Shown here: positions 1 through 64,000 of the stretch, piece by piece
How the letters are laid out: each line of letters begins with the position of its first letter
How positions within the stretch are numbered: the stretch's first letter is position 1
From: Ulota crispa
Lineage: Eukaryota > Streptophyta > Bryopsida > Orthotrichales > Orthotrichaceae
Assembly: GCA_963920765.1 (NCBI GenBank)
Contig: OY987243.1
Location: 4,464,001-4,528,000, forward strand
Length of the DNA: 64,000 bases
Reading direction: 5' to 3'
Made by a program: the position numbers and the translations under genes
The notes under the pieces: generated by a model
Told to the model about the DNA's origin: nothing
What the model saw: only the letters and a program-made list of their open reading frames with translations
Databases searched by the model: none

Positions 1-859
1 ATTAAGCAAAATATTCACCAAGATGACATTTTATTCATCCAAAATAATCACTTAATCAAAGCAATAATTGAATCATATGAAATCAATTTTCATTTTTTTT
101 ATACTTGGTATTGATGAAGCTAAAGAAATAAACATATCATTCATACAGAAGCATAAACTTAAATCATGAAAAATTTCCCAGAAAAAGAGGATTGGGCAAT
201 AAGGAATGGGTAGTTACCTAGAGAGAAATGTTCTTAAATCAAAATTTATCCTCAAAGGCAAAGGCGGTCAAGTTAAATGACATCCTCTTAGCCCATTACA
301 AACCTCCACGTGGCTTCATCTAATTGCTTTCTATAGCTAAATGTTGACTGGTATTCACAAAAGTGGCTAAATCTAGCAAAATTCATATCAACTTTTTTTT
401 AAACTATGAGAGAATGTGATTTTTACGAGGCATTCTCCAAATTTTATCTACCAATGAGGAGGTTGTACGCCATTCCCCCCAAAAGTAGGTACAATCATGC
501 ACAACCATAAATAATCTTTGGTTGGTGAGGTTAGGGGATTTTTATGTATCTAAATTATTTTCTCATGTTTATAATTTGAAGTAATTTCTTCTTAAAATTT
601 CTTAGAAATATGAATGTAAATCTAAAAAATAAGTTTTGAATAATGCTAATGATAGGTGAACTTGTCCTTCCATCAATGGGCTTGAGCCAATGGAGCATGA
701 CAAGGAAATCTTTGTAGGCAATGTTTTGTTATAATCTTACCTCAGCTATTACAACACTTGAAATATTAAGTGGAAAAATGGATAAAAATGACAAATCTAT
801 AATCTATAAAAAAACTCACTTTTGCTACTTGTCTATTCAATTGTTGGTGACCGGCTTGA
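1..859. other. AT-rich stretch, nothing recognised
   Basis: I see no coding exon with conserved motifs, no RNA gene and no clear repeat boundary here. The composition is AT-rich with short A and T runs, as in the rest of the intergenic sequence. Confidence 0.5.
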
Positions 860-1095
860 CAAGTATGGGGGCATGGGGTGAAGGTGGGATGGGCAATGGG
901 GTGGGATGGGGCAATGGGCATGGAGAGATGGGATGGGGGTGAGTTGGGGGCAATGGGGTGATTGGCATGAGGAGATGGAATGGAGGTGGAATGGGGTGAT
1001 GGGATGGGGGTAATGAGGGATGTGATGGGCAATGCAATGGGGGCAATGAGATGGGGGCAATGGGATGGAGGCAATGGAGGGATGAAGATGGGATG
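860..1095. repeat. Purine-rich GGGATGGGGGCAATG-type minisatellite
   Basis: About 235 bases consist of imperfect repeats of G-rich words such as GGGATGGGG, GGCAATGGG and GGTGATGGG. The + strand is almost pyrimidine-free. Unit length drifts (roughly 12-24 bases), so this is a degenerate minisatellite. Open frames across it on the minus strand give only Pro/His/Ser-rich strings and are artefacts of the repeat. The dense G-runs could in principle form G-quadruplexes on the + strand. Confidence 0.8.
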
Positions 1096-1149
1096 GGATG
1101 CATGGGCATGGAGTGCATGATGGAAGCTGCAAGGCATTTAGCAAGACAT

Positions 1150-1545
1150 TTAGCTAAATGGGTTTACTAACTCGTCATACTACTAAAATCACAATGAGTT
1201 TTATAATATCACATTGTACCTCTGTAATATCACATCTCTAATCTTTGTGATGTCATACTATACTACCAAAATCCAAAAGTCCTATATAAAATCACATATT
1301 CACTCTTTGTGGTATCACACTATATTACTAAAATCACAAGGATCTCTGTAATATCACATTTACACCCTTGTAATATCACATTTCTAGCCTCTTTTTATAT
1401 TATCACATAGGTGTTATTTGAAAATGTTCTAAATTTTTTATTTTGCATTCTACCTAACATATGAAATTCTTTAAAAAAATCTAATGGTGAATATTTAGAG
1501 TAGAAAGCGCCAACCGCTAGTATTTTCAAAAGAACTAGAAAAATT
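1150..1545 (-). repeat. Dispersed ATCACA-rich repeat, copy 1
   Basis: This copy has two parts. The first is a run of loosely repeated words (ACTAAAATCACA, TAATATCACA, TCTGTAATATCACAT). The second is a conserved block containing ATTTTGCATTCT, ACATATGAAAT, TCTAATGGTGAAT and finally GCGCCAACCGCTAGT. The same order recurs at 10975-11240, and the reverse complement at 15465-15735 and 30795-31060, so this is a dispersed family. No coding capacity is seen. Superfamily not identified. Confidence 0.65.
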
Positions 1546-2374
1546 CCTTGGGAGCACAAAATCAATCTACAACCTAACTTCTCAACCCTAAGAGCATCAT
1601 CAATCTAAAATAGGGAATGGGGCTATAACTGCATTTCATTTGGTGGGGCCAATTGCTCCACTACAACCATAGCAATAAATAATTAGAAGATGAACTTGTC
1701 AACATGACCTCCTTGGATGGCAAATTTGCTTGTTTCTAATTGCCTTGGGACTTCCACTGCATTTGTTGTTGTTGTTTGTTGCTAGAATGACACATTGCTT
1801 GCAATAGCTTGCAACTTCTAGGCAACAACTTGCAAGTACTCGCAAGTGTTTTCTATGGCGCCTAAATATGCAATGAGAGTTGTGTCAGAGTTGGGAGGAT
1901 TTGTTTGGTGAAAGGGGTAGCAAATTTGCTTGGATGGGGAGAGACACAAGACTGGCCAATTCTCCGTCCCAGTCGGTGTATGCGTTGATGATGCCCTAAG
2001 GTGGAAGCACCCATTTCCACCAATGCTCCATACCCAACTAGTGGGGTGTGCTATTTCCACCTTGCACAAGGATAGGTGCTTTGAAATACATTTTGATGTC
2101 CTTTTCAAGGTTGAGGCCACTTAAGTCATGTCACATGTCCCAAGTCCCAAAGTGAAGTAGGAAGTAATGAGCGGAAATTAGTTTGACTATTGGTGGAATT
2201 GCATACATCTAAACATTGGCCATGGGCCCCAAACACTTTTTGGCTCCCAAAATTTGAAATAATTTCAATTTTACACATAAATTATGAAATTTTTGCAATC
2301 TCAATATCTCTTATCTTCCTACATGGAAAAGTTATTTTTTGCCTTGAACTCTTTGTAGGTTGTTGCAAAAGCTC
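1546..2374. other. Intergenic stretch, nothing recognised
   Basis: Mixed-composition sequence with a slightly GC-richer middle (about 1840-2110). Short open frames of up to 100 codons lie on both strands, but none shows a recognisable domain or splice context. Confidence 0.45.
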
Positions 2375-2620
2375 TTAACCCCTAAAGGATGTTGTTGTTT
2401 TGTATACGGACTCCCGTGTTGTATACGGATGGGGTATTTGGATAGCACTTGAATCCCATTGGAATTGTAAATTTCAAGCCAAGTCAGAAACATAATACTG
2501 GTCAACTAAAATTTTTTGGGGAATTTTTGACATTTGTTGTAAAGTTTTTTTTCAAGTACTAAATGGTTCTCCTACAAATACATACAACACTTTTGGTAGG
2601 CAACATCCTTTAGAGGTTAA
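2375..2620. mobile_element. TTAA-flanked piggyBac-like MITE
   Basis: The element starts TTAACCCCTAAAGGATGTTG and ends CAACATCCTTTAGAGGTTAA, giving terminal inverted repeats of about 20 bases with one mismatch and TTAA at both ends. It is 246 bp long and non-coding. A diverged relative lies at 55797-56035, sharing internal words such as GAATCCCATTG, AAGCCAAGTCA and TTTTGGTAGGCAACAT. TTAA target duplication plus termini starting CCC is the hallmark of the piggyBac superfamily; the assignment of this non-coding copy is inferred from that. Confidence 0.7.
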
Positions 2621-2710
2621 GTTATTGGGTATGGGTGCTTCTACCAAAAGGGGTCAAAACTCAGCTCCTTTTCTGTGTATATTGGAACTCGAGGCATTGA
2701 GGGGGTTAAC

Positions 2711-4894
2711 CACTACACTAATAATGATAAATAGTGTTATGTTATTAATAGTGTTACTTGCACTTTTACCCCACTAACTCTAAATATCAAGTAGTTTACA
2801 TTTAGAGTTGCCTCTTACACACCACTGGCAACAACTTTGCTTCTGATAACTGTTGTGCCCACCTATGCGCCGCACTATTCTTGTGTCGTTCCTGCATGAT
2901 TCTATGTTTTGTTATCTCGCACTCTTGCCCTCCATCTCCTTGTGCGCTCTTGCGAGACTTGTGAGACATGTGCATACGTAGCTGCACCATCTGGCAATTG
3001 GCAAAACCTAGAAAAATCCTATGTGTTTTTGATTCAATAGTTATTTGCAGGATCCATGGTGGAAACAGGAGACCTTGCCGGAGGCAGCTCGATCTACAGA
3101 AGAGAGTGCACGCTTGCAAGATAGCAATCTTTTTTTGTCCCGTCTCGGTTTTATTTTGACAATTTTGCTAGCATTTTGAGCTAGATTTTGCTGAAGTTTG
3201 TGGAGGTAAGTGAATCAAAGCCCAGACTGGATTGCCAATTCTTAGTCTTGGTTTGTTTTGAAGGAAATGGCACTTGAAACAACTAATTGATGTCGATTTT
3301 CTTCAGAATGGTGTAGTTAGGATTTTGCCATTCAGCATTCAAGCAGTGGTGGATCATGCGGTTTTAGGGTTTAGGACATGAGGTTGGGCTTGATTGACAA
3401 GTCAATCGCTTGGGCTGTGGAGATTCTTTTTGTGCAAAAGAACCGATGTGGTCAAGTGTTGCACCTCTCAAGATTGATTCAGCCTCAAAATCTAAGTTCA
3501 GAAGAATGAGGTGGAGTGGCAAGCTGCCATGAACAAAAGGAATTTGAGAGCAAATGTCAATAATTGTGAGGAGCTCTAAGATAAGACATATGTGTACTTA
3601 TTGGCTCAAAGGATCCGATTGGACAGCACCAAAAGGGGGAGAGACCACCCTTTTTGGACGTAGCTGCTTGCTTGTCTTTGAAGTCACAATACATGTGAAT
3701 GTGGTGTCAATATTTGAGGAGTATCATGGGTTACAACCTTCTTGTTGGAAACAACAGTCGCTGCAAGTGTGTGCAAAGCTAGGGAAGTGCAAAGCTGGGG
3801 AGAGTAGAAGCAGTAGGCTTGTTTTACGTTGAATTGTATCTGTAAGGAAAAGTGTAGATGTACATTGATTCCGGCAATTGATTTGCGTGTACACTATGAC
3901 AAAGACCAGTAATATCATTGATGATTCAAGACCCTAGGTTTGTAATGCTCTAGTGGTGACTGATGATGGGTGTGCTCTTCTTTAAGACTGTTATTGCTAA
4001 CTTGATTCCCATCATACTTAGCAAGTCAAGATTTTCCTGTCTAAAAGCATAGTCTTTTATGTACTTCAACCGTGGAGCCTTTACACTGACTAATCTTTTG
4101 AGCTTGACCGTGCGTCCAAGGTCTAACATTCTACAAGTCATTACAAGAGATTTGGACCCAAGAATGGGCCCCTTCCCCCAAAACTATGGGAACTTTGGGA
4201 ACAATTCCACAACACTTCCACATAGGCAATTTGCAGCAATTTGGCATGGCATTAGGGCGACCACGTCAGACATTATTATTTAATTATTTTTTTTGGAAAA
4301 AAACTTTTTTTGATTTTTTTAATTTTTTTTAATTTTTAATTTTTATTATTATTTTTCTGACAACCAGCAGTGGCATTGGAAACATCCAAACTCATAGGCC
4401 TTTCTTGGGTCCAAATCCCTTGTAATGAATGCTAGATTGCCAAAGTTACTTTGGCACGAGTACCACTATGCTGGATGTGCTGCTATGTATGTGTCTCCAA
4501 ATTTTGTAAAGTACCCATTTGTGTGAAATGGTTGATTGCCCATGCAGCGAGAGGTATCCATTTGTGTGGAATGGCTGATTGCCTGTGTAGCAAAAGGAAG
4601 AAATAACAAATTGTCAATTTTCCTCCTTGAGTACCAATTTTGACATTCCTTCGAGGCTTACAACCTTTTGCATTTTTTATAAATTTGGTTTGTTTTTTTT
4701 GTAATGACCAAATGAAGTAATATCTAACACTAAATGTAAACTTGTAAAAATTTCATACTCCCAAAAACTACAATAATTGACAATTAGTGTATACGTTGAC
4801 ATTTAATATTGGTAACATTATGGAAATTGTTGACATTTAGTGTTAGGCTTTGTAATTAGTGTTGCCAACACTATTTATCATTATCAGTGTACTG
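2711..4894. mobile_element. Probable 2.2-kb CACTA-like non-autonomous element
   Basis: The left end CACTACACTAATAATGATAA is matched by the reverse complement of the right end (CAGTACACTGATAATGATAA), with further matches inward (ATAGTGTT). AGTGTT words recur beneath the right end, as expected of CACTA subterminal repeats. No convincing 3-bp target duplication is visible (AAC on the left, CTA on the right), so the element is old or the edges are off by a few bases. The interior has mixed-GC tracts but no recognisable transposase. Its right edge lies a few tens of bases before the Argonaute leader. Confidence 0.45.
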
Positions 4895-5670
4895 CTAATG
4901 ATTGACCAGGGTTTGTAAGTTACTACAGTAGCTGGAGGGAAGTGTGAGTGCGTGCGTTGGTAAAGAACCAAAAAAAAATGGCGGCCGTGGAGCAGTGATG
5001 AGTGGTGAGAGCTCTCAAGGTCGCCGTCACCTTTTCTTGCCTGTCCATGCTGCTGTCGTGGGGACCGACTTTGATGGCGGGCGAGTTACTGCCATGAGTT
5101 GTTTGCCGTCTCCTTCCCTGCCTGTCTGCTTCTTCTTCTTCCTGCTGCCAGCACCCACACCCTCTACGGGAACCCGGTAAGTTAAGGTCCGTTTTTCCCA
5201 CATTTTCGCATAAATGGCGGTTCTCATTTGCGTCTTCTTGCTGTCATTTGAAATGAGATACGGTTTTGTTTGCTGAGAGTTCGCCCAGAAGGTGGAGTTT
5301 CTATTCTCTTTGGTTCCTGGGCATTGTGGATTCCAAGCATTGAGCTTTCAGGACATTGAGGTTTCTGTAGCGAGTGAGGATCTGCTTGTCTTGTTGCGAG
5401 TAGTTAGAGTTTTTCTGGTCAGTTTGGCCTTTGAATGTTGCTGCTGTGTGAATGTTGGTGTTGTGTCTGAGAAGTGCCTTACGCATGCACCATTGCAAGT
5501 GAGGTGATTGTGAAATTTTCGTTCCAAAAAGAATGGAGGACATCCTTTGAGAATTATTGCTGATGTATTTTTTTCCTCTGTGATCTGGTTGATTTGCAGC
5601 GATTGTTGAGGGAGGTGTTTGCTTGTGTTGTTTCGTGATCGTTTGGTGTCAAGGCTCGTAGTCTCACACG
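4895..5670 (+). promoter_or_regulatory. Promoter/5' leader of the Argonaute gene with probable leader intron
   Basis: GC content rises sharply from about 4920. A good donor (GGTAAGTTAAGG, cut before 5177) and an acceptor after TGATTTGCAG (cut after 5599) would define a leader intron of about 423 bases, leaving the coding ATG at 5671 in the second exon. A six-codon upstream open frame starts at 4978 and stops at 4998; it would be in the mRNA only if transcription starts upstream of it. The transcription start is not determined. No clear TATA box was recognised. Confidence 0.5.
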
Positions 5671-8600
5671 ATGGAAGGCGCGGAGGGAGATGCTGAAGCG
5701 AGTCTTCCCCCGCCACCGCCGGTGCCTGAAGGAGCTCTTCCCGCCATAGCGCCAGGCTATGGAACTGGTGGTGGGGGTGGGCCGGCGGGTCACGATGAAA
5801 GTGGGAACGACAACGGGCGTAACGGAGGGAGAAATGGCGGAGGACCGAGTGGAAGAGCAGCCATGGCTGCACTCGCGCTAGTGCCAGCGATTCCAGTTCC
5901 GCGGAAGGCACCAAGGCCGGCATTTGGCAGGGTGGGGCGTCCAACTAGGTTGCTCGTCAACCATTTCAAGGCCACACTCACAAAGTCTGACGATGTCTAC
6001 CACTACAATGTGAGTTTTCTTCCGTCATCTTGCTGCTGCTGGTGCGAGGGGTTTTGGGCTTAAGCGTTGTGGAGTACCTTGAAGTAGGTCTTGTGGTTGA
6101 GTCACAACAACTCTCAATGTCTGGCGATGTGTATCTGTAGGTGTCGATCGAGCCGGCGCAGATAAATAAGAATATTTGTCGGGAGATTTTCACGAAGTTG
6201 AGGGAGACTTTTGGGGAGGCTGAGTGTGGAGGTAAGCAGGGTGCTTACGACGGCGAGAAATCTTACTTCACCAGCGGGAGTCTCCCTTTCAATACCAAAG
6301 AGTTTCCTGTGTTTCTGGACGACCGCAAAGGCCCCGCCTTTCGACCTGGTGAACAGGGAACAAGGCCGGGTGATAGCCCGCCCACAGATAGCCCACCGCC
6401 AAGTAAGACTGACCAAGTGTTGAGGAAACATGGATTGTGAACCCGTTTGTGTGCCATTTGGATGCCCTAAATGATTGTAAGGTGCTCATGTTTGTGGTTT
6501 TCATTTTGTCATGCAGCGAGTCCAGGACAAGAGATTGTTCCGAAGAGGAGGAGGACCGTAGCGAGAGGCCGAGACTTTGTTGTCAAGATAGAATTTGCTG
6601 CGGTGATTCGAATGAGGGCCATAGGTGAGATGATGAGGGGGGCGATGGGGCAGGGTGACCATGACCAGGAAGTACGAGCACTTGATGCTCTGCGTGTTCT
6701 GGACATTGTTCTGCGTGAGAGCGCTTCACAGAGGTGCGTATATCGTATTTGCTACTGTCATTTGATGTTTTAAATGCTCCTGAGATTGTATGCTGTCTTA
6801 TCTGCAGACAGTGTATAACTTAGCCCTACTTTTTATCACCTTGCAGAGGATACCTTCTGGTGAGGGACAATTTCTTCCACCGGGATTTGGGTCCAGTTGG
6901 CGACTTGGGTGAAGGAGTGGAGGCTTGGAGAGGGTACCATTCGAGCGTCAGGCCAACCGGTTTAGGATTGACGCTAAATCTTGATATTACCATGACCACC
7001 GTCTTGAAGCCCATGCTCGTGGAAGAGTTTCTTAAGGAAAGATTCAACGTACGAGACCTCAAAGCTCTGCAAACAAGAGACTGGACGAAAGCGAAGAGCA
7101 TCCTGAAAAATGTCCGGGTCGAAACGGTTCACTTGCAAGTGTCCCGATTTCACAAAATTTCAGGGTTTAGTGACCGGCCTATCCAAGATCTCAAGTAAGG
7201 ACATCTCAACAGATAATCGTAGTGTGTTACGGAGTAATCAATCAAGTCCAAACTATATCTGGTGATGTGGTGTCGTTTGACCAATGATTGTTTAGGTTTA
7301 CGAAGAAGGTTAAACACGGTGATGGCAACGTAGAAGAACATGAAATGTCAGTGGAGGGTTACTATTTTGATGTTTACAAGTACAAAATGAAGTACCCGAG
7401 TCTTCCAGCACTAGATGTAGGCAACAAGAAGAAGCCAACGTTCATCCCAATAGAGGTAATCTCCAGGTTCCTTGTTTTCAGATTTCTGCTCTAACATTCC
7501 AATTGTTAGATCTCATGGCTTTGCAGAACTAGAGTTCACCCCCTTTTACAGCATTGGAAGAGTTATTTTTAAATTCCAAATAGTCATTTCAAAGTTTGAC
7601 ACTGTGATTTGTCTATTTTGAAAGTAATTTCGCAGTTTATTCCCGAAGGTGACACAAAAAAGTGTTCAGTAGGATGATTGTTGCTAGAAAACGTACCAAA
7701 ACCCCCCGAATTTTTAAATTTTTTGATCGTACCTTCAGTTGGCTTGCTCACCTCCAGCATTGGTTTATTTCTGCAGCTGTGCAAGATAGTTGAAGGGCAG
7801 CGATACACAAAATCCCTCTCGAGCGTCCAGAGAGCCAAGCAGATTTCGGCTTGCAAGCAGGGTCCGCAAGAGCGGCAGAAAATTTGTGAGAATGCGATGA
7901 ATGTGAGCAAGTACGGCACAGACAGGCTGGTTGCAGAGTTTGGCCTTCTCTTCGAGAACAGGCTGGCTAGTGTTAATGGCAGAATGCTACCATCTCCTCA
8001 GGTATTTATTTCACTCGTTTTGCGATGTGATACTGTATTGACAGTGGCATTGCTGGTGGAAATAATTTCATTTATAAATGTTTCTCCTTTGTGCCAACAG
8101 CTGGAATTTGGGAATGGGAGGACTGAAGAACCCCGGGAAGGGCGGTGGAACTTCAACAATAAGGTTCGTTTAGTTTCCGTTTGTCTGTTTCATGAACAGA
8201 AATCTCTTGCAGCTTCTGATTTTGCATTTTGCAAATATGTTTATATCGTCAATTGCCTGGATATTAGATAAAACCTGATATAGTTTTCTATTGGAATGCA
8301 GACCCTGAAGGAGGGAGTTAAAATAGATCCATGGGCTGTCGCTGTGTTCGATGGCCGCTGCCATGATGGGGAGCGTGTAGCGCAGCAGCTGTTGGAAAGC
8401 TGCACCAAACGAGGAATGAAGATGCGGCAGGCAATAGCGGTACAGAAGGAGCCCCAGAATGCTCAGGGCTTCTCCCCTGAGCAACGTGTCGAGCGGATGA
8501 TAACAGCTCTACGACCTCACAGGCCTGTTTTCATTCTGGTTATCTTACCTGAGAAAGACAGTCCCATCTATGGTAAGAAGTCTCATTCCATGTAATCTGG

Positions 8601-10627
8601 TCGCTATTAAGTATTCCTTGATTAGTTGTTGATCGTCTACAAGTTTAAGTGTTTGACATTTAACAGGTTACGATAATGTTTGGCAGTACCATTCAAGAGG
8701 TTTTGTGAGGTCAATATCGGGATTATCTCACAATGCATGGTGAAGCCTCGTCAACTTAACGATCAGTACCTCGGAAACCTTGCACTAAAGATCAATCTGA
8801 AGGTACGCGTGGTATTCATATACAGTTTTGAATGATCGTATGTATAGCAGTACGTATTTTGACAGTTGTGACTTTTTTGGCTCGGCATTTTTATGCTCAG
8901 ATGGGAGGGTTCAACTCGCCATTGAGCCAGCGGATGGTTACCTGCCTGGGTCAGTCGACCATCATCTTCGGCATGGATGTGTCGCACGGGTCACCAGGGG
9001 ATGTGAATGCCCCTTCAATTGCAGCCGTGGTAGCAACCAAGAATTGGCCGGATGTGTTCCATTATTCAACGCAAGTGAGAACACAACCAGCAAAGACGGA
9101 GATGATCGAAGCGCTCTATGAGCCTGGAGGTGGCATGGTCAAGTATGATTCAAACTTTGTTATATTTCTTTATTGTGAGCTATGAATTTTTAGTGTGCAA
9201 CTTTTACCTCTTTGTCAGGAAGTGCTCTAGGTGTATTTTTTCTTGGATGAAGTTGTAATTCTCGATGACCAGTTGTGATGTTTTTTAATTGACAGAGAGT
9301 GTCTCAAGGCGTATTACAATACTTGCAGAAACACCAGCATGCGCAAACCCAATCAAATCATTATATACAGGTATCATTGCCCTGTGCTTACTCTTATCTA
9401 CAAAAATCTATCGTGCTGGAGGGCTTGTTAATACATCTCGTCATAGCCTTCAATTCCAACTGATTAACTTTTTTGGGTTTAAGATTAGTATCTTAAATAT
9501 GAGTTGGATTGTTCACTCCAGGGATGGAGTTAGTGAGAGCCAGTTTGCGCAGTGTTTGGAACTTGAATTCATTGCTTTCAAACGGGTAATTTCATTCCTT
9601 TTCCCCGTTTTAAGCAAACTCATCGATGGTAGATGTCTTCTTTTTCTGTACTGGTACTCATGTACACTTTGTTTGACAGGCCTGTGAAGAACTAGAGCCA
9701 GGATATAATCCGGGGATCACCTTCATTGTTGCTCAGAAGCGTCACAACACGCGATTCTTTCCTCACGACGGCGAGCGGATGAAAAACGGGAACGTTCTAC
9801 CAGGTATTGGTTGCCCTCCACACAGGATACGCATCTTATTTTTCTATTTTTGCCACGCAAAGGACTGCTCACTCAATTGGGAGCACATGCCAGTCGTTTT
9901 GACGGAGTTTGTCAAAATTGTCCTTGTGCAGGCACTGTCGTTGATAAGGATGCTTGTCATCCCCATAATTATGACTTTTTCCTCGTCTCGCAAGCAGGGC
10001 TAATTGTAAGCTCGCCTACCTGCTTCATTCTTTCTTGTGTCGGATTCTTAAATTTTTTACCAATCATTCAAAACTCTCTTCAGATTGCTTTCTCTGAGAA
10101 TGTGCCTTTGGGCTTGAATGCAGGGCACATCCCGCCCGACTCATTACCATGTCCTCGTGAATGAGAACAAACTCTCGCCCGACGACATCCAAACTTTGAC
10201 AAACAATCTGTGCTACACGTAAGAGAGCTATTATAGTGATGTCCATTTGGTTTTTTGACGGTTTCATATGTACCTTCTTTTCAAGTATCTAACAGTTCCG
10301 GTGCATTTTTCAGGTTTGGCCGCTGCACTACTGCAATATCGATGGGTAAGCCAACTTCTTGAAGGGGTTTGTTTTCTTCTATTCTTCTAATGTTTTTTTG
10401 CTGACTGAAGGGTTTTCGTTTGTTACTGTTCTGCAGCGGCTCCAGCAGCGTATGCCCATGTTGTGGCAACCAGATACAGAAAACTTGTGGACACCTGGGG
10501 AGGATCATCTGGAGGGGGCTCTGATACCACTTCTCACAGGAGTGGCAAAGAAGGAGCTGCTCCAAGACCTGTACAGGCTCTTCCAATTCTCAAGATCAAA
10601 CCGGAACATTCTATGTTCTTCTGCTGA
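5671..10627 (+). CDS. AGO4: ARGONAUTE protein, AGO4/6/9 clade (17 exons, 965 aa)
   Basis: Small-RNA-guided effector; AGO4-clade proteins bind mainly 24-nt siRNAs and direct DNA methylation in the nucleus. Exons by splice signals and phase: 5671-6009, 6141-6402, 6517-6733, 6847-7194, 7296-7455, 7777-8001, 8101-8163, 8302-8572, 8687-8802, 8901-9142, 9296-9370, 9522-9585, 9680-9803, 9932-10005, 10124-10218, 10314-10345, 10437-10627; all GT-AG. The frame stays open for 966 codons including stop. Order: low-complexity Pro/Gly N-terminus (1-80), ArgoN, PAZ (about 315-430), MID, PIWI (about 670-940). [11 protein letters not shown] is diagnostic of the AGO4 clade, as are GRWNFNNK and the C-terminal SMFFC. 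The slicer set appears complete: D693, E734 (glutamate finger), D774 in RDGVSES and H867 in THYHVL. The start is the first in-frame ATG before the conserved N domain. The exon 8/9 join is the least certain: it gives IYVPFKRF where relatives have IYGPWKK. Confidence 0.95.
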
Positions 10628-10974
10628 CTTCCAAAATTTCCCTCAGTGACTACCTGCGCAGCAGAGTGTGAATCTGGAAATTTTGTAGACCAGCAGTTCA
10701 TGCACATATCCAGAATTGCAATTTTCTCTCCAAAACCAATTTTGTTTGAACTAATAGTGGATTCAACTATAACATTTTGAAAAACTTCATGACGATGGTA
10801 GGACCATTTTGTTGGAGCTTTGCATTTGAAAATAGTGGGTTCAACATTTACATCGCAAATCATGTTTACTCCTTTTCTGTACACCAGGGTTTGGTGACTT
10901 AATTGCAGATTAGCCTGGAATTCCGCTGCCATAATATTCAGAAAAACTCTATCTACTAAGCCTCATTATGTACA
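10628..10974 (+). other. 3' flank of the Argonaute gene
   Basis: Presumed 3' UTR and downstream sequence. No canonical AATAAA is visible. Two similar words, AATAGTGGATTCAAC and AATAGTGGGTTCAAC, lie about 80 bases apart. The polyadenylation site cannot be placed. Confidence 0.4.
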
Positions 10975-11240
10975 TTGATTATCACTATATACTCTTACTA
11001 CTAAAATCAGAGTGATCTCTGTATTATCACATCTCCAGTTTGTGATTTCCGTACTACTAAAATCACAGTGGTCTCGAATCTCGACCAGTGTAATATTATC
11101 ACATAGATATACAATGTGAAGTCTTCATGAAATTTTCATTTTGCAATTTCTGTTACATACAATTTCCTGCTAAAACTTTAGTGATGATTGCGGAGCGGAG
11201 CGTAGGAAGCGCCAACCGCTAGTGTTATCTAAATGAACAT
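10975..11240 (-). repeat. Dispersed ATCACA-rich repeat, copy 2
   Basis: Same architecture and orientation as 1150-1545. ACTAAAATCACAGTG and TATTATCACAT words are followed by ATTTTCATTTTGCAATT and then GGAAGCGCCAACCGCTAGTG. It begins about 350 bases after the Argonaute stop codon. Confidence 0.6.
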
Positions 11241-11996
11241 CATTAAGTGCTAACCGGTATCCTTAATGAAAGGTACATCATTAACTATCCAAACATCATT
11301 TGTCTTGTCAGTTCTAGGGCTTGGTAGTAACTTCGTAACCCCTGAAGTTTTTTGAAATTCCAACCATATGATCCTACCCTATACTACGGTAATGGGAGGT
11401 ACTTGTGACAAAAAAAAATCATCTTCTAAGACAGAGATACTGACATCTTTCTCTATGCTAAGTCGAGGCTTAATTTCTTCATGCAGAAAACCAAATTAAG
11501 TACATGTTGGAGAAATTTCAGATCATCGCATGTCTTACAGTATACTTCAAAAAATCTCTGAATGCCAACTTTATATATATAGCCTTTTATTTATTTATTT
11601 ATATATATATAGCCTTCTTTTCTTTTTGGGTACAATTTATAAAAAACCATAAGATAAAATAAAGGTCATCAAAAGCCAAAAAAAAGTAATTTAGATACCC
11701 TCCAAATGTTGGTCATTAGTATTTTGTACATATTCATTAGTATTTTGTACATATGATTTAGTGTGTCAAATATAATTTAGTGTGTCAAATATTGGATCCT
11801 CTACACTAAATTTATTGTAGAATGTGTGTGTTGGGTTAGACATTTTCTTTTCTTGGTAATTAAATGCTTGATTTCTTCAAATTAAAATGGATAGCTTCAA
11901 GGCTTTGGAAATAAAGAAGCTGTGTACTTCTTTGTTTAATTTTTCTCCTTCCAACTTGTTTTTCAATCCTAAGTTTTTTTCTATGAAGAATATAGC
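11241..11996. other. Intergenic, contains TATA/TTTA microsatellite
   Basis: No gene recognised. A short AT microsatellite (TATATATATAG, TTTATTTATTTA) lies at about 11573-11612, and TTAGTGTGTCAAATAT is repeated in tandem near 11758-11793. Confidence 0.5.
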
Positions 11997-12147
11997 CACT
12001 ACAAGCGGAACTGTCCAAAATGACAAAAATATGTCCAAATCAGCATGGTTAAATCTACAGAAATTGTCCAATTTGACAAAAAAGTTGTCATTTTGGACAC
12101 ATTTAGTCAATTTGGACATGTCAATTAGGACACAATTTCTTGTAGTG
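11997..12147. mobile_element. CACTA-type MITE with 3-bp target duplication
   Basis: The 151-bp element starts CACTACAAGCGGAACTGTCC and ends in TTTCTTGTAGTG. It is flanked on both sides by the trinucleotide AGC. Internal inverted words (TGTCCAAAATGACAAAAA and TTGTCATTTTGGACA) make it a hairpin. CACTA termini with a 3-bp duplication are the signature of the CACTA (En/Spm) superfamily. A close relative lies at 57262-57378. Confidence 0.8.
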
Positions 12148-12301
12148 AGCGTAGAATAAATTATATTGAAATAGAAAGTAAAAGTAATGATAGAGTTCCA
12201 ACAAAAAAAAACATCATGCCAATTATAAGCAATTATAGGGATCATTTAATTCTTGCATACGAGATAAATAGCCCCCCAAAAAAACCCCTTGTTGCATGGA
12301 A

Positions 12302-12621
12302 TAAGGTAGGAACACCCATAAGCTTTAGTGTCCCCATAACTGTCACCTCTAAATTTTAGGAAAATTTGTAGAAGTAAATAGATGTAATTACAAGGATGTA
12401 CAGCATGTGAACATGAAACCTTAGTGTTGGTTATGGGTACAATGGTAATTTGCTCTTTGAAAATTCACAACCTATTCTCACAACATCCACATAATACATT
12501 CAAAAGTGCAAACTCATTATTTTTCTGTTGCTAGCAAGATCCTATAGTTTGCTAGATGTTTATAATATTAGTCATCATGTTCAAAACCCTCAAACTAAAA
12601 TTTGTGGGTGTTTCTACCTTA
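12302..12621. mobile_element. AGGTAGGAACACCC-family MITE, copy 1
   Basis: Termini read TAAGGTAGGAACACCCATAA and (reverse complement) TAAGGTAGAAACACCCACAA. Removing the first two bases leaves TA on both sides, consistent with a TA target. Other copies are at 41949-42380, 58033-58354 and 62646-63040. No coding capacity. Confidence 0.7.
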
Positions 12622-13061
12622 CTCAAAATATACATAGAGTGACCCTCCAAGAAATCACATTAATCAAAATGGTGAAAACCAAGGACCGTTAGCTCATTAC
12701 AACTTGCAAAAAAAATCAATAAAAAAATAACACTCAAGTTGCTCAAAAACTTAGAGCACCAAATTTTACAAGGGACAGAACATAGGTTTGGGAGTCTCCC
12801 AAGATGGGCACCTTCCACACCTTGTGCCCACAAGGGTTGACCCTCTTTGGAGTCAACACCCACTTACAAAGAAGAGGCCTTGCCCAAATTGCTCCTTCTC
12901 ACGGAATGTCAAAATGAAGATAAATTTGAATGGGCATATAGGTCTTGGAATTCCACACCTTCAATAAAAGTCTCAAAAAATCACAAAAACTAGTTTAGTT
13001 ATAGGTACATGCTCAAAATCTATTTGTCCCCCAAGGAGACAGTTGGGCCTTTAGAGGTTAA
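12622..13061. mobile_element. Truncated TTAA-family element (right part)
   Basis: It ends in GGGCCTTTAGAGGTTAA at a TTAA that also opens the next element. Its interior (CTCAAAAAATCACAAAAACT, AAATTTTACAAGGG and others) resembles parts of 13058-13777 and of 57974-59244. A left terminus is not visible, so it is probably truncated. Confidence 0.45.
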
Positions 13062-13777
13062 CCCTAAAGGACCAACTGTCCCCTTGGGGGACACATGAGA
13101 TTTTGGTCACGTACTTACAACTAAACTACTTTGTGTGATTTTTTGAAACTTTTATGGGAGATTGGGAATTCAAAGATCTACTTGGGTATCTAAATTTTCT
13201 TCATTCAGAGGATTATTGAAGAAGTTATGTAAAAAATTATCAAAACTAGGGGAGGAGGTGCAAGTTGGGCAATCCAAAAAATCTCTAAGTTACATTTTTA
13301 TTAAACACAAATTTGAAATTGGTTTTTTAGGTTTACATATGTGAGGGAAGCTTTGATCCATTCAATTTCAATTAATGATATGAAAGTTATGAAGAGTTTT
13401 AATTTGCAGGGACTTAGGTATGGTGCAAATTCAAACTCTTCATAACTTTCATATCATTAATTGAAATTGAATGGATCAAAGCTTCCCACGCATATGTAAA
13501 TCTTCAAAATCAATTTCAACTTTGTTTTTTTTTATACATGTAACTTAGAGATTTTTTGGATTGCCCAACCTACACCTCCTCCCCTAGTTTTGATAAATTC
13601 TTACACAAATTCTTCAATAGTCATCTAGATAAAGAAAAAATCACATACCCTAATAGGTCTTTGAACTCCCCATCTCCCATAAAAGTTTCAAAAAATCACA
13701 CAAAGTAGTTTAGTTGTAAATACATGCCCAAAATCCCATGTGTCCCTTGAGGGGATAGTTGGTCCTTTTTTAGTTAA
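13058..13777. mobile_element. TTAA-flanked fold-back element with ~350-bp arms
   Basis: It starts TTAACCCTAAAGGACCAACT and ends AGTTGGTCCTTTTTTAGTTAA. Nearly the whole element is one inverted repeat: each arm of about 340 bases pairs with the other around a centre near 13410, as shown by TTCAATTTCAATTAATGATA on the left and its complement on the right. It is 720 bp and non-coding; the apparent 60-codon frame in the left arm is incidental. TTAA borders place it with the piggyBac-like group. Such a transcript would be a long hairpin. Confidence 0.75.
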
Positions 13778-14021
13778 CCCCTGAGTGCCCAAGGGGCCAA
13801 AATATGGCCTCTCATCTTTGAAAATTTTCCTTATTTGACCGTTATAATCTTTTCAATGGTTTGATGAAAGGACGTGTCCTTTCCTTGGAGCTGTGGGCCT
13901 CTTTTTACTACCAATTGGTACGATCAATTTTTGTGAATCTCTTTTAGGTGATAATTTGATTGGAATGAGTTCCAAAAGATTTGGATTTGAGTGAACTTGT
14001 GCTGGGCGCTCAGGGGTTGAA
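13774..14021. mobile_element. TTAA-flanked MITE, CCCCTGAGTGCCC subtype
   Basis: It opens at the same TTAA that closes the previous element: TTAACCCCTGAGTGCCCAAG. It closes GGGCGCTCAGGGGTTGAA, where TTAA has decayed to TTGA. About 248 bp, like the same-subtype element at 56032-56280. Confidence 0.65.
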
Positions 14022-14429
14022 CTAGAAACAGTGATTATTTCATGGAATTGTTACCTCAGATGAAAGTGTGTGCTCTCTCGTTCTGTCATCAAAACATGTT
14101 CCATTTCTAATTTTCTTGTACCTGAATTCTCTGATATGTAATGATGATGAATCTGAATATGCCTAGCTCTTGCAAATAACACAATCTTCTAAGGGTTGAC
14201 TGCACCTATATATTAGCTGTAATTGTGGAATTAGTGATTGCGTGAGTTGCTTCTTTGATTTACAAAACTACCACCATACTTGTAGAAGAATGCTTGTAGA
14301 GGATCTCCCGATGAAAACTTCAGATTCAGCGTGACCTATCAATGAACATAAACTTATAAACTTATAAACTTATAAAATGTCATCCTCGAAATTTTGTATC
14401 TTTCATTTTTTCAAAGTTTACTCAATTGC
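14022..14429. other. Intergenic, nothing recognised
   Basis: AT-rich sequence between two TTAA elements, with a short tandem AACTTATAAACTTATAAACT near 14350. No gene seen. Confidence 0.5.
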
Positions 14430-15317
14430 TTAACCGGTAAGGGACCAAACAAATTTTTCTCCAAAAACTCTCCAAAACTGCCATTTTTAGAGCATCAACC
14501 AAATTTGAAAACAAAAATAATGTTATGCATATGTGACCGTAGGATCTTGTAGAAGAATAATTGTGGAAAAAATTTAGAGTTTCCACTGCGTTGATTGGAA
14601 GATAGAATGTTTGAACATACAAAAACGTCTTGTGAAGAATTGGGCAGCTACCCTTTAGAAGGTGAAATTCCTAAGGCAAAAAAATTCATGTGGGAGGTGC
14701 TTCTCTAAATTCCTTATTCCACCTAAGTAAAGTACTTGTCAAAAAAGTTTCAAATCATTTGGAATTGTATACATATGGAAAAAAAGTAAGTATAAAGAAG
14801 TAGAGAATGATTCAAAACACACAAAAATTAAGAATTTAATTATAAAAATGAAAAATGCCAATCCCAATGGTTGAAATGTTGTAATAACTAACCTCCATCC
14901 TTGGATTTTTTTTCTTTCAAAATGTTGAAAATTGAGTAAAAGAAAGGACTTCAAAGTTTATTTTAGAGTAGAGAATTCATAATTGCCTACAAACTCAAAA
15001 TCCTCATAACTTTCATCTTGGTGATCAAAACAAAATGTTTCAAAGTTTCCTTCATTCACGTAAATATCCTTAACCAATTTGATATTTTTGATTTTGAAAA
15101 ATCTGTCTAGGCTACCCGCCGAGTGAAAAAAACAAATATTAGGCCATAAATTTTTACTCATAATTCCAAATGTCATGAAATTTAGTGCATATGAAAGACA
15201 AACCTTGTCCCCTTATTCTATTGAACTTTCAACCTAAAGTATGAAAAACTCCAATCACATGTTCTTGCCCAAAATCGCTATGTTGCTAAAAAGGGGATCT
15301 GGTCCTTTAGGGGTTAA
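14430..15317. mobile_element. TTAA-flanked 0.9-kb element, copy 1
   Basis: It starts TTAACCGGTAAGGGACCAAA and ends CTGGTCCTTTAGGGGTTAA. The 888-bp interior aligns along its whole length with 59730-60649 (for example ACTGCCATTTTTAGAGCATC, TGTGACCGTAGGATCTTGTA, CCTCATAACTTTCATCTTG). Short frames are not conserved between the two copies, so it looks non-coding. Confidence 0.75.
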
Positions 15318-15464
15318 TAGATGTATGAACTACTAGTGCATGGTGTGAAGGAATATCAGGTATGTTTAAAAGTACAACTTTGTCTATTTTGTAATCTCAT
15401 TTACCTTTTGTGTTTAACCCTTTTTCATGGATACAAAATGTTTGTTTGTTTGTGTCTTAAGACA

Positions 15465-15735
15465 TACATTAGCAGTTGATGCTTGCTACACTAAGCATTC
15501 ACCATTAGAATCTTATTAGGATTTCATGTGTCAGATAGAAAGTAAAGTAAAATTTCAATGACTCATCAACTTAGATCTATGTTTAATAACATTACAAAGA
15601 TTGAAAATTTGAAATTTGTGATAATATTGTGATATTACAAAGGGCCTTGTGATTTGAGTAGTAGGAGAATAAAATGATATCACACATATTAGAAATGTGG
15701 TATCACAAATGTTAGTGTGACTTTAGTAATATGTT
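15465..15735 (+). repeat. Dispersed ATCACA-rich repeat, copy 3
   Basis: In the opposite orientation to the copies at 1150 and 10975. It shows CATTCACCATTAGAATCTTA and TAGGATTTCATGTGTCA, then TGTGATATTACAAAGG-type words and ATCACA blocks ending near ACTTTAGTAATATG. The GCGCCAACCGC end is degraded here. Confidence 0.55.
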
Positions 15736-16089
15736 AAATGCATATTTGTACACAAGCAACACAGGCAATGGGCCAATGAAAGAGCCTTCCTATTGTTGTC
15801 AGCCCTCCCACTACTGTATTGTCAAATTGAACAATAATGTCACATTGTATGTATCGTATGTACAGTACAATAGTACAGTAATTTCCAACAAACACTGTTT
15901 TTTAGTTAGACCTTTTGTTAAGTGCCTTTTTGGGCATGGTGGGGTTGCATCCCCTAACCCGCCATGGGCGGTTTCATTGATGAGCAAAATTGGTAAAGTA
16001 TGGTGGGAGAGTATAATGGTATACTCCACCTCCTAAAGAACAAAAATGGGGAGACCATTCCCCATTGAATAGGTCTCGAGGGCAGCTAT
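15736..16089. other. Intergenic, nothing firm
   Basis: Mixed-GC sequence leading into the LINE fragment. It may be the 3' portion of the same dead retroelement on the minus strand, but I see no alignable domain. Confidence 0.35.
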
Positions 16090-16730
16090 CTTGTCCTTAT
16101 TTTTGACTATCTCATGCATTGCTCTCCAGATAGCCACCTCCATGTGGAGGGTGCTGGTCCAGGTGGCTGAGAAGATCTGTTCTCCTCTTAGGGTTTGTTG
16201 GGAAAAACGTTTGCCACATCTGGCTGTCTATAATTGCCATACAAGGCTGGACCTAAATAAATCCCAAGGTTGGAAATGAAAAACATACTTGGCTTCAAGG
16301 CCTGTGCTGCTTACTTGAAATTGGCCTAGGAGAATGTCCTCAAATGTGGAAGCTAGGGGGCCGTGGCTCCTGCCTGCAAATTGGTTGACTCTCCTCCATA
16401 TTTTTGCCGCTAACGGCAGTCCCAGAATATGTGCCGCTCGCTTTCCATCGGGTGACTGCAATGCTAGCAAGAGGTGTCGACGTTGCCGGGCGCTCTTCTC
16501 AGTCTTTCCCCCGTCGTCATGCTTTTGTTAATTAGCAGTCATAGGAAGGTAGCTTCCTTCCTTGGTCGTGAGGGGTGCCAAATGAACAAGTACAGGGATT
16601 TGGTGTGGGTCGGTGAGTATCCCAGAGATCTCATCACTTGTTCGCATGGGGTTGGTTCTCCAACATCCTAGAGTCTGCACTTGTATCCCCTTTTCACCGT
16701 GTAGTGGAAAAAAGGCGCTGGTTTAATAGC
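16090..16730 (-). pseudogene. Degenerate non-LTR (LINE) retrotransposon fragment, zf-RVT domain
   Basis: Read on the minus strand from about 16592 to 16416, one frame gives a recognisable zinc-binding domain of the kind found C-terminal to plant LINE reverse transcriptases (zf-RVT). It has a Trp-bearing start (FIWHPSRPRKEATFL), then a stop, LLINKSMTTGERLRR, a Cys pair with an intervening stop (C-stop-HC), PMESERHIFWDC and another stop. The Cys-x-x-Cys and His-Ile-Phe-Trp-x-Cys spacing fits the family. At least three in-frame stops break it, so it is dead. No reverse-transcriptase core was recognised upstream (above 16730). The flanks to 16090 and 16730 are included on GC content and may not all belong. 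Confidence 0.7.
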
Positions 16731-17578
16731 ACCTAGGTTAGACCTTTTGATAAGTTGTTTTTGATAATAGAATCCATCATGAGACACAAAAGTTGTAATG
16801 GCTTTATAAATTGGCACACTCATTTTTAAGCATATTAACCTTTAAAGGACCAAGAAGCCCACTTTGGGCTTTTGGATATTTGAGCAAGCATTTTTCATGT
16901 AAATACATGAGACAAGAGTATGAAAATTAGGGTGTATTTGTTCATATTGATAAGCTTGCATTTTTTCCAAAAAATTTGGAATTGAATAATTTTGAGTGAG
17001 ATATGGTACCATATGTGATTTTGTTGTCAACACGGGCATTCCTAAAAAACAAAAAAACAAAGAGATTGGGAAGGGTGTTGCCTACAAAGTGTTCAAAAGC
17101 AGTTTACAATGACTCAGTCAGTGGGCAAAATTATCAGTCAACTCTCCTTGACTACATAATAACTTCTATCTTAATTTTAATTTTTAGAAAAAAATGCCTT
17201 TGGCAAGTACTTTACATGATGTTCTAGGCTTACACAAAATGGATTTTCTAATTGAGATTTACTACTATAAGAATCTCTTCAGTGAAGTTTTCTTAGTGTC
17301 ATGACAATTTCAACAAAGTAGTTTTTGCTTCCAAATTTTTTCCACTATGTTTTAAGCATTGGATGATCATGAAATTTGTGAGGCATATAGCTAACTTCAT
17401 ACTCTACAAGAAATCCAAATTGCACAAGAAATTCAGAAAGTGAAAGATACCATTTTGGATGGCCAAAATAAAAATTGACATTTTAGAGAAGCTTCAAAAA
17501 AAGTTTTGATCCTATTTTGAGTGTTATTATCTAATGAAATATGCCCTTACAAAGTCTAGAAGTTTGAGAGGGTGTATA
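16731..17578. other. Intergenic with one orphan TTAA terminus
   Basis: At 16835 the sequence TTAACCTTTAAAGGACCAAG followed by AAGCCCACTTTGGGCTTTT matches the left end of the element at 54190, but no closing end was found downstream. It is probably a truncated or rearranged copy. Otherwise nothing recognised. Confidence 0.4.
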
Positions 17579-18470
17579 GTACCCCTCAATATGTTTAAGT
17601 TCGGCTCATTTTGCCCTTCACAAAACTTTGGTTAAAATAGAGTATAGTTTGCATTTTTTAAACTTGAATTAAGGTTTTGTAAATCTTATGCACTCTCAAT
17701 CAAGCATACCAAATTTTAGTTCCAAAAAATCAAAACCCCATTTTTGGTAAATTGTTTTGTATCAAAATCACGGTTTTACATGAAAATTAATTGAAGAAAA
17801 TTGGTAATGAATTTTTAAAATTTGATTGCATGGGTATGTAGGAAACATTCATATACACCCTTTTCATGTTGAGAAAATATCATTGAGTAACACAAACATG
17901 ATCTACAAAGAATTAAACATGAAATCAACATGAGGTGTGGTAGGACCACTATTTGTAAAATACATATTTCTTGATTTTAGTTATATTTTGCTATTTGACT
18001 CATATACTATGACTAAATTTGTATCTATGAGCATGACAATATGTTCACTTAACCAAAAACTAGTTAAAAAATAGAGATATGTATTTTACAAATAGTGGTC
18101 CTACCACACCTCATGTTGATTTCATGTTGATTTCTTTGTAGATCAGGTTTGTGTTATTTAATGATGTTTTCTCAACATGAAAAAGGTGTATATGAATTTT
18201 TCCTACATACCCATACAATCAAATCTCAAAAATTCATTACCAATTTTCTTCAATTAATTTTCATGTAAAACCGTGATTTTGATACAAAACAATTTACCAA
18301 AAATAGGGTTTTGATTTTTTGGAACTAAAATTTGGTATGCTTGATTGAGAGTGCATAAGATTTACAAAACCATAATTCAAGTTTAAAAAATGCAACCTAT
18401 ACTCTATTTTAACCAAAGTTTTGTGAAGGGCAAAATGAGCCAAACTTAAACATACTCAAGAGCATTGTAC
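17579..18470. repeat. Long inverted repeat, ~395-bp arms, ~100-bp loop
   Basis: The left arm (about 17579-17975) and right arm (about 18065-18470) are reverse complements with only scattered mismatches. Examples are TGGTAGGACCACTATTTGTA on the left against TACAAATAGTGGTCCTACCA on the right, and GTAAAACCGTGATTTTGATA on the right. The outer ends both carry GTAC next to AAGTTTGGCTC-type sequence. No gene lies in the loop. A transcript through it would fold into a long double-stranded RNA. No TTAA or CACTA terminus is visible, so the element class is unknown. Confidence 0.85.
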
Positions 18471-19969
18471 ATAAATAAGCAACAATAAAGATTTTAGGGC
18501 CAAATTATTGAAAGAAATTCAAAAATTTGATCCACTAATCATTTTACTTAGAGAGGTTAGTTTCAAACTAGATGAACATGTAAACACAAAGGAATTTTAG
18601 GCGTTAAACAAAATTCAATGCCAATTTAACAATTCCAAAGTTTATAAACAATTACAATTTAAACTTGAAAGGTTGTAAAAGTATGTAATCAATATTGTTC
18701 ATACCAAGGTAGGAGATCCATAAATCAACCATTTTAGCCTATCTAACTCATTAATGACATCAATAGATTTTTGAAGGAACATGACACTCATTCCTAGACC
18801 GTGAATGCAATTAAAACCCAAGCTGAATTCAAGCCTCCTACCTTACTACATGGAACTCACAATTTGAAAGACATTAATGCTGATGTATATTAATTGTTGA
18901 TTTTACAGTTACTAATAATTATTGAATCCATGCCACTAAATGCACTAGCATGATTAGCCATTAACACTTCCAACTTATATAGTTTAGAATTTGATATTTT
19001 TAAGATGCAATAAGAACAACTTCAAACTTATCGTTAGTAGCAACAAATAACCTCAACTCAACAACCTCCAAAGCGTAACAAGACGTTGTATATGACTCAA
19101 AATGAAACGCTCTCGGTGGCATATTTAGTTCTCGAGGCACACCTTTTAGCCTTCAAAATCAAAATGATGTCAACAAGTGTCACTATTGTGTGATGTGTTG
19201 CTCTAAATAAAGGGCTTTCAGAGCCAGCAACAAAATTTGCAAGTGTTGTGAGTAATATGGAAGCATTATCAATAAAGTAGTGTATCAGGTTAATTCATTA
19301 TTTTCAAATGGTTCAGTTTCTATTTACTTTCATAATAATAGTCATTTATTAAGTTATGATGGTTCTTAAAAAATCAAAATAATCACTAGAAGAAATTTTC
19401 TTCTTTTTAATTTTCTTCTTAGCTTTGGTACCAATCCTTTTTATTCTTATTGTATGTTATCTTTAAAAATGAATTATTTTATAGCTAAGTTCTACTTTTT
19501 GTCTTATGCAAATATTATTACATTTCTTTAATCAAAAATTTATTGAAGAAACCACAAACCTTCACAATGAAATAAGACAACCTATAAGTAGATTGTCATG
19601 TTGTCATAGTATAGAGCTATTTTTTTGTTAATTGGATTTTGTTGAATTTTTGAATATACATAAACTCTAGAAGGAAAAATTATGTTATAGTATATGAATA
19701 TGTCGTATTTAGAAATATAATTCTCAAAGCAGAGCTAGGTTGCTAGGTTTTTATGTATTTTTTATGAATTTTTTTAGCTTGAAAGAAGCTCTCTTGTGGA
19801 TCAAGTAAAGTTGTCTTGCTATTGGCCTTTGTATATGCATTATGGCACATGCTTGTGGAGTACTTGTTAGACAAAGGGTACAAATTCTAGGTTTTATTTC
19901 TCCTCAACAAGATTTGAGATTGGTTTTTTCCTTTGTTTCAGATTCTTATAACAAGTGCTACTTACATGA
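18471..19969. other. AT-rich intergenic, nothing recognised
   Basis: About 1.5 kb without coding frames of note. A short CACTAGAAGAAATTTTCTTC word near 19384 resembles a CACTA terminus but has no partner. Confidence 0.5.
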
Positions 19970-19972
19970 CAT

Positions 19973-20144
19973 CACTAGTAGAAAACTAGAAAAAAAAATA
20001 CGTTAAAGACTTAAACTCAACATACCCAACTTGATGTTGTTTTGTTCCAAACGCAAAATCTTGCGTTTGGAACAAAACAACATCAAGTTGGGTATGTTGA
20101 GTTTAAGTCTTTAACGTATTTTTTTTTCTAGTTTTCTACTGGTG
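19973..20144. mobile_element. CACTA-type MITE forming a near-perfect 84-bp hairpin
   Basis: Arms 19973-20056 and 20061-20144 are complementary with essentially one mismatch near the tip (CACTAGTAGAAAAC against CACCAGTAGAAAAC), leaving a 4-base loop between CCAAACGCAA and TTGCGTTTGG. The element is bounded on both sides by CAT, a 3-bp target duplication. Termini and duplication fit the CACTA superfamily. The near-perfect pairing implies a recent insertion and a potential small-RNA precursor. Confidence 0.9.
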
Positions 20145-20449
20145 CATGCAATGAGCATCATATTGTTTTGAGGAACTAGCCTACAATAATAACAATGTAA
20201 TGAATTTTTATTACATTAAATATTATAAGGTTACCTTAAAAAAATAGAAGGGTCAAACTAATCATGTCTTTTATGATTTGAGTTTCTTCTGAAGTTACAT
20301 CCAATCTTACTCGGTTTTTTAAAAGAAAAAAATGATAGTTCATACTAACTATATGGTTTTGTTATTGACTATTATGCCATATGAGTTGGCATATTAATTT
20401 GCTATTGGTTTTGAGCTCATAAATTTGGATATTAAGCTTAGGGAGTTGA
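20145..20449. other. AT-rich intergenic, nothing recognised
   Basis: Nothing coding or repetitive recognised between the CACTA hairpin and the C-rich block. Confidence 0.45.
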
Positions 20450-20640
20450 TGCACCCCCCTATTTGATATGTGTACACCGGGGGTGTGAAGTGGCCAATGA
20501 AGAGTCTTCCTTCCCTCCTCCCTTTACGGCCTCCCCTCAGGCCCTCACTGTCCTTTCCCTCACATCCCAGATCCTTCCGGACCCACCCCAATTGTCACTC
20601 CGACCCTCGCATGGCCCCACCCACCCCAAGCATAATAAAA
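20450..20640. other. C-rich, G-poor block of unknown nature
   Basis: About 190 bases are unusually rich in CCT/CCC on the + strand (CCTCCCCTCAGGCCCTC, GGCCCCACCCACCCC) inside AT-rich DNA. The start (TGTACACCGGGGGTGTGAAG, GGCCAATGAAGAGTCTTCC) loosely resembles 15750-15790. Frames on both strands show no known domain. It may be a relic of a retroelement. Confidence 0.35.
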
Positions 20641-20693
20641 AGATAGACAACTTTTGGAAGAACCATGATTTTGAATTATTTTGTGGTATAATT

Positions 20694-20846
20694 CATTAGA
20701 AGAAAAACATGTCTTAAACAATTAGTTCACAACAATTGCAAATGTTCTAAACGACTATATAATGACTCAATTACAATAAAATTGAGTCGTTTATGACATT
20801 TGCAATCATCGTAAATTAGTCGTTTAGGACAAGATTTCTTCTAGTG
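20694..20846. mobile_element. Probable CACTA-type hairpin MITE, degenerate
   Basis: The left end CATTAGAAGAAAAACATGTC pairs with the complement of the right end (CACTAGAAGAAATCTTGTCC). The internal halves TTGCAAATGTTCTAAACGAC and GTCGTTTATGACATTTGCAA also pair. The flanking trinucleotides (ATT, TAA) do not match, so no target duplication is claimed. Confidence 0.55.
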
Positions 20847-23336
20847 TAACTTCTGCTAAAATTCTATTTAGGAAAATGTAAAAACATCCCTCAGTTCTTT
20901 CAAAATGTTAAATATGCCTTTACATTATTTGAAATATCCAAAATACCCTTGGTTTTGTGTAAGAATTTAAATTATACCCCTAGTTATCTTTGAAAACATC
21001 TAATATCCTTAGTTTTCTTATACCTCTTTAGTGCAAATTTTTGTAAATATGATTGCTTGTAGTTATTGCATCATGGCAGGGTTTGGTACTTATACAAATG
21101 TACTAAATAATCTTTTAGTTGCTCCTTGACAAAATTGTTAGTGTACACTTTGCAAATGTCCAAGTTTAGCATTTTAACTAACAAAATAAAACAACTATTG
21201 TAAATTGATGTTAGACATCACCAATTCACATGACTGAAGAATATATGAACTAAACTTAAAAGTTGTCATTTATAACCTAATAAGCTACCATGCATGTAGT
21301 TAAAAGTTCTTAGGCAAGAAAAAACTTGTAAACAAAATAGTAAACTAAATGAAGAAATATTGCAACCCGCACACTACTAAAATTCAAAGTGGGTTACAAA
21401 AAATTCAATCTACAACCCACATCTTTGACAAGTAAAGATAAAACAAAAAATGATAATAGGGCTGATTGTATCCCACAAATATGTGTTTGACTAACTTTGA
21501 ATCCGTTTTGTCTTGATTTTCTTTGATATATGAATGGAGTCCAAACTACCAAATATTTTGTTGCATCTAAGAGTAGGAGGCTTATCAAAGTAAACATTTT
21601 CTAGTAAAAGTTTTTCATATGCTTGGTTGAATTTTGTTAACTAACTAGATAGACCTACTGACGATCTTTGTTTAAAACAACTGAAATGAATGAGGCTCAA
21701 GTTCCATGCATTGAACGCTTTTAAATTTATAGAAAATTGCCTTGCATTTCCATTTTAATATGGAATTTCAATCAGATTTGTTTGTCCTTTATTTTAATTA
21801 ATTTTTTACAATAATAAATACACTCTATTGAGCAAAAGTTGCATGCACAATTAGTTCCGAGATTCCAAAGCTCACATATTTTTGTTCCAGCTTAGTCATC
21901 CTTTTAAAAGCCTTCCATTTTTCAAGAGCCAAGTTTATTTTCTTTAAAAAGAAACATTCATGACTTCTAACTAAAATCTTCAATGTAGAACAAAAAAACC
22001 ACTTGCAACTAATGCTGGCTCTTTTGATATTTAGCCACACAAATTTGTATATTTCAACTCATGCTCCTTGTAACACATGACAAAATATTGGATGATACAC
22101 ATGCTATATGTTTTTTTTTCATCATGCTCATATCACTAGCTTTCTTAAACAAACAAATGGGTAAAATCATTTACTCTCTTGTTCCTACATAAAGCTTGCA
22201 ACTTTAAAAATGTGTTTGTTCCAAATACTTGGGCCATAGTTCTATCTTAAACTAAAATAAAATGATTTTTCATTAACATTTTTCTCAAATGCAAAAAGTA
22301 ATATATGGTTTAACTTGAACACATTCTTGTATTGTTCTTGTAGATACTCTTGCACCTTTTCTTGCATGGTCAACTAAGAAGAATGTAAATACACAATGCA
22401 ATACCCATTAGGAATCCATGTGGAGCAATAACAATTATGTCTATACTTGGATCAATGTTTGAGGAGATATTTGAGGTTCATCCATTTGTACCCTTCATTC
22501 TTCCTTATCCCTTCACTTTTCAAGCGCCTTCACTAGGTATGGCCTATTTCTATACTTTACTTAGACGTATTTGTGGGAATGTATTAGTTTTTATTTTGTA
22601 GTTTCAAAATGAGCAAGATTCTTTGCATTCACCAATTATCAATACACTATGAACAAACTTCTACGCCAAATCAAAATCATAAAACTCACAAATAACAAAC
22701 ATTAAACAAGTTTGTTATGCAAAATAGTTTGTTGTTTTGGTTTTCTATTTGAGGGATGAGTGTGGAAGTTTGCTTTGATTGCCAGTTCTCCCCAAATCCT
22801 AACTTCAATATAGAGATGGGGACACAAAGATCCATCCCTCACTCAAACGCCTTCCATGCAATCAATACTTCACTAAATCTAAAACTTAAAATAACACATT
22901 TTGAAAGCTTTTGAGATTAAATTAAGAATGTATTTGTGATAAATCAATGGTGGACCTCAAGTGATTTTAAAAGCATTTTAATCATAGTTTGATGCTTTTT
23001 CAAATGTTATTTTATTAACGCTCTTCCTGATTTTATTTGTGTTAAAATTTTAGTGCATTGTGTCCCTCTTTCAATCTACAAGAAGCTTGCTTGAGTTGAG
23101 GCAATTTCAAGCTCTAAAAGATGGTTAAATGCTAAAAAGATTGTTGGTGGAAAATTAGAACTTAATGAATATAGCATATTTGGAAGTTTAAAATTGCACT
23201 TGACATGGGTTGAAGCAATGTTTAGGGAGAAATTTTAGCGTCACTGACTCTGACATTTCCCACTTTCAACTAGATTTTCACTAACTTGCATTGGTTATTT
23301 TTTGCAAAACTTCTAAGTTTCTTTTGTAATACACTA
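20847..23336. other. 2.5 kb AT-rich intergenic, nothing recognised
   Basis: I looked for domain-bearing frames, inverted repeats and RNA genes and found none I can support. Short open frames (for example 21394-21597 and 21825-22040, minus) have no recognisable motifs. Confidence 0.45.
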
Positions 23337-23860
23337 TACTAGTGGACTTATACACCTGCCGTTTTGGCAGAAGGCTATTGTGCCCATGCTATCCTCATGC
23401 CACCCCCTATTCACAAAAAATATTCCATGGGATAATACAAACTCAAATTCAATTTTAGATTCAAATCAATTTGCTTCTTCATCTCCCTCCCCACCCCTTT
23501 TATACGTACATTCCAAATTCAAGTTGGAAAAAGATTCAATGGGTCCCACCAAAGATGTCCTTTCACACACAACACCCATGTTTATCACTTTGCCCCTTGG
23601 CCCTTGGCCAATCACAAATTTTTAAATCATACTTTGTTTGCAAGTACCCAACTAATTATAGATAAGACTATTATAGAAGTAAGACTAGTGGACTTGTGCA
23701 CTCACTGTTCTAGCTGAAGGCTATTGTGCCCATGCTATCCCCATGCCACCCTCTATTCACAAAAAATATTCCATGGGATAATATAATCATGAATTTTTAA
23801 ATCATACCTTGCTTGCAACTACCCAACTAATAGAAATAAGAATATTATAGAGACAACATA
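23337..23860. repeat. Direct duplication with internal loss
   Basis: A block starting ACTAGTGGACTT, then GAAGGCTATTGTGCCCATGC and CACAAAAAATATTCCATGGG, occurs at 23337-23445 and again at 23685-23788. Each is followed by AATTTTTAAATCATAC and CCCAACTAAT words (23615 and 23792). The first copy carries about 165 extra bases in between. This looks like a tandem duplication with a later deletion in the second unit. Confidence 0.75.
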
Positions 23861-24485
23861 AGATAAGAATAAGATTTATATTTTTTTGGAGAAAAGTACT
23901 AGTTTTATATCTGGTAGTTTTAGGTTTTCAAACATTTTTTTGCAATTTCAATTGGTTGTCAATATTCTAACCGCCAGTTCTCCCTGAACCTTGGATTAAA
24001 GGCATGGATTTGGAATAGGAATAATCTACTCTTCAAATTTTAATGCGTTTTGTCACCCTTTCTAGATTTCAAAATATGTAATTGAATTTAGATTTGGTGA
24101 ATAATTCATTACATGAGAAGGAGAAAATGGATCATTTTTAGTTCACATCTTTAAGGTAGGAGGCTCATAAACCATTGAGGCTCTAAAACCGCTCACATTC
24201 ACAAATGTATCCGGTCTGTACCTGTTACTTTTCACAAGTTTCAACAATGTACTAGAAGTGTACATTTGAGGAGGTAGGCAATTTAGAGACCTATGCAACT
24301 TCAACTTCAAAATATCATGACTAATTCTACAAAACTCCAAAAAATATGAAACAACTTGGGTTAGATATCAATTCCTCTTGTCTTTCAAGAAAAACTTACC
24401 AAAAAATATTTCAAGAAGAATTACCTCCTCAAAGTTTAGTTCCAGCCTTTAGATGGTTGGTTTCAAGGTTTTTTTTGGCACTGTA

Positions 24486-24714
24486 CAATGGGGGGACAAA
24501 AAGATTGGGAAATTTTGAAATTGCCTAAATATTGTAAAATTGCTACAAAATAATTTTGCAGCTAGTAAAATTTGTGAACTTAGTGGTGTGAAAGTTGAAA
24601 ATTTAAGCTTATTAGCAATGTTTCCTCCCACTTGAGCTAAAAGTCAAAATCATATTTGAGATTAGTGGAGTTGGGTGGTGGCTTAAGATTTCCCAATCTT
24701 TTGTCCCCCCACTG
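24486..24714. mobile_element. TA-flanked Tc1/mariner-like MITE
   Basis: The left end CAATGGGGGGACAAAAAGAT and right end (reverse complement CAGTGGGGGGACAAAAGATT) form inverted repeats of about 27 bases, and each end abuts TA. Termini of the CAGTGGGGG-ACAAAAG kind next to a TA duplication are typical of Tc1/mariner elements. It is 229 bp, non-coding, inserted in the loop of the larger fold-back. Confidence 0.65.
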
Positions 24715-24862
24715 TATAGTACATGAACATGAAGTATCCTGCGTGTCTGCCCAAGTATGGAGGATTTTGCGAGGGGGGCCGATTCAGTGGTCAAAATCAA
24801 ACAAAACAGTTTCAAATTTGGCTACAAGAAGCCAAAAAAAAAACCTTAGTCAGTTTATGAGC

Positions 24863-25004
24863 AGAGCATCTCCACTTGAGCACCTAAAGAAAGCCGGAAC
24901 CGCGATTTACACATATTAAGAGCCATCAGATCATGATATGATGGCTCTTAATATGCGCAGATTGCGGTTTCGGCTCTCTTTAGGTGCTTGAGTGGAGATG
25001 CTCT
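24863..25004. mobile_element. GAGCATCTCCACT-type hairpin MITE
   Basis: A 142-bp hairpin: AGAGCATCTCCACTTGAGCA left, with TGCTTGAGTGGAGATGCTCT right, and inner arms meeting at GATCATGATATG. The flanks TATGAGC and TATGGGC suggest a target duplication of 7-9 bases. The same terminal word AGCATCTCCACT opens the element at 49842-50238. Confidence 0.7.
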
Positions 25005-25440
25005 ATGGGCTGGAACTAAATTTTGAGGAGGTAATTCTTCTTGAAATATTTTTTGGTAAGTTTTTCTTGAAAGACAAGAGGAATTGATATCTAATCCAAG
25101 TTGTTTCATATTTTTTGGAGTTTTGTAGAATTAGTCATGATATTTTGAAGTTGAAGTTGCATAGGTCTCTAAACCGCCTACCTCCTCAAATGTACACTTC
25201 TAGTACATTGTTGAAATTTGTGAAAAGTAACAGGTACAGACCGGATACATTTGTGAATGTGAGCAGTTTTAGAGCCTCAATGGTTTATGAGTCTCCTAGC
25301 TTAAAGATGTGAACTAAAAATGATCCATTTTCTCCTTCTCATGTAATGAGTGACTCACCAAATCTAAATTCAATTACATATTTTGAAAATCTCAAAACGC
25401 ATTAAAATTTGAAGAGTACATTACTCCTATTCCAAATCCA

Positions 25441-25809
25441 TGGAATGGAAGTGGGGTTGCCCGGCAGAGAACCGGAACCTGAGGCTGCCACGCTGGCCTC
25501 CCGAGATCTATTGTCATCTCTCCTGATCTGATCTCCTTGGGAGCACCCCCATTCCCACGCACCAATACCAGCAGCACCAGCATTGTCGACAGCTTGATCG
25601 CAGCATTCGCAGGCCATAACTTAGTCTCCATTTCTCGATTTCATAGGATTCGTCTCACTGCGCGGATCTTGCAGCGGTTTTTTTTCTCGCTCACGAGCTC
25701 GCTGTAAGCTCGCTGGCGGTGAAAAAGTTGGAGTTTTGGATCGTATTAGGGTTTGGAGGTAACTTAGACGCAAGGACACATACACACACGTTGTTTCCCA
25801 GGGAGTCGC
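25441..25809 (+). promoter_or_regulatory. Promoter/leader of the nuclear poly(A)-binding protein gene
   Basis: A GC-richer 370-base block precedes the ATG at 25810. It contains TTAGGGTTT at 25747-25755, the reverse of the telo-box AAACCCTAA, an element common in plant promoters of translation and RNA-processing genes. No clear TATA box is seen. The transcription start is not resolved. Confidence 0.45.
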
Positions 25810-28789
25810 ATGGAGGAGGAGCACGAGGTTTACGGGGGTGACGTTCCCGAAGAATTGGAGGGCGACATTGAGGCGGACCTGGATGGGGAGCCTGGCGATC
25901 TGCACACGGCCACAGACGAAGCTGCTTCTAAGGCACGTCTTCACTTCTCAGTTGGAGGGCCTGCTGGTGTTCTTAGACAATGGACCAGGACATGAGGAGC
26001 ACGGAATTGCATTCAGAAGTAAACATTACCTGTTTCTAATGGATGATGGAGATGTTCTTTTTGTTTATGAGAATTGTTATTTAAACTTTCTATGAAGAGT
26101 GCAGTAGTATTTTTAAGCTCGTTATCATAAGATCCAAGTCTATTCGATGATTAGGTCTCGGTTAATATCAGCCAGCATCCGCAATGCCTTTACTGAAATT
26201 TATTTAAGAGAGGACATGACATGTGTGTTGACGCGATTAATTCGAAGCGAGCTTTATGTTCTTTAGGAAGGGCCTCTCTAATGAGGTTTAGTTGCGCCTA
26301 CGCATCGGCACTGATTTGCGGTGCAGGGATTAATTTATAATTTTTTTCATGGTTTTTCGAATTTCTGTAATCCGACTTTCTGCTCGGTGGTTTGAGGCAA
26401 CCGGGAAGAGATTACATATCATTAACCATTTGCCGATTTTTTTCTATAATCTGGATTATGATTTTAAGCTACTTTTTCCTATTCTGTTTCTTTCAGGAGC
26501 TAGAGGAGATGAAGAAACGTTTGAAAGAGATGGAGGAAGAGGCTACTGCATTACGTGACATGCAAGCTAAGGTCGAAAGGGAGATGAGCGCTGTCCAAGG
26601 TTTAATTATTTTTTTGCCTGTTTTCTTTTTTTAGTTGAGAGTTCAAATTGGTCCGGCTGAGGTTGTTGTTGGACTACCTCTCTCTTTTGAAGTTAGGTCA
26701 TCAGGATTTAAGCACTTGTTGCACTCCTGGGGTATTGTCTGTTAATAAAATGAATTGCTTTAGTGGTGAATGATTGTCAGCTCCACATTTCCAGTTACAA
26801 TATGTATTGTTCATCTTTTGGATTCGTTCTGCATGATGTAAGCAAATGTCGTGACAGTAAAGCAACAAGACTGTTGATTTTGCAGATTCCGTTGGAAAAG
26901 ATGGACTTCCTGTAAGTCGAGAGGAGGCAGACGCTCGATCAGTTTTTGTTGGTAACGTAAACCCTACGTTCCCTTTTTTTGGCGGCATCCAACTCCTTCG
27001 TTATTTAATATCAGTTGTTTAGTATCGAACCGCATGGATTTATGCTCATGTATTTGCTTGGTTGCGTTTGTAATGGAACACTGATCAAGAGGATTACGGC
27101 AGGCGCCCCTGCATTTATGCTCTTTCGTGAGATGTGAGAGGTCAGTGATGATTGTTTGCATGACGGTTTCGATGTTTTCCGCCTTTCAGGTTGATTACTC
27201 CTGCACTCCAGAAGAGGTACAACAACATTTCCAGTCATGTGGGACAGTGAACCGTGTTACGATTTTGACTGACAAGTTTGGACAGCCGAAGGGGTAATGC
27301 CTCTGCTCCACCTGGATTTGTTGACTTTCAGGCGTGATCACCAGACCTATCATGCAAAGCGAGGCTGTGAGGATTGGTTTTTGCAGGCTACGGAAATCGG
27401 GATATGATGAGAGGGAGGCTAATGCTCCTAAACTGTTCAGCAGATATAAGTCTTTGTAACTGCATTTAAGTGTCAGATGGTGACCTTCTAGGGTTTTCTC
27501 TTTTGCCTTGCTCACTAATCTGCATTATCAAGCGGATTGCAAGTCTCAGATTGTGGTATGTATTTTGATATCGCTGTCATCTTCAATCAGGTTTGCATAT
27601 GTGGAGTTTTTGGAGATTGAAGCGGTTCAAAATGCTCTTCATTTAAGTGAATCTGAATTGCACAACCGCCCGCTCAAGGTTGTTATTTTGAATTGAGAGG
27701 AAGATGTCTTATGCATGTTAGTTTTCAGCATTCTTCCGCCTTCTATGCTGAAGCAATTGTAAAATATAAAGGGAGTTTAGTGAAACCTGGTTATGTTCTG
27801 TACCGAGTTTAGTTATGCTTGTTGGAGAACATTCTGTATGAGTTGTATTGGATCTTTCTAGTATATCCTTGACCTTGATTATGTGCTACCTGTAGAATAC
27901 TTGGGGTCTTTCCTGTTCGTACGTGAAGACTAGTTCTAGCCACTCACAGCCTGTCGGTTTTGAGTTCTAGCCTATGTTTGTCGTAGGCGCGCTCTTTGGC
28001 AGTGAATTTATACTCTTCTGCGCTTCTGTACGTCTTTAAAGTGAAAAATGATTGCAACATGCGGCAGGTTACAGTAAAGCGGACAAATGTGCCAGGAATG
28101 AAAGCATATCGTGGTGGACGATATGCCCCTTACTATGGGTACCGTCCAAGGAGGCCCTATGGGTAAGCTGTTTGTTGCTCTGGGTGGTGGATTCCAGTCC
28201 GACTAGTGTTGTTCATAGGTTTGTTTTTTCCTACATTTTTTTTTGTCTTAGTACTTCTTCTGTCCTGCTGATAATTAGTCAAAAATATAGGGTGTTGTGC
28301 ATTGGTAGAGCCATTACTTTGTTAGGTGAACATGCTCTTTGCAGTTTAATGAATCTCAAACACCACCGCCCCCCCCCCCCCCCCCCCCGAATTCCTATAG
28401 GAGATTGACTAAGCTATCAATGGTAGGTCAATCGACGAGGACATCAGATCTATACTGAAACTATGTTAAACTAGTGTCGAGTTATCGTCGGTTTCTAACC
28501 TTCTGAATGTCAACTTCATGATTGCAAACACGGCGTTAAGTTAACGCCGATGAAATTCATATCAAGTTAAAACACCTTTGGTGTTCCAATAATATCAACT
28601 TCACAATCACTCAACATGAGGATTGTGTGAATTTAGAATTATTTTACTTTGTCAACGTACCGAGGGGGGTCTTTGTGAAGTTTTTGAGCTGTAATTTTTT
28701 GCCAGAGTAAAGTATTAATATTTTGCAATGTAATGCGCAGGAAAATACCCAGGTTCAGGAGACCAATGCGTTACAGGCCTTATTATTAG
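25810..28789 (+). CDS. PABN: Nuclear poly(A)-binding protein, PABPN1/PABN family (7 exons, 210 aa)
   Basis: Binds the growing poly(A) tail in the nucleus, stimulates poly(A) polymerase and sets tail length. Exons: 25810-25932, 26497-26599, 26886-26956, 27190-27293, 27591-27678, 28068-28162, 28741-28789; phases agree throughout. An acidic N-terminus opens with [14 protein letters not shown], a plant PABN signature. Then come a coiled-coil helix (about 42-75, [15 protein letters not shown]), one RRM (about 93-168) with RNP2 VFVGNV and RNP1 KGFAYVEF, and an Arg/Tyr/Pro-rich tail ending [13 protein letters not shown]. Length matches the plant family (about 220 aa). The first intron has no in-phase GT at the expected place; the best model uses a GC donor (AAG|GCACGT at 25933). 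An alternative GT six codons later would add ARLHFS. Exons 2-7 are secure; intron 6 (578 bases) holds a poly-C tract. Confidence 0.93.
28369..28388 (+). repeat. Poly-C tract of 20 in intron 6 of the PABN gene
   Basis: An uninterrupted run of 20 C residues lies inside the intron 28163-28740, bounded by CACCACCG and GAATTCC. Downstream in the same intron is a near-perfect palindrome, CGGCGTTAAGTTAACGCCG (28531-28549). The run length may vary or be a sequencing/assembly inaccuracy. Confidence 0.85.
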
Positions 28790-29290
28790 ACATATTGTAC
28801 TTGGAACGCTTTATACCTGCCTGTACAGTAACCCAAACGCATCAGGTGTGGAGAGGGCTCCAGTCTCAAGTGGGCCATTTTGCTCACGTTGGGAAATTAT
28901 CCTCTTACGTTGTTGAGGATGTTTGTCGCCCGTTGTGGGACTCTCCTCTCCCTGGAAGGAGTTAGAGACGCAATGAAGATAACTTATGGATCCTCACCCA
29001 AATTGCATGTGTACTTCACTCTTTATCATGCTCAAGTTTCTCGAAGACATTTGCAATTTGAAAGGACAGAATGTGTAGTGATTTGCAGCGAGTTGAGTTG
29101 GAACCTTTCTTTATCAAATAGGTAAAAGGTAAACATTGGGTTGATGTGCATTTGCGTAAGGGTTCGAAGTTGTTCAAGCTTTGACAGTGGTACTACAGAG
29201 AACCGGATGATTTGGGTCGTGGAGCTCGTTAGATTGCAACTGCTGCAGTTGAATGAGTTCAGGTCCAAAAATGTTATGACAACCGGTCAT
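28790..29290 (+). other. 3' flank of the PABN gene
   Basis: Presumed 3' UTR plus downstream sequence. Frames here (28723-28965 and 28880-29125) overlap the end of the gene in the wrong phase and are not coding. No definite polyadenylation signal was identified. Confidence 0.4.
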
Positions 29291-29299
29291 TACTAATAA

Positions 29300-30020
29300 G
29301 GGAAACTTTCATGGATAGCCCTGAAGTTTGCAATATTTACATAGATACCCCTGCTTTTTCAGCTTGGACCTAAATTACCAAAAATTTTAAGTGTTTATTT
29401 TGTTGTGCATGCCACTTTCCTTCCTTTGTGCGCACGTCGATTCTTTTTTGTTTCATTACATTCCCTTCTTCAATATTGGTCATGACAAAAGTACTAACAC
29501 AAAAAATAAATGCCTAAAAATTTAGGGAATGATTAGGTGCACACTCCCCAATTGCTACGTGGACACCCCCATAACCCAACTTGTTAAATTTGAGATTATT
29601 ATCATGTTAAAATACAAAATAAAATAAAAGCAACAAATTTGCATACATCTGCATCTACAAGCAATGCAAACATATAGCAAATTTGCCTCATTTGTGGCAT
29701 GGTCAAGAGTTAGACTAGTAAATGAAGGGAGCAACTTGTTTAACTCCTAACCTTGTCATAAATGAGACAAATTTGTTGTATGTTTGCATTGCTTGTAGAT
29801 GCAGATGTACGCTAAAGTATTAACTTTGATTTTATTTCATATTTCAGCATAATAATAACCTCAAATTTAATAGGCTAGACTATGGGGGTGTTTGCGTAGC
29901 AATTGGGGGGTGTTAGTCGCTCCCAAAATTTATGGTCCAAGGGTATTTGTGCAATTTCTGAAAAAGCAGGAGTATCTATGGAAATATTGTAAACTTCAGG
30001 GGTATTCACGAAATTTTCCC
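29300..30020. mobile_element. Mutator-like MITE with perfect 9-bp target duplication
   Basis: It starts GGGAAACTTTCATGGATA and ends ATTCACGAAATTTTCCC. Inverted terminal regions of about 90 bases cover CCCTGAAGTTTGCAATATTT, CCTGCTTTTTCAG and related words. It is flanked on both sides by TACTAATAA (29291-29299 and 30021-30029), a perfect 9-base target duplication as made by Mutator-like elements. A second copy is at 50740-51140. This copy is interrupted by the element at 29525-29924. Confidence 0.85.
29525..29924. mobile_element. hAT-like MITE inserted in the Mutator-like MITE
   Basis: It starts GGGAATGATTAGG and ends TTAGTCGCTCCC (complement GGGAGCGACTAA). It is an inverted repeat throughout, with arms carrying TTGCATACATCTGCATCTAC-type and CAATTGCTACG words. 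It is bounded by AAAATTTA on both sides (29517-29524, 29925-29932). The uninterrupted relative at 50740-51140 has one such word at the matching place, confirming the edges. An 8-base duplication fits hAT elements; assignment is inferred. A second, interrupted copy is at 36305-36894. Confidence 0.85.
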
Positions 30021-30029
30021 TACTAATAA

Positions 30030-30572
30030 ATGCTTTGTTTTATATGAGTTCTTCATTTTCATGATTGAGGACTGTATAAAATAATGATGAAACTTTGTGT
30101 GTACTGTGTACGAAGTTCCTGAGGAGGTAAGGAATCTGCGCTACTACCTATCTGGATAGGTTTGGGATCCTTTATTGCCGAATCGGATAGATTTTGCATT
30201 CCAAGGAGCAAGGAGAGCACTGAAGTGGGCTAAGCTTTGAATATTTTCTGCCAATTGTTGTTTCGAGAAGAAAAAGGCACACCTACGATTGTTTGCTACA
30301 CGAGTGTTTGTAAGGATCAGTGAAGGAACTACACTTCATCAGGGCATTTTTTTCTGGCTATCTGTCGCCAACCGCCAATTGGCGACAGATCTGAAATTTT
30401 TGGCTAATGTTGATGCATCCCTCCCTTTATAAGCCAATGATTAGTGGCCACCACTCATCTGGTGAAAACCACTGGAAAAAACAATGGCCTGCACCTCATG
30501 ACAGTTCTTACCAAAAAGTGCCTCCAGCATTTGTAAGAAAAGATCAAATCAATAAGTAACTGCTGAACTACT
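30030..30572. other. Intergenic; contains a perfect 12-bp hairpin
   Basis: At 30360-30390 the word ATCTGTCGCCAA and its exact complement TTGGCGACAGAT flank a 7-base loop. No T-run follows and no gene is adjacent, so I do not call it a terminator. Otherwise nothing recognised. Confidence 0.5.
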
Positions 30573-30794
30573 AGGGGTGTTAAACCTTTGATTTTTGGAT
30601 AAATTTATCTTAATATTCACTCAAAGTTACGGGTGGTTGTTCACAAGGCAATTCTAAAAGTTGTCACCTAAGTTGTCACCTTTACAAAGCTTCACAACCC
30701 ACTTGATAACTATGATTGCTTTTCCCACTTAACTCCTTCCCCTTTTCTCTAAATGTGTAATGGAGTGAATTGTTAAGGAAAATTCCAAAATTTT

Positions 30795-31060
30795 CTCATT
30801 AAAACTAGCATTTGCCACTAGCTGCATTGCGCATTCACCATTAGCATTTTATTAGGATTTTCATATGTTAAGTCAAATGCAAAGTGAAATTTTCAATATG
30901 TTTTCAAATTGTGTCTATGTAATAATATTATCACAAAGCGTGGAGATGTGATATTACAAAGGTCACTACGCTTGTATCCATTATCACAAATAGTAGATAT
31001 GTGATATTAAAGAGGTGATAATGTGATATTATAGAGGTGAATGTGTGATAATACCGGAGG
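30795..31060 (+). repeat. Dispersed ATCACA-rich repeat, copy 4
   Basis: Words ACTAGC, CATTCACCATTAGCATTTTA, TAGGATTTTCATATGTTAAG and CAAATGCAAAGTGAAATTTT appear in order, followed by TGTGATATTACAAAGG, TGTGATATTAAAGAGG and TGTGATATTATAGAGG. This is the reverse orientation of copies 1 and 2. Confidence 0.65.
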
Positions 31061-31436
31061 ATGCAAGCTAAGGGTGACTACTATGTAAGTCACAAGGGTA
31101 AAAATGAAGGGTTTTTTAGCAAATGGATCTAGTTTCATTGAAAAATGAAGTCTTTAAGAGAGAAAGGACTCATATTTAGAAATTAGACTAGTTGCTGATC
31201 CAATTTCCACCAAAATAAAGTATATATCTCTAATGGGATAAGCGAAAAGGACTTTTGAACTTAGCTCCTAAAACTGTCACAGTGCTTTTTTCTTGCTAAA
31301 AAGGACTCTTGAATTGATATGTAGACTCATAGTATGGGCACAATCTTTTTGCATCATTATTGGAAGATTGGGATGATTACATTTTGAAATAATTTTTTTA
31401 TGAATGTAATTTATATTTTGGAGAAAAGGACTTTTA

Positions 31437-31965
31437 TGTGCTCCTGAATGACTACAATTTTTGGCCCTTTTTGGGGATTGATTTCTCTAAGTTAAATCAT
31501 TTTTTTTAGTTTTTTTCTTTTCTTAAGTGTCTTAGAATGGCATAAACTAGGGTGGTCAACCTTTGGAATTTAGAACTCTCATTGAGAAGAGGGAGAATTC
31601 TCATTGGGAACACAATGTGCTCATGAATGGCTATAGTTTTTGGCCCTTTTTGGGGGATTGATTTCTCCAAGTTAAATCAATTTTTTTACTGTTTTTCTTT
31701 TCTTAAGTGTCTTAGAATGGTATAAACTAGGGTGGTCAACCTTTGGAATTTGGAACTCTCATTGAGTAGAGGGAGGATTCTCATTGGGGACACAATGTGC
31801 TCTTGAATGATTAAAAAATTTGGACATTGATTTCTCTAAGTTAAATCATTTTTTTTAGTTTTTTTCTTTTCTCAAGTGTCTTAGAATGGCATAAATTAGG
31901 GTGGACAACTTTTGGAATTTAGAACTCTCATTGAGAAGAGGGAGAATTCTCATTGGGAACACAAA
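31437..31965. repeat. Three tandem ~180-bp units
   Basis: Units begin TGTGCTC.TGAATG at 31437, 31616 and 31796. Each contains TTGATTTCTC.AAGTTAAATC, CTTAAGTGTCTTAGAATGG and GAACTCTCATTGAG. The third unit has a short deletion near its start. No coding sense was found. Confidence 0.9.
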
Positions 31966-32442
31966 AACACTCCATTTTGTACTCAAAAATGGACTTTTTT
32001 TTGCCACAAATGGGAACCCTTAGCTTGCATCTCCCCTTACAAAGGTCATTGTGATTGTATGAATATTGTCACAAAGAGTGGAGATGTGATATCAAAGAGG
32101 TAAGTATGTGATATTATAGAGGTAATTGTGATTTTGGTAGTATGATTATTAGCAACATCATAAAAATTCATAACAATGCTTCCTAATCACACGCTTTTAC
32201 ATTAAAGGACATGAATGTTGAGAAGCATTAAATGACAATTGCAAAGAGAATTGGTTACAAACAAACTCAATAACAAAATTGCGTAATTTAAAATTTAAGG
32301 TTTAGTTTTTGAACAAAGTTAGTGCTAAGAGAGAGTTACAAAATCACTTGATAACTTTTATAAAAAAGGTCAAAACTAGTTTCAGTTATCAATCACCTTA
32401 GGAGGTGAGTGATAGGATTATCAAGCGTGATAACTTGCAATT

Positions 32443-32667
32443 GTTAGAGTTATGGGGTGAAATCCCTGTAAGTTACGGGGTGAAATCCCTGTAAGTTATG
32501 GGGTGAAATCCCTGTAAGTTATGGGGTGAAATCCCTGTAAGTTATGGGGTGAAATCCTTGTAAGTTATGGGGTGAAATCTCTGTAAGTTATGGGGTGAAA
32601 TCCTTGTAAGTTATGGGGTGAAATCTCTGTAAGTTATGGGGTGAAATCCCTGTAAGTTATGGGGTGC
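32443..32667. repeat. 23-bp tandem array, ~9.6 copies
   Basis: The unit GTTATGGGGTGAAATCCCTG plus TAA is repeated about 9.6 times with few substitutions: one ATGGGG to ACGGGG early on, and CCCTG, CCTTG or CTCTG variants that alternate in the later units. The alternation of CCTTG and CTCTG units suggests duplication of a two-unit block. Confidence 0.95.
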
Positions 32668-32702
32668 GAAACTCCTGAGGTTTGACACCCCCTACTGGTA
32701 CC

Positions 32703-34226
32703 AGACTACCAGGTACTTCAACAAAAGATGATCTCTTTACCCTTCATGCAAAAAAAATCTTTTGACCATGTCAATTTGATGAATACCGTCCTTCAATGAG
32801 CTAGTTTCTCTGTAGGTGTAGAGGACTTGGTATATTGCACACTGCAAGTTTGTGAACCGAAGGTGGAAAAGCTCGGATTTTTCCCTCACAAAAAGCATAA
32901 GAGTTTAAAAAATTGTAAACTTTTAGTTGATATTTGGATTTAAACACAATCAATTAGGCTAATGCCATGAAAGGGCAAATTCTGACTTTCACCCTTGACT
33001 GTAAATAAGTTGAGAGTTTTCTTTTTACATTTGGTCCATAAAATGACATGTGTTGTTTGTACACATATACCTCACCATACTTTTTGAGAAATGTTTCTCT
33101 TTATGCACATCATTGAGGGTTTCTTTGTTAATTTGTGCATTTATATGTAGAAAATGTAAATTAGAGAGCATCTAGGTCCTAGATGCAACACTTTTACAAA
33201 CTTGCATTGTTTTAAAAATATGTACAAAAGTACTTCTAAACTTCAATTATCAAGTATATTTAGTACAATTCAATATAATAATAGTAATCATGCTTAGATG
33301 TTAACTAAGACATTTAGATGCTCATAATTTAGAAACATTTGAACTTGTTGTTTGGAGGATTAGGAAAACCATGTACACGCAATGTTGATTGTCAAATCCA
33401 ATAAACAACATAGACATCAATGGTAAGGGAATCAATTTTTTTCCTAAATTCTTGCAACTTTTTCAAAATGAAGATTTTACCGTATTCATATAGGAGTAAA
33501 ATTTGGAAAAAAATGCTTGATAGTTAGAGCATATTTAGAGGTGGTTGGTATGTTGGCATATTGAATGATTATTTGACAATGCTTTGGTGGGATGGATATT
33601 TATACAAAGCTTTTGTCCTATCACATAGACTACATTACAAGAAGAGTAGACTCAATTTTGAACTCCAAAAAAATTCTACTCCTTGCCATTGAGTGTTGAA
33701 TTACAAAATCAATTATGAACTTTATGCATTAGGATTCAAGTCCAGAATTATGAAAAAAATTATGCTCAATAGATAAACTTTCATATGGTATAAAGTTCAA
33801 GAATTAGGTCCTTTGAAAATAAAAGGTCAATTATCTCTCATCATTGTTAAATTTTATTATTTATTGTTACTTGAGGGAGTAAAAGAAAGGTGGTTTTGGA
33901 CATTTTAGGTTTTGTCATCCTCCTTGCTGTAATGGGATTTATTTTTCTTACTCTCAAAATTTAAATATCTCTCTATATAGAATGTTGGGTAAATCTAAAG
34001 TTAGAAATCTTTTACAATACTTCAAAACGTAATTGTTACTTTGAAGTCTTCTACTTGCAACCACTACCTTGCTATCTCAATTTTAGGACCTTACTTATTG
34101 TCACACATTGTGTTGAAAAGAAAATTCAAAGCACTGAAGGTAATCCATCAAGAAATTGGTCTAATATCAATGAATATAAAATTCAATAATTTAGAAGTAG
34201 AGGGTGTTCTACTTGTTGAGCACTTG
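32703..34226. other. AT-rich intergenic, nothing recognised
   Basis: About 1.5 kb with no supported gene. A small palindrome GCATCTAGGTCCTAGATGC lies at 33168-33186. Confidence 0.45.
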
Positions 34227-34720
34227 TTAACCCCTAAAGGATCAAGTGTCCATTCAACTGATACTTGAGAACTTGGGTAGGGTTGTATGAAGTTAATTTT
34301 TATTGGATGTTCATAAAATTGTTACATTGTGTAGATATGTATCTCCAAGCAAAAATGTATATTTTTCCCCAATTGGATGTCTCATTCAAAAGTTATGTTG
34401 TCCAAATGAATTTGGGTAGCTTGAGCAATTTCAACATTTGTGAATCTATTATGCTAAAACTTTCATCAACAATTAAAATTTGGCATGTATGTAACTCATA
34501 AAACATGGTTTTCACTTCAAATGTTATAACCTTACAATCCATGCAGACAAATGGGCTAATTTTTTTGCACCTATTGATTTATTTTTTTAACACACTTTTT
34601 TACACTTTTTACAATTGAGATTCAAAAAGAATTTTTTATTTTCAGTTTTGAGCAATGCACTAAAAGTTGGCAATTTTTGAGAATTTTCTCAAAAAACACC
34701 CTTGGTCGTTTAGGGGTTAA
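34227..34720. mobile_element. TTAA-flanked piggyBac-like element, 494 bp
   Basis: It starts TTAACCCCTAAAGGATCAAG and ends CTTGGTCGTTTAGGGGTTAA, near-perfect 20-base inverted ends including TTAA. The interior is AT-rich and non-coding. Confidence 0.75.
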
Positions 34721-36304
34721 AGTCTAGCATCATGATAATTAGGTATAAAGCAATTTAACCAATTACAAAATATTTTCTTTACGTGTATATGTATGTACGC
34801 AACTACACGTAGTCGCATACATATAGACTATATAGCTATATTAGAAGTTCCATTTTAATACAATATAATTACCGAAATACGACATGCATCAGTTTTACTA
34901 CTTTTCTATAGCCTTCATTGATAAATAGAACAGAATGGTTAGTAGAAAAGATCATAATTTATCAGGCAATTTATTCTAATGACAATCTAAATTTTATCAG
35001 TAGGAAATCTTTTCAATGAGTTGGAACATTTCGTATGTCCTAGTAGATATGTTTCCTTTTTCAAATATTGTTGATTACTAAAAATAGTTTGTAACATATT
35101 TGGAATCGTGATCGATGGGATAAAATAATCTATGGCAGACAGGAAATCTTATCAAATGGGAAAAAAAACACTATGACAGGGTGGAAACATTGTCAGGTGG
35201 TAGAGGATAATCTATGTCATGTAAGATATCTTTGTAATCGTTGAGGGATTTTTCAGTCCACACGAATATCTATTTTCATGGTAGAAAATTTCTTTGTTAA
35301 TGATTGTTTAGAAATATTTATGGATCCAAGATTTGCACGGAACAATCAGAATTTAAGCTTAGTGTCATATTCGTTTTCAGTTTTAATAATTAGATGGAAA
35401 CCTTTGCTGACTGGTATAAAATAGAAGCTTTTGAATGGTAAAAGCATTCAAGCTTAGATAAGGGATTTTTATTTTTAACTAAAACATTATAATATGGGAC
35501 CTAGTAGATTTACATATGATATTGATAACTATACATAAACTTTGTTGTCCACAACAACTTACACCTCCTAAAATCAAACTTTTCACAAAATTGGACTCAA
35601 ATGAAAACTGTATTGCTTAGAAAATTGTACTTGGTTTAGGCTATGATACTACTCTCATGCCACAAAGTGGGCGATGTGGGTTTCATCACTTATACAAGCG
35701 GAGATTATGCAAGGCAGGTATGAAAATGTTAGAATCTCATTTATTGTGGTTTAGGGTTTAGGCGTGAGGACAAAGACCAACAGTTACGGCTAGTTTCATA
35801 TTGTTAGGGGTGTATTGGCGCGCATGTCTCAAACTTGAGAAGGGTTTAGCATCTATACTACCAAGAGCTGTGCCCTTGTGGAGGTCAGAGCTGTACTTGT
35901 CCTTGTTCTATTGTCCACTGTGCCGTGTGAGCCTTGCAACTTTGGGTCTTTAAAAAAACATCTTGCAAATGTTAGAACATCACCAAATTTGGCAGCAAGT
36001 AAGCAAGATACTTGAAAATTGCAACCCCTTACCTAAATTTCAACAAGTGAAGCCTCCTTTGAGGCACAAATTTTGCATCCACGGCTACAAACCCCCCTAA
36101 ATAGCTAATTGCCACATATTCAATTTTACTTTGACTATTATAATCTTCAAAGTGGTACAATCAAAAGTTCTGCAAATTTCTAGTTAGGTGCATCAAACAC
36201 CCTTTTTGCTATTTCAACGGTGAATCCTCCCCAATCTAAGTTCCCAACTCAAACTATACAATGTTTGCAAGCATGGTCCCCTTGGCCTTATTGTCTTAAG
36301 AGAA
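34721..36304. other. Intergenic, nothing recognised
   Basis: About 1.6 kb. An imperfect inverted repeat (ATGTATGTACGC and GCATACATATAG) lies at about 34785-34832. A TTTAGGGTTTA word at about 35750 resembles the plant telomere unit but is isolated. No gene supported. Confidence 0.45.
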
Positions 36305-36894
36305 GGAATACAAAATAAATTCAAAATAGTATTTTAGCGCACATTTATATTTGCAAGCGCTCCAAACATACAACAAATATGTCTCATTTGTAACATGGTC
36401 AAGAGTTAAACTTAAAAATGAATGAAATCAAATAGTTTAAGTCTTGACCATGTCACAAATGAGACTCATAACACCATATTTGTTAATTTGGGAAAAATAG
36501 GTGTCCCACTTTGTACTCTACTTGAAACCCAAAAAGTTACCTTAAACTAAATTCAAAGGTATTAGATTCAATGTGAGCCACTAAGATTTTTTCCCTTGCA
36601 AATTCCTCCTCTCAAGTGAGGACACGTGTAAAAAAAAGCTGAGCTTGGTTTTAGATGATCATCTAAAACTTTCACCTCAAAATTTGGAAGTCTTAAAATG
36701 TACTATTTTTCCCAAATTAACAAATATGGTGTTTTATTTGTTGTATGTATGCAATGCTTGCAGATGCAAATGTGCTCTAAAATATTGTTTTGATTTTTTC
36801 TTTGTATTTCAATGTAATAGTAATCTCAAATTTAATAGGTTGAGCTATAGGGGGTGTCTCCCTAGCAATTGGGGGTGTCTCCCTAGTCATTCCC
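36305..36894. mobile_element. hAT-like MITE copy 2, interrupted by another MITE
   Basis: Same family as 29525-29924: CAAATATGTCTCATTTG, CATGGTCAAGAGTTA, TTGTTGTATGTATGCAATGC and the end CCTAGTCATTCCC. It is split by the 263-bp element at 36471-36733. The left terminus (GGGAATGA) was not found, so this copy is truncated on that side. Confidence 0.7.
36471..36733. mobile_element. ACACCATATT-family MITE, copy in hAT-like MITE
   Basis: It starts ACACCATATTTGTTAATTTG and ends CAAATTAACAAATATGGTGT, 30-base inverted ends that continue GGGAAAAATAG. Relatives: 43308-43557, 43707-43985, 45452-45710, 48217-48514 and 62242-62361. Confidence 0.8.
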
Positions 36895-36898
36895 TTCC

Positions 36899-37542
36899 TT
36901 AACCCCAAAGCATCTTTGGAGACAGAAACTGCCCTCGACCAATTGTTGAAGTTAAATAAAACCCATCCAAATTATTATTTTTAGTAGTTTATATTTTTGA
37001 AAAGTTATTTCCAAAGCTTAGTTTTAGATTCACTGATTTGATTTTGCAAATGATTGATTATGATTTTTCTATTCAAGATTTAGTGCACGGGTGTTCATTG
37101 CAATCTTGACTTTATTTAGTGTTGAGGGCTCTTGAGAATGAGCCTCAAATAAGATAGATCTTTAAGAAAAAATCACATCATTTAAAAAAATTGTAGAGTA
37201 GATTTTGAGAAGTCATAAATTGGTTGGGGTTATGCATGTTAGGCCCTTTAACCTCATATTTTTTTGGTGACCAAATTTTTAAATTTGACATGTGTAAAGA
37301 AGACTGAAAGAATTCAAATCACTTTCATAGTTTCAACACCCTCATGATCAAACATTATAATCTTTCAATCCATAAGAAATATTGTTGTGTTTTTTTTTGA
37401 TGAGATTTTTAACATGTCTAGTTTGATTTTATATAGTTACAACTCAAAAAAAAATGATATAACTTATCAAAATGTTGACTTTTTGTTCAAATTAGAGCAA
37501 ATTCCTAGAAGCCCCAGAAATGCAATGTCACTTTGGGGTTAA
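36899..37542. mobile_element. TTAA-flanked element, CCCCAAAG subtype
   Basis: It starts TTAACCCCAAAGCATCTTTG and ends ATGTCACTTTGGGGTTAA. 644 bp, no coding sense. Immediately to its right GGGCGCTGAGGGGTTAA (ending 37567) is the terminus of another TTAA element whose left end is missing, suggesting nesting. Confidence 0.5.
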
Positions 37543-37567
37543 TCAACTGCGGGCGCTGAGGGGTTAA

Positions 37568-38537
37568 AACACTAAAGCTTGTTGAACGTAGGAAAGTGAT
37601 TGAGTTGAGTTGTTCTTTCTGGTAGAGAACGCTAGTTTTACACACGACCCAATTATTTATTACCAATTTAGTCCTACAGAAGATATACAAAGTAAACAAC
37701 ACATTTGAAAACTGTTTCATGAAATTTGTAATTCATGTCTGATTTTTTTTTATGGCTACTAGTATGTCACTTGCGCCTTTGCACTATTTCTCCAGTAATT
37801 TCCAATGACTTTTCACCCTCCATTTCCGGACACCTAATGCTTTATATTAAAATAATAATAATTTATAGTGTAATAGAGAATTTTGAATTTCCCTTAACAA
37901 ACAGACACCTGTTGCTCTATGTTAGATTGTTGAAATAAAGGAAAAGCCAATCAAATTGTTATATATTCTTATCATAATTTCCATAGTTTTATATCTACAA
38001 ACTCTACTACGAAACATACTTGGCATAAATCATTTCTCATCGTAAGTGCCAAAAAAAATCATGATACAAAGAACTAGAATCCAAAAATAAATAAATGAAT
38101 CACAAACAAAGAATAAAACATAGTGTTAGTGGTCACTATTCACACAAGGCATCGATTCCTGCTCTGTTTAGTCTGAAAAACATCCGTTCAATTTAGATCC
38201 TTGATGAATTAGTTTTTGACCTTCAAGATTCGCATAGCGTGAACAAAAAAATTATATTTATATACTTATAATAAGAATAATTGAGGGTGCCGATTGGTGC
38301 AAAAACTTTTTTCACAAATACCAAAAGGCATTTCATGAGAAGAATACTAGTAGCAGTTTGGTAAATGAGTACAAAATTTCACCCAAATTAATACCGAAAA
38401 GCTTTGGGCAGTTTTGAGATCAAAATTATCTGACTTAAAACTGTCAAAAAGTTTGAATGTCCTAAGAAACTATCTAGTAGTGATTTTTTAGGGTGATCTT
38501 TTGTAAATTTTCCCATATGATCTTAGTGATAAATTAA
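37568..38537. other. AT-rich intergenic, nothing recognised
   Basis: No supported gene, RNA or repeat boundary. Confidence 0.45.
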
Positions 38538-39094
38538 GGGCCGCTTCACACTATGGCTGACCAAGTTGAGAGGCCGTGGGATTGAGTGACTAACCTTTGA
38601 GAGGCCAATGAAATGGGCTGAAAATAGGCAATAAAATATTATTTTTGATACCTTTGGTCTCCCTTAGTGTGAAGCCTCCAAATGCCAAGTCCAACGGTCA
38701 AACTCTTGGCGATGAACTTCCATAGCCTCTCAACTTGAATGGTCATGGTGTGAAGCCTCCAAAGGCCAAAATCAAAATCCAAAGTCATAACATTTATTAG
38801 ACCTTCCAAATCTAATGGCCAAGATCTTGTTGGCTTTTTTATTGTTTAATTATGAAAAAAAATTGACGGCTTCTCAACCATAGTTTGGTTCTTCATTTTT
38901 GCTTGACCCAAAATTTTCTTGAGAGAATGGCTCTTTGGATGATAAATTGCTAATGTGTAGGCATTTGGAGAATGGCAGCCTTTGGACTTTGGTCTCTAGT
39001 GTGAAGGGCCAAGAGGCCAAACTCTTGGTTTCTTGCAATCAGATTGGTGGAAACCGACAACCTCTCAACCTTTGGCCATAGTGTGAAGTGGCCC
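38538..39094. mobile_element. GGGCCGCTTCACACTATGG fold-back MITE
   Basis: It starts GGGCCGCTTCACACTATGGC and ends GGCCATAGTGTGAAGTGGCCC. Internal copies of GTGTGAAGCCTCCAAA and AGTGTGAAGGGCC repeat the terminal motif. It is 557 bp with no coding frame. Flanks are TTAA-rich on both sides, but no clean target duplication can be fixed. Confidence 0.7.
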
Positions 39095-39968
39095 TAATTA
39101 AGGGAGTGTGCTCATAAACCGTCCATCTAAGGGCTCATCCACCTTTTTCATGGTTTTTTGTGGATGGGAGGATTTTCAATTTGTTTTTTAGATAAAGAGA
39201 AATAGATGCGGAATGTAACACAAGTTGTTTCATGTTTTTTGAAGCATTTTTGAATTACTTGTGAATTTTCAAAGTGCATGTGTCATAGGTCCCTATTTAT
39301 GACCCTAGACCTTCCAAGAACCGTTCACTTGCAAGTTGTGAAGAGATTTGAAAAAGCAAGGAGAATGATTGGCTCTTGCAATTAAAAATGCCTTTTTTTC
39401 ATGTATTCAATGATTGTAAGAGGCCAATTTATGAACCTCCCACTCAGGGTTTTTTTTTGGTTTTCTCATTGATGCTTAGGTGGCATTTTTTGAAAATGGT
39501 TTGTAGCTTGCTGGCTCCATCCCTATTTTGGTTGGAGTTGAAAGTGGCCCCAACAACTCATGGATTTTTGGAGCATCATGGGATATTTTTTGTAGGTAAA
39601 AAAGATTCCTTGGTCATTTTTTGAAAATATCCTTATAACCATTGCCATTACTTCAGTGTTGTATTGAATTGGATTAGGCAACACCTCAAAAAAACTTAAA
39701 TGCTTGAATGATTTTAAAATGATGGCATCAATTTTCAATTTGATAAGGCTTTCATGAAAGCCCAGGCTGCAAAGCTATTTTCACTATTGCAACTTGGCAT
39801 TTTTTGGAAACAAATCACCCTTTTTTTCCTATTGGCTTGAAGCTAGCCTTTTTTTTTGAGGCAATTGGCCTTAAATTGCCCAAAAAAAAACAGTGCTCCC
39901 ACTGCATCATTTTACTATATGCTACATAGACGGTTCAAAATGTGTGAGCAAAGTTCAAGCATCCTACT
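39095..39968. other. Intergenic; decayed repeat fragments
   Basis: Words such as ACACAAGTTGTTTCATG, CATAGGTC and TTCACTTGCAAG near 39210-39330 loosely resemble the fold-back family at 24010-25440. The 82-codon frame at 39376-39624 has no recognisable domain. Confidence 0.4.
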
Positions 39969-40381
39969 TTAACCCATGAAGGGCCCAAACACCCTTTGCA
40001 GCCATAATGTGCTGTTTTGCTGGTATTCAGGGATATCGTAGCATTTTCAGATTTTTGTGTACATTGACGACTTGTAGGAAATTTCAAGCCGGATCTGATC
40101 GAACATTTTTTTTTGAAAAGAGACCTTGTCAAATTTTGCAAGCAGAGGTTTGTATCCGCACTTGCATACGGTATAGGTACGGTATTTGATTTCTACGTCG
40201 ACGAGGTCGCCTTGCCTCCACAACAACACAAGCCGTACCAGACACGTGACTGTATTGCAGAATTGCATGGCCCATCTCTAGGTGGCCCAACGCCTGTTAA
40301 GGTTGCCTAAACCATGCGTATCCCAATCCGCTACGGATACGTACCTATGTCTTGAAGGCCCAATGGCCCTTCAGGGGTTAA
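39969..40381. mobile_element. TTAA-flanked element, CCCATGAAGGGCCC subtype, GC-rich interior
   Basis: It starts TTAACCCATGAAGGGCCCAA and ends GGCCCTTCAGGGGTTAA. Unlike other TTAA elements here, the middle (about 40140-40330) is GC-richer and holds a 66-codon plus-strand frame of unknown nature. That frame does not resemble a transposase I know. Related by ends to 59513-59733. Confidence 0.65.
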
Positions 40382-41948
40382 GTACTTATTATGTGGATTT
40401 TTTCAAATCATAATCCCTTACCTTCAGCAATATCATAGCATTGAAAGACGGGGTATTTACATTTATTTTGCATTGCCAAAAGGAGGAAATCTTTTTTCAG
40501 AGACCTGGAGTTCTAAATCTTGTGCTTTTGTACCTAATAGCACTTGGGGTTATGTTGCACAAGTGTGTGGATTGTTGGAAGTATGAGTGAAATTAGACCA
40601 ATTGTATAAACCTGCTCTCATGCAATTGAATTTTGTAAAGGTGGTCTAGCGCTTTTGTCATACAAAAGGTAAACTTTGAAGGCTGCAAAATAACTTCAAG
40701 AATCTTATTTATTTGTAAGATCATGGTTTTAACCCCCAAATGCCCAAGGGTGTTTTTCTTGTTTTTGGAAGGTAGTTTAGAAGTTTTGAATTGTCCTTGT
40801 ATGGTCATTCTTGAACATCAAAATACAATTATGATCGTAGGATTTTGAACTTCAAGGATTTTAGATGGTGCTATCAAAAAACCTCTAAAAAGGTCACACA
40901 AACTTAAAGATACTTGTGATTGAATGTGAACGAGTAGGAATTTTTTGGTTTCTTTTTAGTTGCCCAAAATTTCTAATGCAAAAATGGTAACTTTTATATA
41001 CAAAAATGGGAAACAGCCACTTATGATAATTTAGTATTTGTTGTCGTTACTTCAACATTGATAACCCCCTTCCAAATCCATAACTTCAATTTAGTAAATG
41101 AGCCTACCATGCAACTATCAAAGAGCTACCACCTAATACAAAGAAACTTTTTTAACTCCAACTATTGACCAAAAATCAAAATGATTGAAAGAAAACTCAA
41201 CAATGAATGAATTTTAAGCTATATAAGAAACACATTTTAAGTGAAATTAGCGCAAAAACACATTTAGATTTATGCTGAATATCAAATTTTCAGTAAAAAG
41301 GCCCTCATGGCCTCATTGCGTAAGAGAGTGCTGAAGGGAAATATTCACTTTATTCTCAAATTGATGCTCATTTTTTCAATGTGGCAATTTGTCATAGGCT
41401 CTTTAGCAACACTATTTATCACACTATTTGATGAAGAAGAGATATCCTTGCAATTTAGCTTCCGCCAAAAACAATTGGAATGAGGTGTGAATTGTGGAAG
41501 AGATTGAAATTGAGCGTTGAAACTAACTTCAACCTGTAACTTCTCCAAAAAAAAACCCTTAAAATAGTCAAATGTTTGCCTTCAACAAGGTTTCAAAGTT
41601 TCTTGAAATTTCTTAAACACCAAAATTTGGTGCCTTTGGCAATTAGAGAGTAAACTCTTACAATCCTACCTTATAATCTAATCTTCATCAATCGCAAAAA
41701 AATGAATTGATTATACTTGAGAGTTGAGACTAGAAAGTTTTAGAAATTGAGCATCATTGTTTTTGGACACTATTCAAAAGCATAAAACTTGGTCTCAAAT
41801 GCTCATAAGTCCACTTTGTATGTTTTTGAGCATTATAGCTCTTGCAAATATAATACATGGGTGTGTTAGAGTATGTGTGAAATATGTCAAACCCTTCATA
41901 CACTTTCCGAGTGCCTAAATTGCCCAATTTGAAAAAAATCATATGTTC
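40382..41948. other. AT-rich intergenic with one orphan TTAA terminus
   Basis: At 40729 TTAACCCCCAAATGCCCAAG looks like a left TTAA terminus, but no right end was found. No gene supported. Confidence 0.4.
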
Positions 41949-42380
41949 TAAGGTAGGAACACCCATAAGCGTTAGTTTAAGGGTTTTGAACATGACTACT
42001 ATAAATAAACATTTAGAAAATTATAATATCTTGTTAGCAACAAAAAAATAATGAGTTTGTACTTTTGAATGTATTATTTGGATATTGAGAGAATAAATTG
42101 TGAATTTTTAAAGAGCAAACTATCGTTGTACCCATAACCAATACTAAGGTTTCATGTTCACAATTCCTTGTAATTACATCTATTTACTACTATAGATTTT
42201 CCAAGATTTTAGAAGTGACAATTATGGGGACACTAAGTCACTAATGCTTATGGGTGTTCCTACCTTCACTACGGAGAAACCTTGGTCGAATTGACAAAAA
42301 AATGTGACCTAATCTATAATAACTATAGATTAGGTCACATTTTTTTTGTCAATTTGACTATGGTTTCCCCGTAGTGCTTA
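41949..42380. mobile_element. AGGTAGGAACACCC-family MITE, copy 2, interrupted
   Basis: It starts TAAGGTAGGAACACCCATAA. Its right end reads GCTTATGGGTGTTCCTACCTT and is then interrupted by the CACTA hairpin 42267-42376. Removing that element and one copy of CTT restores the expected CCTACCTTA. The interior is shared with copy 1 and copy 3 (GGTTTCATGTTCAC, TGTAATTACATCTATTTACT). Confidence 0.75.
42267..42376. mobile_element. CACTA-type hairpin MITE in the end of another MITE
   Basis: A 110-bp hairpin: CACTACGGAGAAACC left, GGTTTCCCCGTAGTG right, with inner arms TGTGACCTAATCTATA and TATAGATTAGGTCACA. It is bounded on both sides by CTT, a 3-bp target duplication. Confidence 0.9.
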
Positions 42381-43042
42381 TGATGACTTCTTTCCAGTTT
42401 GTTCAACAAATTTGGGAATTACTACATTGGAAAGACTCTCCAATCTCCATGCACTCAAGTTTAGTTAAGTATTCAAAGAATCCATGTTGGTTTTTGTTCA
42501 CTATTGGATGCCTAAAATTGCCATGTAGTAAAAAAAACGTTATTTGGTACTTTAGAGGTGACGGGGGAACACGATATTGTGAGCAAAGATTTGTGAATTG
42601 TGAGCAAGGTTGTTACTTTGGACAACTTTGGGCTCTTGGATATTACAAGCTAACCGCCAAAAAAGACAAGACTAACAGACATGTCCAGTTGCTTATGTTT
42701 TTAGGGCATTTTTAGGGTTTTTGACCTAAAAATGGAAGAAACAAACTATCATTTTTCATTTTTATTATGTGATATGCCTTTGAATCTATGTTTTGACTTC
42801 ATGTTGGCAACAATGAGTGTCACTAGCATGTACTTACTCTGTACCAATATAAAGCTCCAAATTAGGCATAGTTTTTGTCCCACTAAAAAGTTCACTTTTG
42901 CTAATTTCAATTGCTAAGAAAGCATTTGTCATGCCCAATGATCTCATGGGGACATATTAAGCAATTAAAGAGCATTCCTCTCCAAACAAGCTTGGCCTTG
43001 CCCATGAGGTACCATTGTTGCTACTAATCTTTAAAACGTCAA
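42381..43042. other. Intergenic, nothing recognised
   Basis: The 113-codon frame from 42374 starts inside the CACTA target duplication and has no recognisable domain. I regard it as spurious. Confidence 0.45.
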
Positions 43043-43640
43043 TAATGAGGAGCTAGCAACATGTATAAACATGGTATTTTTTGCATGGAATTTGGGTGCC
43101 CAAACAGCAACATCAAAGTTGGAGATTTTGCACACATTTGGTAGATGGTATATTGATTCTAGAATGCATGTGTCATTAGTACAAAGACTAAAATAATGAG
43201 GAGCCAACAGCCTTTACAAACTATGCACAAATATGGTACTTTTTGCATGGAATTTGGGTGTCTAAACGGCAACATAAAAACTTGAGATTTTGCAAATATT
43301 TGTTAGAACACAATATTCATTAATTTGGGAAAAATAGGGGTCCCAATTTGTTTTTCCCTCAAATCCAAAAAGTTACTTTAAAACCATATTCAAATGTATC
43401 ATATTCAATCTGAGCCACTAAGATTTTTTTCCCTTCGCAAATCCCTCCTCTCAAGTGAGGGCACGTGTCAGTTTGAGGTGATCACCTCAAACTTACTAAC
43501 TCACTTCCTGAAAGTCCCAAAATGTACCATTTTTCCCAAATTAATGAATATTGCGTTTTAGGTGGTATATTGATTCTAGAATGCATTTGTCACTAGCATA
43601 ATGGAGTGCTGGCACAATCAGGATACCCAAAAAGGACTGC
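43043..43640. repeat. Tandem duplication, second unit split by a MITE
   Basis: Unit 1 (about 43043-43194) and unit 2 (from about 43195) share AATGAGGAGC, TTTTTGCATGGAATTTGGGT, GAGATTTTGCA and GGTATATTGATTCTAGAATG. Unit 2 is interrupted at its ATTTGTTAG by the MITE 43308-43557 and resumes at TTAGGTGGTATATTG. Confidence 0.8.
43308..43557. mobile_element. ACACCATATT-family MITE with 4-bp target duplication
   Basis: Ends ACACAATATTCATTAATTTG and CAAATTAATGAATATTGCGT. TTAG lies on both outer sides, and the sister repeat unit (ATTTGGTAGATGGTATATTG) gives the uninterrupted state. This fixes the insertion edges to within a base or two. Confidence 0.8.
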
Positions 43641-43706
43641 TTAACTTTGATTTGGCCATACCCATGATACTTCTCCTATTTATTACATTTTAATAGATAG
43701 TGCTAT

Positions 43707-43985
43707 AACCTCATATTCAGTAAAATGGGAGTTTTCCATTGAAATGAGAGGTAATGTAAAGGAAAGTTGACAAAAGGTTTTATGCCAATTCAACTCAATT
43801 TGAGCTAAATTGACATAAAACCTTTCAAATATTACCTAAAATTAGAAGGTTTTACTGCAATTTAGGTCAATTTGACCTAAATTGCAATAAAACCTTTCAA
43901 AACTAACCTAAAATTGAAAAGTTTTATGTCTCTTTTTGGTTATTTTGAGAGGTGCCCAATCTCCAATTTTACTGAATATGAGGTT
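43707..43985. mobile_element. ACACCATATT-family MITE with CTAT duplication
   Basis: It starts AACCTCATATTCAGTAAAAT and ends TTACTGAATATGAGGTT, with CTAT directly outside both ends. The interior contains repeated TCAATTTGACCTAAATTGCA-type inverted words. Confidence 0.8.
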
Positions 43986-45451
43986 CTATGCTCTTAATTT
44001 TTTAGCAAGAAGTTGCTTATACTTGTAGATTAGTAGAAAAAAAATACACTTTTTCAAATGATGAATGTTATCATGTCCAATTGAGTGATTTTGTAATAAG
44101 TTTTGGAACTGTCTCATTTCATAAAAATGAAGTAAAGGACTCATCCGGACTACAAATTTGGTTAGTAGGAATTAGGTTAATGCATTTATAGGTGTGCAAG
44201 CTTCTATGGTCCATGAATTTAAAGTTTTAGTCCATAAATTATTAAAATCAGTTGTTATGAATTCTTTTAGGGACAATTTTATGCTAGTTTCTCCACATCC
44301 AATAAAGAACATTAAAAATTTGTAAATTTTCTTTTAAAGTGGCAAGAGCATACACATATACTTGTTTCTAGGTGCACACATGGTCAAAATTATTAAAATG
44401 TTTATAGTTCATTTTAGGGAGCCATTACAAATTACAAGTCAAAAAATGTCCGGATTAGGACATTTGGGTTTTAATCACTTTTATGGAGTGAAAAAAAATC
44501 AAGAAAGTTGTTTTGATGGAAGGAATACTTTCTAAATGAATGTCTCAACATAAGGAAAGCTTAAGAAAAATGTCTCATCACTTGCAAGTTCAATTTTTTG
44601 CCTAAACAAAAATAATCTAGACTCACTATTGTTAGTGAAACAAAAGTCTTGTCCAAACTTCTGGCAGGCTCTTTCAAGGATACCCTGATCGTGCCATCTC
44701 CCAATGACATGCCCAATGACTAAAAATATAGTTAATCCCTCATGAAGAAGTTTTTTGGAGCTTTATAATGGGACAGAGGGAGTATGAAGTAAGTTTTTTT
44801 ATCATTTTGTACCATTTTTTAAATTCAACTATGAGTTGACTTCATTAGACACACCATGACCTCAATCAGACACTTTGGGTGTACGAGCGGGCAGGTGGAC
44901 GGGCGGCCCCATGTGACAACCATGCTAGATGGACAAGGGGTCTACTAGACCTCTTAGACTTCATGTTTGTCATATTGTTATCATGTTCAGAAAGACAACC
45001 ATGTACATAAGGTCCTATAATTGTGCATTTTAAACTTTCATCTTTTGAAAAACTTGTTGGTTTTATAGTTTTTTCATTGATTTTGAGCTCAAAATTGGTA
45101 CTTGCTCACAAAACCTTGGCTCACCGCTCATGGCTCACTGTTTTACAATCACAAAATAGTGCCATCCCTCCTCAATTCCTTGATCTTTGATTTTCTAGAG
45201 TAATAGAAGATTCTACTTCTTTGCAATAGAAAAAGATGCATTGTTTGCTTATAATGAAATGTCCTAATTTTTATATGCTTTATAGATGCTATCCAAACCC
45301 TTTGTGCTTTTATTTTTACAAAATTTCAACTAGCATTTTGGAGCAAAAGAAGCAATTGTCAATGATTCCATAAGATTTGTTTTTGGAATCATATATGATG
45401 AATTGCAGAATTGATGATCTAATTGTGTTCTTTGTTTAGGGCACTATATAT
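43986..45451. other. AT-rich intergenic, nothing recognised
   Basis: No gene supported. A brief GC-rich patch (GAGCGGGCAGGTGGACGGGC) at about 44885 stands out but is too short to interpret. Confidence 0.45.
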
Positions 45452-45710
45452 AACACCATATTAGGTAAATTGGGAAAAATGGTATAATTTGGGACTTTTA
45501 GATTAGCTTTCAAACGTTTGAGGTAATCTCCTCAAATCAAGCTCAACCTTTTTTTTTACACATGTGTCCTCACCTAAGAGGAAGGATTTGAGAGGGAAAT
45601 TTTTAAATGGTGGCTCAAACTCAATCTAATACCTTCAAATCTAACCTTTTGGATTTGGGGAGGAAAACAAAGTGGGACACCCTTTTTCCCAATTTACGTA
45701 ATATGGTATT
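45452..45710. mobile_element. ACACCATATT-family MITE with ATAT flanks
   Basis: It starts AACACCATATTAGGTAAATT and ends AATTTACGTAATATGGTATT, with ATAT on each outer side. The interior (CTCCTCAAATC, TCACCTAAGAGGAAGG) is shared with 36471-36733. Confidence 0.75.
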
Positions 45711-47640
45711 ATATGTTTTATGAAAAAATTAAAGTTTAAGAGCCGCTTTCTCAACGAGCGTTTCGAATAAACACATAATCATCAATTAGTACATGATTGA
45801 AGTGACGCAAATTTTTTGTTTGTTTTACGTCACAATGATCACATTATTCTTCAATCTTTGACACAAATTAGTACATTAAGATAATCACCAAAATCACTGA
45901 GAAATTTCATGTGCATCCTTCTAGTCATTTCAATAAAACTACCATATTAAACATGAAGCATTTCAGCATCACCTGGAATGAGCTCTTGTATGACTAGTAG
46001 AACGACCTATAAAAGCATGCTATGGACAAAATAAAATTACAACCAAATTTGAAATAAAAAACAACAGCTGGAAGTTCCTAAATAATCAGTAGTGACTCAC
46101 ATGACATCCTCAACAAGCGGCATCACAATTAACACTTGCTACGTATGGCATACAGAAGAGGACAATCCCAAACAAACGGAATCTTGGTTCACATGGGTGT
46201 GAAGCCCATATTACTCCTCCTGTGGCACTGCAATTGAGACTAGTCATGAGGTGGTAGACATCTACGTCAACTTGGCTGCAAAGCAAAGGCTGTCTCTTAA
46301 TTCTATACTCGTTCAAAATTCAAACTGGAAGTTTTGAAAGTAGTGATTTGTATTCTCAGATCATGGGAGTGGCTAGAAACTCTGCCAAAACATCTGAATT
46401 AACTGCCTCGTATTTGCGTCTTTTGGTAGCAATTTTGCATCATTTAGCCACGTTTGTAACACTGGTGCCCAGGAGGATTGAGTTTGGGAAGAAATCCACA
46501 GCGGGATTGAGTCAACCAGGTTTAGTTCTGGACGCGCGCTGCATTGATGATGCTACTGCTGCTGCTACTACTGCTAATCCACAAGACTGCTAACGATGGT
46601 GCATCAATTGTTGGACAAATCTGGGCGGAGTTCCCCATGTTGATGAGTTTTCTGAATCCGTGGGCAGGCCTGGTGAAAATCAGCTGGTGGTGCGATTTTT
46701 TTACAGGGATGGGGATGGCAATAGAGTGAGCTAGAGGACGTACTCCAAGCAAGCGCAATCTCAGGCAGGGATTCAACGAAGGAGGACACATCCAATATAT
46801 ACTGTCTCCCCTAGTCCCCTTCCATGCATAGTTTGTCGCACCAGCTTATCGTTTGGGAACCACAATGGCCAAATGTCATTGTACGCGCGCACTGGCGGGC
46901 CTTCCCACAATGCTCCATTGCTCTTGACGGTGTCTCACACTATTAAAGACTCTAACTTACTTTGGCAAGGACCTCTTACAGAATCATGATTTTGCAACAC
47001 GACTATGAACCTCAAAACCAAGCAATCCTCCTCACTCTCACAACCAAGCAACTGTTTTCCACATTTGGCCAGACAACAACATTAGAATCTCATGCTCCCC
47101 AAGTAAGCAATTGAAAGTACGGGCCGCTTTAAACTTGGAGCCAAGGTCAAATGAAGATTTCGGGGGCTTTTTAACCATTATTTCAGCACAAATGTCCTCA
47201 AGAACGGCCCCAAGCAGGTATTATGGAAGCCAATTCTCTTGTGTGAAAGGTCTTGAGGTCAATTTGTTGAGGCCACTAGTGCAAGCCCTAGAAAAGGATA
47301 AACAAAGAGGCCAAGGAGAGTTATTATTTCATCTTTACAGTGTTGATTATCTCAAAAGAACATTTTAACTTTGTTCAAATAGTCGTATTTTAATAACATG
47401 TGACTATGGTTTAAGCCTTTTAAGGGCTAAGAACTGGGGTTCCATTTTTGAAGAACCCAACATCTAAATTTGGGACAATCTGGCTTTAACTCCTAAGGCC
47501 TTGAAGCCATTTTTAGTGATTTAACCAATGGTTAGGATATCAACATTGGAAGTGTAATATACTAGAAATTAACCTCAACTTGTAATGTAAAGTTGCCCTG
47601 CAAGCGGCATCACAAACACAATAGCATTTTCTAAATGCTT
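45711..47640. other. Intergenic with a higher-GC island (about 46080-46960)
   Basis: GC rises between about 46080 and 46960, and frames of 60-90 codons occur on both strands. They include a CTGCTGCTACTACTGC microsatellite near 46555. None shows a recognised domain or convincing splice pattern. This could be a non-coding RNA gene or a decayed gene; I cannot support a call. The 85-codon frame at 47111-47368 is also unrecognised. Confidence 0.35.
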
Positions 47641-47653
47641 ATTACGTTACTTT

Positions 47654-48088
47654 TCTCTTGACCTCTTGCTTGGCTGCATGAGAGGTTTCATGCATGAGCT
47701 ATTTTGCGGCTTTTGCCAAACCAAACATGCAAACAAACTTTATAACAAAACAATCCCTACTAATAATTGCTCAATAGATTGCTCACTCTAGGAGTCTTTA
47801 GGCATGCTATATTGCTATAGGCCCACTTTTACTAGTCCCCAAAATTCTAGTAAGAAGTTGTTACTTGTACATCTCTCTTGACCTCTTGCTTGGCTGCATG
47901 AGAGGTTTCATACAAAAGTTGTTTTGCTACTTTTGCCAAATCAAACATACAAACTAATTTTCTAACACAAAAACCCCTAATAATAACTGCTCAGTAGATT
48001 GATTATTCTAGGAGTTTCTAGGCATGCAAGTAGCCCACTTTTACTAATTCTCAAAATTCTAGTAAGAAGTTGTTTGTTACTTGTACAT
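47654..48088. repeat. Two tandem ~220-bp units
   Basis: The first unit is 47654-47873 and the second 47874-48088. Both begin TCTCTTGACCTCTTGCTTGG and share CATGAGAGGTTTCAT, TTTTGCCAAA, GCCCACTTTTACTA and TTCTAGTAAGAAGTTGTT. Confidence 0.9.
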
Positions 48089-48216
48089 AACTTTGTAATG
48101 TCTCAATTCTTCCAATAAAGTCACGTATGATATACGTTTATTATAATAAAATGAACTTCACAATCATTCATGGAAAAGCTACATGTAATTTTATTTTTTC
48201 AAAATATTATATACAA

Positions 48217-48514
48217 AACATGTTATTTGTAAACTTGGGAAAAAGCATACAAAGTGGGATTTCTAGTTTTTTTTAGAGAACCCCATATTAGTTGAATTGG
48301 GAATTTGTTAAATGTTTCCAATGAAATGGTATATATATTATCCAAAAATACGCTCATTTTGGACAGAAAGTTCATTAACTTCTAAAATTTTGGATAGAAG
48401 TTCATTAATTAGGTTTTAGGTGACCTCCTTAATTTGAATTAAGGTGGCAATTTTGGATTAAGGTGAGGTACAAAATGGTACCCATCGTTTTCCCAAATTA
48501 ATGAATAACACGTT
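48217..48514. mobile_element. ACACCATATT-family MITE, diverged copy
   Basis: It starts AACATGTTATTTGTAAACTT and ends AATTAATGAATAACACGTT. ACAA/ACAG flank it, so the 4-bp duplication is imperfect. An inner CCCCATATTAGTTGAATTGG at 48291 may be a remnant of a second copy. Confidence 0.6.
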
Positions 48515-49841
48515 ACAGATTAATTATAAAACTACATCACTACATGCTTACTTCAAAAGTTCAAGTCATAGAATTTTCAGATTCTTGCAAAATTATGAAT
48601 TCAATATAAATTTTACCAATAAAAAACCTGAAGAGATCACATGACATAATAATAAAAATCATGTTTTAGGAGGAGCGGTACAATTGTATACATCAATAAA
48701 GAGCAGTGTCTTACTGTCTTATTGACTTCTAGACAACGTAGAATAATGATCTTGTAATTTGAAATCCAAGAAGTGGACATGATGAGTTTGATAGTGTAGT
48801 TTGGGGCCTTTAGGAATTTAGGCCTTGACAATTCCTACTTGTAACTTTAATGAATGCTCAATATTTGATATTCGTAAGATTTAGAAAGAGAACGGAAAAT
48901 TAGATTTGATGAATTCCTTGAACAAGTTAAATACAATAATGTGCTTCGGGATTTGACCTTATAACTTGCAAATGCCACAAAATGCTCAACATGAGGCGGG
49001 TACGTCCTCACATAAATCTTTATTCCTTTGGTCCCTTTTGCTAGAAGGGAATAGTGATTTCTCAAAGTGAATTCAAGATTGGTTTCTGGTTAGTTTTCTT
49101 GTTTCCTCACATAAGAGAGCCTATGCTTGCACTTTACGCACCTCAGAGGCTCGTACGGCTTACTAGTCAAGTAAAAATTTACTAATTTTGTGCCTTTTGT
49201 AACGAAAAAATGTGATTTTGCATATAAAAAAATTCATATTCTCTCATTTAGACTCCTACATCAAATTTCGCTTTTTCCCTAGGTTGGAAATCCCCAAGCA
49301 TATGGGATTCTTGAGATTCAAAAAATGAATGAATGGCTATACGCCTGTACAGCTGTACTTGGTGAACCCCCATGAACTCAAACCAAAAAACCTTAACTAT
49401 CTGGTTGCATGGATGTGCATGATTGGTTGAATACACACTAGTATGGATGTCATTCAATATTCAAACTAAAACCTTAAACGCCGATGCTGATGTTTCTTTG
49501 TCCGTTGGAAGACTAAAGGTAGTCTGATGGATGTAGGAAAGCTAATTTTCATCCACTTTTAAAAGTAAATATGAAGATATGGTCCATCCTGGAAGACAAA
49601 AAATAATCTCATCTAATGTACTCACATTTTTAGGTATCTCAAATTGTGAAAAGATTTATAATAATAGTAATAGGCCCCATGATGTCTTTTTTATAATTTT
49701 GGTAAGGCTATCATTGCATTCCAACTTATGCAACTTTTGACAATAATACTAAATTTTCTGATCACTTTGCTACATCATTGTAGCAAAACTCTATAAGGCA
49801 GTAGCAAACTATGTTGACTAGCTTGTTGCTTAAGGGTTAAA
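48515..49841. other. AT-rich intergenic, nothing recognised
   Basis: No gene, RNA or repeat boundary I can support. Confidence 0.45.
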
Positions 49842-50238
49842 AGCATCTCCACTGGGGGTTCCTATCCCTATCTCCATCTAAATGAGTTGGAACCAAAGAC
49901 AAGGACAGGGATAGGAAAACCCACCTGTTTTTCCCATCAAGGGGCCTCTCCCTTTGTTATTACCGAGATAGGTCAGGAGAGATGGGCGTAGAGAGGAGCT
50001 AGACATGAGCCAAGTGAAAGGGGATAAAAATATTGCTCTTTTTTTGAAAAAACAAGATGCAGTCTACTACGCTTGAGTTCTGTGTATGGCCTCCTACATA
50101 AGAAATTTGGGCTCCCTATCATCTGGATTCTCTAAATTTTTACAAATACAACTGACTAGTGGGGGAGGGTTTGTCCCTATCCAAATGAATTTCATCCAGA
50201 TACGGGTAGGGAAGCCCCTGGTGGCTGGTGGAGATGCT
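49842..50238. mobile_element. AGCATCTCCACTGG fold-back MITE
   Basis: It starts AGCATCTCCACTGGGGGTTC and ends GGCTGGTGGAGATGCT, with inner arms TTCCTATCCCTATC and GGGTAGGGAAGCCCC. 397 bp, non-coding. It shares its terminal word with 24863-25004. Confidence 0.75.
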
Positions 50239-50739
50239 CTAAAGTACTTTGCCTGATGCTATTCTTCTTCTCTTTTCCATACGAAGCTTCTTTTCCTTTT
50301 TCTTTTTTCATGCAAAATGTTTGTAGCTACAGGGGCTGGCTTAAAAGGTCTAGGACGTAGAAAAGGTGTGAAGGCACAGTCTTTGGGGCGGAGTGGCAGC
50401 CATGGGACCCAACAAGCAGCAGACTCAGTGTCCAGGGCAGCAGAGCATTCGCCCAATTTTTGGCCGGTAGCTTTTGGAAGCCTGTCCCCCCCACCCCACC
50501 CCCCTGGCTCCTTCACTCATCAGCCCTTCCTTTTGGTCCTTGCCCCTGGACATCCAGAGTTGCACACACGGTTACTAGCTGGCTCACTTACAAACATGCT
50601 CTGCTGTCTCTTGCGCTCCTCAAAAGACCAAGCACCCATTCCTGGAGTCCAGTACACTACACTCTCCAATGGCCACTCACATTACCAACAAAACATCAAA
50701 ATTTATAAAAACAAAAGTAAACGATTTAATCAAGGAAAA
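50239..50739. other. Higher-GC stretch without recognisable gene
   Basis: Open frames run across this region in two phases of the plus strand and one of the minus. The longest (50317-50937) reads into the adjacent MITE, has low complexity (Pro-rich) and no domain, so I do not call it a gene. Confidence 0.45.
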
Positions 50740-51140
50740 AGGAAAAATTTCATGGATACCCCTGAAGTTTGCAATATGTACATAGATATTCCTGCTTTTT
50801 CAGAAATTACACAAATACCCTTGGACCAAAATTTTCAGGCATTTGTTTTGTTGTGCATGTCACTTCCCTTCTTCCTTTGTGCCCATGTTCTTTCTTTTTT
50901 TGTTTCACTACATTCCCATCTTCAGCACTGGTCATGAAGGAAGTAGGAGTACAACAAATAAATGACTAAAAATTATGGTCCAAGGATATTTGTGCAATTT
51001 CTGAAAAAAAGCAGAGGTTTCTAATTTTCTAAGTAAATATTGTAAACTTCAGAGTATCTAAGGAAAATTGTAAATATTGTAAACTTCAGCGGTATCTATG
51101 TAAAAATTGTAAACTTCAGGGGTATCCATGAAATTTTCCC
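50740..51140. mobile_element. Mutator-like MITE, copy without inner insertion
   Basis: Ends GGAAAAATTTCATGGATACC and GGTATCCATGAAATTTTCCC; the 3' part has an extra pair of TATTGTAAACTTCAG words. It is the same family as 29300-30020 but lacks the hAT-like insertion: at about 50965 it reads CTAAAAATTATGGTCC where the other copy is split. No matching 9-bp flank was found. Confidence 0.8.
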
Positions 51141-52167
51141 AAAAATTAATAAAAAAAATGGGATCGCAGATCGATAGATTTTGTTACTACTAGTACAGAC
51201 TGAAACTTCATCATGGTGATGTTGATTAGAGTCCCAGTCCCAGAGCCAGGCGAGTAGATGTACTCCTTGGCACCAGGTGGCTCATGCTAAAAAATCTTTG
51301 GGCAATCCCTTCATCACCTCAGTTGTAGTACTAGTACAGATTGTGATAAGCTTGAAAGATTTCGAAGAAGCTAGACAATGTTTGCACTTGCTTATTACTA
51401 TGCCCATGCAGCAAGAAAATCTCCGTCCCTGTCCATCCCAGTTTGGGACTATCAATGGTGGGTGAACTGGAGACTACAACAGCTTCACCACATCCTAGAC
51501 GAGTCATTGATATCCTTCAGTTTTATCTTGATGCCCTTTGCTCTCCTTTGTAAATTTTTGAATGAAATTCCAATACTCTTATTGCCCATTGTTTGACCTT
51601 AGGTGCTATTTTTGGGCATATTCATGCCTGTGATGTTACCTCCTTACCTTGCAGAAGACTACTTACTAAGTTACTATACCCCAAGGTATTTCCTTGGTCC
51701 ACAGGTACCCAACATTTTATTTCTACACTTTCTTAGACGAGGTTTCTCAAATGCCCAAATCTCACTCTATATATACACATATACATATATATATATATAC
51801 ATATATATATAATATAATATAATATAGAATACAACTTCTACATATAGAAGATTACAACCAAGGATAGATTACATAACCAAGAATCGGGATTGGCTGAGAT
51901 AAAGTATCATGATGCAACTTCCACTGACTTGCTTGTCCTTTTACATGGAAGAAAGGGTACATGCATAGAGTGGAAAGAGGGTACATGCATAAAGTGGTTT
52001 AAACTAAGGCTTTCATTTGATTCAAGTAAGTGGCATTTGTGAGTTAACCAACCACTTGTGGTTTAAATTTTTAGATTGGCCACATTTTGTTATAAGATTG
52101 CTAGCCCAAAATTTGCTTATTACAAGGACATTCCTGTTGCCTCCGTTGGTACAATGGAAACCTACAC
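51141..52167. other. Intergenic with AT microsatellite
   Basis: A TATATATACATATATA-type microsatellite occupies about 51768-51828, followed by AATATAATATAATATAG. No gene supported. Confidence 0.5.
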
Positions 52168-52212
52168 TCATATATATATATGTATATATATGTGTGTGTG
52201 TATATATATAGT
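52168..52212. repeat. TA/TG microsatellite
   Basis: A run of TA with an internal TGTGTGTGTG segment. Confidence 0.9.
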
Positions 52213-53227
52213 TTTTAAAACTCTAAAAATCTAGGTTTATGTTGCATTTTTTCTATTGTCACACATTTTTATAAGAGTGCCCTCAATGGCCATGCCATGT
52301 AGGCCATGTATCAGGAAGATGGAGGTGATAAGAAGAAAGGGACCTAATGGAAATAGTAACCAACACATGTAGTTGGAGTGCACAATAAAAGAGATTTTTG
52401 AATCACTTGATTATTGCGCATGCCAAGTGAATAAAAAACATGTGTGGTTTACAACATCATGACGACAACCAAGCCTACTTGATTAAAAAAATGAAAGAAT
52501 TAGGAGTCTCTCTTGAAACTTTTAAAACGGCCTCACCTTTGTGCTAGGGATTTTGTGAGCTTTTCAATGCTAACTTGTTGTGGCACCTCTTGTGTCAATC
52601 TTTTGTGTTAGGGATTAAGTCAAACCCAACACTAGCTTATTGTGTCAAGTTGTCAACCCCCTTCCTTGCTAGCAAATTACTCATAGACAAATGGATTGTT
52701 AGGTCCTTCCACCTCAAATACAACACCCCACCCATAGGAACCACCAAACCAAATTCTAAACCCTTTTAATAATCCCATATGCACTCTTACCATTCACTCT
52801 TACCATTCAGGTTGCTCACTTGCTCTAATAGAAAACCGTTCACGTTTCTAACAGGGCTTCAATGGAGACGTGTAATGAAAAATTTGCCATTTATAGACAA
52901 GTTCATGAAAAAGAGAGTTTAAACTTTCATGCTTTAAATAATTGGTTCCGCTTTTGCAAATATCACATTTTCCTCTTCTCCATAATATTTGTGTGTGAGC
53001 CTGTGAGGAAGCTACAACGTAACATTTGCAAATACGGATTCCTTTTCAACATTTTTTTTTTTGGGAATCCGCTATTCATGCAATATTTGGAAATTTGCAA
53101 AGTTTTGATTTTCTGTTTGAGATGTTGATCCATAACAGTTGGTGGTATATCGGTCACATAATGTTTCTGAAAAAATGGTGAGCTGGCTACGGTGATCTGC
53201 TAATACTACCAAAACGATAAGGGTTAT
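52213..53227. other. AT-rich intergenic, nothing recognised
   Basis: Frames of up to 88 codons lack recognisable domains. The word CTCTTACCATTCA is tandemly repeated near 52785-52810. Confidence 0.45.
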
Positions 53228-53469
53228 TTAACCCCTAAAGGACCAAGCAGCACTTTGCTACCAATATAATACGAGGTATTTTTTTTATATTTGGAATGCG
53301 TATACAGCTTTATTATATTTAAGATCAACAAAGAAGTTAGAATATAGATCATTGTTGTTCTAGTGAGGTAGTCAAGATCCCAAATAAAAACTTTGTGTTG
53401 GTAGCAAATGTCAATTATACATCAGCATACATATTATGTATTATAGTAGCTTGGTCCTTGAAAGGTTAG
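53228..53469. mobile_element. TTAA-flanked piggyBac-like MITE, 242 bp
   Basis: It starts TTAACCCCTAAAGGACCAAG and ends CTTGGTCCTTGAAAGGTTAG, so the right TTAA has decayed to TTAG. Non-coding. Confidence 0.7.
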
Positions 53470-54189
53470 TTTGAGTCTCGTTAACATTATTTATTCTATT
53501 TATGGGTAATATGAGGTATGAGTCAAGCTGAATTAAAGGTAAAAATTTGTGAATCTTTTTTTCTAAAGAGATGTGACCTAACCCTCTTTTTCTTCTCTTT
53601 TTCTTAGAAGATACAATTTATATAAATTGGTGATTCGAGAAACTTAATGCAAAATTGTCCTACGCGATGGCTTCCAAAAAACTTGAGATGGAAGATTGTT
53701 TTATAAAATTAAGAATTGGTAGGGGCATATTAAAACAGTTGGAACAGCCTTTTTAGTTGGCCAAGTATATCATCTTTAAATTTGCTTTCCGCGGCATGGT
53801 ATGATGAAACCTTTAAGCCCTTTTTGATCCAATCTACAAATGAGGAGCAGCATGTGAATGGAAATATGTCAAACGTGTATAGGTTTGGATATTTTCATCT
53901 ATCCAATTTATTTTTATTATTGGGTTTTTTTCCCCTTCATATAACACATGTTTCCAAAAAAAAAAAAAATACAAACATTCTATAATTCAAAGAGTACATT
54001 TCTAGGTGTGTTTGGTGAAAACATCACATTGGCAATTTGACATATGATGTTTTCTTTTTATGCCAATCAAACTTTAGGGAGCACTGGTGAAATAGGTTGC
54101 CCATGAACAATGTAACTTTCCATTTATAGTGAGGGGATTAAAATTGCAAATTGTCATACAATTTTGTTGACCTACACTACATCAACTAT
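53470..54189. other. Intergenic, nothing recognised
   Basis: AT-rich; a run of A residues lies at about 53958. No gene supported. Confidence 0.45.
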
Positions 54190-55105
54190 TTAACCCCTAA
54201 AGGACCAAGGAGCCCACTTTGGGCTTTGTGAGAACTCGGGCAGGCTCTATTGACTTTGTAATTTGGGATTTTTTCATGAAATTTTTAGAATGGATGCTAC
54301 TCATCATTATCTACAAGTGAAGCTTTATTTCAAGTCATTCTGATAAGTAATGCAAAAGTTAGAAGGTTTATTCAATTTCAATGTAAAATAGGGCAGCAAA
54401 AAATATATTCTTTTTTTATTTTTTATTTTTTATAGAATTTTACAGATTGATACCTACTCAAAAAAAATTAAATCACTCAATTCCAAACAATGAGGTAAGA
54501 GTTAAAAGGAGTTTTATTTTGCGGGTAGTGAAGGTAGGAAGAGGGTAGAAAAAACATATAAAGTTATCTTTTACCCTCAATTTTGAAAATTTTCAAATGA
54601 AATGAAAAGCAAAGTTACTGATTGTTTGTTAGAGCATTCTCACCATTGGAATTAACAATTTTCAAATTATTCCAAAACTCATTAGCATATTAGTTATATC
54701 TTTCATTCATTAGTACCTTTCACTTTACAATTTTTGTAAAAATGAATCCATTTTTTTTGGTTAAATTTTTTTATATATGATTTCAACCCATTTTCCAACA
54801 TATCGCAAAATTTGCACAAGAAATACAACATACGTATTTTTCTCTAAAAAGTTTGAAAAATAAAACTTCACCTTCTAGAAGAACTAGAAAAGCCTACATT
54901 TTGAAATTTAGCCAGATTGATCTTGCAATTGGAGGAGATATTCATTCTAAAATTTTGGGATAGTATACTTGTGCAAGTCAACCAATGGATCCTACGGTTG
55001 GATTTGTTAAAAAGTAAGTATCAATGAAGAATTTGACCTTAGTTTAGGGACTAGTATTTTGAAGGAGTTTTGGACCTCTAAACACAAAAGAATTTTAGGG
55101 GTTAA
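54190..55105. mobile_element. TTAA-bounded element, ~0.9 kb, ends weakly matched
   Basis: It starts TTAACCCCTAAAGGACCAAG, then GAGCCCACTTTGGGC (a small inner palindrome). The candidate right end is AATTTTAGGGGTTAA. Only the outer 13 bases pair, so the right border may belong to a different copy. Confidence 0.45.
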
Positions 55106-55796
55106 TAGATGTTTGTCAACAACAACTAATTTGCTTATGCATAAGAGTGTTATGGCTTGTGAACACTACTAGTGAAGTGCTTATGAGGAGGCCGTTTCAT
55201 GCAATTGTTCATTGATATTGTTCATGAAAAAATGTTATTATTCACAATTTGTCTTTGTGCAAGTAGTTCAATGTTTTTGTACATGACAATTGGCAATGTC
55301 ACATACAATGGAATTTGGCAATTATACATTAGCCAAATTATACATTATCATCTAGAAGTATTGAAAGACATTGAGTGTAATACATTCTTCTGATGGTGCT
55401 CTATTGTATTTGCAAAAAAATTGCTTATAACATTTTCACATGCCATGAGTAATTTTCACATATGTTGTGAACCGCCTCATAAACAACTTTAAAAGTTAAA
55501 ATAGGAACTCTAAAATAAAATTTAGCAAGCATAAATTTTAAAATCTTAAAAAATTAAAGTTCTCATAATGATGGAACATTTAATTTAAAGTATAAAATAA
55601 ACAAAAAATATATAAGCAAAAACACTTAGGTAAATCATTTGGATTTAGGTTCTCATATATATTAGAAAATTTTAATTTTTGTTTAAAAAAGTTTAGGGGG
55701 ATAAATCGGAATGAATGATAGATCTAATCACATGAATGTGGTCTTTGGTCATAATCTTTTTATTGAAAAATACTCAACAATCACATCAAAATTCTT
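55106..55796. other. AT-rich intergenic, nothing recognised
   Basis: The 64-codon frame at 55199 has no recognisable domain. Confidence 0.45.
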
Positions 55797-56035
55797 GCAA
55801 CCCCTAAAGGATATTGCTATATTGTATGCGCTCTCATGTGTTATGTACTAATGGGATATGTGGGTAGCACATGAATCCCATTGAAGCTATTAATTTTAAG
55901 CCAAGTCATAAACATATTATTGCTTGATTACAAATTTTCGAAAACTTTTGATACTTGACATAAATCTATTTCTTCAAGTATTAAATGGTCCTTGTATGAA
56001 TACAGCCAATATTTTTGGTAGGCAACATTCTTTAA
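55797..56035. mobile_element. TTAA-family MITE related to 2375-2620
   Basis: Starts CAACCCCTAAAGGATATTGC (TTAA decayed to TGCAA) and ends GGTAGGCAACATTCTTTAA. The interior parallels 2375-2620 throughout. Confidence 0.65.
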
Positions 56036-56280
56036 CCCCTGAGCGCCCATGTCAAATTCACTCAAATCCATACCCTTGTGTAGTTAGTCAAATAAAAGTA
56101 TTACCTAACTAGAATCAAATAGCTTGAGTTTTTTTTGAGTGGTAGTAAACACATGCCTAAAGGTACATGAGAAAGTACAAGTCGTTTAACTTTACCATTA
56201 AGAAGAGAATAAGAGTCAAACTTGAACTTTTTTGAAAACTAAACGCCCCATTTTGGGGCTCTGGGGCACTCAGGGGTTAA
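56032..56280. mobile_element. TTAA-flanked MITE, CCCCTGAGCGCCC subtype
   Basis: Starts TTAACCCCTGAGCGCCCATG and ends GGGGCACTCAGGGGTTAA; 249 bp. Its opening TTAA is the closing TTAA of the previous element. Same subtype and length as 13774-14021. Confidence 0.75.
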
Positions 56281-57261
56281 GGGGTCACACCTCACCCACA
56301 TTGAAACATTGAAAACGGCTGTTGGATGTAACTTTTGAATGATATGTTGAAATGGTATAAATACTGCCTAACTGTGTTTGCACAAGCTTTCATCAAAATC
56401 CCAACAAAGATTGAAAAAAGGTGGCATGCCCAAACGCGAAAATGGGTTGAAATTATGTCTACCGGTATTCAATTTTGCAATGTTGACTGTTTTATGTCCA
56501 GCAACAGAGACTGCATGGATGTTTTTGATATTATGAAAGTTCGACTTGTGACTACAAAAGTTGTTCTAATGAGTGGGAAATTTTGAATATTGCTGTATTT
56601 TTTTACACTTGTTAAGGTGAGATTTGCCTAAATAGTGGAAATTGTGACATGTCTTTGTCCTTATTTTTCAAACAGGGTTTTGGTCACAAATTTTGCTACC
56701 CCTCAGGTAGCAACCTAGTGATACAATTTCCTTATTGCAAGATCCTTCTCTCAGTTTCTAATTGAACTACATACTAGAAAAATCTTTGTGAAATTTTGAC
56801 CACTTGAGTCACACTATTTACTATAATGTTTGAATATTGTAACCCACGATATATAAATTTTACCTAAATTAAAGTGTGTGATGCTCCCATAGGTGATTTT
56901 CATGATTAGCTCAAGTTGGTAAAAACGTTTGTAACTGTGGCACATATATTCAAATTTAACTCTCTAATCATTCACTTTCGTGTTGTTGCAATGAAAAATA
57001 GACTACGGTAGGAATACCATAAACCGTTAAGACTTACCCCCTCTACTGGGAGAGTCTGAAACCAACAATAGCTGGCTTTGAAAAAGATTATGAAAAGATG
57101 TTATTTTTTTGCATTTGATTGATTCACACTTGTTTTCATACAAGGTTCAAGAGGTAGCTGTTTAAGGTGCACTTATGAAACAAGAATAAGGTCCTAATGC
57201 AGAATTCACATTTATATTGCATAAAATATTCATTCTTGTGTGTGTGTGTGTGTTTTTTTTT
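56281..57261. other. Intergenic with a short GT microsatellite
   Basis: The 83-codon frame at 56335-56586 has no recognisable domain. A (TG)n run followed by T residues lies at 57237-57261. Confidence 0.45.
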
Positions 57262-57378
57262 CACTACAAGGGAATTGTGTCAAATTGGACATTTTTTGTA
57301 GATTTGACCATGTTGATTTGGACATTTTTTTGTCATTTTGGACACATTTAGTCAATTTGGACAATTTTTCTTGTAGTG
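57262..57378. mobile_element. CACTA-type MITE with TTT target duplication
   Basis: 117 bp: CACTACAAGGGAATTGTGTC left, GGACAATTTTTCTTGTAGTG right, flanked by TTT on both sides. Internal TTTGTCATTTTGGACACATT is shared with 11997-12147, so these are two copies of one family. Confidence 0.8.
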
Positions 57379-57973
57379 TTTGCATTCTTCGTTATTATCC
57401 TTGTTGCACATATTTAGTTTAATTTCTCAAGAAACTCCCCATATCTTATCAAGGCTAAGTGGTTTATTGTAACTATTTATGGTATTTCTAACTTAATGTA
57501 GGAGGCTTGAATTTTGTTTGGGTTCTAATTGCATTCATAGTTGAACAACTAACATTTCCTTTCAATATCTATTATTATTATTGATGGGTTAGGTAGGCTT
57601 AGCAAGGTAGGTTAATTTGCTAAAGGCTTGTTTCCACTCACTCTTATGAGTGGTGTTAGGTGAGTATTAGATGGTTAAGTTTAATTAGCATTCTCAATTG
57701 AGTTAGTAATTAAGAACCAAGCCTAGTTGGTAGGGTTGGTGGTAGTAGACAACATTGGTTTTAGTATATAGAAATTGAAGTAAATCATGAGCACATAAAT
57801 AATTCTTTGCTAAAAGTCTTAAAGTTCAAAACCAAGAAAATTAATTATTTACTAGTCTAACCTTGGTATTATGTAAAATTGATGAGGATGGTGGATTAAC
57901 TAATATTGATGGCGTTAACTCTGCCATTAGTGTAACAAGTACCAAAAGTACTATTCATCTTTGCTAAACATAG
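57379..57973. other. Intergenic, nothing recognised
   Basis: No gene or repeat boundary supported. Confidence 0.45.
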
Positions 57974-59244
57974 TTAACCCTTGAAGGCCCAAGTGGTCCC
58001 TTAGGGGCCAAGTGGGGTTTTGGGCATGTACCTAAGGTAGGAGCACCCATAAGCGTTACTATCCCCATAACCGCCACCTCTAAAATCTTAAAAAATCTAT
58101 AGAAGTAAATAGATGTAATTACAAAGATGTACAACATGTGAACATGAAACCTTAGCATTGGTTATGGGTGCAATGGCAATTTGCTCTTTAAAAATTCACA
58201 ACATATTCTCACAATATCCAAATAATACTTTCAAAAGTGCAAACTCATTATTTTTTTGTTGCTAATAGAATCCTATAATTTGCTACATGTTTATTAATAG
58301 TCATCATGTTCAAAACCCTTAGTTTGACACTTATGGGTGCTCCTAGGTACCTTATAGCTAACCTACTTTATGTGATTTTTTGAAATTTTTATTAAAGATG
58401 GGGAATTCAAAGATCTACTTGGGCATCTACTTTTACTTCATTTCAACATTTATTGAAGAATTTATGCATGAATAATTGAAAAACACGGAAGAAGCGGGCA
58501 GCCCAAAAAAATGTATTTTTTTTTTAAATAAAAATTTGAAATTGCTTCTTTAGATTTTTGTATATGTGGGAAGTTTTTAATCATTCAATTCTGATTGATG
58601 AGATGAAAGTTATGAGAAGTTTTAGTTTGCTAGTAGGTATGGGACTTCCAAACCTCCATTTCTTTTGCCCCTTGTAAAATTTGATGCTTTAATTTTTTGA
58701 GCTCTTTGTGTATTTGCTTTTTGACTTTTTTTTTCTCAAGTTGTAATAGACTAGGATTCCTTGGATTTTACCATTTGGATCAAAGTAATTCAGATTTCTG
58801 AATTTACATATATCCTCCAACTTTGTCTAGTGTATATGCAAATTTCATGACCTTATAGCATTGCATGATTTTACAAAGTATGATTCACATCTACAATTCA
58901 TTTGAAAATTCTCCCATACACACCAAACTTGGTCTTCTACATGGGAAAAAAACCTCAGTTTTGCATAGAGCAATTTTTTTTTGATATAGGAGTGGTCAAA
59001 GTGTACTAAAAAGTTTGGGCAGTAGGGAAAAAACTTTTTTTTTACTTCAGATATCAATATCTCACTCCTGTACATCTAGAATGAGCTAATTCATTTCCCA
59101 CAAGTACCTCCCATAGTCTAGGGCAAAACCTTACGGTTGGATTTCCAAAAAGAACTCTTTTTCCTACCATTCTACTTATTCCCCCAAAAGTGGCAATTTT
59201 TAGTGACTTTCACACAAAAAAAGGCTTGGGCCTTTAGGGGTTAA
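57974..59244. mobile_element. TTAA-flanked 1.27-kb element carrying a nested MITE
   Basis: It starts TTAACCCTTGAAGGCCCAAG and ends CTTGGGCCTTTAGGGGTTAA. The interior outside the nested MITE (58033-58354) matches 13058-13777 and 12622-13061 (for example TTATGTGATTTTTTGAAA, GGGGAATTCAAAGATCTACT). Without the insertion the element would be about 0.95 kb. Non-coding. Confidence 0.7.
58033..58354. mobile_element. AGGTAGGAACACCC-family MITE, copy 3
   Basis: Starts TAAGGTAGGAGCACCCATAA and ends TTATGGGTGCTCCTAGGTACCTTA (diverged terminus). It is nested in the TTAA element and flanked by TA on both sides of the AGG...CCT body. The interior closely parallels copy 1 at 12302. Confidence 0.75.
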
Positions 59245-59512
59245 CAAAATTTACAAGCTATAAGTACCCTTTGTGCACCTACTATGTTGTTATTAACAAA
59301 CTCATAATTTTTTACTACAAACAAGTGGAAATAGGCCTTAAGTCTACCTAACTCATCAATAACAATAATAGGTATTTGAAAGAATACGACAATTGTTCTT
59401 AGAATGTGTAAGCAATTAGAACAATTAGAACTTGAGCAAAATTAGAGCCTCTTACCTTAGTCCAAGACTCCAAGGTTTGCTAGAATAGCCGCATTTGAGA
59501 GCACTGGATAAC

Positions 59513-59733
59513 TTAACCCCATGAACGGCTCGAAAGCCCTTTGTGGCCATATGTACAGACGTATTTGGGCTGCTATGAGGGCTTTCCAAAAAAAATTATG
59601 CACCCACCATCATACAACCCTTTGATATGTATGATTGTAACACTTAATTTCTAACTGATTCAAACTTTTGAATATTGATTGCGACCATATTTGGTACCAT
59701 AGCCCTAGAGCCTAAGGGCCCTTCGTGAGTTAA
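59513..59733. mobile_element. TTAA-flanked MITE, CCCCATGAACGGC subtype
   Basis: Starts TTAACCCCATGAACGGCTCG and ends GGGCCCTTCGTGAGTTAA; 221 bp. Its closing TTAA opens the next element. End sequences resemble 39969-40381. Confidence 0.65.
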
Positions 59734-60649
59734 CCCCTAAAAGACCAAGCAAAGTTTTCACCAAAAACTCTTCAAAACTGCCATTTTTAGAGCATCAACC
59801 AAATTTGAAAACAAAAACATTTTTATGCATATGTGACCGTAGGATCTTGTAGAACAATGGTTTTAGAAGATGCTGAAAAAATTTCAGAGTTTTCCACCAC
59901 ATGGATTGGAAGTTAGAATGGTTTGAATATTCAAAAATGTCTTGTGAAAAATCGGGCAGCTACCCTTCAAAAGGTGAAATCCCTCAGGGAAGAAGGCCAT
60001 GTGGGTGGTGCTTCTCTAAATCCCTTATTCCACCTCAGTAAAGTACATGTCAAAGAAGCTTCAAATTAGTTGGAGTTGTATTAACATATGGAAAAAAATT
60101 AGTAAGTAAAAAGAAGTAGAGAATGATTCAAAACACTAAATCGTTAAGAATTAAATTGTGGAAATGAAAAATGCCAATCCCAATGGTCATAATGTTGTCA
60201 TAAACAATGTTCATTCTTTGGTCTTGTTTTATTTTCAAAATGTTGAAAATTGAGTAAAATAAAGGACTTCAAAGTTTATTTTGGAGTAGAGAATCCATAC
60301 CTGCCCGCAAACAAAAAATCCTCATAACTTTCATCTTGTTGATCCAAACAGAATGATTAAAAGCTTCCTACATTCACATAAATCTCCTAAACCAATTTAA
60401 ATTTTTTGTTTTTGAAAAAAGTGTTTTTGAAGAATCTACCCAAGTTGCCCGCCAAACGTTTAACAACATAGTAAGCTATAACTTTTTACTCATAATTCCA
60501 AATATCATCAAATTTAGTGCATATGAAAGATAAACCTTATCCCCACATTCTGTTAAAATTTCAGCCTAAAATATGAAAAGCTCCAATCACAGGTACCTGC
60601 CTGAAATCGCCATGTTTCTAAAAAAGGGGTCTGGTCCTTTAGGGGTTAA
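59730..60649. mobile_element. TTAA-flanked 0.9-kb element, copy 2
   Basis: Starts TTAACCCCTAAAAGACCAAG and ends CTGGTCCTTTAGGGGTTAA. It aligns end to end with 14430-15317, with scattered substitutions and small indels. Non-coding. Confidence 0.8.
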
Positions 60650-61017
60650 GTTAGGAGTACTCAGATCCTGGAAAAAACAATCTGAGGAAGTCAGATATCT
60701 AAGCAAGCATCCCAGCGCCGTAAAAGCTAATCAAATCTGGAACTGGGCCGGAGCCTGGAGGTTGCAGCTTTGCTGCAGGGTGTACGCCAGTGTTGGGCGT
60801 GTATGTAGCAGGTGAAATCAATAAAATAAACATTGCATACATCAGCGAATGTCATAATGCAAGAAATAAAAAAAATCACGGTCAAGACACATATTTGTAC
60901 ATTCATGATAATTTTGGATAAAACTAAACAATTTTTCCATGTGCATTATATTCTCTACGTCCAAAATTAGTTGGACGGCTTGGGTTTCTACTGTTTAATT
61001 TGTGTTTTCTTGTTAGT
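60650..61017. other. Short unique stretch between TTAA elements
   Basis: A mixed-GC patch (60655-60815) has an open frame that I do not recognise. It starts inside the preceding element, which argues against a real gene. Confidence 0.4.
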
Positions 61018-61954
61018 TTAACCCCTAAAGGATCATGGCCTTTGTTTTGTCAAACAACATTCAAAATTATCATTTCTATTGCAAAGAGTAAAAAAGTTTG
61101 AAAATTGGTCTTTTTGCATGTCTAGTTGCAAGATCTTGTACTAAACTTGTATAAGAATATATCAAAAATAATTCAAAAACTTTGATTGCATAGATTGCAA
61201 GATATTTGAATTTAAAATGTAAAAAGCAAACTTTTTTGCATACTCCATGATTAGATTATTTGACTTTGAATTTTTTTAACTTGATTTTTTTGCACCACAA
61301 AGTTTGGAGCTTTATTTTTGCTGGCAGCTAGTTCAGTTGGGAATCTTTGGAAAAAAATCAAAACAAAAAATATTTAATTTTCATTCTCAAAAAAAACAAT
61401 AGGTAGAAGAAGGTATGAGATCAAATAAAAACTTAAATTGTTAACAACCGTACTATGGAATTGAAACATAATAATCCCAAAAGTGAGATTGTTCTAGCAA
61501 GCAAACTTCACCATTTGTGACAATTTTTTTTGAAAAAATGTTAAATTTGTATTCAAGAATGAAGTTTATAAGTTATTTTTCAAGAAGATGCTTAAATTGG
61601 CCAAAATACAAGATTGTCCATAACTTTCTCATAACTAGTCCAAATGGAATGAATCAAAGCTTCAGATATAGACAAAGATATAATCTATGAGGAAAAAAAA
61701 TTAAAAAATTCAAGTTTTGTAAAAAAAAATTGATGCCCGGACTCTCCAAATTTGTGCTTATTTGGACATAACTTTAGCTCCCTGGCATAGATTGGAATAA
61801 AAATTATATTCCCCAAAAGCTAATGTGTTTTCCTATCTTCAAAAAAAGTTTCAAAAAATCAAAACAAAAGTTGAGGCCGTAAGTTTGAGGCTGTAAGTAC
61901 TTGCCCAAATTCCCATTTGTCCCCCGTAGGAACAATGGTCCTTTAGGGGTTTAA
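61018..61954. mobile_element. TTAA-flanked 0.94-kb element
   Basis: Starts TTAACCCCTAAAGGATCATG and ends AATGGTCCTTTAGGGGTTTAA. The right inner sequence (TTGCCCAAATTCCCATTTGT) resembles the ends of 13058-13777. Non-coding. Confidence 0.7.
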
Positions 61955-62645
61955 AAATATCCAAAATTAGCTCTTGTGATTTTTAAATTGCTACTTAGAA
62001 TTTCAGATAGGGATCAACATTGATCACAATAGGGGAGCTTGCCATCATACTAAGGGAGGAAGCTCATGAATGGAGCATCTAAGTGTTGAAACTGAATTTT
62101 GGGTAGGTGAAACTTCTTGAAATAATTTTTGGTAAATTTTCCTTGAAATACAAGAAGAATTGGCATCTAACCCAAGTTGTTTCATACTTTTTGGAACTTT
62201 GTGGAATTAGTTATGAAATTTTGAAGTGGAAAGGCCATAGGAAGACCATATTCATTAAATTGGGAATTTTGTAACATTTTGGGTTTAAGTTGACCAACTT
62301 AAACTGACCATTAGGGTACAACTTGGGAATCTAGTTTTCCCAATTTAATGAATATGGTGTTTAAGGCCCAAAAATGGAGCACCTCCTCAAATGTACATTA
62401 GATGTACATTGTTAAAGGGCTATGAAAAACAACATGTACAAACATAGTACATTTGAGGAGGTGCTCCATTTTAGAGCTTGCTCCAAATTAGAGCCTCCTA
62501 CCTTAAAGCTTTTCCTTATTCATGTGTTAAATTTGTGGTTGTTCTCCCTTCATTCTTGATTGTACTCATCTTGCATTGTTGTAAAGCAAAGATAAAAAAT
62601 GGAGCTTCTTTGGAGACATTTTTTAATTGGTGGGTAAAAGTACAC
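61955..62645. repeat. Decayed fold-back copy with a nested MITE
   Basis: 62090-62520 matches the arms of 24010-25440 (CTTGAAATAATTTTTGGTAA, CAAGTTGTTTCATACTTTTT, GAGGAGGTGCTCCATTTTAG). Inside it the element 62242-62361 has ends of the ACACCATATT family (GACCATATTCATTAAATTGG and CCAATTTAATGAATATGGTG), giving a 120-bp short copy. Confidence 0.65.
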
Positions 62646-63040
62646 TAAGGTAGGAACACTCATAACCGTGAGTGTACCCCTCGCCGTGACCTACGTGTGA
62701 CACAAGCTGTCAAGAATTTGAAATAATTAAACTTGGTGGTTATGGGAACTTAAAGGATGGTTTTGGGTGACAAAGTGATGGTTGTAGGTGACTTGCATGA
62801 CGGTTTAGAGAACCCCATCTTGTTATTTTTAACATCTCCGCATACTCATGGCCATGGATTTTGAGTGATTTTGGACTTTGAAAAATCTTTGTGAATAAAT
62901 GCTTACAATTGGGACTTTGAAACTGATTCCAATATTTTTCATTCCTTATTGCTAATCTAGCAATATTGTTTTCAAGCTTATTTGATCAGGGTATATACCC
63001 TATAATGCTTAAACTCACGCTTATGGGTGTTCCTACCTTA
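62646..63040. mobile_element. AGGTAGGAACACCC-family MITE, copy 4
   Basis: Starts TAAGGTAGGAACACTCATAA and ends GCTTATGGGTGTTCCTACCTTA. At 395 bp it is the longest copy and its interior differs from copies 1-3, suggesting a related subfamily. TA flanks the AGG...CCT body on both sides. Confidence 0.75.
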
Positions 63041-64000
63041 GACCAATAGACTCCATACACATTTGGTAAAAAACTTGTGTACAAAAATATATAAAAAATA
63101 TTAAAGTATCAAATGATTTTTGAGGAAAACAATATTTTAGAAATTTGACGTTTAGCCATCCTAGAACTAGGTGCAATCATTTAGAGTCTTAGCACAATTA
63201 AGGAAAAACATCATTTTCCTCAAAATATCTTGCTAAAAAAATGGCAGTGTTTTTGTAAATATTTGGAAAATATGTGATCTATTTAGAAATTTGAATGTAT
63301 ATTTGGATAGAAGAGCCTTTGATGTCTTTTGCAAAGTAAGGGCAAAAGAATACGAGTTCTCTAAGTTCATCTTTTTTGTAATTTTCCGTGATTTGTAGTC
63401 TTATAAAATTTTAGCAATGGTCCATAAAAGTACAAATTTAATAACTTAAAAATTTATTATTAACAAATTCAATCATGATCCTAGGTACCTGGCACATATA
63501 ATTTATAAGAAAATAACATAGAAGTTTCAAAAAAAATCTTTAAACTTTCAGTAATTTCAAGTATAAAATCATATTTATTGCCATTTTTGGATTGTGACCT
63601 CCAAAGTACAAAGGTCAAGTGTACATCCACCACAATTTTCATCAAATTTTGGTTATGAAGAAATATTCCAAGTGGGAACAAGCACTTATTGATAGTGCCT
63701 GTATTTTGCACTTCAATTTTTTGCTTTAATCTTGCTTTTTTTGCATGGTAAAGACATCTGTTGATAGAGAATACTATTTTATCTAAATCAAATTACTTAA
63801 TTCAATGTAAAAATCAATATTTCATACTTATATTTACAATTCTTGGGTTATAATGCAATTTATTGCTAAAACATACATAATTAATATCTTTTAGGGAGAT
63901 GAAGTCCAAAAAAAAAAGTATGAAGACCAAAAAAAAAAGTATGATATTAAGTCTAGGAGCAAAATTTAGCACATTTTGTATAGTGCACCGAAGTAGATCA
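63041..64000. other. AT-rich end of window, nothing recognised
   Basis: No gene supported. A tandem AAAAAAAAAAGTATGA word occurs at about 63909-63943. Confidence 0.45.

Follow-up and report, generated by a model that had tools for sequence, protein, structure and literature searches.

The small TTAA-bounded elements scattered through this 64-kb stretch of DNA (the window) are very probably non-autonomous piggyBac elements (MITEs) in the nuclear genome of a moss. The original prediction had drawn their piggyBac identity as an inference, and it is now confirmed by direct evidence: larger elements that end in these tips carry a gene for a piggyBac-family transposase, and unoccupied insertion sites agree. 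The DNA had also been called plant, and this holds, since LEAFY on contig C4 is identical to structure 4bhk at 104 of 106 residues and an Argonaute gene is located within the window with elements on either side; judging from LEAFY, the host is evidently a land plant and specifically a moss.

About 16 TTAA-type elements, some with an end lost or mutated, make up 9.0 kb (14%) of the window. They are as follows, unstranded except where a strand is given.

2375..2620, TTAA-bounded MITE of 246 bp, recognized by its tips; it sits inside another repeat, and unoccupied relatives have one TTAA or TTTA
12302..13061, partial piggyBac MITE, single tip at 13061 (reverse), left end undefined; its 604-760 aligns with the 5′ tip region of an 8.8-kb element (79%), and a TA-type repeat (12302-12616) is nested inside
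13058..13777, palindromic MITE composed of the 5′ end of the 8-kb element in duplicate (1-205 aligns with 1-206 of the 8.8-kb element, 82%; 13043-13792 is self-complementary, 85% over 754 bp); TTAA common to both neighbours
13774..14020, TTAACCCCTGAGTGCCC MITE, copy of 56032-56280 (69% to 56280-56031); right TTAA mutated to TTGA
14430..15317, MITE of the 59730-60649 family (82% over 921 bp)
16835..18607, MITE split by an 889-bp palindromic TA-type insert (~17577-18465); L004 1501-2383 matches both sides of the insert
34227..34720, MITE of 494 bp, one mismatch in each tip; copies in L001, L002 and L042 (blocks of 71-80% identity)
39969..40381, MITE recognized by its tips, CCCATGAAGGGCCC and CCCCTGAAGGGCC
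53228..53469, MITE whose left tip is perfect and whose right TTAA has changed to TTAG
54190..55105, MITE of 916 bp from a multi-copy family; left tip perfect (20/20), right tip CCCCTAAAATTC
55797..56035, decayed copy of 2375-2620 (76% over 237 bp)
56032..56280, MITE of the TTAACCCCTGAGCGCCC family, adjoining 55797-56035 at a common TTAA
57974..59244, + strand, internal-deletion derivative of the transposase-bearing 8-kb elements, both ends aligning up to the tips; a TA-type repeat (58034-58345) is nested inside
59513..59733, MITE recognized by its imperfect tips, CCCCATGAACGG and CTCACGAAGGGCCC
59730..60649, MITE; TTAA at 59730-59733 common with the preceding element
61018..61954, MITE whose right end resembles the 5′ end (782-934 aligns at 73-75%), and left tip the 3′ tip (1-49, 76%), of the 8-kb elements

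That this population is real is confirmed by tip counts and by reading of the pairs. The 20-base tip TTAACCCCTAAAGGACCAAG, allowing up to 3 mismatches, matches the window 14 times against 0.01 expected (100 shuffles, largest 1), and a degenerate tip motif matches 24 times against a mean of 1.7 and a largest value of 6 in 30 crude 2-mer shuffles. Across the genome the 20-base tip occurs 23,140 times (reversed control, 0) and TTAACCCYTVAHBGMCC 19,680 times (reversed control, 1). The tips, in these counts and in the six transposase elements described below, are short, inverted and start with CCC or CCY, as in the piggyBac superfamily. Eleven pairs had been claimed as TTAA-bounded; ten have TTAA at both ends, and the exception is the TTAG at 53469. 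At 61954 the TTAA is present with an extra T between it and GGGG, and the right tip of 13058-13777 is imperfect (TTAACTAAAAAAGGACC). The elements at 54190-55105, 16835-18607, 13774-14020 and 55797-56035 are additional to those pairs, as are lone tips at 13061, 37567 and 40729. The description of the elements as non-coding also stands, because transposase sequences have no real match in the window: with five transposase frames tblastn gave one chance-level match (E = 0.25), and with a further 54 segments none at E up to 0.01. The 54190-55105 family yielded 1399 first-look candidates in the genome, and the 39 other copies scored, the top candidates among these, have 88-92% identity and span from base 12 or earlier to base 915 or later.

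The common-TTAA junctions at 13058, 13774 and 59730, and the decayed one at 56032, suggested self-targeting, that is, a preference for existing tips. This idea was rejected: an exact head-to-head junction occurs at 9 places genome-wide against up to ~32 expected, on a crude estimate that treats the 10,998 exact tips as any TTAA, so there is no tip preference.

As the original prediction had proposed, the genome was searched for a piggyBac transposase with the same termini, and such elements were found. Profile PF13843 (the piggyBac transposase domain, DDE_Tnp_1_7) has at least 120 matches in the 274.8-Mb genome, all over the cut-off and the best at 1.3e-73, with 116 of 527 candidates scored; they are spread over contigs C1-C11, and none of 14 control genomes has a match. 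Direct hmmscan found PF13843 in five of six frames (E 1.2e-25 to 4.1e-67), and a phmmer search of the PDB (E up to 0.01) with a 389-aa copy free of stops returned only piggyBat 9c0f (2.6e-24) and piggyBac 6x67 (7.6e-20), with the aspartates of its VDE, TDNFFTS and GVDIVDQ motifs aligning with those of both structures. In 30 aligned domains, which are strongly divergent (median amino-acid identity 35%), D occupies the three catalytic columns 27, 22 and 26 times, and N accounts for 12 of the 15 exceptions. Six loci have a conserved upstream coding region that gave no Pfam match over the cut-off; it did not turn up in the loci tied to the MITEs of the window. Downstream, a CxxC...C...H-like motif, sought with a loose regular expression as a check for a C-terminal zinc domain, is found in 6 of the 30 loci; of two downstream frames scanned, that of L040 has no Pfam match and that of L041 none over the cut-off.

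Three transposase-bearing elements, L025, L026 and L038 (8,829, 8,530 and 8,255 bp), are bounded by the MITE tips. For four transposase loci the 3′ tip position was predicted from DNA alignment with window positions 58650-59110 before the flanks were fetched, and all four have the tip at the expected place, with 0, 1, 1 and 3 mismatches. Homology among L025, L026 and L038 starts within one base of the TTAA tip in all three pairs (oriented positions 427, 762 and 930), and with a fourth transposase locus, L034, included it stops no more than one base from the 3′ tip in five of six pairs, the L025-L026 block ending short. Same-form tips lie at both ends of three more transposase elements (C3:13130262-13135288, C2:15046195-15051296 and C4:14100870-14106325, the last flanked on the right by TCAA), making six in all. 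L034 has no 5′ tip within the extra 4 kb fetched, and L012, one of six loci with flanks fetched, has no 3′ tip in them. In 20 further transposase loci an inward-facing downstream tip is present in 14 and an outward-facing one also in 8, a weak count in so tip-dense a genome, where outward-facing tips are expected. A direct search of the 1.5 kb around the transposase domains for a 17-base tip, with up to 4 mismatches allowed, gave 0 of 30, which is no true negative because the elements are longer than the fetched loci. A tip near the L042 transposase was dropped as linkage evidence, as it belongs to a separate neighbouring MITE (6847-7815).

Some of the MITEs connect to these elements through their interiors as well. 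Positions 1-64 of 57974-59244 align with the 5′ tip (77%) and 766-1271 with the final 509 bp of L038, the 8.3-kb element (77%); because it aligns up to the tips with both ends of the linked elements, it is an internal-deletion derivative. The MITE at L005 1501-2436 (936 bp) likewise corresponds to the last 447-524 plus the first 154-187 bp of the 8-kb elements, at 74-88% identity. At least this one family is thus the 8-kb element minus most of its middle (~7.5 kb or more). Both copies fit the definition of a MITE in full, being short, non-coding, of high copy number and sharing both ends with a transposase element; for the 54190-55105 family it is the high copy number that is documented, and the full set of properties may not extend to every window family. 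Several window MITEs align with the three linked elements at the tips only or nowhere.

Unoccupied sites, the other test that the original prediction had named, also speak for it. The join around 2375-2620 is spanned at 39 other places in the genome; eight of these and L006 were aligned, and all nine hold a single TTAA (5) or TTTA (4), as a TTAA duplication predicts. A second, weaker site, that of a MITE in L006, has one 4-bp copy, TTAC or CTAC and not TTAA, in nine unoccupied relatives, two of which have a gap near the site. Because TTAA is palindromic, sequence alone fits duplication of the 2-bp TA, the tips then being ACCC, equally well, and the TTTA, TTAC and CTAC sites would suit elements of the Tc1/mariner group with extended tips. 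We nevertheless regard a true TA duplication as highly improbable, since the transposase belongs to PF13843 and has no PDB relatives besides piggyBac and piggyBat, and TTAA is kept at both ends in 10 of the 11 originally predicted elements. Nor are TTAA targets exclusive to piggyBac: Kolobok and Sola3 also use them, and with several window families having no matched full-length partner among the linked elements, the MITEs could have been moved by such a transposase and resemble piggyBac only at their ends. This too is very unlikely, if marginally less so, given that same-tip full-length elements carry PF13843 and can be aligned to MITE interiors all the way to the tip, and that CCCYT... tips bound other transposase lineages as well.

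Animal or fungal contamination of the window or transposases might be raised on the ground that piggyBac is chiefly animal, fungal and protist (available text of PMC10813416), but its probability is negligible: the transposases lie on C1-C11, ten of which are 15.8 to 41.4 Mb, LEAFY is on C4, the Argonaute gene lies between window elements, and the linkage already refutes it. Less remote, though still unlikely, is domestication of some PF13843 genes by the host. The two matched core exons of L041 (C1:1180709-1181995) are free of stops, all three aspartates are present, there is an apparent GT-AG intron, and no 5′ tip was found in the 3.7 kb upstream examined; against this, a sequence like the 3′ tip, with 1 mismatch, occurs ~2.0 kb downstream of it, and 110 of the 120 match rows contain stops.

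The piggyBac elements favoured here would have spread as follows. Larger elements have TTAA-CCCCTAAAGGACC tips, as in the MITEs, and a piggyBac-family transposase; by the known piggyBac biochemistry, the transposase would have attached to the tips, released the element through DD(D)-catalysed cleavage with TTAA hairpins, and inserted it at another TTAA. The MITEs, having lost the gene and kept the tips, would have reached high copy number through mobilization in trans, and the transposase copies would later have decayed, probably mostly by C-to-T type changes. The lineage had been proposed to have had, or still to have, an active transposase. Past activity is well supported; present activity is not, as the four tip-linked copies have 2-6 stops within the domain, and the tip-bearing copies examined include no intact transposase.

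A mainstay of genome engineering, piggyBac is regarded chiefly as an animal, fungal and protist transposon. It is rarely reported in land plants, and the abundant, diversified moss set extends its documented range into them and is a source of plant-adapted transposases for study. We tentatively suggest, with slightly less than even confidence, that mosses harbour an old piggyBac radiation of their own that has diversified strongly (30 copies have a median amino-acid identity of 35%), that its transposase genes contain introns, that several of its lineages have the extra conserved upstream coding region, and that piggyBac-derived DNA is among this genome's largest DNA-transposon components. If so, piggyBac would escape plant MITE surveys whose sorting relies on Tc1/Mariner, Harbinger, hAT, Mutator and CACTA signatures. 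Standard plant MITE catalogues may indeed overlook a large class: by term search, neither 'piggyBac' nor 'TTAA' occurs in the main text, as available, of a survey published in 2025 that covers 207 plant genomes (PMC12550479).

A full-text search of a partial literature collection found no comparable piggyBac abundance in any plant; in the portions available, 'piggyBac' is absent from PMC7466625 and PMC9631980, and PMC10619864 has only the word 'piggybacking'. Vascular-plant MITE classes and repeat-library labels share the name 'PiggyBac', in tiny amounts (C-fern, 1230 copies at 0.00%; Stipa, 1; Stellaria, 60) and, in the accessible sections, without a transposase tied to MITEs (PMC10004981, PMC6890710, PMC8319324, PMC13180808), whereas the moss has 19,680 tips and at least 120 transposase matches. 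The Stowaway and Tourist MITEs of plants are similarly small, non-coding and numerous, with inverted ends, but target TA and TAA/TTA and depend on other transposase superfamilies (PMC10004981, in part). Closer are the CMITEs of Acropora corals, TTAA MITEs related to piggyBac-like elements that can form tandem arrays; their host is an animal and their interiors are conserved between families, whereas the best-linked moss family is a plain internal deletion (PMC2872659, sections available). With piggyBac of Trichoplusia ni (6x67) and piggyBat of Myotis (9c0f) the moss elements share the DD(D) core, the aligned aspartates, the TTAA target and CCC-starting tips; they differ in their moss host, in length (5.0-8.8 kb, nested insertions included, against 2472 bp for the T. 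ni element; PMC10813416, in part), in the extra conserved upstream coding region of six loci, and in the high divergence of their lineages among themselves. The mechanism is ordinary piggyBac, and the host is the unexpected part.

The original prediction was of a piggyBac-like population of MITEs (small non-coding elements bounded by TTAA), and of the 11 element pairs it named, 10 have TTAA at both ends when read in the sequence. The sole exception is the end at 53469, which is TTAG; at 61954 an extra T precedes the TTAA. The 20-base tip (the terminal inverted sequence) has 14 matches in the window (C2:4464001-4528000) with ≤3 mismatches, vs. 0.01 expected from dinucleotide shuffles, and further elements had been overlooked; one of them, 54190-55105, has a perfect tip. 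Together, 16 intervals occupy 9,004 bases or 14.1% of the window (three nested inserts subtracted), several of them with an end mutated, decayed or undefined. Tips with ≤2 mismatches number 10 in the 64-kb window vs. 23,140 in the 274.8-Mb genome (157 contigs); the density in the window is thus higher and the 14% coverage is not directly scalable to the genome.

The DNA had also been claimed as that of a plant, and this holds. Of eight frames scanned in the window’s Argonaute gene, five give hits to Piwi, ArgoN or ArgoL2 (above the curated cut-off in two), and contig C4 carries a LEAFY gene (SAM_LFY 1.2e-27; C_LFY_FLO 8.4e-51). Judged by its sequence, the host is a moss, because the LEAFY DNA-binding exon is nearly identical to PDB 4bhk, the Physcomitrium patens protein (104/106 residues, E 9e-73; the other four PDB LEAFY sequences reach 7e-51 at best), and has the D in KMRDYVHCY that is the moss type. 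Five SAM_LFY-like domains occur besides LEAFY, at L068 (C1:33973746) and four other places; the one at L068 has a nearby BED-type zinc-finger hit that is weak and falls short of the cut-off.

A genome-wide profile search found at least 120 matches to the piggyBac transposase core domain PF13843, all above the curated cut-off (best E 1.3e-73), a lower bound, since scoring covered 116 of the 527 first-look candidates. The matched stretch is free of stops in 10 of the 120 (8 loci). At E ≤0.01, one such 389-aa copy has piggyBat and T. ni piggyBac as its sole PDB matches, and its catalytic aspartates align with theirs. Thirty domains (L009-L038) show pairwise identities of 27-81% (median 35%) and have D in 27, 22 and 26 cases at the three catalytic columns, the 15 departures being 12 N, 2 E and 1 H. 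Their stops are TAG (64), TGA (37) and TAA (16); this spectrum, with catalytic D mostly changed to N, is the bias expected of decaying methylated cytosines, and the stop bias, D-to-N and E-to-K changes look like decay via cytosine deamination. An upstream coding region (...YLFCR.IAK.LG), ending ~1.3-1.7 kb 5′ of the core, is common to L039, L040 and L042 and was also detected in L009, L013 and L014 (25-61% amino-acid identity); in these six loci it has no Pfam match over cut-off. The region could represent either a 5′ exon or a separate gene. In the extended loci L012, L022, L025, L026, L034 and L038 it went undetected, and so it is no feature of the elements linked to the window’s MITEs.

An initial direct search found no tip within 1.5 kb of the transposase domain at any of the 30 loci. 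Window positions 58650-59110 align at 73-82% identity with the DNA that follows the transposase on its 3′ side in L025, L026, L034 and L038, so that a tip was predicted just past each, and it is present in all four fetched flanks (TTAACCCCTAAAGGACCAAG; 0, 1, 1 and 3 mismatches). The homology of element 57974-59244 reaches the exact tip in all four, and fetching further upstream located the 5′ tip in three. Homology among these three elements begins ≤1 base from the TTAA tip in 3/3 pairs; in 5/6 pairs drawn from the four loci it stops ≤1 base from the 3′ tip. The anticipated piggyBac transposase with the same termini therefore exists, in PF13843 elements of 8,829, 8,530 and 8,255 bp (nested insertions included) bounded by the MITE tips. 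In its mechanism the system is piggyBac. Tips of this general form also stand at the two ends of three more transposase elements, which are 5.0-5.5 kb long. A variant tip (CCCCTAAATGCCC) lies at both ends of L022; L012 carries one on its 5′ side, and none was found in the fetched 3′ flank; at 20 additional loci a tip was found pointing inward in 14 and outward in 8, which is weak by itself.

MITE L005 1501-2436 corresponds to the last 447-524 plus the first 154-187 bases of the linked elements (74-88% identical). The window elements compare with them as follows:
12302-13061, 13058-13777, 57974-59244 and 61018-61954: one or both ends in common, well past the tips
14430-15317, 34227-34720 and 59730-60649: ~50-120 bases in common at a tip
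39969-40381, 53228-53469 and 54190-55105: match limited to 18-28 bases of tip
16835-18607: only its nested palindrome matches
2375-2620, 13774-14020, 55797-56035, 56032-56280 and 59513-59733: no match to the three linked elements
Those with least or no match presumably derive from other transposase lineages.

Element 2375-2620 sits in a repeat, of which 39 other places span the join at 84-89% identity. In nine unoccupied sites aligned (8 of the 39 plus L006) the site occurs once, as had been expected of empty sites, reading TTAA in five and TTTA in four. L006 has its own MITE in the same repeat, and its nine unoccupied relatives (window and L059-L066) have one 4-base copy, TTAC or CTAC; in two of the nine the alignment is gapped close to the site. 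Because TTAA is self-complementary, TA is compatible with the sequence alone; it is the transposase family that settles the target as TTAA.

The degenerate tip TTAACCCYTVAHBGMCC occurs 19,680 times in the genome vs. once for a reversed control, which at two tips each would mean some ten thousand elements or more. For the family of 54190-55105 there are 1,399 first-look candidates; the 39 other copies among the best 40 are 88-92% identical and essentially full length, which would fit a past burst over very recent movement. The four linked transposase copies have 2-6 stops in the domain. L041 (C1:1180709-1181995) combines two stop-free core exons and all three aspartates with what looks like a GT-AG intron; of the tips, nothing but a 3′ tip-like sequence was seen nearby.

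Other repeats accompany these elements. An 889-bp near-perfect palindrome (17577-18465, 91%) is inserted at TA inside MITE 16835-18607, and L004 has its unoccupied site; palindromes of ~400 bp are also found close to the transposase in L012, L022, L025, L034 and L038, and one of 876 bp in L026. A second small family, TA-AGGTAGGAACACCCATAAG..., is present at 12302-12616, 41949-42266 and 58034-58345, the last nested in a piggyBac MITE, with L043 and L005 giving the site without insert. A 172-bp hairpin (19973-20144; arms 98% complementary, beginning CACTAGTAGAAAAC, flanked on either side by CAT) resembles a CACTA-type MITE, and 24003-25442 is a 1.44-kb foldback element with ~450-bp arms 94% alike. 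Tip repeats of 7 or 8 bases (TTAACCCTTAACCCC...) at the L038 3′ tip (C8:11105483-11105490), L005 1494-1501 and L042 1187-1195 are possibly traces of imprecise excision or of insertion beside the tip.

That no plant case of comparable abundance appeared in the part of the open-access literature searched is not proof of absence from print. A survey of 207 plant genomes, 4 of them bryophytes, has five MITE superfamilies plus Micron and, in its main text, no piggyBac (PMC12550479); the word is likewise absent from a P. patens transposon study. Elsewhere in the literature covered, plant piggyBac appears as trace repeat-library labels and as a MITE class that a review lists for angiosperms (PMC10004981, PMC6890710, PMC8319324, PMC13180808), plants are named as hosts of the piggyBac biotechnology tool, and one abstract states in general terms that piggyBac has been isolated from plants too.
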